Virus record (IMG/VR): IMGVR_UViG_3300020201_000061
Location: 1 to 35,290 of that record
Length of the DNA: 35,290 nt
Source: a virus
Reading direction: 5' to 3' (one strand)
Shown: piece after piece, positions 1 through 35,290 of the stretch
Position numbering within the stretch: position 1 is the stretch's first letter
Layout of the letters: each line of letters starts with the position of its first letter
The notes under the pieces: generated by a model
Told to the model about the DNA's origin: nothing
Seen by the model: the letters and a program-made list of their open reading frames with translations, nothing else
Database searches by the model: none
Translations under genes and position numbers: made by a program

Positions 1-1
1 G

Positions 2-100
2 CATATAGGTGTTTCGGGTGCCACGGAGCGCGAGGCTCGGGACGGTCTCCGGTCCGCGTTTCTGCGCTGGCAAGAGATCCTTAATGATCAGGGCCAATAG
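2..100 (+). CDS. C-terminal end of an unknown upstream gene (partial)
   Basis: An open frame enters from the left edge and ends at TAG 98-100. It encodes 32 residues ending ...LRWQEILNDQGQ. The composition is protein-like, with charged and amphipathic helix character, whereas the other two forward frames give low-quality peptides. It has the same orientation as the early genes that follow, so it is probably the last part of another early or replication gene. The family cannot be judged from so short a tail. Confidence 0.5.
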   Translation, partial: HIGVSGATEREARDGLRSAFLRWQEILNDQGQ

Positions 101-169
101 GCCGGTTTATCTGCCTTAGGGGAAGGCGCTAATGATTGTTTCATGCCAGCCGAGCGCTCGCTCGCTCAA

Positions 170-187
170 TTAACCCGCGGAGGTAAC
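170..187. repeat. 18-bp palindromic repeat, copy 1 (intergenic, carries SD)
   Basis: TTAACCCGCGGAGGTAAC. The left arm differs at two bases from the consensus GTTACC and the right arm is intact. The GGAGG of the right half is a Shine-Dalgarno sequence with ATG two bases after the repeat (189). Confidence 0.75.
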
Positions 188-188
188 G

Positions 189-503
189 ATGTCAGGAGTA
201 ACGGACGTGCTCAAAGGCGCAGAACCCCCCGAACCAAAGGTCGGAGACAGCCAGTACTTTATCGGCATCGGTCTTCACCCGTTGGACTTGCTAGCCGACC
301 GCTTGCGGCTACCAAAAATCACCAACGGGCCTGTGCAGCAACGCTTCGCCCCGCTGGATTTCGTGAGTGTTGTGTTCGATAACGATACGACGTTCATTAC
401 AGTCATAGCGCACGGCAAAGGTTCTGTGGTAGAAGATGGTGCGAAGAACTTTCCCACCGACGAACTGGTGGCGCAGTTCCGCATTCTCCTCGCAAGCCAA
501 TAG
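189..503 (+). CDS. Hypothetical phage protein, 104 aa
   Basis: Not recognised. The start is ATG 189, chosen because GGAGG (179-183) sits five bases upstream, inside a palindromic repeat. The protein is soluble-looking, with no signal peptide or membrane segment. Its N-terminus is Pro- and charge-rich. The centre (about residues 55-75) alternates hydrophobic and polar residues as in a beta sheet (FVSVVFDNDTTFITVIAHG), and the C-terminus looks helical. It ends 7 bases before the nuclease gene at 511 and is probably cotranscribed with it. Its position at the head of the early nuclease/helicase cluster suggests an early accessory role, but this is inference. Confidence 0.6.
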   Translation: MSGVTDVLKGAEPPEPKVGDSQYFIGIGLHPLDLLADRLRLPKITNGPVQQRFAPLDFVSVVFDNDTTFITVIAHGKGSVVEDGAKNFPTDELVAQFRILLASQ

Positions 504-510
504 GTCCCCC

Positions 511-1236
511 ATGGCGTTCGAAAGCACCACCGTTACCTTCGGAGGTAACACCGGCAAGCCAGCTAACGTGCCGATCAGCTATTCCAAGATCAAGAATTTC
601 CGGTCGTGCCCCAAGCGACACTTCCACTACGACATCGCGAAAGACATCGTTGAGGAGCGCTCCGAGCAGTTGGACTACGGCGACGCTGTCCACTTGGCCA
701 TGCAGAACCGCATCGACAAGGGCACTCCGTTGCCCGCGCAGTTCGCGGACTACGAGCCGATCGTCCAGCGGTTCCTCAAAGGAGCGGACCAGCCCGGCGC
801 GAAGGTGCTCGTGGAGCAGAAGTTCGCCATCGACCACAATTTCCAGCCTTGTAAGTTTTTCGACAACAAGGTGGTTATGTATCGAGCGATCGCCGACGCG
901 GTAAAGATCATCGGCCAAGTCGCGCTCAACAACGATTGGAAGACCGGCAAGATCAAGGACGACCCACTGCAGATCCTCACCGCGGCAGCGTGCATCTTCG
1001 CATTCCACCCGCAGGTGCAGATCATCCGTAACGAGTACGTCTGGCTGGAGGCCAACCCAATCCAGATCACGACGGTAGACCTGCGGCGCGATCAACTGCC
1101 CCAGCTATGGGCGGACATCATGCCCGAGTTCGAGATGTACCGAGAGGCGATCCGCACGGGTACGTTCCCGCCCAAAAAGAACGGCCTGTGCCGATCGTAC
1201 TGCAAGGTCGAAAGCTGTCAGTTTCACGGAGGGTAA
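511..1236 (+). CDS. PD-(D/E)XK nuclease, Cas4/RecB-like, 241 aa
   Basis: Probable DNA exonuclease of the Cas4/RecB nuclease family, acting in phage recombination or end processing. Seen: an N-terminal S-Y-S-K-I-K-N-F-x-x-C-P motif typical of these proteins; A-I-A-D-A around Asp129; then D-W-K (Asp142 to Lys144) followed by T-G-K, fitting the D...(D/E)xK core. A C-terminal cluster L-C-x3-C-x4-C together with the early Cys gives four cysteines, the arrangement used for a 4Fe-4S cluster in Cas4/AddB. The start at 511 is preferred over the in-frame 436 start because it begins after the upstream stop (503), although its SD is weak. Residues 8-13 (VTFGGN) are encoded by a palindromic repeat. It is followed after one base by the DUF4406 gene. 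Confidence 0.8.
   Translation: MAFESTTVTFGGNTGKPANVPISYSKIKNFRSCPKRHFHYDIAKDIVEERSEQLDYGDAVHLAMQNRIDKGTPLPAQFADYEPIVQRFLKGADQPGAKVLVEQKFAIDHNFQPCKFFDNKVVMYRAIADAVKIIGQVALNNDWKTGKIKDDPLQILTAAACIFAFHPQVQIIRNEYVWLEANPIQITTVDLRRDQLPQLWADIMPEFEMYREAIRTGTFPPKKNGLCRSYCKVESCQFHGG
532..549. repeat. 18-bp palindromic repeat, copy 2 (in nuclease gene)
   Basis: GTTACCTTCGGAGGTAAC, with perfect 7-bp arms around a TCGG loop. Read in frame as V-T-F-G-G-N near the nuclease N-terminus. Confidence 0.9.
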
Positions 1237-1237
1237 T

Positions 1238-1594
1238 GTGCGCCAGAAGAAAATCTACGTCGCCGGGCCTATGCGCAATATCCTCGAGTTTAACTTCCCG
1301 GCCTTCGACGCAGCCACAGCGAAGCTGATCGCTCAGGGATACATCGTGTTCAACCCGGCTGAGAACGACCGCCTTCGCGAAGGCCGCGATATCAGCAAAG
1401 AGGTCCAGTCCGGCGATTTAGCCGAGGCCGAGGCCAAAGGGTTCAGCCTGCGCGTGGCGCTTGGAGAAGATCTCGCGTGGATATGCCAGCACGCTGACAG
1501 CGTCGCGCTGCTGCCGGGCTGGCGCAACAGCAAGGGCGCAACCGCTGAGCACGCAACAGCGCTGGCGCTGGGGCTGGAAGTTATCGAGTTGTGA
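1238..1594 (+). CDS. DUF4406 nucleoside 2-deoxyribosyltransferase-like protein, 118 aa
   Basis: Rossmann-like small protein of the DUF4406 / nucleoside 2-deoxyribosyltransferase superfamily, which in phages is linked to nucleotide metabolism or base modification. Seen: the N-terminal K-I-Y-V-A-G-P-M strand-turn motif, F-D-A-A-T-x-x-L as the first helix, F-N-P-A-E, and the C-terminal A-D-S-V-A-L-L-P-G-W-x-x-S-x-G-A-x-x-E strand and helix, which carries the conserved glutamate region of the family. The start is GTG 1238, one base after the preceding stop, with GGAGGG at 1228-1233 as SD. It ends in GTGA, overlapping the next start. The exact substrate cannot be deduced. Confidence 0.8.
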   Translation: MRQKKIYVAGPMRNILEFNFPAFDAATAKLIAQGYIVFNPAENDRLREGRDISKEVQSGDLAEAEAKGFSLRVALGEDLAWICQHADSVALLPGWRNSKGATAEHATALALGLEVIEL

Positions 1595-1608
1595 CCCCCG
1601 AGGGTAAG
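1591..1608. repeat. 18-bp palindromic repeat, copy 3 (gene junction)
   Basis: GTGACCCCCGAGGGTAAG. The first triplet is the GTG start of the VRR-NUC gene and TGA (1592-1594) is the stop of DUF4406. In frame it reads (V)T-P-E-G-K. One change is present in each arm relative to GTTACC/GGTAAC. Confidence 0.65.
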
Positions 1609-1890
1609 GTCAAGGAGAAGATTAAGGCCCTGCTCAACGCGAAGGGCGTCGAGTTCGATATGCCCGTCCCAAGCGGCTATGGTCGGCAAATGTTAGATTT
1701 TTGTCCCTGTTCGGTCGACGGACATCTGCTCATCATCGAGGCCAAGGCCCCGGGCGAGTGGCTCACGCCGCTCCAGAGGGATACCGCGCTGCGCTGGATC
1801 AATACGGGGGCCAGCGTGTTCATCATATCAGACTCCGCAGGGCTTGCGGCGTTGTCGCGCTTTATTGACCGCAGACGAGGATACGCATGA
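1591..1890 (+). CDS. VRR-NUC domain nuclease, 99 aa
   Basis: Stand-alone VRR-NUC (PD-(D/E)XK-like) nuclease, a family known for structure-specific cleavage in phages and in FAN1. Seen: an amphipathic N-terminal helix, G-R-Q-x-L-D-F with the first catalytic Asp, then L-L-I-I-E-A-K (the E-x-K motif), then T-P-L-Q-R-D-T-A-L-R and A-S-V-F-I-I as the C-terminal helix and strand. Length is typical for phage versions. The GTG start overlaps the DUF4406 stop, and its stop overlaps the helicase start (ATGA at 1887-1890), so the three are translationally coupled. The GTG start lies inside a palindromic repeat. Confidence 0.8.
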   Translation: MTPEGKVKEKIKALLNAKGVEFDMPVPSGYGRQMLDFCPCSVDGHLLIIEAKAPGEWLTPLQRDTALRWINTGASVFIISDSAGLAALSRFIDRRRGYA

Positions 1891-3401
1891 CCGCTCAACT
1901 GCACGTGCCGTGGCAACAGGCGGTAGCGAACCTGTTCCCTAACGCGCCTGTTGCGGATGGCAAGATCATTCTGCCGTACGGTGTTCCAGAGACCGTTATC
2001 CTGCGACGGCTCGGGATGCAGGTCGCGGCTCCCGTCCTGAGCCAGTACCAATTCACCGGCACACGGCCGCCGTTTGGCGTACAGCGCACTACCGTCGAAA
2101 TGCTGACGATGAACACACATTGCTACGTGCTGTCAGGTATGGGCGTTGGCAAGACGGCGTGCCCGTTGTGGGCGTTCGATTACCTGCGGGGGCAACAGGT
2201 CGCCCGCAAGATGCTGGTGGTCGCGCCACTGTCGACGCTCAGCTTCACGTGGGTGGCCGAGATATTCCAGATCATGCTCGGGCGCACCGCGGTCGTGCTG
2301 CACGGCAGTCGTGCTAAGCGGATCAAGCTGCTGGCCGAGGACTACGACATCTACATCATCAACCACGACGGCATCGGGACGATCTATCCGGAGCTATGCT
2401 TGAAGTTCGGCAAGCAAGACATCTTGACGATCGACGAGCTAGCAACCTACCGCAACACCGGGCCGCGCACGAAGCTGATGAAGAAGTTCGCCGAGCGTTT
2501 TGGTTGGGTATGGGGCATGACGGGTGCACCCACGCCAAAAGAACCCACGGACGTCTGGAACCAAGCGAACATCGTCACCCCGTCGCGCGTGCCTAAGTAC
2601 TTTGGTCGGTTCCGTGAGGAACTCATGTACAAGGTCACGCAGTTCAAATGGGTGCCCAAGGAAGGCGCTGCCCAGAAGGCGTACGAAGTAATGCAGCCGA
2701 GCGTTCGCTTCACCCTAGAAGACGTGGGCGAGCTACCGCCGTATATCTCGCGACGCATCGACGTCGACCTAGGCGCAAAACAGCGACACATCTACGAGGA
2801 AATCCGCAAGTCGTGCATGGCCATCGTCGGCAACGAGACAGTGACCGCGGCCAACGCAGGCGTTCTGCTGAGCAAGCTACTCCAGATCAGCCTTGGCTAC
2901 GTCTACTCTGAGAAGAAAGGGATCATTACCCTCGACAACCAGAACCGCCTCAACACAGTGATCGACCTGCTCGGGTCCGGCTGTGGCAAGGCGTTGATCT
3001 TCACGTCGTTCAAGCACTCACTCCAAGGGGTGGCTGACGCTGTTACCTCCGCAGGTTACCGTACGGCGATCGTCTCGGGCGACACCTCCGCTGCCGAGCG
3101 CAATCGCATATTCGACGCATTCCAGAACCGCGACGAGTTAGACAACATCGTCGCGCATCCCCAGTGCATGGCGCACGGCATCACGATGACAGCAGCGGAC
3201 ACGGTGCTGTGGTTCGGGCCGCACACGTCACTGGAGATTTACGACCAAGCCAACGCGCGCATCCGCCGCACCGGCCAAAAGAAGAAGCAGCAGTTCCTCC
3301 ATCTGCAGGCGACGCCCGCGGAGAAGAAGATCTGGTCAATGCTCATCGCCCGTCAGGACGTGCAGAGCCAGTTGCTCAAGCTGTTCGAGGACGAGCTTTA
3401 G
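1887..3401 (+). CDS. SNF2-family DEAD/DEAH-type helicase, 504 aa
   Basis: Superfamily 2 DNA translocase of the phage SNF2 type, probably acting in replication, recombination or strand displacement with the two adjacent nucleases. Seen: Walker A G-M-G-V-G-K-T (about residues 84-90), motif Ia (VVAPLSTL), motif II T-I-D-E-L-A (around 181), motif III G-M-T-G-A-P, and in the C-terminal RecA lobe T-S-F-K-H-S-L, then Q-A-N-A-R-I-R-R-T-G-Q (motif VI, around 457). Start ATG 1887 overlaps the VRR-NUC stop. This is the last gene before an AT-rich spacer with a candidate promoter, so the first early operon probably ends here. Confidence 0.87.
   Translation: MTAQLHVPWQQAVANLFPNAPVADGKIILPYGVPETVILRRLGMQVAAPVLSQYQFTGTRPPFGVQRTTVEMLTMNTHCYVLSGMGVGKTACPLWAFDYLRGQQVARKMLVVAPLSTLSFTWVAEIFQIMLGRTAVVLHGSRAKRIKLLAEDYDIYIINHDGIGTIYPELCLKFGKQDILTIDELATYRNTGPRTKLMKKFAERFGWVWGMTGAPTPKEPTDVWNQANIVTPSRVPKYFGRFREELMYKVTQFKWVPKEGAAQKAYEVMQPSVRFTLEDVGELPPYISRRIDVDLGAKQRHIYEEIRKSCMAIVGNETVTAANAGVLLSKLLQISLGYVYSEKKGIITLDNQNRLNTVIDLLGSGCGKALIFTSFKHSLQGVADAVTSAGYRTAIVSGDTSAAERNRIFDAFQNRDELDNIVAHPQCMAHGITMTAADTVLWFGPHTSLEIYDQANARIRRTGQKKKQQFLHLQATPAEKKIWSMLIARQDVQSQLLKLFEDEL
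3042..3060. repeat. Palindromic repeat, copy 4 (in helicase gene)
   Basis: GTTACCTCCGCAGGTTACC. The right arm is GGTTAC instead of GGTAAC, as in the copy at 25392. Read in frame as V-T-S-A-G-Y. Confidence 0.65.
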
Positions 3402-3443
3402 TTACTAAAATATACCGTCTAAACAATACGTACTAATACTTAC

Positions 3444-3473
3444 TTGACAAGACCATTATCCTTGGTGTAGGGT
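3444..3473 (+). promoter_or_regulatory. Candidate sigma-70 promoter
   Basis: A perfect -35 hexamer TTGACA (3444-3449) lies in an AT-rich spacer, unlike the GC-rich surroundings. An 18-base gap leads to TAGGGT (3468-3473), a poor -10. The position upstream of the gene at 3502 fits a second early transcription unit. Initiation by host polymerase is inferred. Confidence 0.5.
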
Positions 3474-3501
3474 AATGGTGGGTAATGAGAGGACCCCTGA
3501 A

Positions 3502-3933
3502 ATGACCGATGTACCTGCTACCGCAGCGCCTCCCGTCGACGTGGACGTGGAGAAGCTGATCGGCAAATATGTGTTGCTCCGCGACAAGGTTAAGGCCCTG
3601 AACGACGCACACGCCGCCGCCATGAAGCCTTACAGCGACGCCATGGTCGGCGTTGAGAACGTGCTCATGTCGGTGCTGGACGCCAACAGACTGACCAATA
3701 TGAAAACTGGCGCAGGCACCGCTTCGATACTCGACAAATGGAACGCAGTGGTGGATGATCCACTGGCGTTTCGGACGTTCTGCATCGAGCAAAACCAACT
3801 GGACCTCGCCGACGTGAGAGCGAACGTGACCGCCGTCAAGGAATACAACGAGGCTAATGGTGCGTTACCTCCCGGGGTACGCCTCACTTCGTTCCGAAAG
3901 GTCGGGGTCCGCCGGGCGGGCAAGACCGAGTAG
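3502..3933 (+). CDS. Conserved early phage protein, 143 aa, helical
   Basis: Not assigned to a named family. ATG 3502 is chosen over the in-frame ATG 3475 because GAGAGG (3487-3492) lies at good spacing and 3475 overlaps the putative -10 region. After a Pro/Ala-rich N-terminus comes a strongly helical part (about residues 16-70), rich in Lys/Glu/Ala and able to form a coiled coil, then a Trp/Asp-containing segment and a basic C-terminus (R-K-V-G-V-R-R-A-G-K). The basic tail and its place before a putative DNA-binding protein and the primase suggest a nucleic-acid-related role. This is inference only. Confidence 0.65.
   Translation: MTDVPATAAPPVDVDVEKLIGKYVLLRDKVKALNDAHAAAMKPYSDAMVGVENVLMSVLDANRLTNMKTGAGTASILDKWNAVVDDPLAFRTFCIEQNQLDLADVRANVTAVKEYNEANGALPPGVRLTSFRKVGVRRAGKTE
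3864..3881. repeat. 18-bp palindromic repeat, copy 5 (in 143-aa gene)
   Basis: GTTACCTCCCGGGGTACG. The last two bases of the right arm are changed. It is read in the second frame (L-P-P-G-V), one of only four such copies. Confidence 0.6.
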
Positions 3934-3984
3934 GTCCGTCAGCCATCCACACCACCAGTAGTTAGTCGTGCAACAGGAGAAAGT

Positions 3985-5217
3985 ATGTCCACGGAAATGA
4001 TGATCCTCGCAGGCCTCGGTCTGCCCTCCACGAAACTCGCCGCCTCGCAAGTCTCGCCCAGCGATCTCGGCGCTGGTATCGGTGCGGCGTTCGCCGTCGT
4101 CAGCTACAAGGGCAAGGTCTGGTCGATCAAGCACCGCGGCGACAGCAAGCCTCTCATGCGCAGCGACGGCTCGGGTCCGCAGGGGACGATCGAGTGCGTC
4201 ATCGTCAAGGCGTCGCCGGTCATCAGCAAGATCTTCTACGTCAACGGCTTCAAGGAAGGCGACAACGCTGCCCCAGACTGCTGGTCCGTGAACGGTGTCA
4301 GTCCCGACCCGGCGTCCAGCGCCAAGCAGTCCAACACCTGCGCGGGCTGCCCCAAGAACGCGTGGCGCTCACGCATCACCGACAACGGCAAAGCGGGCAA
4401 AGCGTGCAGCGACAGCAAGCGTCTCGCGCTCGTCCCGTCCGGTGATATGCGGAACGACCTCTACGGTGGTCCGATGCTGTTGCGTATCCCCGCAGGGTCA
4501 CTGCAGGGTCTCAGCCAGTACAGCGCCGCCCTGCAGGCCATGGGCCATGCGTATTACGGCGTCGTGACCGAGATTGGCTTCGACTACAAGGAAGCCTACC
4601 CGCTCTTGACGTTCAAGGCCAAGCGCGTCCTCACCGAGGCCGAGGTCGACGTCCTTCTCGAACTCCAGAGCAGCGCAACCACCAACCGCATCCTCAACGA
4701 GGCGGTCGATCAGGTGAAGGCCGAGGTTGCCTCTCCGGGTAACGTCGGGGCAGTGGCAGGCGTAACCCCCGCCATGGTCGTCGCTGCTCCGGTGGTCGTG
4801 GCTCCTCCGGTGGTCGTGGCTCCTCCGGTGGTCGTGGCCCCCAACCCGTTTGGCGGCAGTGGTGCCAGCGCGCCGCTGGTCGATCCGCCCGCGCCTGTCG
4901 TCGCACCTGTTGTGGCGGCTCCCGTCGTGGTGCCCCCTGCGGTCGTCGCTCAGGCCCAACCGGCTACTGCCCCAGTCGAAATGACGCTGGAGCAAAAGCT
5001 GGCTGCTGCGGAGGCCAAGCTGGCAGCCATGTCAGCCGCCGCTGCGGCACCGGGCGCGAAGGCTCCGCGCAAGGCGCGCACGCCGTCTCCGTCCCCGGCC
5101 CCGACGATCATCGAGAACACCGCGGTGCAAGTCGCCACCGCCCCGATGCAGACGACCGTTAACCCGCAAGCCCTCACGGACCTTGAAGCGCAACTGGACG
5201 CCCTGACGAACGTCTAG
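3985..5217 (+). CDS. Cys-containing early protein with Pro/Val linker and acidic tail; possible ssDNA-binding protein, 410 aa
   Basis: No confident family. Start ATG 3985 has AGGAG a few bases upstream. Residues 1-240 look globular and include C-W-S-V..., N-T-C-A-G-C-P-K-N and K-A-C-S-D-S-K, a set of cysteines that could bind zinc. Residues about 260-325 are a low-complexity Pro/Val/Ala linker with 18-bp tandem repeats. Then come an Ala-rich helix, a basic stretch (A-P-R-K-A-R-T-P-S-P) and a short C-terminus ending L-T-D-L-E-A-Q-L-D-A-L-T-N-V. A globular domain, a disordered linker and an acidic/hydrophobic tip just upstream of the primase-helicase resemble the layout of phage ssDNA-binding proteins. 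That role is inferred from layout, not from a domain match. Confidence 0.7.
   Translation: MSTEMMILAGLGLPSTKLAASQVSPSDLGAGIGAAFAVVSYKGKVWSIKHRGDSKPLMRSDGSGPQGTIECVIVKASPVISKIFYVNGFKEGDNAAPDCWSVNGVSPDPASSAKQSNTCAGCPKNAWRSRITDNGKAGKACSDSKRLALVPSGDMRNDLYGGPMLLRIPAGSLQGLSQYSAALQAMGHAYYGVVTEIGFDYKEAYPLLTFKAKRVLTEAEVDVLLELQSSATTNRILNEAVDQVKAEVASPGNVGAVAGVTPAMVVAAPVVVAPPVVVAPPVVVAPNPFGGSGASAPLVDPPAPVVAPVVAAPVVVPPAVVAQAQPATAPVEMTLEQKLAAAEAKLAAMSAAAAAPGAKAPRKARTPSPSPAPTIIENTAVQVATAPMQTTVNPQALTDLEAQLDALTNV
4726..4743. repeat. 18-bp palindromic repeat, copy 6
   Basis: GTTGCCTCTCCGGGTAAC. There is one change in the left arm. Read in frame as V-A-S-P-G-N at the border between the globular part and the linker. 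Confidence 0.75.
4783..4836 (+). repeat. Tandem 18-bp coding repeat (three units)
   Basis: Three head-to-tail units of GCTCCTCCGGTGGTCGTG (the first with one change) encode A-P-P-V-V-V. Looser copies continue to about 4950. Such repeats probably expand or contract by slippage and make a flexible linker. Confidence 0.85.
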
Positions 5218-5218
5218 T

Positions 5219-5265
5219 GGTTGAAGACTAAAGGCCGAGGCGCGGTGCCTCGGCCAACTTCAACC
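5219..5265 (+). terminator. Two-step hairpin, possible terminator or RNA-processing element
   Basis: GGTTGAAG (5219-5226) pairs with CTTCAACC (5258-5265), enclosing a perfect 9-bp stem GGCCGAGGC/GCCTCGGCC with loop GCGGT. It lies between the stop at 5217 and the start at 5283. No U-run follows, so intrinsic termination is not certain; mRNA stabilisation or an attenuator is equally possible. Confidence 0.6.
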
Positions 5266-5282
5266 GTGCCGGGGCGCGCAAC

Positions 5283-8200
5283 ATGGCAGGACCTGAGAGT
5301 GTACCGAATGCGGCAGAGTTCCTAGCAAGGGCTCTGCCGTGGCCTGTTGAGGGGGGACCTAAGTTCTTCGTCAACGTCCACTATCGGACGCCGAAAGTTA
5401 TCAACGGCGTGCCGATCATGCTCAAGGATGGTCGGCAGGATCAGTCGTACCCGGGGCGCGCATGTCTCAACGTGCGCGAAGCCGCCGGGGTAACGGCATG
5501 GGCTAACACGTTCGAGAACGGCGTTGGCACCGACATCTACGTGTGCATGTCCGGCCAGTCGATGGCCAAAGAGAAGGTGAACAGTCGTGGCCGAACCTAT
5601 TACAACGCCATCCGAAAGGCCGAGAACGCAGTCCTACACAAGTCGTTCTATGTCGACGTCGACGTCAAGCCCGGCGATCCGTCGAAGGGATACGCAACAA
5701 CTGCTGAGGCTGCCCAAGAGTTTGGACGTATTCGACGTGCCATCGGCCTCCCTGTACCCTCCATGGTTGTCGCCAGCGGAAGCGGCGGATTTCATGCGCA
5801 CTGGCTGCTCATGGAAGCTATTCCGACAGCTACTTGGGAGCCTCTCGCTCACCAACTCGTCGCGGCACTTCTGGCTAATGGTTTCAAAGGCGACACTGGA
5901 TGCACCATTGACGCCGCGCGACTACTCCGAGTACCTAACACTTTCAACCATAAGCAAGGCGGTCGCCGACCTGTCCAGATCGGTAACAACTCTGGTCAAG
6001 ACTATTTCCTCGACGCGATAGTCAAACCGCTAGAGCCCTTCAAGGGCGCAGCCAAGATCACTACGCGCTCCACGAATACCATAGGTTTCCTTGGCAGCCC
6101 CTCGCCGAGGCTGGCCCTGTCGCAAGTCACACCTGATAGCCTCTCAGCCGGTGTCGCGCCTGCGGCGGGGCCTGTGCCCATCTCCGACCTCGCCGTCGTG
6201 TGCCCCTTTGTGGCGCACAGCTTGGCGACTGGCGGCGCTGACAACACCAATCCGCTGTGGCTCGCTACCACCAACATCGCGACGTTCACCGCCGAGGGGC
6301 GCGACGCTGCGCACTGGATGGCGCAGGGACACCCCGGCTACACGCAAGACAGCACCGACGAATTATGGCATCGCCAGCTTGGCACCAAGCTGAACCGCAA
6401 CCTTGGTTGGCCCAAGTGCCAGTCGATCGCCGCGCAGGGCGCGCCCCAATGCAAGACGTGCCCGCACGCGGGGGGCGGCAAGAGCCCGTTCAATTTCATC
6501 GTCCACACACCGTTACCCCCGCAGGTAACGGAGAACGAGGCCGCGGTAATCGCCGCTAGCGACGAGCCGCCCGCGCCGCTGCCCCAGACATACTCGCGCA
6601 ACGCCTACCAGCAAATCCTCTACACGGTGACCGATGAAGAAGGCGTGCAGTCGAAGCAACTGCTCACTGTCTTCCCGTTCGAAAAGCCATGGCTGCGATA
6701 CGAGCCGCCCGCACTGATGTTCACGACCGTCACGGGCGGCGTCATCGGCACGAAGTCAGCGCGCAAGGAACAAATCTGCGTGCCGTTTGAGTTGTTGTAC
6801 GACGCCACGACGTTCCCGCGTGAGCTTGCCAAGCTGCGGATGGATCTCAAGACACACGAAATCACGGGAGTGATCGGCTTCATGCGTAGCTGGATCGAGG
6901 TCCTCAAGCAGGACACGGAGAACTTCGTCCACGCCGCGCCCTACGGCTGGTTCCGCAACGAGAACAACAACAAGATCAGTGGCTTCTCGTACGGCGGGCA
7001 GGTCTGGTCCAAGGCCGACTACTCGCGACCCTCGGCCAACCCAGACATGGTCCTCGACCGTCAGTACAAGCCGACCGGGGACATCGAGCCGTGGCTGCTG
7101 GCATCGAAAATGCTCACCGATCAGAAACGTCCAGAAATCGACGTCATCCTCGCTACTGCGTTCGCGTCGCCTCTCGTTACCCTTGTAGGTCAGACCGGCC
7201 TGCTCCTGTCGACGTACTCGGCGGAGAGCGGCATCGGCAAGACGACGGCGCTGCGTATCGCGCAGGGTGTCTGGGGTCATCCCATCAAAGCTGTGCAGTC
7301 CCTCACCGACACGATCAACTCGGTCGTCAAGAAGATGGGCGACCTCAAGAACCTCCCTATGTACTGGGACGAGTTGAAGACGGAGGCTGACACGCAACGG
7401 TTCGTGCAGTTGGCGTTCCAGCTTTCAGGCGGCAAGGAGAAGTCACGGCTTAGCTCGGCGATCAAATACCATGAGCCCGGCACTTGGGAACTGCTGCTCT
7501 GCTCGACGTCGAACGACAGCCTGCTCAACCACATTACCGCAGCGACCAAGACTACCAGCGCGGGCATGGCTCGCATCTTCGAGTTCGTCGTACCCCCGGG
7601 GGTAACCGGCCAGATCTCGCCGGGCATGGCGCAGCAGATCCTCGATGGCGTGACGTACAACTACGGGCATGCTGGCTTGGCATACGCCAAGTTTCTCGGC
7701 GAGCACTATGCCAAGGTCGAGGCCGAGGTGAAGGACAAGCTCTACGAGATCGAGAAAGCTCACAAGGCGACCGCTGAGGAACGCTATTGGTTGGCCATGG
7801 TGACTGTGCTCATGATGGGTGCCAAGTACGGCAACCAGTTGAAGCTCACCAACATCGACGAGAAGGCGCTCTACACGTTCTTGATTGGCGTCTACACAGC
7901 GATGCGTCAGGAGCGCAAGGACAGCCCGGTCGACTTGGCGAACCCGACGTCGATGCTGGGCCACATCGCGCGCTACCTTAACGTGAAGCGCCCGCACAAC
8001 ACAATCGTGACCAACCTTATCCACAGCGGCAGCGGGCGTCCGCCGCAGCCCGGCATGCCGGGGGCGATCGTCCAGCGCATGGACCCTAACCACCGCGTTG
8101 ACGAAGTGCAGGTTCAATTCGCTATCGACACGAGCACAGTACGCATGTTCAAGGCTCCGTTCATGGATTGGCTGGCCGAGCAGAAGTTGAGTCAACGGCT

Positions 8201-8345
8201 CGTGCTGCAGAAGCTCAAGAACACGTTCAACATCAAAGAAGTCCGCGGGCGTCTCGGCGCAGGCACGGCGCGCGGCACAATGCAGGAGGTCTGTCTTGAG
8301 TTCTGGTACGGCGACCCCGTCTTCAATGGGTACATCGAAATCTAA
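5283..8345 (+). CDS. Primase-helicase (AEP/PrimPol-like plus P-loop ATPase), 1020 aa
   Basis: Likely replicative primase-helicase. The N-terminal part carries AEP primase features: F-Y-V-D-V-D with Asp125/Asp127, S-G-S-G-G-F-H-A-H (His171/His173), and D-x3-L-L-R-V-P-N-T-F-N-H-K. The middle has C-x9-C-x2-C followed by H (C-Q-S-I...C-K-T-C-P-H), a possible zinc site. The C-terminal half is a P-loop NTPase of the DUF927/D5-like kind: Walker A E-S-G-I-G-K-T-T around residue 650, Walker B-like L-P-M-Y-W-D-E-L-K, and a sensor stretch L-L-L-C-S-T-S-N-D-S. The start ATG 5283 has only a weak G-rich SD. Two palindromic repeats lie within it, both in the linker-like second reading frame. Assignment to a specific primase subfamily needs profile comparison. 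Confidence 0.8.
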   Translation: MAGPESVPNAAEFLARALPWPVEGGPKFFVNVHYRTPKVINGVPIMLKDGRQDQSYPGRACLNVREAAGVTAWANTFENGVGTDIYVCMSGQSMAKEKVNSRGRTYYNAIRKAENAVLHKSFYVDVDVKPGDPSKGYATTAEAAQEFGRIRRAIGLPVPSMVVASGSGGFHAHWLLMEAIPTATWEPLAHQLVAALLANGFKGDTGCTIDAARLLRVPNTFNHKQGGRRPVQIGNNSGQDYFLDAIVKPLEPFKGAAKITTRSTNTIGFLGSPSPRLALSQVTPDSLSAGVAPAAGPVPISDLAVVCPFVAHSLATGGADNTNPLWLATTNIATFTAEGRDAAHWMAQGHPGYTQDSTDELWHRQLGTKLNRNLGWPKCQSIAAQGAPQCKTCPHAGGGKSPFNFIVHTPLPPQVTENEAAVIAASDEPPAPLPQTYSRNAYQQILYTVTDEEGVQSKQLLTVFPFEKPWLRYEPPALMFTTVTGGVIGTKSARKEQICVPFELLYDATTFPRELAKLRMDLKTHEITGVIGFMRSWIEVLKQDTENFVHAAPYGWFRNENNNKISGFSYGGQVWSKADYSRPSANPDMVLDRQYKPTGDIEPWLLASKMLTDQKRPEIDVILATAFASPLVTLVGQTGLLLSTYSAESGIGKTTALRIAQGVWGHPIKAVQSLTDTINSVVKKMGDLKNLPMYWDELKTEADTQRFVQLAFQLSGGKEKSRLSSAIKYHEPGTWELLLCSTSNDSLLNHITAATKTTSAGMARIFEFVVPPGVTGQISPGMAQQILDGVTYNYGHAGLAYAKFLGEHYAKVEAEVKDKLYEIEKAHKATAEERYWLAMVTVLMMGAKYGNQLKLTNIDEKALYTFLIGVYTAMRQERKDSPVDLANPTSMLGHIARYLNVKRPHNTIVTNLIHSGSGRPPQPGMPGAIVQRMDPNHRVDEVQVQFAIDTSTVRMFKAPFMDWLAEQKLSQRLVLQKLKNTFNIKEVRGRLGAGTARGTMQEVCLEFWYGDPVFNGYIEI
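6512..6529. repeat. 18-bp palindromic repeat, copy 7 (in primase-helicase)
   Basis: GTTACCCCCGCAGGTAAC, with perfect 6-bp arms. Read as L-P-P-Q-V in a linker after the Cys cluster. Confidence 0.9.
7589..7606. repeat. 18-bp palindromic repeat, copy 8 (in primase-helicase)
   Basis: CGTACCCCCGGGGGTAAC. The left arm is CGTACC. Read as V-P-P-G-V-T. Confidence 0.7.
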
Positions 8346-8547
8346 GAAATGCTGTTGGTGCGGTAAACTTATATACGGGCCGGTGCTTGTTCACGGGTTG
8401 ACGATCCACCAATACTGCGCGATCCAACTCAGGTACCACGCTTCGATCCAAAAATCCGATGGCGGCGCTGAAATTGCGCCATTGCTCACCCACATCGACC
8501 GTCCCAAGATCGAGTGGAAAGATACCTCTGGAGGTAACGATGGCTGA
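8296..8547 (+). CDS. Small CxxC zinc-ribbon-like protein, 83 aa
   Basis: Unknown small protein with K-K-C-C-W-C-G-K-L (a C-x2-C zinc knuckle) and a later H-Q-Y-C that could complete a metal site. The start is probably TTG 8296: AGGAGGT (8284-8290) lies 5 bases upstream, inside the end of the primase gene. An alternative ATG at 8329 lacks an SD. The last residues T-S-G-G-N-D-G are encoded by a palindromic repeat, which also supplies the SD of the next gene. It overlaps the primase by 50 bases and the HNH gene by 8. Function is not known. Confidence 0.6.
   Translation: MSSGTATPSSMGTSKSKKCCWCGKLIYGPVLVHGLTIHQYCAIQLRYHASIQKSDGGAEIAPLLTHIDRPKIEWKDTSGGNDG
8521..8538. repeat. 18-bp palindromic repeat, copy 9 (SD of HNH gene)
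   Basis: GATACCTCTGGAGGTAAC, with one change in the left arm. GGAGG is the SD of the HNH gene, whose ATG begins at 8540. It is also read in frame as D-T-S-G-G-N in the upstream gene. Confidence 0.8.
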
Positions 8548-9256
8548 CTTCAAGCGCGTGTACCTGATCGAGCAGGGGACCATCGAGCACTTCGCCGCTG
8601 TCGATCCGGTCGACCACGACTGGGCCATGCAGTGGCGCTGGCGCATCAAGAGGTCAAAGAACGGCAAGAAACTATACGCTTGCCGCTCGGTTAAAGTCGC
8701 CGGGCGCAACGTCTCACTTTATCTGCACAAGGAAATCTGCCTGCGCCACAAGGGCCTGCCCCCGTCACCCAGCCACATCATCGTGGACCACAAAAACGGG
8801 GACAGCCTCGACTGTCGGCGTGACAACCTCCGGTGGGCGACCCCCTCCGAGAACCGCCAGAACTACAACGGCTTCTACGCCCTCCAACTACGTATGATCT
8901 TCAAGGAGCTTGGTGATGTCGACGATAATAAATACTGCGATCGAATTTCCCGTATCCATCGACTTAGGAAAGGCCGAAATCTCAAGGACCGCGGCAGGGG
9001 CAACGCATTTGACATTCCACGGCAACCAACACCCCCGACTAGATCGGATCAAGCGGCTAGGCGCAGCAATGATAACGGAAATGGAGCGGCTGCGCGAGAC
9101 ACCGTCGATAGTCGTGGCGGGCGAGGATGGCGAGGCAATGTCCGCGCCGCACCTAGCAGTGCGCGAAGCGTCGGTGGCTATCACCCAGTTGCAGACGGCG
9201 GTATTCTGGTGCGCGTCAGCGGTCATCGCCACGATCAAGGAGTAGCCTGTGCCTAA
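8540..9256 (+). CDS. HNH homing-type endonuclease (N-terminal about 115 aa), frame open to 238 aa
   Basis: HNH endonuclease of the phage homing type. Seen: an N-terminal strand region with W-A-M-Q-W-R-W-R (family-like Y/W-rich strand), Y-L-H-K-E-I, then H-I-I-V-D-H-K-N-G-D-S-L-D-C-R-R-D-N-L-R-W-A-T-P-S-E-N, the complete HNH core with the N-L-R signature. The start ATG 8540 has GGAGG in a repeat. After about residue 115 the frame stays open to 9256, but the peptide becomes Arg/Gly-rich and low in information, because a well-formed gene (8916-9245) occupies another frame. Either the protein truly extends over that gene, or the extension is an accidental run-on. Confidence 0.7.
   Translation: MADFKRVYLIEQGTIEHFAAVDPVDHDWAMQWRWRIKRSKNGKKLYACRSVKVAGRNVSLYLHKEICLRHKGLPPSPSHIIVDHKNGDSLDCRRDNLRWATPSENRQNYNGFYALQLRMIFKELGDVDDNKYCDRISRIHRLRKGRNLKDRGRGNAFDIPRQPTPPTRSDQAARRSNDNGNGAAARDTVDSRGGRGWRGNVRAAPSSARSVGGYHPVADGGILVRVSGHRHDQGVACA
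8916..9245 (+). CDS. Acb2/Tad1-hairpin-like protein; candidate cyclic-oligonucleotide sponge (anti-CBASS), 109 aa
   Basis: ATG 8916 has a strong SD, AAGGAG (8903-8908). The C-terminal two thirds follow the pattern I recognise from the Acb2 family: H-G-N-Q-H-P-R-L-D-R-I-K-R-L-G-A-A-M-I, a first helix, then V-R-E-A-S-V-A-I-T-Q-L-Q-x-A-V-F-W-x3-A-V-I-A. The R-E-x-S-x-A-x-T-x-L-x2-A-x2-W-x3-A signature is the hallmark second helix. Acb2 proteins bind cyclic di- and trinucleotides and blind CBASS (some also bind Thoeris signals). Length of about 100 aa fits. The gene lies wholly within the open 3' part of the HNH frame and is followed after 3 bases by the DUF5664 gene. The assignment rests on remembered motifs, not on a search. 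Confidence 0.58.
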   Translation: MSTIINTAIEFPVSIDLGKAEISRTAAGATHLTFHGNQHPRLDRIKRLGAAMITEMERLRETPSIVVAGEDGEAMSAPHLAVREASVAITQLQTAVFWCASAVIATIKE

Positions 9257-9632
9257 GACCACCCCCTCCTACCCCGTCACCCTCGGCATCAACCCCAAAG
9301 ACGCCGCAGGGGCGTCCAAGCCGCAGCTAGGGTTAATCCCTGCCGAGGCCATGACCAGCGTAGCCCGAGTGATGGAGCTTGGAGCGCGCAAGTACGGGCC
9401 GTATAACTGGCGCTCGAACAAGATCTTGTCGATGGTCTACGCGAACGCCGCGCTGCGCCACCTGTTCGCATGGATCAGCGGCGAGACGATAGACCCCGAG
9501 AGCGGGGAGCCGCATTTGGCGCACGTCGCTGCGTGTATGCTGATCGTGCTGGACGCGATGGCGACCGGCAACATGGTCGACAACCGGGTGTGGTTACCCG
9601 GCAGGGTAATCGAGCAGGAGAATGACGACTAA
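9249..9632 (+). CDS. DUF5664 / dATP-dGTP diphosphohydrolase-like protein, 127 aa
   Basis: Small phage protein of the DUF5664 type, often annotated as the N-terminal domain of a dATP/dGTP diphosphohydrolase. Seen: N-P-K-D-A-A-G-x3-P-Q-L-G-L-I-P near the N-terminus, then V-A-R-V-M-E-L-G-A-R-K-Y-G-P-Y-N-W, A-A-L-R-H-L-F-A-W and D-P-E-S-G-E-P-H-L-A-H-V-A-A-C, the E/D/H-rich helices that could bind metal. GTG 9249 is preceded by AAGGAG overlapping the previous stop. A role in adjusting dNTP pools is inferred from family context. Its stop overlaps the convergent GNAT stop by 3 bases. Confidence 0.8.
   Translation: MPKTTPSYPVTLGINPKDAAGASKPQLGLIPAEAMTSVARVMELGARKYGPYNWRSNKILSMVYANAALRHLFAWISGETIDPESGEPHLAHVAACMLIVLDAMATGNMVDNRVWLPGRVIEQENDD
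9593..9610. repeat. 18-bp palindromic repeat, copy 10 (in DUF5664 gene)
   Basis: GTTACCCGGCAGGGTAAT, with one change in the right arm. Read as L-P-G-R-V-I near the C-terminus. Confidence 0.8.
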
Positions 9633-10054
9633 AGGTCCTTGCGCCAGTAGATCGTGTGCTTCTTGCCCCACGGGTTCTCCGGAGTGAACTCGATCCACAT
9701 GGCCTTTCGGAAGTTAGCCGCCGAGTGCGGCACCCGGGTAGTGTCGCTGTAGAGCGCCTCCCACCCAAGCTCCTTCCCGCGCGCCATCGCTTTTCGCAAG
9801 AGCCGTAACTGCAGCCCGTGGCCGCGTGCCTCGGGTAGCACGCCGACGCGAGAGAAGTACCCGCTGTTCGGATAATAGGTCGTCACCGATTGATGAGCGA
9901 ACGCCACCGGCTTCTCGCCGTCGTATGTAACCCACCAGTCGCCGTAGTGCGGATACGGAAAGACGACCGTAGGGAACAACTGCGCGTGCAGGGCCGCGAC
10001 TGTCGCGGCATGCCGGGCGGTGCTGCAGTCTTCGAGCCACGTCCGGTATGCCAT
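9629..10054 (-). CDS. GNAT-family acetyltransferase, 141 aa
   Basis: GCN5-related N-acetyltransferase. Seen: a beta strand with Y-F-S-R-V-G-V-L-P-E-A-R-G-H-G-L-Q-L-R-L-L (acetyl-CoA pyrophosphate loop, R-G-x-G-L), then W-E-A-L-Y-S-D-T and S-A-A-N-F-R-K-A-M-W-I-E, which correspond to the downstream strand and helix. The start at 10054 is chosen because GAGGAGG lies just upstream; a longer reading would overlap the metallophosphoesterase gene. It is the most distal gene of the minus-strand module. The substrate is unknown; phage GNATs may modify host or virion proteins. Confidence 0.8.
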   Translation of the reverse strand: MAYRTWLEDCSTARHAATVAALHAQLFPTVVFPYPHYGDWWVTYDGEKPVAFAHQSVTTYYPNSGYFSRVGVLPEARGHGLQLRLLRKAMARGKELGWEALYSDTTRVPHSAANFRKAMWIEFTPENPWGKKHTIYWRKDL

Positions 10055-10065
10055 GACCGCCTCCT

Positions 10066-11298
10066 CTAGGGACCGCGCTTCGCGTGCTGAACGTCCCCGC
10101 CCATATTCCATCTATTATTGTAAAAGCCGCGATTAAAGAAGCGCTGGAACTCCGGACGGAACCGGACGATCGCGCCGCTCTCGGGGTCCTGCGTCAACTT
10201 GATGAGGCCGCCGCCTACGTGCGCTTCCAGCTTCTTCTTGCGCATGAAGGTCGTCTGATCCTCGGTCGTGCCGGTCTGCATGACCCACACGTTCCGGATG
10301 TTGCCCGACCAGAGTTTGTGGTAGTGGCCGTAGATGCCCACGGCAGGTTTCTCGCCGCCGTCGAGGCTCTCGATGATCTTCTGGATCGAGTAGCTCACCG
10401 CATAGGCTGAGCCGCCACCGGGGTGGACCACCGCGAGGATCGACGAGGCCCCAGTGACCGAGTGGACCAGCTTAATGTGCGCTTCCATGTACCCAAGGTT
10501 CACCCAGTCAGTGCGGCCCTCGGCGCGCATTGTCTGCTCGGCGCGTACGCCGATGTCGATGCCCAAGTTCTGGGCGTACCATCCTTCGTGGTCATCGCCA
10601 GCCACCGCGAAGGTCGTGATCCCATTACGCTGGGGATACTTGCTGGCCAACTCCCTAAGCTGATTGTCCATCCCATGCACAACAAGATCGTGCTTGTTGA
10701 AGCGCGCTTCGCCGTCGATCCAGTTACCCGTGTTGTAGACCCGGTCCACGCCTTCCTCGGCGTACCAATCGTAGAGCGCCTCAAGGACGTCGAGGCGGGC
10801 GTACTTGGATCCGATATGGTTGTCGCCGCACGCACCAAAGAGATAGGTGCCGTCAGGGCGCGAATAGTAAACCGGCAGTTGATCGACCCGCATGAAAGCT
10901 GGATGGGGTGCTGTGGACAACGTCCATTTGTCGCCGAGTAGATGAAGCTGGTTACCCTCCCGGGTAAGCTCCTCGATGCCGTCGACCACCTGTCCCTTGG
11001 TGCATCCTAGCTGGCTGACGATCTCGTCGATGCTGACTGGTGTCTTGCGGATCAAATTGAGAAGGGCGACCCGGAACTCGACTGGGGCCACCACAAGCGA
11101 GGGAGCCGTCTTCACTTTACCGACGTCTGGTTTCAGACCGTCGCCGCGAGCGCGCATCATGCGCGTTTGAAAGGTCTGTCGCGGGATGCGCAGTCTGCGG
11201 GCCGCTTCCGTAACATTGTCTCCGCACTCTGCAAGGACATCGAGTGCTTGCTGCAGTTCGACAGCAGTGAGACTGCTGTTACGGCGCTTCCCAATCAT
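10066..11298 (-). CDS. HTH-winged-helix metallophosphoesterase, 410 aa
   Basis: Two DNA-binding-like modules precede a calcineurin-type phosphoesterase. Residues about 12-50 (D-N-V-T-E-A-A-R-R-L-R-I-P-R-Q-T-F) form a FIS-like helix-turn-helix. Residues about 73-128 look like a winged helix (V-S-I-D-E-I-V-S-Q-L-G-C-T-K-G-Q-V). From about 150 the metal motifs appear in order: G-D-N-H (158-161), G-N-W-I-D (191-195), G-D-D-H-E (234-238), V-H-P-G-G (291-295) and G-H-Y-H (324-327). All canonical ligands are present, so an active nuclease or phosphatase directed to DNA is likely. Start ATG 11298 has GAGG upstream. The turn L-T-R-E-G-N in the winged helix is encoded by a repeat. Confidence 0.82.
   Translation of the reverse strand: MIGKRRNSSLTAVELQQALDVLAECGDNVTEAARRLRIPRQTFQTRMMRARGDGLKPDVGKVKTAPSLVVAPVEFRVALLNLIRKTPVSIDEIVSQLGCTKGQVVDGIEELTREGNQLHLLGDKWTLSTAPHPAFMRVDQLPVYYSRPDGTYLFGACGDNHIGSKYARLDVLEALYDWYAEEGVDRVYNTGNWIDGEARFNKHDLVVHGMDNQLRELASKYPQRNGITTFAVAGDDHEGWYAQNLGIDIGVRAEQTMRAEGRTDWVNLGYMEAHIKLVHSVTGASSILAVVHPGGGSAYAVSYSIQKIIESLDGGEKPAVGIYGHYHKLWSGNIRNVWVMQTGTTEDQTTFMRKKKLEAHVGGGLIKLTQDPESGAIVRFRPEFQRFFNRGFYNNRWNMGGDVQHAKRGP
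10951..10968. repeat. 18-bp palindromic repeat, copy 11 (in metallophosphoesterase)
   Basis: GTTACCCTCCCGGGTAAG. Read on the minus strand as L-T-R-E-G-N in the winged-helix wing. Confidence 0.8.
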
Positions 11299-11334
11299 AC
11301 CAACCTCGGCGTGTGTTTCGATAGTAGGATAGTA

Positions 11335-11565
11335 TCAGTCGTGGAACGTCTTGTCTCCACGATTTGCACTGGATCGACGAGCACGCAGGTTCGACATCGC
11401 GTTCGAGCCGCCAGCCTTGATCGACTTCTTGTGGTCAACGTCCCAGCCCTTGGGGAGCGGGCCGTGTTCTTTTTCGTACTTGCGGCGAGCGGCCATGGCT
11501 TTTGCCGTGTCGTCTTTATGAGCACGGGCATAGGCGTCGTAGCGGTGGGGGCCAGAGCGGGGCAT
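11335..11565 (-). CDS. Small HNH endonuclease, 76 aa
   Basis: Compact HNH nuclease. Seen: a basic N-terminal half, then G-W-D-V-D-H-K-K-S-I-K-A-G-G-S-N-A-M-S-N-L-R-A, the HNH core with the D-H pair, G-G-S-N loop and final N-L-R, followed by S-S-A-N-R-G. In other phages such small HNH proteins often sit near terminase and aid packaging, or move as free-standing homing genes. Here it lies between the giant virion gene and the metallophosphoesterase gene. Start ATG 11565 uses GAGG inside a palindromic repeat, which also holds the stop codon of the upstream giant gene. Confidence 0.8.
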   Translation of the reverse strand: MPRSGPHRYDAYARAHKDDTAKAMAARRKYEKEHGPLPKGWDVDHKKSIKAGGSNAMSNLRARRSSANRGDKTFHD

Positions 11566-11566
11566 A

Positions 11567-11584
11567 GTTACCTCAACGGGTAAT
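11567..11584. repeat. 18-bp palindromic repeat, copy 12 (stop plus SD module)
   Basis: GTTACCTCAACGGGTAAT. On the minus strand it contains the TGA stop of the 2248-aa gene (11573-11575) and the GAGG SD of the HNH gene. Confidence 0.8.
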
Positions 11585-14500
11585 AGGAACGTTGTAGTAG
11601 TCGTTGGCGACGCGCAGGTGGCGGTCGCGGCGTGACAGGCTCATACCACCAGCGCGGTCTTCGCTCAACTTCTCCCGATCGCGACGGCGCTTCTGGTTCA
11701 TCAGGTCGCCCAACTTGATCTTGGCGTTGTCGGGCTGGTCAGCGTTCCACTTGGTGATCTCGCGCCACATTGCGGTTTTCTCGTCGGGCGACGCGTTGAT
11801 CCAGTCGTTGGAGAGCTTGTCCCGAGACTGCTTGAACTGGCGTTGGTCGCTCTTGATGGCGAACGTCTTCTCGTTGCGCTCAGCAACGGTGCCGGGCGTG
11901 AAGCCAGTAGCCTTGATGAGTGCGTCACCCAAACCAATCGGCTCCATCTGCTGACGGCCAGAGGGGCTCTTGCGGCCGTTCGTGGCCCACTGGTGCGCTT
12001 GTACGCTGTCAGCCCAGACTTTGAGCGGGACCAGAAGACGCGACGCCTCCTCAATGTCGCCCTTGCCCAGCGCCTGAAAACCCTGCACGCCGTCGATCAG
12101 CAGCGATGCGGGTGCGCCTGCGAAGTTCTTCGCGATCCACGCCCACAGGTCGTCTGGCTTCATGCTTTTGGGGTCCTGCCCCGAGGTCAGCAGGGCATTG
12201 AAGCTGACGCGCGAGGCGAGGTCGATGCCCGCCCAGCGAGCGAGGCCGCGCGAAAAGATCTGCCCGCCGTCCTTACCGAAGACGTTGGCAGCGCCAGCGC
12301 GCACACCCTGCTCCATGTCCTCGTACGTCTTGTCCGTGACGCCAGTCAAGTTCGCACCTATGAGGCCCAGCCGGATCGCTTCGAGCGGCATGCCCAGCGC
12401 GCCAGCGGTCAGCATGTGCGTGGCCATCAGATAAGCGAACGTCTTCATCGCCTGCTTGTCACCCTTGAACGAGGCGACCGCGGTCTTACCCAGCAGGTAA
12501 TAAGTGCCTTGTGCGTACTTCTTGAACTGCAGTGCCAGTCGTCCGACCGGGTGGTTGAACATCGGCGGGGCGTTCCATGAGGCGTAGTCCTTCATGGTGT
12601 CGTGGACCTGCTCGACGGCATACTCCATCGCCTTCTCGTGGCTAGCGCCCTTGCGGCGCTCCATCTTGTAAGCCGCCGTCGCCGATACGGCGCGGTTGAC
12701 GCTCTCGATGGCAGCACCCATCTGGCGCGCCATAAGATCGGCGCGATCGACAGAGCGGCCCGCCAAGCCCTTGCTCGCGTCGGTGACGCGCGAGAACTCC
12801 ATGCCAGCGTCGCGAGCCATGAGACCGACATCGTGCAGATGGTTGAACAGCTTGACCAGCCCGTCGCCATGCTCGGCGTCCTTGGCCGCGCGCTGAGTAA
12901 GGGTCGTCTGGTAGTCCGTGAGGTCCGCGTGATAGCCGTCCTTGCCAGCCCGGTAGGTGTCTCGCAGTCCAGCGCCGACCAGCGCGCGGCCTCCAATGAG
13001 ATTGTACGCGCTCGTCAGTGCCCGCATGGTCGGCAGCACACCGTGGCGCGCAGCGAGGACCGGTAGGGTGATAGTCCACGGCTCGAAGCTATTGATGATG
13101 TGGAACGCCGGGCTTGCCAGCTTGTCGAGGTACGACAACTGGAGCAGTCGGCTCGTGACGCGATGAAACATATTATCCGCGTCGACTTCATTCATTTCAT
13201 GGGCGCGCTTGGTCAGTTCGTTGAGCCGCTGACGACGTAGGGCCGGGAGATACTCATCGTTACCTGCGCGGGTCATACGCTCGGTGTAGTCCGTCATTTC
13301 CTTTAGAGCGGCGTCCACGTCAGGGCGGAACCGCAGGCGCGCGAGGTAGCCCGCGGTCGACGAGGCATACGTGCCTGTGTTCCGCAGGATGTCCTCGGAG
13401 TAGCCAAGGATGTTGTTACGCGGCAGTCGGTGACTCTGAGCGCGCGTGCTGCCCATCGCGGCGATGCCCGCCTCGTGAAGCTGGCGCACCAGTTCAGCTT
13501 GTGCGTTCTTGTCCAGCTTCTTGAACCCTTCCCGCTTCTGCAGGCCTTTCAGCAGCCGCCGCATCTGCAACGTCATGAACGCGTCGTTCATCTTGGCCGG
13601 ATCCAGTTTCTTGACGTCGACATGCGTGACGTCGCGCAAGCCACGGTCGATCAGCCCTTGACGGCTCTCGGCGGCGTCGCTGGCGCGCTCGTGGAACTCG
13701 ACGTGCTTCGGCTCGACCGTCACTCGCCACCGGGGCTCCGCGTTGGGCTCCTCCGCGATGTTGAGCGGCTTCTTCTTGCCCTCTGCATCCAGACGGTAGC
13801 GGCTCTCGGTGGCCGGATCGACGCCCACCTTGTCGACGGCAGTGGGGCGCAAGCCTGCCTCGATGAGGGTCTTCTGCACGAAGCTCTTGGCTGCGGCCTC
13901 GGTCTTGAACTCGTAGGTGTTACCCTGCGGGTCGACCGCCTCCTCCTCGTTGATGCGACGTGCGCCAGCGGGTGCTTCGATCTCGTGACGCGCGGTCACG
14001 ACGAAGTCGCCGCGACGCATGAATGGCACGTACGGCCCCTCGATGCGCGACAGGGCACCGGCCTTCTGGATGCTGGACAGCAAGCCGTCCTTGCCCAGCA
14101 CTGCCTTATCGGCGTCCGTGAGCTTCTTATTAAAAATACGTTGCGCCAGCGCCTCGGAGCCCTTGCCATCCGACGACGCCGCCTTGAGCGCGTTGCGGAT
14201 CAGGCCCAGCGACATCTGGTTCTGGGTCTCGCGGAAGTACCCCGTCGCCTCATGGAACAGGTCCTTCAATTCCTGCGGCAGCTTTTCATAGCGCGCCGAC
14301 AAGTCCTTGTGGGCTTCCTGCTGGTACCAGTTGCGAGTGTTTTTCTTCTTGAACTGCGCGTCGAGTGACACGTCGGGATGCACGCCTGCACGGCTGGCGT
14401 CGTGCATCAACGTGGCGAAGTCGGTCCACGTCGATCGACCGTCCACGCGCTGGTCGAACTTGCGCTGTGCCGCCGACATATTCTTGATGAGGGGCTCAGC

Positions 14501-17500
14501 CTTCTCGCTGATGATCTTGTCCTTCATCGTGGACATCTTGCCCATGAACTCTGCCAGCTTGCGGGCAGGGCGGCTCTCCCCGAATAAGTGATCTGAGTTG
14601 TTGGTCATCTGCACGACGCTGGCGACCTTGTCGAGCACCCGCTGAGTGCGCAGCTTCCAGTCGATCTTCGCCGGGATGCGCTGTTCGAAGTATTCACGCG
14701 CGGGCGAAGGCCGGATCGGCGAAGCCGACTTGGCCGCTGCCGCGTCGTAAGCCATAGCACCAAAGCGAATATCTCCGTCGATAATGAGAGCATCGTCTGC
14801 GAGCCGCATCGCGCGATCTAGTGCGATGACCTCGCCTATGGACTTGATGCCGAACAATTTCTTAACAGCGTCGACGACTTTATCCCACATCGTGCGCAGC
14901 GTACCTGTGGGGGTAACGATGGGCTTGTGCAGCGGGATCGCCGCCAGCATGTCGCGGAACTGCGGGTTAGCATGCACCTCAGCCATAAACTCTGATGCGT
15001 TGTGGAACCCGTACTGCTTCTTCAACCGTGTCTGGCGCGCTCCACCCTCTGGGAGGGCAGCCAACGTGTCGCGCATAAGCTGTTCGACTTGCGCTCGAAA
15101 AAAGGGATCGTGCTTTAGTGCTCGTTCAGTGACCGCGTGAGCGCCTTCGTGGTAAACCACGCGCGGCGACGACATCATCCGTTCTGGAATAAAAATCAAG
15201 CCGGGCTTCGCAGTGTAGCGGTTATTCTGATAGAAACCGCCAGCATTGTTCAGCCCATAGGCGTCCCATATAGCGTCGCTGACGATGTACACGCGAGTGT
15301 CCGAACCCAGGCCAACAAGCTTGTCATGGATCGTTTTGAACAACGTCTGTTCGTGGTTGCTCAACTGCGCCCACACAGCGTCCAAGTGTTCCGTCAAAGT
15401 CGTCCAGCGCGACGGGGTCCACTTTTTAAGAACATCCCTAACCAGAAGTCTGCTTTTCTCCTGGAAGTCGTCGCTCATCAAATCTGCACCGTCACGATCG
15501 CTCTTGGAGTTAGCGCGACTGTCGCCGTAGTCGTCCGGGTTTAGATCATCAGAACTCAGGCCAGCGTCATCCTCCCGACCGACGACGTTGTCTTTCTCTG
15601 CCAATTTTTCGAGGTCGTCGCGCCTGTCGACCTTTTTCTTTTTGACACCAGCCCGTGCCTCGGCTTCTTCGAGCTTCAACTGGGCTTCGGTCTTTTCGTT
15701 CACAGGCGCAGCGGGGTCTTTCTTGCCCGCATGTTTCGTGGAATTGGCTGTCTCCTGCGCCGCATCTTTTGCCTGTTGCGCTACCAGCGCAGCGCGTTCC
15801 GCAGCCTCGGCATCAAGCTCGGCCTTACCCTTGGGGGTAACGGGCTCGGCCTTACCCTTGGGGGTAACGGGCTCTTTAACGAGCGCGTCACGCCCGCCAC
15901 GCATTTCGTGGTCGAGTGGCAGGAACTCGGTGAACGCCTCGTTCAACTTGCGCGTCTTGGCAGTCGGGTCAGTCTCGTTGAGTGCCGACTTGACGCGCTC
16001 GTTGAACTTGTCAGCAGCGTTGAGGTAAGCGCGCCAAGGCGTGCTGTTAGCCTCCTCGGGCTTGTCGGTGCGGTGCCCCATGCGGGCGATCTCAATATGC
16101 TTCTGAGCGGCCAGCACAAGCATATTGTGGACGCGCTGCAGGATGCTCTTGCGCGCGTCGCCGTCGCCACCCAGCGCCTTGCGCGCCTCGTCTGCGAGTT
16201 CTTTGTCCCGCGGCTTGTTGTTCTCGTCGGTCCACATGTCGCGGGCGAGTTCTTCGGCGGCGGTCTCGTTAGTGTCTTTCTTGACGTTGCGAGCAGTCCG
16301 CTTGTTGTCAGCATCGTTGTCGCGGTGCTGTTCGATCGCGATCTTGACGTGACGCGCCAGCTTAGCCTCGGGCGTCTCAGGCGGTAGCTCCGTGCGTTTG
16401 AACACTCTTGGCTTGCCCGTCGCCTCAGCTTCCGCGGCGGCCTTCGCCTCAGCCTCAGCTTGCAGCTTGGCTAGCTCAGCAAACTTCTCGGTCTCGGTAG
16501 CCATGTTCTTTTTGACTATCGCCGCCACCTTGCGCGCAACGATGTCGCTCGCATTCTCGCCGCCGGGGAGTCCAGCCTTGACGGCGTTGCGGATCTTGAT
16601 GTCTTCCGCGGTCAGTTGGATCTTCCGGCTCACGACCTTGACGCCAACTTTGGGCGCTTCACCCGCTTCGGCGGCGGCTTCCTCTTTAGCGGCGCTCTCG
16701 GCGATCTTGAGCTTGATCGTCGAAGTTTTCTTTACTGGCGGCGCGTCGGTATTACCCGGTGGGGTAACGAGTGGGTCAGCCGCAACGGCGCTGGCTTCCT
16801 CGCCCGGCACCGCGCGCATGGTTTCGTCGGCTACAGGCGGCTTGATTACTTCGTCCACCCCAGCCGCAACGGCGCTGGCTTCCTCGCCCGGCACGTTGCG
16901 CTTGGTCTCTACGAGCGTGGGCGGCTTGGCAGCCTCGGTCGCTTCCACAACCGTGATCGGGGTCTTCTCCAAAACGGGGGTCTTGGGAGCAGGCGGCGGG
17001 GGCTTGCGCTCGGTCCTGTAGCCGCCAGCGTTCTTGGTGATCTCGCCAGCCGCTTTCATGCCCGCGAGAATGTTGACGATTTCAGTCGGCGTCGGAGTGG
17101 CGTCGGCCCCGAGCACTTTGACAAGCGCGTCGTGGATCTCAGTCGCCTTCATGCGCTTGGTGGCGACACTATGAATAGCGGCAACCACCGCTTCGTTCGC
17201 CGGGCCTTTGGGTGCATTCGGGTCAGCAATCGCGCCAACGCCCGGGCCAGCAGGGGGATCAGCAGTCGCACCGGGCGGCTTGAGCGCATCGGGTGCCCCT
17301 GCAGCCGCCGCGTCGATCTGCGCGTCAAGCGCTGTCGGCCCGTCTGGAGCCAGTGCTTTGGTCTGCGCCGGATCGGGCGCGTTGCCCTCAACGTCCTTAG
17401 TCGCGTCGCGAGCCTTCTTCGCATCAAGCTGCTTGGAAGCCCAGTCGCCAGCCTTGTCACGGCCCTTGCCCAACGCACCGCCAGCGGTAGCCATGCCTCC

Positions 17501-18319
17501 GCCAAGCACGCCACCTTCAAGACCGGCATTAAACATAGCGCGAGTGATGGGGATCGGGTCGTAGTCGACACGTTTGCCGACTTTCATATCGCCTTGCTGG
17601 TTCGAAACCTCGTTGCCAGCGCCCTGCAACCCGCCACCCAGTGCGCCTTCGCCTGCACCGATGGTGCCGCCCCTGATTACTCCTCGCCCGCCAGCGCGGC
17701 GGAACGCGCCACCAAAGGCGATAGCGCCTGCAGCGCCGCCAGCCATCGCGGGGGCCGTCGTGCCCTTGAGCATGTCGTCAATAAGCAGCTTGCGCGCATA
17801 GTCAGTGGGGAACCCCATCGTCATGTAGTCAACGTACTTGGGATAGTCCTTGAGAAGTTCTTCCTCGGTAGCCTTCTCGATATGCCCCTTCACTTCGGAC
17901 ATGCGCATGCCAGCGCCTTGGGCAGCGCCCACAATAAGCGCGGCGGGGCCAGCAGCGACATAAGCTGCAATAGACGGCGCGGCTCCAGTAGCCTTCATGA
18001 CTAGGCTGCTGCCGGGGTTCTTTAGGACACTGCGCTGGCCGTCTTCTGGGAGGAACGCAGCGTCGCGATCCTTGCGGCGCTCCTCCGGAATATAAGTGTC
18101 GATTTTGTCGGCGACGTCGCGCGCTACCTTGGCGGCGTCTCCAAACATGTTCTGTTCGTTGCCAGTGACCTCTTGAACGACTTCGGCGGCGGGGGCGATG
18201 ATGTCGCTGACGACGCTACGCCCGACGTTCAGCGCGACAGAACCAATTAAGCTCCCGCGGTCAGTGGGCTTGTCTTCGGTGTCGGGTCCGTAAATCTGGT
18301 CAGGGATCAGAGCGGCCAT
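11573..18319 (-). CDS. Giant polyvalent internal virion protein with zincin motif, 2248 aa
   Basis: Very large virion-associated protein, probably packaged and ejected with the DNA. Seen: Gly/Ala-rich hydrophobic stretches about residues 105-140 and 190-240 that could insert in membranes; a long Ala/Lys/Glu/Pro-rich disordered or coiled part (about 300-940) with several in-frame palindromic repeats; a metalloprotease motif V-V-Y-H-E-G-A-H (His1057 and His1061) followed about 45-50 residues later by A-S-E-F-M-A-E-V, a possible third ligand; long helical segments; and a C-terminal region near residues 1890-2060 resembling the large polyvalent protein-associated domain LPD38. The start ATG 18319 lies 9 bases after the upstream stop. 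Family-level knowledge: such polyvalent proteins enter the host cell. Protease activity is inferred. Confidence 0.82.
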   Translation of the reverse strand: MAALIPDQIYGPDTEDKPTDRGSLIGSVALNVGRSVVSDIIAPAAEVVQEVTGNEQNMFGDAAKVARDVADKIDTYIPEERRKDRDAAFLPEDGQRSVLKNPGSSLVMKATGAAPSIAAYVAAGPAALIVGAAQGAGMRMSEVKGHIEKATEEELLKDYPKYVDYMTMGFPTDYARKLLIDDMLKGTTAPAMAGGAAGAIAFGGAFRRAGGRGVIRGGTIGAGEGALGGGLQGAGNEVSNQQGDMKVGKRVDYDPIPITRAMFNAGLEGGVLGGGMATAGGALGKGRDKAGDWASKQLDAKKARDATKDVEGNAPDPAQTKALAPDGPTALDAQIDAAAAGAPDALKPPGATADPPAGPGVGAIADPNAPKGPANEAVVAAIHSVATKRMKATEIHDALVKVLGADATPTPTEIVNILAGMKAAGEITKNAGGYRTERKPPPPAPKTPVLEKTPITVVEATEAAKPPTLVETKRNVPGEEASAVAAGVDEVIKPPVADETMRAVPGEEASAVAADPLVTPPGNTDAPPVKKTSTIKLKIAESAAKEEAAAEAGEAPKVGVKVVSRKIQLTAEDIKIRNAVKAGLPGGENASDIVARKVAAIVKKNMATETEKFAELAKLQAEAEAKAAAEAEATGKPRVFKRTELPPETPEAKLARHVKIAIEQHRDNDADNKRTARNVKKDTNETAAEELARDMWTDENNKPRDKELADEARKALGGDGDARKSILQRVHNMLVLAAQKHIEIARMGHRTDKPEEANSTPWRAYLNAADKFNERVKSALNETDPTAKTRKLNEAFTEFLPLDHEMRGGRDALVKEPVTPKGKAEPVTPKGKAELDAEAAERAALVAQQAKDAAQETANSTKHAGKKDPAAPVNEKTEAQLKLEEAEARAGVKKKKVDRRDDLEKLAEKDNVVGREDDAGLSSDDLNPDDYGDSRANSKSDRDGADLMSDDFQEKSRLLVRDVLKKWTPSRWTTLTEHLDAVWAQLSNHEQTLFKTIHDKLVGLGSDTRVYIVSDAIWDAYGLNNAGGFYQNNRYTAKPGLIFIPERMMSSPRVVYHEGAHAVTERALKHDPFFRAQVEQLMRDTLAALPEGGARQTRLKKQYGFHNASEFMAEVHANPQFRDMLAAIPLHKPIVTPTGTLRTMWDKVVDAVKKLFGIKSIGEVIALDRAMRLADDALIIDGDIRFGAMAYDAAAAKSASPIRPSPAREYFEQRIPAKIDWKLRTQRVLDKVASVVQMTNNSDHLFGESRPARKLAEFMGKMSTMKDKIISEKAEPLIKNMSAAQRKFDQRVDGRSTWTDFATLMHDASRAGVHPDVSLDAQFKKKNTRNWYQQEAHKDLSARYEKLPQELKDLFHEATGYFRETQNQMSLGLIRNALKAASSDGKGSEALAQRIFNKKLTDADKAVLGKDGLLSSIQKAGALSRIEGPYVPFMRRGDFVVTARHEIEAPAGARRINEEEAVDPQGNTYEFKTEAAAKSFVQKTLIEAGLRPTAVDKVGVDPATESRYRLDAEGKKKPLNIAEEPNAEPRWRVTVEPKHVEFHERASDAAESRQGLIDRGLRDVTHVDVKKLDPAKMNDAFMTLQMRRLLKGLQKREGFKKLDKNAQAELVRQLHEAGIAAMGSTRAQSHRLPRNNILGYSEDILRNTGTYASSTAGYLARLRFRPDVDAALKEMTDYTERMTRAGNDEYLPALRRQRLNELTKRAHEMNEVDADNMFHRVTSRLLQLSYLDKLASPAFHIINSFEPWTITLPVLAARHGVLPTMRALTSAYNLIGGRALVGAGLRDTYRAGKDGYHADLTDYQTTLTQRAAKDAEHGDGLVKLFNHLHDVGLMARDAGMEFSRVTDASKGLAGRSVDRADLMARQMGAAIESVNRAVSATAAYKMERRKGASHEKAMEYAVEQVHDTMKDYASWNAPPMFNHPVGRLALQFKKYAQGTYYLLGKTAVASFKGDKQAMKTFAYLMATHMLTAGALGMPLEAIRLGLIGANLTGVTDKTYEDMEQGVRAGAANVFGKDGGQIFSRGLARWAGIDLASRVSFNALLTSGQDPKSMKPDDLWAWIAKNFAGAPASLLIDGVQGFQALGKGDIEEASRLLVPLKVWADSVQAHQWATNGRKSPSGRQQMEPIGLGDALIKATGFTPGTVAERNEKTFAIKSDQRQFKQSRDKLSNDWINASPDEKTAMWREITKWNADQPDNAKIKLGDLMNQKRRRDREKLSEDRAGGMSLSRRDRHLRVANDYYNVPITR
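13259..13276. repeat. 18-bp palindromic repeat, copy 13 (degenerate)
   Basis: GTTACCTGCGCGGGTCAT. The right arm is altered at two bases. Read on the minus strand as M-T-R-A-G-N. Confidence 0.6.
13919..13936. repeat. 18-bp palindromic repeat, copy 14 (degenerate)
   Basis: GTTACCCTGCGGGTCGAC, with an intact left arm and a changed right arm. Read on the minus strand as V-D-P-Q-G-N. Confidence 0.55.
14900..14917. repeat. 18-bp palindromic repeat, copy 15
   Basis: CGTACCTGTGGGGGTAAC. The left arm is CGTACC, as in the copy at 7589. Read on the minus strand as V-T-P-T-G-T, just after the zincin region. Confidence 0.7.
15824..15868. repeat. Two palindromic repeats in a 27-bp tandem duplication (copies 16 and 17)
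   Basis: CTTACCCTTGGGGGTAAC occurs at 15824-15841 and again, identical, at 15851-15868. The flanking GGCTCGGC/GGCCTT context shows a 27-bp tandem unit, encoding V-T-P-K-G-K-A-E-P twice. It is the only place where two copies adjoin. Confidence 0.92.
16751..16768. repeat. 18-bp palindromic repeat, copy 18
   Basis: ATTACCCGGTGGGGTAAC. Read on the minus strand as V-T-P-P-G-N, next to a 34-bp direct repeat. Confidence 0.8.
16777..16894 (-). repeat. 34-bp perfect direct repeat in the giant virion gene
   Basis: The 34 bases at 16777-16810 recur without change at 16861-16894, 84 bp (28 codons) apart and in frame. They encode V-P-G-E-E-A-S-A-V-A-A twice in the disordered region. Exact identity in a fast-evolving linker suggests a recent internal duplication. 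Confidence 0.85.
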
Positions 18320-18328
18320 GACGCTACT

Positions 18329-21300
18329 CTAGGGCATATTCGGCGGGCTGTCGACCTTGCCAGTAAAGTTGCGCTTAAACCGCTCGATGATGCCGGGGCC
18401 ACCGCTATTACCTGCGGAGGCAACACGGCCGCGAAGCCCCAATTCTGCACGGAACGGCAGCGTCATCGCGCGGCCGATGGCAGCAATCGTTCTGTTCTTG
18501 GTGAGTTCCAAACCCTGCTTGGCCGGGTAATACAACGCGCGGCCAGCGTCAGCGATAATCCCGCTGCCCTGCGGCGCTTTACTGTTGAACTCGTTGTTAG
18601 TGACGTAGTCAGGGAGCTTCTTGGCGACGTCCCAAGCAGTGTTCCCAATGTCACCCCACGACTTTTCTTTCGGTTTGTCGCGCTCCTTGAGCAGATGCTC
18701 CCGGTACCGTTCGGTGATCCGGTTGATCTTCTCGTACGCGCCGGGGCGAATGTGGACCTCGACGGTGTCGTCGCCCCTCAGGCGCACAACGACGTTGCCC
18801 GCGCGGTCGTAGCCACGCGGCATGAACTGACGTTCTTTTTCTTCGTCGCCGGGGATAGTCAGCGACGCCACCACGCGAGCCGCCATGGCCGGGGTCATGT
18901 TGCGATTGCTGGTGAACAAATTGGTCGCGAGTTCCTTAAGTTCCTCGGGCTTGGCGACTTCCCCGGGTGCGTTCCAGATAGACGGCATCGGTGTGCCGTC
19001 CTTGGCTTTGCTGTCGCGAATGGTCTCAGCGTGAACCGTGATCTCCGCGGGCAGTTCCTGTAGTTCACGCGTCGTCAGCGAGCGATCATAGACGCGCTTC
19101 GCTTCGGCGATGTTGGCGGCGTGTTCCTTGTTGTGGGCGTCCCGATATTCCTTCTCGTACGCCTTCTTGTTGGTCTCCCACGCCTTTACCTTGCTGCTGT
19201 ACTCGCGCTCCATGTTCTGAACGCGGGCAAGCTCCTGCGGACCGACCTTGTTCTTAGTATTGGCCGCGACCCACTGACGGAAGCCCTCGTCCTGCAGGAC
19301 CTTCGAGTAGGGATTGTTCCCCTCGAACTTCGTGCCAGTAAGCTTCGCGCCGGGATGTTCCACGTCGTACTTCGGCGGCTTGAACGCCGGAGTGGGCGCG
19401 TATTTGCCATCGTGGACAATGTCTTGCGGCACCGTCACTTGGTCGAAAACGCTGTAGTAATTCCCGTCTTTGCCCTTGAAGATCTGGTAACCGGCTTTAT
19501 TTTCGCCCTCGATAGTCTTGTAAAACGTCTCGTGGTTGCGGCCCTTTAAAATGCGCCCAGTCTTCGGATCGCGCGACGGCCAGTGGCCCTCGGCATCCGC
19601 TTTGAGGCCAGCCGCCTTGGCAGCCTCCATGTCGTAGTCCTTGCCGTCCGGGTCGAACTTTGCGGGCTTACCCTCGGGGGTAACCGGCTTGTTGATCCGC
19701 AGCACGCTCGCAGGCGGCGTCGGGAGAGGTTCGCCGCCCTGTCCGACCGGATTAACACCGTCCATGGCCTGAACGTCAGGGTCTCCGCTGCCGTCGCCAC
19801 TACCGTCGCCACTACCGTCGCCACTACCGTCGCCACTACCGTCGATAGTCGCCTCTGCCTTCTCCGTGGGCGAGGCGGGCTGGCGTCCCTCCCCGCCCGA
19901 GCTAGGGTTTGGAGTGGTGACCCCGGTCGCTCGCTGGAGATCTTCGAGAATGCCCGCGACGGGCGAAGGCGTAGCAGCGGGAGGAGCAGCCTTGCCCCCG
20001 CCGCCAACAGCCTTCTTCCGGATGGCATCCGTGCGCGCCTTGAGGTTCTCGATACGCGCCTTGTCGAGTTCAGTCGGCTCTTTGTTCTTACCGACAGAGT
20101 TGGCACGGTTGCTCAGGATTTCCCAGAACATGCTCTTGTTGCTGAGGCCGAGCGCGGTGTGCAGTAAGTTCTGCGGTGTGATCTTGTACTGGTCGACAGG
20201 CTTGCCGTCGTCCCCGCGGATGATAGCCGTTCGGCCGTCCGGCGAGATCACCATGTGGTTGCCGTCAGGGACCTGCGAATAGGCCCGAGCAACGAGCTTC
20301 TTCGCCCCCTCGACGTCTCCAGCGGCGATTGCCTGCTCGGCCTGAGCGCCGAATTCAGCGGCCTTGGAAGCCGAATACTGGACGATCTCGAAAGCGGCCT
20401 TTTTCGCCTTGTCCGTCTGCCCAGTGCTGACGAAGTGTTCGTACACGATGTTCAGGCGACGGAGCGCGACGATGCTGTCACGGACGTTCGGGTCCGAGGC
20501 GAGCAGCTTCTTGTCGGGCGCAGTCTCAGCGGCGATCCGGTTGATCTCCTGCATGTCCGCCTCGGGAGCAGCACCGTCGCCCCGATTGAACGCCTTGCGG
20601 CCACCAGCCGAGTGCGGGTCAGGCGTGCCGATAGCGTCGACGCGATCGCCCTTAAGATGGAACGTCTCGTTGGCGTAGTCCATCGCGCCGTTGATGGCGA
20701 GACGGATCATGTTGTCCGGATCGTCTTTATCCAGCACCGGGTCATACGCTTCGGTGCGGGTCTGGTCGCGCAGCGCCTTGCGCTTACCTTTCGAACCGCT
20801 TGCCGCGTTACCTGCGGGGGCAACCGGACGTCCTGCTCCGCCGCCTGCACGATCAGGGACAGCGCCACGGTTAGGCGGCTCGGCCCCTTCGAACTTCGGC
20901 ACGCCTTCGAACGGCACGGCACTGCGGTCGCGAATATCGTCAGCGGTGAAGTCGGCGGACATGGTGTCCGGAGCGCCACTAGGCGCGTCGGGTGCGACCG
21001 GCGGCGCGTCGGGCGCAACAGTTTGAACTTCTGGACCGTAGCTGGTCTCTATAGGTTGAGCAGCAGGGGTCCCGATTTCAGGCGGTTCACTGCGTGGCTG
21101 GGCGCTCGGGGTGGATGCGTGCTGGGTCATCCAGCGTCGCTGCATGTCGCGGATCACACCACCACCCTGCGCACCCTGCACTTCTTCATAGCCCGTACCG
21201 TCGTCGCTGACACCTGCGTCGGCGGGATCGTAGGCGGGATCGTAGGCGGGCTCAGCGGGCATCGTGCCAGCGTTGGGATAAACAGACCCCTGCCGCAGAG

Positions 21301-21580
21301 TGTACCCGCCCTCTTGGCCGCCGGGGCTCGAAGGCGAACCACCGAATGCTTCGCGGATGCGGCCGAACAAACCGGGCGTCTTGGCACCGGGCGGCAGCAC
21401 GCCGTACTTCTGTAGGTAAATCTTGTCGAGCACGGACTGGCTCGGCAGCCCGTTGTTGTTACCGCGGTTGCGAGCAATCTCCTCGTTGTCGCGGCGTTCG
21501 TTGTAGCGGCGTTCGTTGTCGATGCGCGACACTGCGCCGAACGCGCCGATCGCCTCTTTGATTTCCTGACCGAGCGACAT
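18329..21580 (-). CDS. Internal virion protein, 1083 aa, largely disordered/helical
   Basis: Probable ejected or internal core protein partner of the 2248-aa protein. Seen: a helical charged N-terminus (S-R-I-D-N-E-R-R-Y-N-E-R-R), a Pro/Gly/Asp-rich region to about residue 260, a predicted helical domain (about 290-520), the low-complexity G-D-G-S tandem repeat (about residues 578-597), a lysine-rich region with V-T-P-E-G-K, and a C-terminal helical part with basic patches. There is no enzymatic motif. The size, order (capsid, tail, then two giant genes) and coupling (its start ATG overlaps the stop of the S74 gene as TAATG at 21578-21582) fit a T7 gp15/gp16-like ejection set by position, not by sequence identity. 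Confidence 0.72.
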   Translation of the reverse strand: MSLGQEIKEAIGAFGAVSRIDNERRYNERRDNEEIARNRGNNNGLPSQSVLDKIYLQKYGVLPPGAKTPGLFGRIREAFGGSPSSPGGQEGGYTLRQGSVYPNAGTMPAEPAYDPAYDPADAGVSDDGTGYEEVQGAQGGGVIRDMQRRWMTQHASTPSAQPRSEPPEIGTPAAQPIETSYGPEVQTVAPDAPPVAPDAPSGAPDTMSADFTADDIRDRSAVPFEGVPKFEGAEPPNRGAVPDRAGGGAGRPVAPAGNAASGSKGKRKALRDQTRTEAYDPVLDKDDPDNMIRLAINGAMDYANETFHLKGDRVDAIGTPDPHSAGGRKAFNRGDGAAPEADMQEINRIAAETAPDKKLLASDPNVRDSIVALRRLNIVYEHFVSTGQTDKAKKAAFEIVQYSASKAAEFGAQAEQAIAAGDVEGAKKLVARAYSQVPDGNHMVISPDGRTAIIRGDDGKPVDQYKITPQNLLHTALGLSNKSMFWEILSNRANSVGKNKEPTELDKARIENLKARTDAIRKKAVGGGGKAAPPAATPSPVAGILEDLQRATGVTTPNPSSGGEGRQPASPTEKAEATIDGSGDGSGDGSGDGSGDGSGDPDVQAMDGVNPVGQGGEPLPTPPASVLRINKPVTPEGKPAKFDPDGKDYDMEAAKAAGLKADAEGHWPSRDPKTGRILKGRNHETFYKTIEGENKAGYQIFKGKDGNYYSVFDQVTVPQDIVHDGKYAPTPAFKPPKYDVEHPGAKLTGTKFEGNNPYSKVLQDEGFRQWVAANTKNKVGPQELARVQNMEREYSSKVKAWETNKKAYEKEYRDAHNKEHAANIAEAKRVYDRSLTTRELQELPAEITVHAETIRDSKAKDGTPMPSIWNAPGEVAKPEELKELATNLFTSNRNMTPAMAARVVASLTIPGDEEKERQFMPRGYDRAGNVVVRLRGDDTVEVHIRPGAYEKINRITERYREHLLKERDKPKEKSWGDIGNTAWDVAKKLPDYVTNNEFNSKAPQGSGIIADAGRALYYPAKQGLELTKNRTIAAIGRAMTLPFRAELGLRGRVASAGNSGGPGIIERFKRNFTGKVDSPPNMP
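18407..18424. repeat. 18-bp palindromic repeat, copy 19
   Basis: ATTACCTGCGGAGGCAAC. Read on the minus strand as V-A-S-A-G-N near the C-terminus of the 1083-aa protein. Confidence 0.7.
19667..19684. repeat. 18-bp palindromic repeat, copy 20
   Basis: CTTACCCTCGGGGGTAAC. Read on the minus strand as V-T-P-E-G-K, the same peptide as at the start of the VRR-NUC protein. Confidence 0.85.
19789..19848 (-). repeat. Tandem 12-bp coding repeat (five units)
   Basis: Units of TACCGTCGCCAC, the first and last slightly changed, encode G-D-G-S five times on the minus strand. This is a slippage-prone acidic, flexible linker in the internal virion protein. Confidence 0.88.
20807..20824. repeat. 18-bp palindromic repeat, copy 21
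   Basis: GTTACCTGCGGGGGCAAC, with one change in the right arm. Read on the minus strand as V-A-P-A-G-N. Confidence 0.78.
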
Positions 21581-22947
21581 TACGCAGTCCTCCGCAGAGC
21601 CATGGATGCGTGAACAGGGACCGCGCCGTGGCGCATCGCGCCGGGCGAGACAAACGTCGGACGCTGGGCGTTGCCCGGCATCGGCTTGGGCTGCGGCTTA
21701 GCAGGTGCGCCGCTGCGCTCCTCCTCCGCCTTGGCAATAATCTTCTGGAAGTGCTTCTCGCCGTGCCAGAGGACTGCCCGCTTCGGAATGACCATCTCGC
21801 CGGGCTCCAGTGCAGCGGGCACCGTGTCGCCCGAGGCGCGCGGGTTGACGCTGGCGTGATGAGGCACCATCGAGCCGGGTGTCGGCGTCTGACCACCACT
21901 CTGGAACGAGCGACCGGGAACCGCGCCGCCATCGGACATGTGCGGCACGGCCTTATCGTAGTTGACCATCTTGTAGCCGCTCGGGTGCGTGCGCACAGCG
22001 TCGGGGTGCTTCTTCTCGACTTCCTGCGCGACGAGGCCCCGCATCTTGACCGGGTCGCCCTTGTAATTGAACTCGTAGATGGTCTGGCCGTCCTTGGTCT
22101 TGCCCACCGGCTTGAGGTTCTCCTTGAGGCGCTTGTCCGAAAACACCGACGTCGCCAGCCCGATGCCAGCACCGATTATCGAGCCAACGCCCGAGGACGA
22201 GTTCTGCTCAGCGTTGTAGCCCCCAAGAGCGTCCCGATAGCCCGCGCTCATCGTGCCAGCCGCGTTGTTCCACGACTGGTTGCTCAGTCCTGACCAACCG
22301 ATACTGTTGCCCAACGCAGGCATGTACGTGCCCGTGGTTTGGTTGCCAGCGCCGACACCAGAGGTGCCCGACGCGTTGGACGTGCCGTACTGTTGGGCTA
22401 CCTGACCCGGATAGCCCTTGCCGACATTGATCGCCTCCGAACGAAGCGCGTTCGCCTCGCGGTCAACCACAACGTCGCTGTTGTTCTCGGCACCGGCCTG
22501 TGCAGCAGCGCGTGCCAGTTTGGATCCACGATTGATCGCGCCCATGCGCAAGTCAGCCGGGTTGACGCCGAAACTCTGTAGCTGGCGGGTGGCCGCCGCG
22601 TCCGCGGCGTCGAAGCTCTGGCCCACCGTAGCTGCGGCGCGTCCGCGCATGAGCGCCTTGCGCTCTGGACTATCCCAGTTCTGGGCCTTCTCGGCCTGCT
22701 GTTCCTCGATCGGCTGATAGATTTGTTCGTAGCGCGCCCGGTCCTTTTTGGCCGTGGCGGCGTTCGCCTCCATGCTGTCAGCCGTGGTGGCCATGACACG
22801 CTGAGTGTATGGACGGGCGTCTGCGTACTGATCCTTGGCCCACTGCAACTGGTCGCGCGAAATGGCAGCCTGTTCAGCGGCAGCGGCCTGTTGAGCCTGC
22901 GCGATGGGCGAGTAGTTGGGGGCTGGAGGTGCGCTGGAACCGCTCAA
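21580..22947 (-). CDS. Virion protein with S74 intramolecular chaperone domain, 455 aa
   Basis: Residues 1-170 are Ala/Gln-rich helical coiled coil. Residues 190-265 are Gly/Ser/Asn-rich with a small hydrophobic Gly-zipper (G-S-I-I-G-A-G-I-G-L). S-D-K-R-L-K-E-N-L at 270-278, then I-Y-E-F-N-Y-K and R-G-L-V-A-Q-E-V-E, are the hallmark of the peptidase S74 auto-cleaving chaperone, with Ser270 as the expected cleavage residue. Unlike in tail spikes, about 130 residues follow, including G-D-T-V-P-A-A-L-E-P-G-E-M-V-I-P-K, a motif seen in many phage tail proteins. The start is TTG 22947 in a TTGA overlap with the GNAT stop, with GGGAG upstream. It is an internal or tail-tip virion protein rather than a classical fibre. 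Confidence 0.78.
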   Translation of the reverse strand: MSGSSAPPAPNYSPIAQAQQAAAAEQAAISRDQLQWAKDQYADARPYTQRVMATTADSMEANAATAKKDRARYEQIYQPIEEQQAEKAQNWDSPERKALMRGRAAATVGQSFDAADAAATRQLQSFGVNPADLRMGAINRGSKLARAAAQAGAENNSDVVVDREANALRSEAINVGKGYPGQVAQQYGTSNASGTSGVGAGNQTTGTYMPALGNSIGWSGLSNQSWNNAAGTMSAGYRDALGGYNAEQNSSSGVGSIIGAGIGLATSVFSDKRLKENLKPVGKTKDGQTIYEFNYKGDPVKMRGLVAQEVEKKHPDAVRTHPSGYKMVNYDKAVPHMSDGGAVPGRSFQSGGQTPTPGSMVPHHASVNPRASGDTVPAALEPGEMVIPKRAVLWHGEKHFQKIIAKAEEERSGAPAKPQPKPMPGNAQRPTFVSPGAMRHGAVPVHASMALRRTA

Positions 22948-23408
22948 GGTGTCGCTCCCGAAACGAAGGCTGGCTTAAATTGAAGCCAGCGACAGTCAGC
23001 ACGATACATCGAAAAAATTATCAAGTCACCCCCTACTACGGCCCCCGGGAGTCGGGTTTCTTCCTTAAACCCGATTTTCTTGTCGAACTGGATGGCCTTC
23101 TCGTTGGTGCTCTCGACCGGCCCGTAGATCACATCGACCCCGAGTTGATTGAAGCAATAGTCAAAAATGACCCACAAAAACCCTCGGGTAAGCCAATCAG
23201 GGGCGAACGCAGCCACATGCATCTGCACGGACTTATGCAGATAACCGTCGATCATGACGCCCCCCAGCAGCTTACCTCCGCGGGTAACAGCGATGCACCG
23301 ATCGAACCCCTCCCGAAACGGCTGGTCCGGGTTAAGAGCCCGGCAGATCAACTCGCCATCCCACGGATCGTTGAAGCGGATTTGCTTTAGAAGTTCAACT
23401 TCTGCCAT
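22944..23408 (-). CDS. GNAT-like acetyltransferase in the virion operon, 154 aa
   Basis: Acetyltransferase-like fold of the type found in podoviral structural operons. Seen: R-C-I-A-V-T-R-G-G-K-L-L-G-G-V-M-I as the first strands, V-Q-M-H-V-A-A-F as the central strand, then G-V-D-V-I-Y-G-P-V and S-T-N-E-K-A-I-Q-F-D-K-K-I-G-F, the typical C-terminal N-x-K-A-x-x-F-x-x-K-x-G-F signature. The classical R-x-x-G-x-G/A loop is not obvious, so activity is uncertain. It overlaps the 88-aa gene by 22 bases and the S74 gene by 4. The segment V-T-R-G-G-K is encoded by a palindromic repeat. Confidence 0.75.
   Translation of the reverse strand: MAEVELLKQIRFNDPWDGELICRALNPDQPFREGFDRCIAVTRGGKLLGGVMIDGYLHKSVQMHVAAFAPDWLTRGFLWVIFDYCFNQLGVDVIYGPVESTNEKAIQFDKKIGFKEETRLPGAVVGGDLIIFSMYRADCRWLQFKPAFVSGATP
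23271..23288. repeat. 18-bp palindromic repeat, copy 22
   Basis: CTTACCTCCGCGGGTAAC. Read on the minus strand as V-T-R-G-G-K at a beta-turn of the GNAT-like protein. Confidence 0.85.
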
Positions 23409-23653
23409 GCGCTGCCATTCCAGACGCTAACGATGTCGACTTCGCCAGCCAACATAGCCTGTCGAACCCACATGTCCCCAACCTTGGACGCAGTGGGCGG
23501 ATCTCGTTGGATGAACGTCTGAGTAGCCCAACCGTTCGAACCGCGCTGGCCAACAAGGGTCTCGACTGTCTGTTTGAGCGCCGTAACGACGCTCAACAGC
23601 GTGTCCACGTCCGGCTTCGGGTCGGGCAGCGGGGGGTAAATCTGGTCGGGCAT
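23387..23653 (-). CDS. Small virion/tail-associated protein, 88 aa
   Basis: Not firmly assigned. The N-terminal half is Pro-rich, then a helix (D-V-D-T-L-L-S-V-V-T-A-L-K-Q-T-V-E-T-L). The C-terminal half contains F-I-Q-R-D-P-P-T-A-S-K-V-G-D-M-W and V-W-N-G-S-A-W-Q-K-L, a short beta motif common in phage tail-fibre and needle proteins. Its start overlaps the stop of the 577-aa tail gene as TAATG. A trimerising helix plus a small beta tip would suit a minor tail component. This is inference. Confidence 0.65.
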   Translation of the reverse strand: MPDQIYPPLPDPKPDVDTLLSVVTALKQTVETLVGQRGSNGWATQTFIQRDPPTASKVGDMWVRQAMLAGEVDIVSVWNGSAWQKLNF

Positions 23654-25386
23654 TAGGCTTCTCGTAGCTCCTTCGGCGTCGTGGCGAAGTGCGCCGCCGT
23701 AATAAGTTGGTTGCCTTCAAGCTCGAACTGATAAAAATCGTACTGTTTGCCAGCGGGTAGACGGAACATGGCACCCGATGCCGGGAGCGTCACCGTGTGG
23801 ATCAGCGCGCCGTCGCCGTAAACCCGGAGAGTAGTCGCGGGAGACGCGATGCCGCCGGGAGCCTCGTAGAAGACTTTCGCAGCGCCGAAATTCGTCAGCT
23901 TTTTCATGTGGTACACTTTAGACCGCCAGAAATAGTCCCCGTGCGCCTGCGCAGAAGTCAGGTCTATCTGGTAGACGCCGCCATTCCGGATAATCAGGAC
24001 CTCGTTGGTCCACGGATCCTTGAACACGTTGAACGTCGGCAGGGTGCTCAGAAGGCTCGTGAAAGCCACGCGACTGTCGTCCATGTCGGCCATGAAGCCG
24101 CCCAACGTGTTGTTAAAGTCCACTAGCTCGAACGCAGTCTTCTCAAACGCCGTGTCTTCAAACGTTCCGAGGCTGGCTCCTGCGTAGGCGAAGTATGCTT
24201 TCTGGAGCATGGCCGCGTTGATGTTCGCCATGACGACAAGCTCTTGCCAGCGTTCTTTGGAGACCAGCTTGTATGTCGCGACCGCGGCTGAACTGGGTCC
24301 GACCAACGCAAGACCGGCGGGGGTGGCGTAATAGACGCCTTCGGGGGCGGACACGACACTGCCTTGGGAGACACAGGGCTCGGGAAACCCAGATAACCGA
24401 ACGAGCGACATGCTTGATGGATGCACGCCAGTGCAAACATAGGGCACGCCAGTCGTCGCTATGACCGCAGTCTGACCAAATACACCAACACCGACGATGT
24501 CGAACTCGGTGGAAACTTGATAGCTGGAGGGCCACGCATGGGGACGATACGGTTCGCAGAACCAAATCTCATTCTCGCGCCAACCGATAATCATGCCGTT
24601 GGGCATGGACACCATTCCCGCAAGATCGGTCGGGGGCGGATCGTACTCCTGCGACGTCATCTGTTCGTTGAGCACAACCACAGCGGACGTTTTGGTGTCG
24701 TTATACAACAGCGTCGCGATGGCAACTTCGGCCACAAAAAAGTAAGTCGCGACGCCCTGATCCGATGTAATCGTGCGGTAAATGCGCGTCAACGTGAGGC
24801 TGCGGTCAGTCGCATCGCCGCCCACGGCCGGGATAGTCACTGCCCAAGTAGCGTCGATCTTACCGGTCACAACTGTCGATGGGTCGCTAGGCGGGCCTTC
24901 CTCACCAAACGACGACACGTGAGTGTAGACGTATGCTCGGCTCTCGGTCGTTGCAGAAACACCTCCGGACGGCACCGCAGTGGGAGGCGAACTAGGAGCC
25001 GGGACGCCCACAATCATATCGACGGTAGAAGCGATGATCCGAGCGCGCGAGTTATACCGGGGCGCAGCCACGCCGTTGGCCCAGTAGTACAGATGGTCCC
25101 CGGCGTTATTAACTGCGCCGGGAACAATGCTGGTGTTTAGCTGCGAGAACTCCACCCAGTAGCTATCCGAAAGATCCAGCGTGCCTTCGGTCCGGCGCGG
25201 GAGCCGGAACACCTTGCGAGAGGCTGCATTGAGCAGCGAATATACGAGACGGGGGACGCGCATCCCCTCTAGCTTGCCGTCATAGACCCACGAATTACGT
25301 GCTACCACAGCATTCTGGTCCGGCAGCAAGCGGTCATCAACCGCTGGCACCATGCCACCGAATGCTTTGAGCGTAATCAGGGCCAT
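23653..25386 (-). CDS. Tail protein, beta-propeller/nozzle-like, 577 aa
   Basis: Large all-beta tail protein. Seen: an N-terminal G-G-M-V-P-A-V-D-D-R-L-L-P-D-Q-N-A-V-x-A-R-N motif, characteristic of this phage tail family; repeated beta segments (Y-V-Y-T-H-V-S-S-F-G-E-E-G-P-P-S); and M-P-N-G-M-I-I-G-W-R-E-N-E-I-W-F-C-E-P-Y-R-P-H-A-W-P, which I recognise from conserved podoviral tail/neck proteins. The role is probably the tail nozzle or a stabilising tube downstream of the connector. The start at 25386 is preceded by a G-rich SD located in a palindromic repeat that also ends the previous gene. Confidence 0.75.
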   Translation of the reverse strand: MALITLKAFGGMVPAVDDRLLPDQNAVVARNSWVYDGKLEGMRVPRLVYSLLNAASRKVFRLPRRTEGTLDLSDSYWVEFSQLNTSIVPGAVNNAGDHLYYWANGVAAPRYNSRARIIASTVDMIVGVPAPSSPPTAVPSGGVSATTESRAYVYTHVSSFGEEGPPSDPSTVVTGKIDATWAVTIPAVGGDATDRSLTLTRIYRTITSDQGVATYFFVAEVAIATLLYNDTKTSAVVVLNEQMTSQEYDPPPTDLAGMVSMPNGMIIGWRENEIWFCEPYRPHAWPSSYQVSTEFDIVGVGVFGQTAVIATTGVPYVCTGVHPSSMSLVRLSGFPEPCVSQGSVVSAPEGVYYATPAGLALVGPSSAAVATYKLVSKERWQELVVMANINAAMLQKAYFAYAGASLGTFEDTAFEKTAFELVDFNNTLGGFMADMDDSRVAFTSLLSTLPTFNVFKDPWTNEVLIIRNGGVYQIDLTSAQAHGDYFWRSKVYHMKKLTNFGAAKVFYEAPGGIASPATTLRVYGDGALIHTVTLPASGAMFRLPAGKQYDFYQFELEGNQLITAAHFATTPKELREA

Positions 25387-25391
25387 CGAGA

Positions 25392-25410
25392 GTTACCCCC
25401 GCAGGTTACC
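25392..25410. repeat. Palindromic repeat, copy 23 (stop plus SD module)
   Basis: GTTACCCCCGCAGGTTACC. On the minus strand TAA (25406-25408) ends the 174-aa gene, and the following GGGGG stands 9 bases before the ATG of the tail gene (25386). Confidence 0.75.
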
Positions 25411-25930
25411 GTCCGGCGACATTGTAGGACAGATCACCCGCCTGCGCAGCACTTCCTTCGCCTTGCCGTTTGGCGTTCTCGCGGGCAGTGATCTCGCGGT
25501 TGCGGACGCTTTCCGCAGTGCGCCGGGCGACGGCTTGGCGACCGGCTTCCTGCTCGACCAACGTGCGCGCCGACATCGAGAGGGAAATACCTGCTTCATT
25601 AGTCAGGGGGGCGATCGGGTCGATCTCCGCCGCGGGGGCAAGTACAGGAGCATGCTCAGGCAAAGCGACACTGGTGGTGACGGCATTGCCCTGCGCTTCC
25701 AGCGCCATATCCTCGAAGCCGAGCGGCTTGTCGCTCATCAGGAGGCGCGAAATACTTTCGGCCGTCACTTCCGGCGAAAGCGAGATACGTTCAACTGAGT
25801 TAGCAGCCGGAACAGGTGTCGCCACCTCAGAGACAAGATCCATCGGATCGGCCACAGCAGAAACAGCAGAAACAGGAGTAGCAGGAACTGCAGGGCGAGA
25901 CGCAGGAGTACGAGCGGGGGCACGAGACAT
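25406..25930 (-). CDS. Ala/Pro/Val-rich virion-module protein, 174 aa
   Basis: No recognised family. The first 50 residues are an Ala/Pro/Val/Ser-rich disordered segment (S-R-A-P-A-R-T-P-A-S-R-P-A-V). The centre has short helices with L-L-M-S-D-K-P-L-G-F-E-D-M-A-L. The C-terminal third is a charged helix with R-R-T-A-E-S-V-R-N-R-E-I-T-A-R-E-N-A-K-R, a likely coiled coil. ATG 25930 has GGAGA upstream. Its stop codon lies within a palindromic repeat. Its place between a small structural gene and the tail gene suggests a minor virion or assembly protein. Confidence 0.65.
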   Translation of the reverse strand: MSRAPARTPASRPAVPATPVSAVSAVADPMDLVSEVATPVPAANSVERISLSPEVTAESISRLLMSDKPLGFEDMALEAQGNAVTTSVALPEHAPVLAPAAEIDPIAPLTNEAGISLSMSARTLVEQEAGRQAVARRTAESVRNREITARENAKRQGEGSAAQAGDLSYNVAGR

Positions 25931-25974
25931 GTATTCTCCGGGGGTTGTTAGTGTTTCGAACAGACACGAACGGC

Positions 25975-26289
25975 TTACGGGGTGAAGTTACCCGAAGCAA
26001 CGGCGCTGACGTTGGCTCCCATCACCAACTGCCATTTGCCGACACGTGAGGTAATCCCGTGCGCGCCAAAGTCGATAACGATTGGCTGGAGTTCAGCCGA
26101 CACGGTGCCTCCCGTGTAGACCGTGATGGCTCCGCCGGAGCCGTCCTTGATCTGAACAGCGCCGGGGGCAGTGGTGGCGGGCACAAGGACGATGTTCCGA
26201 AGAACATCGCCCATTGCGCCAGTCCCAAGATCGCGCGTACCGCCAGCGGCGGCGGTCGCGTATCGGTCACCTTTGAGGCGAGCGTCCAT
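25975..26289 (-). CDS. Small beta-rich virion protein, 104 aa
   Basis: Unassigned structural-type protein. After a basic N-terminus come short beta segments: I-V-L-V-P-A-T-T-A-P-G-A-V-Q-I-K-D-G, A-I-T-V-Y-T-G-G, P-I-V-I-D-F-G-A-H-G-I and W-Q-L-V-M-G-A-N-V-S-A-V-A-S-G-N-F. This layout resembles small head-decoration or virion beta-sandwich proteins of phages. The ATG at 26289 follows GGAGG lying in a palindromic repeat. It probably forms a pair with the 174-aa beta protein upstream. Confidence 0.65.
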   Translation of the reverse strand: MDARLKGDRYATAAAGGTRDLGTGAMGDVLRNIVLVPATTAPGAVQIKDGSGGAITVYTGGTVSAELQPIVIDFGAHGITSRVGKWQLVMGANVSAVASGNFTP

Positions 26290-26290
26290 A

Positions 26291-26308
26291 GTTACCTCCG
26301 CGGGTAAT
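26291..26308. repeat. 18-bp palindromic repeat, copy 24 (SD of 104-aa gene)
   Basis: GTTACCTCCGCGGGTAAT. On the minus strand GGAGG is the SD and the ATG starts one base after the repeat. Confidence 0.88.
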
Positions 26309-26315
26309 GGCCGGC

Positions 26316-26840
26316 TTAGTAGAGGCCGCCCATCGGGCCTAGACCCGTGGTGAAGGTGGACACCGGAGTGATCGCAGTCGCCGTGCCGTAGACCTCGCCC
26401 GTCTTCTTGAAGGCGGCGAAGTTGCCGATCGGATGCGTGTTCACGCGAGCAGTTGTGTTATCGACCTGCAGCCCGACAAAGTAGCGGCCCGGGCGCAGAT
26501 TGATTGGCGCGGCGAACGGAATACGCTGGAACGCGTCCTCGCCCGACATCGTTGTCGACGCCGAAGATGCGATGACCTTGCCAGCGCTGTCGTAGAGGAT
26601 CGCCTTCAAGTTGCCCGAAGCGACGGTGCCGTTGAAGTTGGCGAAACCGGTAGCGCGGATGCCAGCGACGACGTCGATCTCGGCGATGTAAGTCTCGGTA
26701 ATGACAGGAGTGGTGTCCGTGCCATCCGTGGATGCTTTTACCGGCGTGTTGCCAGTCTGCACGGAGCGCGGGACGTTCGCAAAAAAGCCACTCGGTCCGT
26801 CTGCGCGGCCACTAACCGGTCCGCCAACATCATTAGCCAT
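26316..26840 (-). CDS. Beta-sandwich virion protein, 174 aa
   Basis: Probable virion surface or tail accessory protein, family not named. Seen: Y-I-A-E-I-D-V-V-A-G-I, G-N-L-K-A-I-L-Y-D-S-A-G-K-V-I-A-S-S and F-A-A-P-I-N-L-R-P-G-R-Y-F-V-G-L-Q-V-D-N, a series of strands like those of jelly-roll carbohydrate-binding modules. Its C-terminus is Gly-rich (G-L-G-P-M-G-G-L-Y). ATG 26840 has GGAGAGA upstream. The fold suggestion is from pattern only; the protein could decorate the capsid or help receptor binding. Confidence 0.68.
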   Translation of the reverse strand: MANDVGGPVSGRADGPSGFFANVPRSVQTGNTPVKASTDGTDTTPVITETYIAEIDVVAGIRATGFANFNGTVASGNLKAILYDSAGKVIASSASTTMSGEDAFQRIPFAAPINLRPGRYFVGLQVDNTTARVNTHPIGNFAAFKKTGEVYGTATAITPVSTFTTGLGPMGGLY

Positions 26841-26860
26841 GGTTCTCTCCGTGGTTCTCG

Positions 26861-26886
26861 GGTCAAGTTCTCAGGTCAAGTTCTAA
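26861..26886. repeat. Tandem 13-bp direct repeat in an intergenic leader
   Basis: GGTCAAGTTCTCA (26861-26873) is followed directly by GGTCAAGTTCTAA (26874-26886). On the minus strand each unit contains AACTTGACC, which has a -35-like TTGACC, but no acceptable -10 follows. It is the main feature of the 115-bp gap upstream of the 174-aa gene, which otherwise holds nothing I recognise. Confidence 0.7.
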
Positions 26887-26955
26887 GTGTGGCTACTGTA
26901 AACGCGTCTCGGCAAGGTGTCGAGCTTGTTGTTTACCCCCAGCGTCAGGCGGGCA

Positions 26956-27246
26956 TTAGGACTCCTTGGCCTCGGTGCCTGTGGTGACGATGCAGAACAC
27001 CCCGTGCTTGTGCCAAAAGCCCAGCGCCGTCCGGCCGGTGCCGCGCACGCGCATTTTTGACCAGCGGTCACCGTCGCTATCGACCATCACCACGGTCTCG
27101 ACCGTATCGGCGCTGATCTGCGAGGCCGTGACACATTGCATATGGATCGTGTTGGATGGCTGCTGCTGGGCGAGCGTGTCGTCGATCGAGAACATTGCGA
27201 AAATGGCGGCGAGCGGCGACAGAATGGCAAGGGCGCGCGTGGTCAC
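26956..27246 (-). CDS. Secreted small protein at the end of the lysis cassette, 96 aa
   Basis: Unknown exported protein. The N-terminus M-T-T-R-A-L-A-I-L-S-P-L-A-A-I-F-A-M-F is a signal peptide or anchor, with likely cleavage near D-T-L-A-Q-Q (about residue 26). The mature part has two cysteines (M-Q-C-V and V-F-C-I-V) that could form a disulfide, and beta-like stretches. GTG 27246 overlaps the Rz1 stop as GTGA. A periplasmic role in lysis or superinfection exclusion is possible. Neither is shown by a motif. Confidence 0.65.
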   Translation of the reverse strand: MTTRALAILSPLAAIFAMFSIDDTLAQQQPSNTIHMQCVTASQISADTVETVVMVDSDGDRWSKMRVRGTGRTALGFWHKHGVFCIVTTGTEAKES

Positions 27247-27497
27247 TTTCCGCCCTTCACGAACGTAGCCAGCGCGCTGTGCTTCGCCTCACAGGCTAGG
27301 TACTTCTGGACGGCGTCCAGCCACGCCAGCGCAACGTCAGTATCAGTCGGCTTATCGGGTGGGCTTTCCGGTCGACTGCACGGCAGCAGCAGGCTCGCGT
27401 CCGGCTGGCGGTCGACCGGGATCGGCGCGGAGAAGCTGCTGCACGCCTGTAGCAGCGAGGCTGACAGAAGGCCCACAAGTAGACGTAACCGGCACAT
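27243..27497 (-). CDS. Rz1-like outer-membrane spanin lipoprotein, 84 aa
   Basis: Outer-membrane part of the spanin complex. The start ATG 27497, with AGGGAG upstream, gives a signal peptide M-C-R-L-R-L-L-V-G-L-L-S-A-S ending in the lipobox L-L-Q-A-C (Cys19). The mature part is Pro-rich (S-R-P-E-S-P-P-D-K-P-T). Its first two thirds lie inside the 3' end of the Rz-like gene in another frame, the classical nested Rz/Rz1 arrangement. In Gram-negative hosts the complex fuses inner and outer membranes at the end of lysis. It is longer than lambda Rz1, with an added helical C-terminus. Confidence 0.82.
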   Translation of the reverse strand: MCRLRLLVGLLSASLLQACSSFSAPIPVDRQPDASLLLPCSRPESPPDKPTDTDVALAWLDAVQKYLACEAKHSALATFVKGGK

Positions 27498-27738
27498 ATC
27501 TGATCTCCCTGATTGTCGGCGCGACCGTGTTGTTGATCTGGTCGATCCGGCCCTGAAGCTGGGCAACCACCAAGGCTGACAGCTTCATGTCGGCCTCGCG
27601 CTGGGCAATGACGGCGTTTGCCCCCGCGAGCTTCACCTCCAGCGCGCCGTTGGCCTCGTAGGATGCCTTAAGCATCCAGCCGGATATGCCCAGCAGGACG
27701 ACCAGCACGCCCGCAGCGATGGCAAGGGTTTTTGTCAT
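27352..27738 (-). CDS. Rz-like inner-membrane spanin, 128 aa
   Basis: Inner-membrane part of the spanin. An N-terminal transmembrane helix (I-A-A-G-V-L-V-V-L-L-G-I-S-G-W-M-L) follows M-T-K-T. Then comes a periplasmic coiled coil about residues 28-75 (E-V-K-L-A-G-A-N-A-V-I-A-Q-R-E-A-D) and a Pro/Ala tail. The C-terminal half overlaps Rz1. The start at 27738 directly adjoins the stop of a 25-aa micro-ORF. The pairing with the nested lipoprotein makes the assignment firm. Confidence 0.82.
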   Translation of the reverse strand: MTKTLAIAAGVLVVLLGISGWMLKASYEANGALEVKLAGANAVIAQREADMKLSALVVAQLQGRIDQINNTVAPTIREIRYVPVTSTCGPSVSLAATGVQQLLRADPGRPPAGREPAAAVQSTGKPTR

Positions 27739-27816
27739 TTAGCGGTGTGGAAGCGCGGGTAGACGGCCAATGATCCAGACGAAAACGGACTTGAGCCATT
27801 CAAGGGTAAAACACAT
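27739..27816 (-). CDS. Micro-ORF: 25-aa membrane peptide between endolysin and Rz
   Basis: A 25-residue reading frame, M-C-F-T-L-E-W-L-K-S-V-F-V-W-I-I-G-R-L-P, has a well-spaced SD (AGGAGA) in front of ATG 27816. Its TAA stop is directly followed by the Rz ATG. The peptide has a short hydrophobic helix with a Lys and a basic tail. It could be a small lysis modulator or only a translational coupler for Rz. Size makes it easy to miss, and its reality is uncertain. Confidence 0.45.
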   Translation of the reverse strand: MCFTLEWLKSVFVWIIGRLPALPHR

Positions 27817-27827
27817 TTCACGTTCTC

Positions 27828-28475
27828 CTATGCGGCCAACGCGGCCATGGTTTTTGATCCGACTGCGCCATCGGCTACCAGCCCGCGGCTGCGCTGGAAC
27901 GCCATGATGTCGGCGCCCTCCTGTCCGGTGTCGACCATCGGCAGGCCGAACAGCGCCCGGTTGCGGTCCCAATACTGGCGGCGATCGCTGAAACCATTGA
28001 GGCCGCCGTTGATGATCCGGGTGATCGTCTTGAACCAGTCGCGGTCGGCCAGCAGGGAGAGCTTGCGGGTGTTCCAAAACCAAACGGCAGAGCGCGTGCC
28101 ATACTGCGGCAACGTCAGCAGCTTGGGATCGGCCGCCGTGTCGATGCCTAGATAGAGGCCGCACGCGGTGATGTTGGCGCGGCCCGTATTTTGGATCGGC
28201 CCTACCCCGGCGAACTTGCGTCCGTCGCCCGGCTGCGTGTTGCCGAGATCGGCGCGGCCTTCATAGCCAAGTTGCGCCTCGGTCGGCCCCCAGATTTCCT
28301 CCATGTAGCGATACTCGGCCGACTCGTAGGCGAGTTGCGCGAGGAACGCCGTGATGCGCTTGGGCGTCTCGATGCGCCCCTCAGCCAGCGCCTCGTTGAT
28401 GAAGGGCCAATGAGCGTCGAGACGGTGGCCAGCGTTCGGCATCATCCGCCTGAACTGTTCTTGGGTAATTATCAT
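27828..28475 (-). CDS. GH19-family endolysin with C-terminal peptidoglycan-binding-like segment, 215 aa
   Basis: Chitinase-class (glycoside hydrolase 19) endolysin that cleaves the glycan strand of peptidoglycan. Seen: F-L-A-Q-L-A-Y-E-S with Glu51, and R-Y-M-E-E with Glu59/60, matching the two catalytic glutamates of phage GH19 endolysins; then V-G-P-I-Q-N-T-G-R-A-N-I, the G-x-x-Q-x-T-G-R-x-N motif; and I-I-N-G-G-L-N-G-F with R-x-x-Y-W-D-R. Residues 185-215 (D-I-M-A-F-Q-R-S-R-G-L-V-A-D-G) resemble the core helix of a peptidoglycan-binding domain. No signal peptide is seen, so a holin is needed for export. It is preceded by the 4-TM gene with ATGA overlap. Confidence 0.88.
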   Translation of the reverse strand: MIITQEQFRRMMPNAGHRLDAHWPFINEALAEGRIETPKRITAFLAQLAYESAEYRYMEEIWGPTEAQLGYEGRADLGNTQPGDGRKFAGVGPIQNTGRANITACGLYLGIDTAADPKLLTLPQYGTRSAVWFWNTRKLSLLADRDWFKTITRIINGGLNGFSDRRQYWDRNRALFGLPMVDTGQEGADIMAFQRSRGLVADGAVGSKTMAALAA

Positions 28476-28876
28476 GACAGCACCATAGCGATGCTTGCCA
28501 GCGCAAGCAAGGATAGCCAGCCCTTATGACCGCACTTGTCTCGTGTATAGATGAAGGCCAACTGCATTAAGGCAACGGCCAAGCCGATCGAGAAAAAAGT
28601 AGGCCACAGGCTGTCAGCAGTCCTAATGCCCCTGTAGAACAGGACGACCGAGATACGATTTCCCGCGAGGCCAACGAATAATATCGCGAGCCAGAAATAC
28701 ACTTCGACGCGGAACCAGCCGCGTTCAGTTAAAATATCCCCGCGCAGCAGCCACATGCGCCAAACGAAAATGACCGCCGCTGCAAGGGCAAGGAGCCCAA
28801 CAAAAGCGGCGGCCTTGCCCGCAAACAGGCCGTTGCTAAAGGGGAACTCGTAAAAACGGGACCAATAGTCTGTCAT
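28472..28876 (-). CDS. Four-TM membrane protein, candidate holin, 134 aa
   Basis: Four predicted membrane segments: about residues 20-44, 57-80, 88-110 and 117-133, with positive loops (R-M-W-L-L-R-G and Y-T-R-D-K-C-G-H-K). It is directly upstream of the endolysin with ATGA overlap, and directly follows a small coiled-coil gene. Position and topology make it a candidate holin or antiholin, although four segments are more than the classical three-TM class. No family was recognised. Confidence 0.65.
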   Translation of the reverse strand: MTDYWSRFYEFPFSNGLFAGKAAAFVGLLALAAAVIFVWRMWLLRGDILTERGWFRVEVYFWLAILFVGLAGNRISVVLFYRGIRTADSLWPTFFSIGLAVALMQLAFIYTRDKCGHKGWLSLLALASIAMVLS

Positions 28877-29052
28877 CTGTCCCTGCCTTTGAAGATTTCC
28901 ATGATTTTATCGTCGAATGACAACAGCTTGCGCAGCCTCTCCATCGACTGATCGAGTTTGGATTGTTCTTCCTCGCGGGCGCGAGCGGCCTGCTCAGACA
29001 TATACTTAAGGTTGTCGATCTCGTTCTTCAAATTTTTCAATGGGAAGATCAT
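28873..29052 (-). CDS. Small coiled-coil protein in lysis cassette, 59 aa
   Basis: A short, highly charged helix (N-L-K-N-E-I-D-N-L-K-Y-M-S-E-Q-A and E-E-E-Q-S-K-L-D-Q-S-M-E-R-L-R-K-L) predicts a coiled coil. The true start is the ATG at 29052, which overlaps the stop of the 1-TM gene as ATGA; the longer open frame upstream is not used. It may bind the preceding 1-TM protein and act as a regulator. No motif beyond the coiled coil. Confidence 0.6.
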   Translation of the reverse strand: MIFPLKNLKNEIDNLKYMSEQAARAREEEQSKLDQSMERLRKLLSFDDKIMEIFKGRDR

Positions 29053-29306
29053 GGCTTCGCCTTTGCCAAAAGCGCGATCACAGCATCCACCGTCGTCCGC
29101 ATGTCCTTGAGGGCTTGCGTACCGTCGGTAGAAGCCTTGAGAGTAGCGGCGATGAACTCTTTGGTTTCGGCCAGCCGTTCGACCCAGCAATTCGTGAGCG
29201 CACGACCGAGCATGAAATTGACCGCGAACGACAGCAGCAAAATCGCGCCAAATCCCGCCCATTGAGCGATGATCGGGGTGGCGATGCTGGGGTCTATCGG
29301 GTTCAT
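29049..29306 (-). CDS. One-TM, holin-like protein, 85 aa
   Basis: A single N-terminal transmembrane helix (I-I-A-Q-W-A-G-F-G-A-I-L-L-L-S-F-A-V-N-F, about residues 12-34) is followed by a soluble helix (about 38-83). This layout occurs in small phage holins and in holin-associated proteins. It is the first gene of the lysis cassette, after the fibre genes, and is coupled to the 59-aa gene. A second weaker hydrophobic stretch (V-D-A-V-I-A-L-L-A) lies near the C-terminus. Holin function is inferred. Confidence 0.62.
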   Translation of the reverse strand: MNPIDPSIATPIIAQWAGFGAILLLSFAVNFMLGRALTNCWVERLAETKEFIAATLKASTDGTQALKDMRTTVDAVIALLAKAKP

Positions 29307-29316
29307 GGTTTTTGTC

Positions 29317-29616
29317 TTACACCGGTTTGGAGTACTTCGCCTTGATAGCGTCGATCTGCGCCTTCATGGCCGCCATATCGGCCCCGCCCTTCCACAGCGC
29401 GTCGAGTTGATCGCCAATCGGCGGGTACTCGGCGCGGCGCTTGTCCTGATATTCGAGCTTGGCGAGGTCAGCGATCTTGGCTTCGACTTCGGCCTTGGTC
29501 GGCATGGGGCGGTGGTCGTGCCAAACCACGCCTTCATAAGTGTTATCGACGTTGCTCATTTCGCAACGGGGGCAAAGCTGAACGAAAACGTCGATAAGGT
29601 TTATTTTGATGGCCAT
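29317..29616 (-). CDS. XkdW-like tail-fibre accessory protein, 99 aa
   Basis: Small protein resembling the XkdW/tail-fibre-associated family. Seen: P-T-K-A-E-V-E-A-K-I-A-D-L, E-Y-P-P-I-G-D-Q-L-D-A-L-W-K-G-G (the family's typical Y-P-x-I-G-D-Q-L-D-A-x-W motif) and I-D-A-I-K-A-K-Y-S-K-P at the C-terminus. ATG 29616 overlaps the stop of the fibre gene as TAATG, so the two are coupled. It probably helps fold, cap or attach the fibre. Confidence 0.75.
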   Translation of the reverse strand: MAIKINLIDVFVQLCPRCEMSNVDNTYEGVVWHDHRPMPTKAEVEAKIADLAKLEYQDKRRAEYPPIGDQLDALWKGGADMAAMKAQIDAIKAKYSKPV

Positions 29617-31139
29617 TAGTAGCTCCACTCGTAGCGAAGTCCCATTTGAAATTTCGTCGGCTGTCCAGTGTCTCCGTAACTTGTTAGGCCGCCTGTATCC
29701 CAAGGTTGCTCTCCGGCCGTCGCATAGCCGAAGCCAAATACTATTGCGTCTGCGGCTCCATAACCCATGGCAGAAACTGACGTGCCGACGTAGGCAGGCA
29801 GTCCAGAAAAAGAGTTTGTGGTGTTTATACTGACGCCCGCGATAGTTCCCGAAGTCGCACCTGAAGTCTTATATGAGCTGTAAACGGCACTCAGAGGTTC
29901 ACCCGACAGCCCGGCCACGACGGATATACGCGACGTTGGCGAGCCTTCGGCGGCACGCCAAGCAGCCGTGAAATAGGTGTAACTGTCAGTGGTTGATCCG
30001 AGACGACCTCTAACACCAATTCGATTGTATGCGTTCCAGATACCGATCACGGCTTCGCCCCAACTCGCCGCGACAGTGCCCAGCTTGAAGTCGATCTGCG
30101 AGCTGGCATTGGTGTAGATCGAGCCGACATAAGTGCCGCGCTGCGCCGCAGGCCCATTGGTGATGTCGTACTTGTTGACCCAGATGCCGTTGACGCGCTC
30201 AATCTCCGTCGTCGCCGCGCCAGTGCCGCGAACGCTCGTATAGTTGAACGCGGTATGGTCACCCGATCCGGCGCTAGACGTTGCGATGAAGGTTCCGGCA
30301 ACCTGATTGGCGAGCGTGGTCGAGAGCTTGAACGTGTTGGCGTCGACTTTTCTGAGGAAGTAGTCGGTCGATGCCGTGAGCCCGGTCGGCAGGGCGCCGG
30401 TCGTGGTGAAGCGCACCGTCGCGCCGTCCCAAAGACCATGCGCCGTCCACGTTACAACAGCGGGCGTGGCGTTGGTGATCGTGGCGGTAGAGGACGCTAT
30501 CCACTTCGGGCCTCGCGTCAGGCGGTTGGTGCCAGCGTCGTCCCACACGAAACAGTCGTGGATCTCGTATGGCCCAGCGGCGGCGGCTCCAGCCTTGTTC
30601 GTGCTGCTTTGAGTGAGGTCATTGCTAAGTTCGCTGAACGTCTTCACAGACCAAGTCGTGCCGTCGTACGACGGATACTGTGCATAGCCAACGCCAGCAG
30701 GCGTGTAATAAACCGTGGCTTTGCCCGTCTTATCTGAGGTCGACACCGGCACTCCGCTTTCGAGCGTGAGGCGACCCGTCGGGGCAAAAGACGTGATAGC
30801 GCCCGCGGCGAGAAGCGAGAGCCAAGACGTGCCGTTGTATAGTTCTTTGGCAGCAGCCGTGCTGTTCCATCGCTCCATGCCCGCGCTGGGAGATGCAGGA
30901 CGCTGAGCAGTCGTGCCGACAGCGCCAGTCCAAGCGCCAGTGCCAGTGCCGGAAGCGCCAGCGGTGTACGAAAACGCCAATTCCTCGACGGCACCGGCCG
31001 TCGCCGCGTTCCGGCCAAGCACTTTGCCCGCGGCCAGTGTGATCGTGTGGCTCGCGTTCCAGTCAGCGGGTTGTACCAGTGTGGCGTCGGAGCCGTTCGC
31101 TTTAGCGCTCACAAACGCGTGTACGATGCTAATAGCCAT
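29616..31139 (-). CDS. Tail fibre / receptor-binding protein, 507 aa
   Basis: Seen: an N-terminal signature H-A-F-V-S-A-K-A-N-G-S-D-A-T-L-V-Q-P-A-D-W-N-A-S-H common in phage tail-fibre proteins, where it belongs to the virion-attachment part. Thr/Gly/Ser/Ala-rich beta repeats follow (A-G-A-S-G-T-G-T-G-A-W-T-G-A-V), and then a shaft and tip rich in aromatic and small residues. No enzymatic motif was seen. It is followed by the XkdW-like gene and preceded by a connector-like gene, both with TAATG coupling. It is the likely host-range determinant and lies in the repeat-free block. Confidence 0.75.
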   Translation of the reverse strand: MAISIVHAFVSAKANGSDATLVQPADWNASHTITLAAGKVLGRNAATAGAVEELAFSYTAGASGTGTGAWTGAVGTTAQRPASPSAGMERWNSTAAAKELYNGTSWLSLLAAGAITSFAPTGRLTLESGVPVSTSDKTGKATVYYTPAGVGYAQYPSYDGTTWSVKTFSELSNDLTQSSTNKAGAAAAGPYEIHDCFVWDDAGTNRLTRGPKWIASSTATITNATPAVVTWTAHGLWDGATVRFTTTGALPTGLTASTDYFLRKVDANTFKLSTTLANQVAGTFIATSSAGSGDHTAFNYTSVRGTGAATTEIERVNGIWVNKYDITNGPAAQRGTYVGSIYTNASSQIDFKLGTVAASWGEAVIGIWNAYNRIGVRGRLGSTTDSYTYFTAAWRAAEGSPTSRISVVAGLSGEPLSAVYSSYKTSGATSGTIAGVSINTTNSFSGLPAYVGTSVSAMGYGAADAIVFGFGYATAGEQPWDTGGLTSYGDTGQPTKFQMGLRYEWSY

Positions 31140-31756
31140 TATGCGCCCCTCTGAGAGCCGCCAGCGAAGCTCGGGAACGTCCAGTTGGTCTGACCATAGA
31201 TGTTCGCCTTGACCGCTTCAACTCGCGCCTTTGCTTTGCCGGACCGGAACACTCGCATGTAGTACTCGGCCTTCTTGTTGTCGGAGTACGGCTTGCCGTT
31301 CTGAGAAAACATTCGCCCGACCGTACCCGCGAATAGAACGTCGCCATATTTCTTCATGATCCACGACGCGAAGTTGGGGTATCCGTCAGCGTCGACGGGG
31401 TCGAGCACAGTCTTGGAGACCAACGCCACCCACGTCGCCGCGACGGAAGGCGTAATGCCCAGAATAAGCTCTCCGGGGACGTTCATCGAGCACGGAGCCA
31501 CGGGCTTTTTGTCGATGTCGGTGCTCTCGAACAATGTTAGGAGCCGAATAATAGTCCCGTTGGCGACCGCCGTGATTGTGTAGCTGCGGTCGTTAGCCAC
31601 GATCGGCACGGTGATTTCTTCGGTCCATACGTTCGTGAAGTCGAAGAACTCACGCACAGCCGCGAACATTTCAGCCTTGATGGCACTGGTGATCGAGCCC
31701 GGCAGATGGGTGCGGGCGTCCGCCACAAGGCGAAGGATTTCGGCGCTGGCAGCCAT
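31139..31756 (-). CDS. Connector/tail-tube-A-like virion protein, 205 aa
   Basis: Probable head-tail joining or tail-tubular protein. Seen: an N-terminal helix with I-L-R-L-V-A-D-A-R-T-H-L-P, A-V-R-E-F-F-D-F-T-N-V-W, a middle beta region, then I-M-K-K-Y-G-D-V-L-F-A-G-T-V-G-R-M-F and A-E-Y-Y-M-R-V-F-R-S-G-K-A-K-A-R, a helical end found in podoviral adaptor-like proteins. Order after capsid and adaptor genes supports it. Exact identity (tail tube A or another neck protein) is uncertain. Confidence 0.65.
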   Translation of the reverse strand: MAASAEILRLVADARTHLPGSITSAIKAEMFAAVREFFDFTNVWTEEITVPIVANDRSYTITAVANGTIIRLLTLFESTDIDKKPVAPCSMNVPGELILGITPSVAATWVALVSKTVLDPVDADGYPNFASWIMKKYGDVLFAGTVGRMFSQNGKPYSDNKKAEYYMRVFRSGKAKARVEAVKANIYGQTNWTFPSFAGGSQRGA

Positions 31757-32109
31757 TAGGCACTCCCAATAGACCCGGTCAACTTCTTCGTGAAGGTGTT
31801 CAGCATGGCGGCGGCTCGGGCGTCGGAGGAGCCCTCATCGTCCTCAAGCTGGCACAGACCGGCCACGTAGATAACTAACGCTGGACGGTACTGTAGCTCA
31901 AAATCAATCGCCGATCCACTGTCAGCAGACGTGTACTGCGGGATGGTGTCAGGCGTGTCGCGCCATAGATCGGGCCGGATCATCCGGCTCTCCAGCAGCG
32001 CCATATTCAGGTGTTGGTAAATAGCCGCATTGGGCCAACGGACGCCAGCGGAGTCCTGCAGGATCTGGCGAGCTTGGGTGATGATGTCGCCGACGGTGGT
32101 GTATGCCAT
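31756..32109 (-). CDS. Phage adaptor (DUF6682-like) head-completion protein, 117 aa
   Basis: Small helical adaptor. Seen: I-T-Q-A-R-Q-I-L-Q-D-S-A-G-V-R-W-P-N-A-A-I-Y-Q-H-L-N, the family's R-x-I-L-Q-D-x-x-x-x-R-W motif, then A-L-L-E-S-R-M-I-R-P-D-L, and a helix that would pack at the connector ring. ATG 32109 is preceded by CTGGAG. It is the first gene after the terminator behind the capsid gene, so expression may depend on readthrough or on an own start. It links portal and tail by family role. Confidence 0.75.
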   Translation of the reverse strand: MAYTTVGDIITQARQILQDSAGVRWPNAAIYQHLNMALLESRMIRPDLWRDTPDTIPQYTSADSGSAIDFELQYRPALVIYVAGLCQLEDDEGSSDARAAAMLNTFTKKLTGSIGSA

Positions 32110-32121
32110 GGCATGCTCCAG

Positions 32122-32165
32122 AAAAAAGGACGGGGGAGGTTACCCTCTCAGGTAACACCCCCCCG
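32122..32165 (-). terminator. Rho-independent terminator with palindromic-repeat stem
   Basis: On the minus strand the stem starts at 32165, with the palindromic repeat (32139-32156) as its apical 6-bp part and a G/C-rich base (32131-32136 with 32160-32165, one bulge and one mismatch). It is followed by CC and six U residues (32127-32122). It lies about 30 bases past the capsid gene stop and would reduce downstream transcription after abundant capsid mRNA. Confidence 0.8.
32139..32156. repeat. 18-bp palindromic repeat, copy 25 (terminator stem)
   Basis: GTTACCCTCTCAGGTAAC, with perfect 6-bp arms. It forms the top of the terminator behind the capsid gene. Confidence 0.9.
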
Positions 32166-32193
32166 CTTGGCCCCCCGGCAAGGAGGTTATGGA

Positions 32194-33180
32194 TTACCCG
32201 GCGAGGACGATGGCCTGAGCCAGCGCGGTGCCGTCGATCACCTTGTAGCCGTAGACCTGCAGGCCGCGCAGGATCTGGCCGAAGGTGCGCTCCGAGCGGA
32301 GCGTCTCCATGTTCGTCATCTGCGACGCGAAGGTCAGGCCGTGAGCGTGACCAGCGTAGATCGCGTATTCGCCAGCGGCGAGGCCACCGGCCGTGCCGTT
32401 CGGCAGCAGGTTCGACACGTAGACCGTGAAGCGGTCGACCATGCCGATGCGGCCGTTGCGGATCATCGTGACGCTGTCGCCCGACATATAAGCCTGACGC
32501 AGTTCCGACTTCTTGATGAGCGTGCTCATCCACGTCGGGATCACGACCCATCGACCCGCCTCGGGGATGTTACGCTCGTCCAGTACCTGACCAAGGCGCA
32601 GGAGGGCGTCGAGGACGTCGACCTGACCCGCAGCCGGGCTGTTCGCCACGACGGTCAGGGGGGCGGTCGTCACGCCGAGGTTGATGTTGGCCGAGTAGAC
32701 GCCAGCCGTCGCGCCGCGGTTGGTCGTGGCGGTCGCCCCATTGAGGATACCGAGCAACACCGCGGTGTCGATCGTGATCTTCATCTGCTGGGCGGCGTCG
32801 TCCGACCACAGGGACATGTTGTTCACGTCCGACTGGATCTTCATCACGTCGTCGAGCATCGTGTTGAAGTACTTGCCTTGGTCGATATTGAGCGCGACCA
32901 CAGTACCGACCGGACGTTCGACCGTCAGATCGCCGCCCGCGAGGTAATCGCGGATGGTCACGGTCGGCTTGGTGCGGATCTGCACCTTGTCGCCGTGGGC
33001 CTTGATCTCGCCCTCGTAGTCAGTGTTCGAGATCGCGGCCAGCACGGTGGCGGCGTAGAACTTCTCGATCAGCTTGCCGCTCCAGATCTCGGGAATGAAC
33101 ACCCCAGTCATGGTCGGCATCGTGGTGCCCGACGGATATACCGCCGGAGTCGTCCCGGAAGTTGCAAGACCGAAAGCCAT
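32194..33180 (-). CDS. Major capsid protein, HK97-fold-like, 328 aa
   Basis: Major head protein. Seen: I-P-E-I-W-S-G-K-L-I-E-K-F-Y-A near the N-terminus, D-K-V-Q-I-R-T-K-P-T-V-T-I-R-D-Y, a long A-domain-like region with N-G-A-T-A-T-T-N-R-G-A-T-A-G, and W-V-V-I-P-T-W-M-S-T-L. This pattern is known from a large group of podo- and siphoviral capsid proteins. Length is as expected without a fused decoration domain. It lies immediately after the scaffold gene. ATG 33180 has AGGGGG upstream, partly enclosed in a hairpin, and a strong terminator follows. Confidence 0.82.
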   Translation of the reverse strand: MAFGLATSGTTPAVYPSGTTMPTMTGVFIPEIWSGKLIEKFYAATVLAAISNTDYEGEIKAHGDKVQIRTKPTVTIRDYLAGGDLTVERPVGTVVALNIDQGKYFNTMLDDVMKIQSDVNNMSLWSDDAAQQMKITIDTAVLLGILNGATATTNRGATAGVYSANINLGVTTAPLTVVANSPAAGQVDVLDALLRLGQVLDERNIPEAGRWVVIPTWMSTLIKKSELRQAYMSGDSVTMIRNGRIGMVDRFTVYVSNLLPNGTAGGLAAGEYAIYAGHAHGLTFASQMTNMETLRSERTFGQILRGLQVYGYKVIDGTALAQAIVLAG

Positions 33181-33184
33181 AGTA

Positions 33185-33203
33185 GCCCCCTACGTTCCGG
33201 GGG
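33185..33203 (-). promoter_or_regulatory. Hairpin enclosing the SD of the capsid gene
   Basis: CCCCC (33199-33203 on the minus strand) can pair with GGGGG (33186-33190), the latter being the SD 5 bases before ATG 33180, over an 8-base loop. It is not an exact copy of the palindromic repeat but has the same plan, with the SD in the 3' arm of a stem. A translational control element is possible. Confidence 0.5.
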
Positions 33204-33229
33204 ATACCATGGTGGTCGGCCCCCGTTGG

Positions 33230-34303
33230 TTAAATGATGCGGTTTTCAGTGCCAGCCGAGATAATCTCGGCCTCGTACCCGGCAGCTTCGGCCTCTTTGC
33301 CGCGATAGAACCCACGGTTCTTCGCGTCATAGAAAGCTTTGACTTCTGCGCGAGTGTAGATGGGTTTCTGAGGTGACGGCGTGACCGGCGTCTGTACGCG
33401 AGCGCGTCCCGGTGCTGCGAGGCTTTCCAGTGTGACCGGCGGCTGCCGCGGGGCCTGCGAAGCAGGGGTAGCGGGAGGGACGGTCTCAGGCTGTCGGCCC
33501 GTGCTTCCGGGGTTCTCAGCGAGGAACCCGTTGCAAATTGCGAGGACCCGGGGGCCGTCGATAGACAGCCAAGCCGTTTCCAGCAGTTCCTGACGTATAG
33601 CGCCACTCATCGGGTCGCGCAAGAGGAGCCACGACTTAAAATCGTCCGAGACGTTGACCGCCTCGAAGTCGAACTGGGTGTTCAGCCAGTTACGCATGTT
33701 GGTTTCACGCTCGACAGCGATGTTTTCCGCGGTCGCAGAGACCATCGGAGCGACCGTCTGCAACGCTTTGTTAGCCTTGGCCTCAGCGATGCGCGCGATT
33801 GTCGCAGTGAGGTCCGGACCCCACACTTCGAGTTCTTCGGCCGTGAACTCGTCATCGACGGACACGGGCGTCTGAACCTGCGCGGTTGGCGGCGCGGCGC
33901 GACGAGCCATCAGTTCCGCGCTCAGATCAGCAATCATCTTCACGTCTTTGGCTTGCTGCGCCTTGAAGCGCCCCTGCAAGGACTTGAACGAGTGCTCCCA
34001 CTTCGCGTCCGGCGAACCCGGAGGGGCGGACGGTGGCAATTGGTCTTCGTTACCTGAGGGGGTAACGGGCGCAACCGCCACGGGCGGCGCGTTCGGATCG
34101 ACCGGGACCTGCGGATCGACCACCGGAACCGGCGGCGCGTTCGGATCCACGGGCGTGAGGGACGCAATGTACTCAGCTTGGATGCGATCGGCTTCGGTGC
34201 CCGCGCTGCGGACGGCTGACGGCACGTAGTCGGGCGGCGGCGGCGGCGGCGGGGCTCCGTTCGGAGGCGCAACCGAGGTCTCAAGTGCCTGCGAGGCGGA
34301 CAT
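33230..34303 (-). CDS. Scaffold protein, 357 aa
   Basis: Head scaffold by position (directly upstream of the capsid gene) and composition. The first 100 residues are Pro/Ala/Val-rich and disordered (P-P-P-P-P-P-P and a duplicated P-V-D-P-N-A-P-P-V). The middle is a charged helix (K-S-L-Q-G-R-F-K-A-Q-Q-A-K-D-V), typical for a scaffold coiled coil. The end is a helix-turn-helix, Y-T-R-A-E-V-K-A-F-Y-D-A-K-N-R-G-F-Y-R-G-K, that resembles capsid-binding scaffold tails. ATG 34303 has AGGAGA. A palindromic repeat encodes V-T-P-S-G-N in the linker. Confidence 0.8.
   Translation of the reverse strand: MSASQALETSVAPPNGAPPPPPPPDYVPSAVRSAGTEADRIQAEYIASLTPVDPNAPPVPVVDPQVPVDPNAPPVAVAPVTPSGNEDQLPPSAPPGSPDAKWEHSFKSLQGRFKAQQAKDVKMIADLSAELMARRAAPPTAQVQTPVSVDDEFTAEELEVWGPDLTATIARIAEAKANKALQTVAPMVSATAENIAVERETNMRNWLNTQFDFEAVNVSDDFKSWLLLRDPMSGAIRQELLETAWLSIDGPRVLAICNGFLAENPGSTGRQPETVPPATPASQAPRQPPVTLESLAAPGRARVQTPVTPSPQKPIYTRAEVKAFYDAKNRGFYRGKEAEAAGYEAEIISAGTENRII
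34049..34066. repeat. 18-bp palindromic repeat, copy 26 (in scaffold gene)
   Basis: GTTACCTGAGGGGGTAAC, with perfect 6-bp arms. Read on the minus strand as V-T-P-S-G-N in the Pro-rich linker. Confidence 0.9.
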
Positions 34304-34571
34304 TCAACTTCTCCTCGTATTGCCGGGTTTTTGTAGAGCATTCGACCAGCAGAACCATCAGTTCATGCATGATCTGGGAACGGCCCTGTTGGTTGAATAT
34401 CCTATCAACCGGGGCCGTGACGGTTGACATGATTTCGCGACTTTCCCAAGCACCAATGGCGTTTATAAACGCCGAAAACTCGTTGGGGGCAGCCGTTTTG
34501 AGATAGTGCATCGACATCGACAACCCAACTTTGGGGTCTTTGACGTCGTTTTGGTTGGCCGGGGGAGCCAT
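34281..34571 (-). CDS. Small head-region protein, 96 aa
   Basis: Not recognised. Mostly helical: L-S-M-S-M-H-Y-L-K-T-A-A-P-N-E-F-S-A-F-I and I-M-H-E-L-M-V-L-L-V-E-C-S-T-K-T-R. ATG 34571 follows AGGA. The C-terminal coding part overlaps the scaffold start by 23 bases, so the two are coupled. Lying between a virion-type gene and the scaffold gene, it may be a minor assembly factor. Confidence 0.65.
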   Translation of the reverse strand: MAPPANQNDVKDPKVGLSMSMHYLKTAAPNEFSAFINAIGAWESREIMSTVTAPVDRIFNQQGRSQIMHELMVLLVECSTKTRQYEEKLNVRLAGT

Positions 34572-34590
34572 GCGGAGGTCCTGTGGGGTT

Positions 34591-34875
34591 CTAGCCGATT
34601 TTGATGCCCTTCGGGCCCATCGCCTCGATGGCGGCGTAGGTGTCGAGAGCGCCAGCGCCCGAGGGGGTCGCTTTCGCGTACATACTCATGGTTCGCTCAG
34701 CCGGGGAACCGCCCGTAAGCTTGGCAAGCGCATGGCGGCTGGGCAGCATTTCTTGGCGCGAGCTTTTTCCAACCGCCGTGAAGTTCTTGTTCCCGGTGTG
34801 TTGTCCCAACGCGTTCTTATTACCCCAGCCGCCGCCCATTTTCATGGGCTTCGACATGCGCATGCGAGTGGCCAT
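34591..34875 (-). CDS. Small basic virion-associated protein, 94 aa
   Basis: Not recognised. The N-terminus is Met/Lys/Arg/Gly-rich (M-A-T-R-M-R-M-S-K-P-M-K-M-G-G-G-W-G-N-K). The centre is basic, and the C-terminus ends A-M-G-P-K-G-I-K-I-G. ATG 34875 overlaps the stop of the gene before it as TAATG, which decides this start. High positive charge suggests contact with DNA or the capsid interior. This is inference from composition. Confidence 0.62.
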   Translation of the reverse strand: MATRMRMSKPMKMGGGWGNKNALGQHTGNKNFTAVGKSSRQEMLPSRHALAKLTGGSPAERTMSMYAKATPSGAGALDTYAAIEAMGPKGIKIG

Positions 34876-35180
34876 TAGCTGGCCGCGGAGTTCCCCGGGC
34901 GCGCAGCGCGCGAACCGGTGTAGCCGTGCATTGAAGTTTTCCCGCCAGAGGCGAACTGAGCGCCCTTGCCTCGGGTGTCGTTGCTCGTGCATCCAGCGAT
35001 CGCCGGGTTCGCGCCGCCCTGACCGAACATATGGCCGGACCCGCCCTTGGCGTACTTGCCCTCGCTGGAACCTTCCTGCGAAGACCCGCCCGGGACCTGC
35101 GTGCCGCCGCCGTTCTGCTTGATCGAACCGCTGCCGCCCTGTGCCCATGCCGGGCTCGACTTCGAAATGCTCTTAGCCAT
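34875..35180 (-). CDS. Gly/Ser-rich small podoviral protein, 101 aa
   Basis: Small conserved-type protein seen between portal and scaffold in podovirus-like phages. It is Gly/Ser/Asn-rich, with G-K-Y-A-K-G-G-S-G-H-M-F-G, and N-P-A-I-A-G-C and F-A-S-G-G-K-T-S-M-H-G-Y-T-G-S near the end. ATG 35180 has GAGGAGA; the further upstream in-frame start is not needed. It appears disordered, with no enzymatic motif. Confidence 0.65.
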   Translation of the reverse strand: MAKSISKSSPAWAQGGSGSIKQNGGGTQVPGGSSQEGSSEGKYAKGGSGHMFGQGGANPAIAGCTSNDTRGKGAQFASGGKTSMHGYTGSRAARPGNSAAS

Positions 35181-35204
35181 GATAATTCTCCTCACCGTGT
35201 GGGT

Positions 35205-35220
35205 GTAGCCGCGAGGCTAC
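35205..35220. other. GNRA-loop hairpin between genes
   Basis: GTAGCC-GCGA-GGCTAC is a perfect 6-bp stem with a GCGA tetraloop on the plus strand (TCGC on the minus strand). It lies 3 bases below the stop of the partial gene at the right edge. It resembles the repeat family in size but not in sequence. No U-run follows, so it may be an RNA-processing or attenuating site. Confidence 0.5.
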
Positions 35221-35222
35221 CA

Positions 35223-35290
35223 TTAACCAACGCCGCCTGCAATCCGCTGCTGTGTGTTCTCGCGCGGCCCCATGTCCTGTGTTGTTCCGG
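35223..35290 (-). CDS. C-terminal end of an unknown structural gene, possibly portal (partial)
   Basis: An open minus-strand frame enters from the right edge and ends in TAA (35223-35225). It encodes 21 residues ending D-M-G-P-R-E-N-T-Q-Q-R-I-A-G-G. The other two frames give poor peptides. Its place ahead of small head genes, scaffold and capsid is where a portal gene is expected, but 21 residues do not prove it. Confidence 0.5.
   Translation of the reverse strand, partial: GTTQDMGPRENTQQRIAGGVG

What the first reader, a model, noticed from the sequence alone, without database searches (positions are those of the whole stretch)
170..26308. Repeat arms act as ready-made translation-initiation modules
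At 170 (gene 189), 8521 (HNH 8540), 11567 (HNH 11565), 25392 (tail protein 25386) and 26291 (gene 26289) the right half (GGAGGTAAC or a variant) gives the SD, with the ATG 1-9 bases after the repeat. Two of these (11567, 25392) also contain the stop codon of the preceding gene, and in the copy at 1591 the first triplet is itself a GTG start and holds the previous TGA. In the folded RNA the SD lies in the 3' arm of the hairpin, so translation could be gated by a protein or by ribosomes from upstream. Start-associated sequences of cluster K mycobacteriophages are a loose analogue.
Basis: partly seen in the sequence, partly recalled or inferred. Interest (0 to 1): 0.85.

Follow-up and report, generated by a model that had tools for sequence, protein, structure and literature searches.

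The report
Phage-wide palindromes reused as ribosome sites
This phage and its uncultured relatives carry about 15-70 copies of a short DNA palindrome spread along each genome, in a different version in each lineage; here one half happens to double as the ribosome-binding site of a few genes, but the palindromes look like DNA sites read by a phage protein, possibly its own replication primase-helicase, rather than RNA switches.

Summary
The five gene-start copies, the two internal stop codons and the GTG/TGA copy are exactly as described. They are 5 of 27 copies of an 18-bp dyad, GTTACC-N6-GGTAAC; most copies lie inside genes. In lineages with GGTAAC-type arms the right arm really is the SD of many genes. 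But relatives carry the same kind of genome-wide dyad with other sequences that hold no SD (TTGACA, TTAACA, TCACGCCC, TTACGCCC arms). There it sits just 5' of a separate SD, or the ATG lies inside it. Stems are weaker at gene starts than elsewhere, and in two lineages the symmetry runs to a 1-nt centre that no hairpin can form. So the dyad is most likely a double-stranded DNA site for a phage protein, and SD use is a by-product. Across 43 related contigs the motif tracks the phage primase-helicase (window 5283-8345) better than five neighbouring genes (partial r 0.49, p<0.002). Its C-terminal half folds like the SCCmec Cch and SaPIbov1 Rep replication-initiator helicases. Closest published relatives: Corndog (cluster O) dyads and cluster A stoperators. 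Binding, and any role in replication or silencing, are untested.

The parts
170..187 (+). dyad copy; right arm GGAGGTAAC is SD of gene 189-503
532..549 (.). dyad copy, perfect arms, inside PD-(D/E)XK nuclease gene 511-1236
1591..1608 (+). dyad copy; its GTG is the start of 1591-1890 and its TGA the stop of 1238-1594
2179..2196 (.). dyad copy (2 mismatches) inside SNF2 helicase gene 1887-3401
3042..3059 (.). dyad copy inside SNF2 helicase gene
3864..3881 (.). dyad copy inside gene 3502-3933
4726..4743 (.). dyad copy inside gene 3985-5217; identical in G001
6512..6529 (.). dyad copy, perfect arms, inside primase-helicase gene
7176..7193 (.). dyad copy inside primase-helicase gene
7589..7606 (.). 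dyad copy inside primase-helicase gene; identical in G001
8521..8538 (+). dyad copy; right arm is SD of HNH gene starting 8540
9593..9610 (.). dyad copy near 3' end of gene 9249-9632
10951..10968 (.). dyad copy inside metallophosphoesterase-like gene 10066-11298
11567..11584 (-). dyad copy; SD of HNH gene (start 11565) and stop codon of gene 11573-18319
13259..13276 (.). dyad copy inside 2248-aa gene
14900..14917 (.). dyad copy inside 2248-aa gene
15824..15841 (.). dyad copy inside 2248-aa gene, first of a 27-bp in-frame tandem duplication
15851..15868 (.). dyad copy inside 2248-aa gene, second of the tandem duplication
16751..16768 (.). dyad copy inside 2248-aa gene
18407..18424 (.). dyad copy (2 mismatches) inside 1083-aa gene
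19667..19684 (.). dyad copy inside 1083-aa gene
20807..20824 (.). dyad copy inside 1083-aa gene
23271..23288 (.). dyad copy inside gene 22944-23408
25392..25409 (-). dyad copy; SD of tail gene 23653-25386 and stop codon of gene 25406-25930
26291..26308 (-). dyad copy; SD of gene 25975-26289
32139..32156 (.). dyad copy, perfect arms, in the intergenic gap 32110-32193
34049..34066 (.). dyad copy, perfect arms, inside gene 33230-34303
5283..8345 (+). 1020-aa primase-helicase: N-terminal half primase-like, C-terminal half DUF927 / Cch-SaPIbov1 Rep-type AAA+ initiator helicase; best-supported candidate reader of the dyads
   Evidence: Pfam DUF927 7e-15; profile hits 5dgk 3e-17 and 8tch 8e-17; AlphaFold C-terminal half, Cch Z 28.1, SaPIbov1 Rep Z 24.2; co-variation with motif

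Best explanation
The repeats are double-stranded DNA recognition sites with dyad symmetry, kept at about 15-70 copies along the whole genome and read by a sequence-specific phage protein whose target changes from lineage to lineage. The best-supported reader is the phage's own primase-helicase (window 5283-8345), a primase-like N-terminus fused to an initiator helicase of the SCCmec Cch / SaPIbov1 Rep type; the sites would be scattered loading or initiation sites for it (inferred). Sites are preferred where coding constraint is loose: gene junctions, linkers, and upstream of genes. Where the arm happens to read GGAGGTAAC, natural selection has used it as a ready SD with the ATG 1-5 nt downstream. 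Shown here: sites, symmetry, arm conservation, lineage-specific motifs, junction enrichment, SD reuse, co-variation with the primase-helicase, and its fold.
For: Genome-wide dyads in 16 of 19 related IMG/VR or GenBank genomes or large fragments tested and in 52 of 72 further contigs of at least 9 kb, with changing half-sites (TTACC, TTACT, TTACA, TTACG, TAACT, GTAAC, TTAAC, TTGAC, TCACG). Symmetry reaches a 1-nt centre in G009/G010. Core arms are conserved between window and G001 while the spacer varies (3/150 against 14/90 differences, p 1e-4). Sites are spaced more evenly than a class-matched null (Stouffer Z -4.1) and occur inside the 6.7-kb and 3.2-kb genes that have no internal junction. 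Motif distance follows primase-helicase distance: r 0.78, partial 0.70, p<0.0005 in 12 genomes; r 0.64, partial 0.49, p<0.002 in 43 contigs, while the five neighbouring genes give partials of -0.30 to 0.21. One 50-residue stretch just before the Walker A motif carries extra signal (family-wise p 0.011). The C-terminal 610 residues fold as Cch and SaPIbov1 Rep, and SaPI Rep helicases bind repeated sites called iterons (PMC7581432).
Against: The co-variation is correlational; partial Mantel tests can be too liberal, and the two genome sets overlap. Genomes G018 and G019 have the primase-helicase but no dyads, and 19 of the 20 contigs without a significant dyad also carry it (several are short). 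There is no iteron-like cluster near the primase gene. The localized stretch is not the C-terminal domain that binds iterons in SaPI Rep. Nine contigs use both 5- and 6-bp (or 4- and 5-bp) spacings, unusual for a rigid dimer. The primase assignment of the N-terminal half rests on weak hits.
Confidence: 0.45

Rival explanations
1. Stoperator-like silencing sites: a phage transcription regulator binds the dyads at gene junctions and inside genes and blocks initiation or elongation. A fast-evolving ~250-280-aa protein of unknown fold (e.g. L149:10001-10807, RHph EVB41_028) could be that regulator.
For: Copy number, spread and placement in short co-directional gaps (9.6 per kb in gaps of 20-40 bp against 0.31 per kb inside genes, convergent gaps lowest) resemble cluster A stoperators. 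The protein was found in every dyad-bearing genome searched except G015 (a 41.8-kb fragment), and not in G018, G019 or the fragment G004. A dyad lies 20-80 bp upstream of its start in most genomes.
Against: No integrase, ParA or recognised HTH regulator among the non-structural proteins of G001 and G006. The protein's divergence does not track the motif (partial r about 0) and its model has no DNA-binding fold match. Sites are symmetric, unlike oriented stoperators. In G017 a second, clustered dyad family (TTTTCCCANTGGGAAAA) sits at this gene and looks more like a regulatory operator.
Confidence: 0.27
2. Other whole-genome DNA roles: sites for a host or phage architectural, partition, packaging or DNA-modifying protein.
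For: Even spacing and presence in both early and late regions and inside long genes would fit.
Against: The motif changes within one phage group and follows a phage gene, which argues against a host reader. No ParA or ParB family was found in G001/G006.
Confidence: 0.18
3. One reading: RNA hairpins whose 3' arm holds the SD and gates translation through a protein or upstream ribosomes.
For: SD in the right arm with the ATG 1-5 nt away in many genes of the GGTAAC-type lineages; stop codons of upstream genes inside some copies.
Against: Stems are weaker at starts than elsewhere; most copies are not at starts; SD-free motifs occupy the same places; symmetry extends to positions that no hairpin can pair.
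Confidence: 0.06
4. Mobile palindromic (REP- or MITE-like) elements that spread by insertion.
For: Many dispersed copies; one 27-bp tandem duplication (15817-15870).
Against: In 15 aligned copies between the window and G001 the sites are homologous and change by substitution, not by 18-bp insertion; copies share only the arms, and each lineage has its own arms.
Confidence: 0.03

Closest known systems
17-bp dyad repeats of cluster O mycobacteriophages (Corndog, Catdawg; TGTTCGG-N3-CCGAACA, 34 copies in Corndog)
   Same: Symmetric dyad, more than 30 copies spread over the genome, mostly intergenic or near starts with about a third inside genes, no integrase, function unknown (PMC4351075). Catdawg also encodes a Prim-Pol (PF09250) fused to a DUF3987 domain.
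   Different: Unrelated phages and motif. One invariant motif in Corndog, many lineage-specific motifs here. Corndog sites are not closely linked to starts; here many are, and some act as SD.
Cluster A mycobacteriophage stoperators (L5, Bxb1)
   Same: 20-30 or more sites throughout the genome, in short intergenic spaces; site motif varies with the phage-encoded reader (PMC6550527, PMC9283540).
   Different: Stoperators are 13-14 bp, asymmetric and oriented with transcription, bound by a monomeric repressor of a temperate phage; here sites are symmetric and no repressor or integrase was recognised.
Start-associated sequences (SAS) of cluster K mycobacteriophages
   Same: Repeated sequence that includes the SD a few bases before start codons (PMC3203893).
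   Different: SAS is a 13-bp non-palindromic sequence found almost only at starts of non-structural genes; the present dyads are palindromic, on both strands, and mostly not at starts.
SaPIbov1 Rep / SCCmec Cch initiator helicases and their iterons
   Same: The C-terminal half of the window's 1020-aa protein has this fold (Z 24-28); SaPI Rep recognises repeated element-specific sites (PMC7581432).
   Different: SaPI iterons are clustered in one origin just downstream of rep; the dyads here are scattered over the whole genome.
NrS-1 phage primase-polymerase with its 8-nt recognition sequence
   Same: A phage primase-polymerase fused to a helicase that starts at a specific sequence (PMC7102993).
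   Different: Only two copies of an 8-nt sequence in NrS-1; here 15-70 symmetric sites.

Membership tests
Cluster O (Corndog) type genome-wide dyads | 15-18-bp dyad in >20 copies across the genome, partly intergenic, partly coding | tested here: met
Cluster O (Corndog) type genome-wide dyads | TGTTCGG-N3-CCGAACA motif and Corndogvirus relatedness | tested here: not met
   the window motif is GTTACC-N6-GGTAAC; the motif query hits 31 Mycobacterium and 2 Gordonia phages only
Cluster A stoperators | asymmetric 13-14-bp site oriented with transcription | tested here: not met
   sites are dyads
Cluster A stoperators | 20-30 sites, many in short intergenic gaps | tested here: met
Cluster A stoperators | temperate phage with HTH repressor and integrase or parABS | tested here: not met
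   none among the non-structural proteins scanned in G001 and G006; the window is a fragment
Cluster A stoperators | repressor binding stops transcription | not testable with these tools
   needs experiment
Cluster K SAS | asymmetric repeat almost exclusively at start codons | tested here: not met
   5 of 27 copies at starts in the window, symmetric sites
RNA hairpin gating translation | stem kept at the gene-start copies | tested here: not met
   start copies have weaker stems and broken pairs
SaPI Rep / Cch initiator helicases (protein 5283-8345) | DUF927 AAA+ helicase fold with C-terminal domain | tested here: met
SaPI Rep / Cch initiator helicases (protein 5283-8345) | iterons clustered downstream of the gene | tested here: not met
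   no cluster within 4 kb of the primase gene
SaPI Rep / Cch initiator helicases (protein 5283-8345) | sequence-specific binding of the cognate repeat | not testable with these tools
   only co-variation available

The most novel reading that the evidence does not exclude
A phage primase-helicase related to SaPI Rep reads a lineage-specific palindrome tiled every 1-3 kb over the genome, giving a distributed rather than single-origin set of initiation or loading sites, with sites selected to double as ribosome-binding sites, stop codons or start codons where they fall on gene junctions.
Probability: 0.33. Interest if true: 0.85.

Novelty: new variant of a known kind. Interest (0 to 1): 0.62.

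Why it matters
Genome-wide dyads have been known in Corndog-type phages since 2015 with no assigned reader or function. This phage group supplies dozens of natural variants of motif and protein, which points to one testable reader, the primase-helicase. If it holds, it would show replication-type recognition sites distributed over a whole phage genome. It also shows how a DNA-level constraint can be absorbed by, and reused in, ribosome-binding sites.

Tried and rejected
RNA hairpin gating: rejected on stem strength and symmetry. Mobile elements: rejected on the alignment with G001. The ~270-aa protein as reader: attractive by phyletic pattern but no fold match and no co-variation beyond background; kept only as a rival. 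An origin cluster next to the primase gene: not found. Enriched words in the dyad-free genomes G018/G019: none of comparable strength; G004 has a weak TTAC-N6-GTAA signal (6 against 0.2 expected). Other phages with similar primases (Niklas, Ab19, MalagasyRose): no TTACC-type dyads. Most of the other genes with a matching phyletic pattern that were inspected looked like shadow frames of longer genes. My gene caller rewards SD motifs, so start enrichment in GGTAAC lineages was rechecked with GenBank starts of RHph_TM3_14A.
Full report
Observation. Every copy named in the finding is present as described. The window holds 13 exact TTACC-N6-GGTAA dyads where 0.05 are expected, none in a reversed control, and 27 copies by a position matrix. 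Spacing is 6 in all strong copies. Five copies are at gene starts (1.0 expected, p 0.005); 19 are inside genes away from starts and stops, in different reading frames, so the constraint is on the nucleic acid rather than the protein. This last point follows from the sequence.

The phage. The window is a 35-kb fragment related to a 62.5-kb IMG/VR genome (G001; major capsid protein 96% identical) and, more distantly, to Rhizobium phage RHph_TM3_14A. No integrase, ParA or recognised HTH repressor was found among the non-structural proteins scanned in G001 and G006.

Relatives. Most relatives have their own genome-wide dyad, but with a different sequence: TTACC-N6, TTACC-N5, TTACCCA-N-TGGGTAA, TCACGCCC-N-GGGCGTGA, TTACGCCC-N-GGGCGTAA, TTAACAG-N-CTGTTAA, TTGACAT-N-ATGTCAA, GTTACAG-N3-CTGTAAC and others. 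Of 72 further contigs of at least 9 kb, 52 have a significant dyad. Two distant genomes (G018, G019) have none, and G004 has a weak one.

Placement. Dyads are concentrated at gene junctions: 9.6 per kb in co-directional gaps of 20-40 bp, 0.31 per kb inside genes, low in convergent gaps. In GGTAAC-type lineages the dyad centre peaks 0-24 bp before the start codon, so that the right arm is the SD; in SD-free lineages it peaks 12-48 bp before it, just 5' of a separate SD; in G007 and G013 the start codon often lies inside the dyad. With GenBank starts in RHph_TM3_14A, 12 of 42 copies lie 6-24 bp 5' of a start against 1.1 by chance. Spacing along the genome is more even than a null that keeps the junction and interior classes (Stouffer Z -4.1, G007 being an outlier).

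DNA or RNA. Start copies have weaker predicted stems than other copies in nearly all lineages. In G009 and G010 the bases flanking a single central base are complementary in 21 of 21 and 25 of 27 sites; a hairpin cannot form such a pair. Core arms are conserved between the window and G001 while the spacer diverges (3/150 against 14/90, p 1e-4). These results favour a double-stranded DNA site. The SD role is real but secondary and limited to lineages whose arm reads like an SD.

Who reads it. I compared motif distance with protein distance. In 12 genomes the 1020-aa protein (window 5283-8345) gave r 0.78 and partial r 0.70 against other early genes (p<0.0005); no other protein came close. In 43 contigs, partly overlapping with the first set, it gave r 0.64 and partial 0.49 (p<0.002); its five neighbours gave -0.30 to 0.21. 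A 50-residue stretch just before the Walker A motif carried additional signal (family-wise p 0.011). The C-terminal half matches DUF927 and the solved structures of SCCmec Cch and SaPIbov1 Rep by profile (E 3e-17 and 8e-17) and by predicted fold (Z 28.1 over 487 residues, Z 24.2 over 463). SaPI Rep helicases bind repeated element-specific sites (PMC7581432). The N-terminal half is primase-like, on weaker evidence. I therefore rank this protein as the most likely reader. This is inference from co-variation and family, not a binding result.

Evidence that tempers this. G018 and G019 have the protein but no dyads; 19 of 20 contigs without a significant dyad also have it, though several are short. 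No cluster of sites marks an origin near the gene. Some genomes use two spacings. A second unknown protein of 250-280 aa has a suggestive distribution and an upstream dyad, but neither a fold match nor co-variation.

Known systems. The nearest published phenomenon is the 17-bp dyad of Corndog-type phages: more than 30 copies, partly coding, non-temperate, no known function (PMC4351075). Catdawg of that cluster also carries a Prim-Pol fused to a DUF3987 domain, an interesting parallel with n = 1. Stoperators (PMC9283540, PMC6550527) share copy number and placement but are asymmetric and oriented. Cluster K SAS (PMC3203893) are asymmetric and restricted to starts.

Verdict. Observation confirmed; the interpretation as translation modules holds only for the SD reuse. 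The feature is a new variant of genome-wide phage dyads, with a testable candidate reader.

Noticed in passing
G017 (L135-L137) and G023 (L147): A second dyad family, TTTTCCCA-N-TGGGAAAA, 9-12 copies, clustered and mostly intergenic, including one about 28 bp upstream of the ~290-aa unknown protein; it looks more like a classical operator set.
   Followed up: partly
L085:42239-45322 (RHph EVB41_076): Annotated in GenBank as 'putative integrase' but it is the primase/DUF927 helicase; the annotated attL/attR may be equally unsupported.
   Followed up: partly
window 15817-15870: 27-bp in-frame tandem duplication in the 2248-aa gene that duplicates a dyad.
   Followed up: no
window 10066-11298 (minus): 410-aa metallophosphoesterase-like protein with an N-terminal HTH-like segment (Pfam hits below their gathering cut-offs).
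   Followed up: no
G001 (L088-L091): One small early protein matches the Acb2/Tad1 hairpin domain (PF24729, E 9.6e-6), possibly an anti-CBASS or anti-Thoeris sponge.
   Followed up: no
L106/L107 (G007): Six genes have their ATG or GTG inside the dyad centre (TTACCCAATGGGTAA), some with an aggagg SD just upstream.
   Followed up: partly
L155-L159: Distant relatives of the capsid protein (44-51%) on large Halomonas, Salinicola, Chromohalobacter and Pleionea contigs, perhaps prophages of related phages.
   Followed up: no
L085/L086 (RHph_TM3_14A): The 9-mer TGAGTGCGC occurs 9 times against 0.3 expected; unexplained, separate from the dyad.
   Followed up: no

Follow-up and report, generated by a model that had tools for sequence, protein, structure and literature searches.

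The window analysed here, i.e. the whole 35,290-nucleotide stretch of the IMG/VR virus record IMGVR_UViG_3300020201_000061, contains at 8916-9245 on the plus strand a genuine phage gene that is maintained by selection and encodes a member of the Acb2/Tad1 hairpin superfamily. Its translation, MSTIINTAIEFPVSIDLGKAEISRTAAGATHLTFHGNQHPRLDRIKRLGAAMITEMERLRETPSIVVAGEDGEAMSAPHLAVREASVAITQLQTAVFWCASAVIATIKE, comprises 109 amino acids followed by a stop, and the gene lies in an accessory slot that follows closely on the primase gene. By homology to the superfamily, the most likely role of the protein is that of a sponge for cyclic nucleotides. It is best classed as a divergent member of the Acb2/Tad1-hairpin proteins and as neither Acb2 nor Tad1, because tests showed that it lacks features which define each of them. 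The features of the region are given below; L-numbers are working labels for records in this analysis, and L033 (IMGVR_UViG_3300020172_002336, 62.5 kb) is a relative whose primase is 88% identical to that of the window phage.

5283-8345, plus strand: primase/helicase-type protein, the upstream marker of the slot (PF06048, phrog_25314/phrog_8841)
8296-8547, plus strand: small upstream ORF, shorter than L033:11014-11328, apparently bordering the HNH insertion on the left
8540-9256, plus strand: HNH endonuclease ORF of 238 codons (HNH_3, E = 1.3e-10; homing endonuclease models), missing in L033
8903-8908, plus strand: AAGGAG ribosome-binding site, 7 nt 5' of the ATG (direct sequence reading)
8916-9245, plus strand: Acb2/Tad1-hairpin protein gene, 109 aa (PF24729, E = 7.4e-6; L033 ortholog; dN/dS about 0.12)
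9249-9632, plus strand: dATP/dGTP diphosphohydrolase-type protein, the next downstream gene, same in L033 (PF18909, E = 2.5e-32)

The family assignment follows from the PF24729 (Acb2/Tad1 hairpin) model, which matches the window protein with 26.5 bits (E = 7.4e-6 when the one protein is run against 24,736 models). An HMM comparison with this domain had been proposed in the earlier note, and it was essentially passed, the score being 0.5 bit below the curated cut-off of 27 and the ORF being the sole PF24729 match in the whole window record. A whole-record scan gave 27 bits for the ORF together with its in-frame neighbours, listed over the cut-off, while the L033 ortholog and T4 Acb2 score 26.2 and 71.4 bits, respectively. 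With a profile of four divergent relatives (L118, L122, L125 and L126), the group nearest to it by profile, the protein scores 36.2 bits, where the highest of 2000 shuffles reaches 12.2; with a profile made from 52 FNPSG-type phage proteins it scores 16.6 bits and the best shuffle 8.3. The canonical Acb2 profile (11.2 against 9.2 bits for the best shuffle) and the Tad1 profile of three sequences only (7.6 against 7.1 bits for the best of 2000 shuffles) barely separate it, and hence the link to Acb2 and Tad1 runs via intermediate relatives. Searched against the PDB, the clade profile (window protein included) found Pseudomonas Acb2 first, but only at E = 0.21; the wider family profile found T4 Vs.4 at 0.0037, an Acb2 homolog at 0.017 and Tad1 at 0.43, with one repetitive designed protein higher. 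A profile-profile comparison with T4-type Acb2 reached 90% probability over helix 2, and narrower profiles only a few percent.

Other searches were negative. Single-sequence phmmer against the PDB yielded a chance match only, a two-sequence profile search only ModE and TTYH1 (chance matches), and tblastn of the protein against phages, like a search with a hand-written consensus motif, no match. No relatives were found in a scan of genome contigs, and neither NCBIfam nor PADLOC holds a model for the protein. Two records taken as first relatives, L001 and L002, proved antisense to other genes and were judged to be chance matches.

AlphaFold2 predicts a short N-terminal helix and a long antiparallel helical hairpin for the window protein (pLDDT 86.7, pTM 0.73), helices 40-60 and 80-108 being mostly above pLDDT 90. 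The predicted elements map as follows.

8985-9002, plus strand: short N-terminal helix, residues 24-29 (AlphaFold2)
9033-9095, plus strand: hairpin helix 1, residues 40-60; its K46 is the counterpart of Pseudomonas Acb2 K26 (AlphaFold2; alignments)
9108-9146, plus strand: tip beta-hairpin, residues 65-77, an insertion relative to most FNPSG-type relatives (AlphaFold2; alignment)
9153-9239, plus strand: hairpin helix 2, residues 80-108, with R83, T90 and W98 (AlphaFold2; alignments)

The two helix motifs on which the earlier note had based its proposal are both present in the translation (I45-K46-x-L48 and R83-E-x-S86-x-A88-x-T90-x-L92-x2-A95-x2-W98). Like Acb2 (T4 Vs.4, PDB 7uq2; Pseudomonas Acb2/p26, PDB 8h2j, 8h2x and 8ixz), the window protein combines a short N-terminal helix with a helical hairpin, carries [hydrophobic]-[N/D]-x-[I/V]-K on helix 1, has a hairpin tip of comparable length and retains equivalents of Pseudomonas K26 and R67 and of T4 T68. 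It differs in a long N-terminal tail, in the predicted beta-hairpin at the tip and in an overall identity to Acb2 of 15-18%. With Tad1 (Bacillus phage SBSphiJ7; a C. botulinum prophage, PDB 7uav) it shares the helix 2 motif, REASVAITQLQTAVFWC in the window protein and RENAMAITKLEEALMWL in SBSphiJ7 Tad1, but it is shorter and lacks the long C-terminal tail. Moreover, Tad1 has a four-stranded N-terminal antiparallel beta-sheet, and no strand was predicted by AlphaFold2 in residues 1-64 (pLDDT about 70 in residues 1-20); Tad1 membership was rejected on the absence of this sheet from the predicted model. The earlier description of an Acb2-like hairpin protein is thus borne out by the agreement of profile, synteny and fold, whereas the protein is not Acb2 proper, as it is without several of the canonical features.

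The binding residues are unevenly kept. For Pseudomonas Acb2 we take K26 on helix 1 and R67 at the start of helix 2 to have roles in di- and trinucleotide binding, and both residues were located at those positions in its sequence. Their equivalents in the window protein are K46 and R83, each invariant in a 30-sequence alignment. In T4 Acb2 the T68M substitution reduces binding (PMC12657230), and the corresponding threonine is kept as T90. T4 Acb2 binds dinucleotides through Y8 and F82 (PMC12657218); the N-terminal stacking tyrosine (T4 Y8, Pseudomonas Y11) is replaced by F34, which is aromatic and has no hydroxyl, and the C-terminal R-A-V/I-F/A of canonical Acb2 is absent, with S101 in place of R79 and I104 in place of F82 (T4 numbering). 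These alignments suggest that the trinucleotide-type site (R67 and T68 equivalents) is better preserved and that the dinucleotide site is altered.

As a sponge, the protein would, by homology, oligomerise via its helical hairpin; during infection the oligomer would sequester, and not cleave, cyclic nucleotide alarm signals, and CBASS or related effectors would thereby stay off. It is possible, but considerably less probable, that the same Acb2/Tad1-hairpin fold captures a different ligand, such as a gcADPR-type Thoeris signal or some other nucleotide, or does something other than act as a sponge, although to our knowledge all superfamily members tested to date are nucleotide-signal sponges. 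The changes at the T4 Acb2 dinucleotide-contact and stacking residues noted above would fit such a reading, as would the separation of the branch from canonical Acb2 and Tad1 and the binding of gcADPR as well as cyclic nucleotides by Tad1 with its related hairpin (PMC12043709). Conversely, the K46, R83 and T90 equivalents are nearly invariant in the branch, in favour of a cyclic-nucleotide sponge.

Structural searches bear on whether the likeness to Acb2 is more than that of one helical hairpin to another. Among viral models, the Foldseek list has an 'Acb2/Tad1 hairpin domain-containing protein' in third place when ordered by E-value, and this match leads the listed ones in both probability (1.00) and TM-score (0.52/0.60). 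Against the PDB, the window model gave generic helical matches only and no clear match (Foldseek, VIA-align). For the model of the relative L160, T4 Vs.4 with cGAMP was the top PDB match in Foldseek (probability 0.63, E = 0.84), and VIA-align gave Z-scores of 6.5 for Vs.4, 4.8 for Tad1 and 4.7 for Acb2. These scores fall within the range of common helical arrangements; they support, rather than prove, the modelled fold. Helical hairpins are common, several terminase small subunits lie near the top of the Foldseek listing and the HK97 small terminase reaches Z 5.9 in VIA-align, but it is highly improbable that the protein is an unrelated phage hairpin of mere resemblance (small terminase-like, or another structural or DNA-binding protein): the terminase matches have TM-scores of about 0.3-0.4 against 0.52/0.60, sequence profiles yield PF24729 and no terminase family, and another phage has a strong PF24729 member at the corresponding position.

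The reading frame itself is established by comparison with L033. The earlier note had described the gene as hidden within another gene's frame behind a strong Shine-Dalgarno sequence; the AAGGAG is present as described, and the ORF does lie entirely within the open HNH frame (8459/8540-9256), an overlap explained by an HNH gene that L033 lacks. When the HNH ORF is recoded synonymously, a stretch of this length stays open in some other frame in 35% of cases, so length alone is weak evidence. The same-length ortholog, the selection pattern, the codon-position GC pattern and the profile matches are all above chance. The ortholog encoded at L033:11340-11669 is likewise 109 aa long and is 68% identical to the window protein (71% across residues 9-109); its gene is flanked as in the window by the small ORF on one side and the dATP/dGTP diphosphohydrolase gene on the other, and no HNH gene lies between these two genes in L033. 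Nucleotide differences between the two phages number 28, 15 and 62 at codon positions 1, 2 and 3 of the hairpin frame (dN = 0.23, dS = 1.98), while over the same stretch the HNH frame has a dN/dS of about 2 (dN = 0.48, dS = 0.23; three codons left out owing to stops) and is interrupted by two stops in L033. Purifying selection thus acts in the hairpin frame only, not in the HNH frame. GC at codon positions 1, 2 and 3 of the hairpin frame is 0.58, 0.49 and 0.69, like other genes in the window, and its order is reversed in the HNH frame over the gene. That 8916-9245 is an untranslated chance frame, as its commonly arising length and the intact domain of the HNH ORF might suggest, is effectively refuted by the conserved, free-standing ortholog in L033, with dN/dS, codon-position pattern and domain matches also favouring the hairpin frame.

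Insertion is the simplest account of the HNH gene, because L033 lacks it and the small upstream ORF is cut short in the window. Its HNH_3 domain covers residues 61-106 (about 8720-8857) and two PADLOC homing-endonuclease models match the ORF; from about 8916 on, its last ~113 codons consist of hairpin-gene sequence read out of frame, and we infer that the HNH gene formerly had its own stop. Such a homing-type gene directly upstream, reading across the hairpin gene, would mask it from annotation.

The position downstream of the primase gene behaves as an accessory slot, since L223, a more distant phage, carries a PF24729 member there (39.8 bits), between the primase gene and a small HNH gene of convergent orientation, and different ORFs occupy it in the primase relatives L034 and L036. 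PF24729 matches at E <= 0.1 were found in 11 of 36 capsid- or primase-related phage records, in several subtypes, with six matches listed over the cut-off. None was found in 27 records with a dGTP-hydrolase gene, nor in the two Rhizobium phages RHph_TM3_14A and TM27A (about 61 kb). The capsid protein of these phages is 69% identical to the major capsid protein of the window (32194-33180, minus strand), a likeness that hints at an alphaproteobacterial host and suggests that the window belongs to a genome of about 62 kb. The capsid-related L120, L121, L123 and L127 carry a second PF24729 subtype, with an N-terminal EYLKPT motif near the GYKPHT of T4 Acb2, and judging by these proteins the capsid-related group seems to hold several sponge subtypes. 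Elsewhere in the window, a DUF4406 protein (E = 3e-18) is encoded in the early region (1238-1594, plus strand), and a GNAT acetyltransferase-like gene and an HTH-containing 410-aa gene lie at 9629-10111 and 10066-11298 (minus strand), where L033 has a different 415-aa gene.

The window protein is further related to FNPSG-type PF24729 phage proteins (e.g. L118, L128, L129 and L160, and the same-slot relative in L223), with which it shares F34, K46, R83, A88, W98, A102 and topology. Most of these differ from it in a shorter turn, in F-N-P rather than F-H-G, and in a basic K three residues past the W, where the window protein has S101. In L128-L207, very common short phage proteins (about 65-90 aa) show the pattern FNPS...VDxIK...R..A...YEEAAMWAVKAAT and give strong PF24729 matches, for instance:

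L129:2477-2683: FNPSG-type short protein
L176:2474-2677: FNPSG-type short protein

One FNPSG-type member had 392 relatives/contigs in one IMG/VR scan, while Acb2 is relatively rare according to a 2024 preprint (PMC11722364). L216:450-776, in Pseudomonas phage vB_Pae_BR58a, is an evident Acb2 homolog called 'NAD/FAD-utilizing enzyme', apparently a misannotation.

The window gene adds a divergent, easily overlooked sponge candidate to the superfamily, and it illustrates how an anti-defence gene may be masked by an inserted homing-type nuclease that reads over it. As the FNPSG-type branch is common and Acb2 is reported to be relatively rare, the extent to which phages can sequester alarm nucleotides may be greater than estimated. 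More speculatively, and on balance doubtfully, the window protein's branch of the hairpin superfamily, which is frequent in environmental phages, could have a remodelled dinucleotide site (Phe in place of Tyr, no C-terminal stacking or basic residue, and a beta-hairpin tip) and sequester an alarm signal unlike those of Acb2 or Tad1; if so, this would point to a signalling defence that has so far been without a matching sponge.
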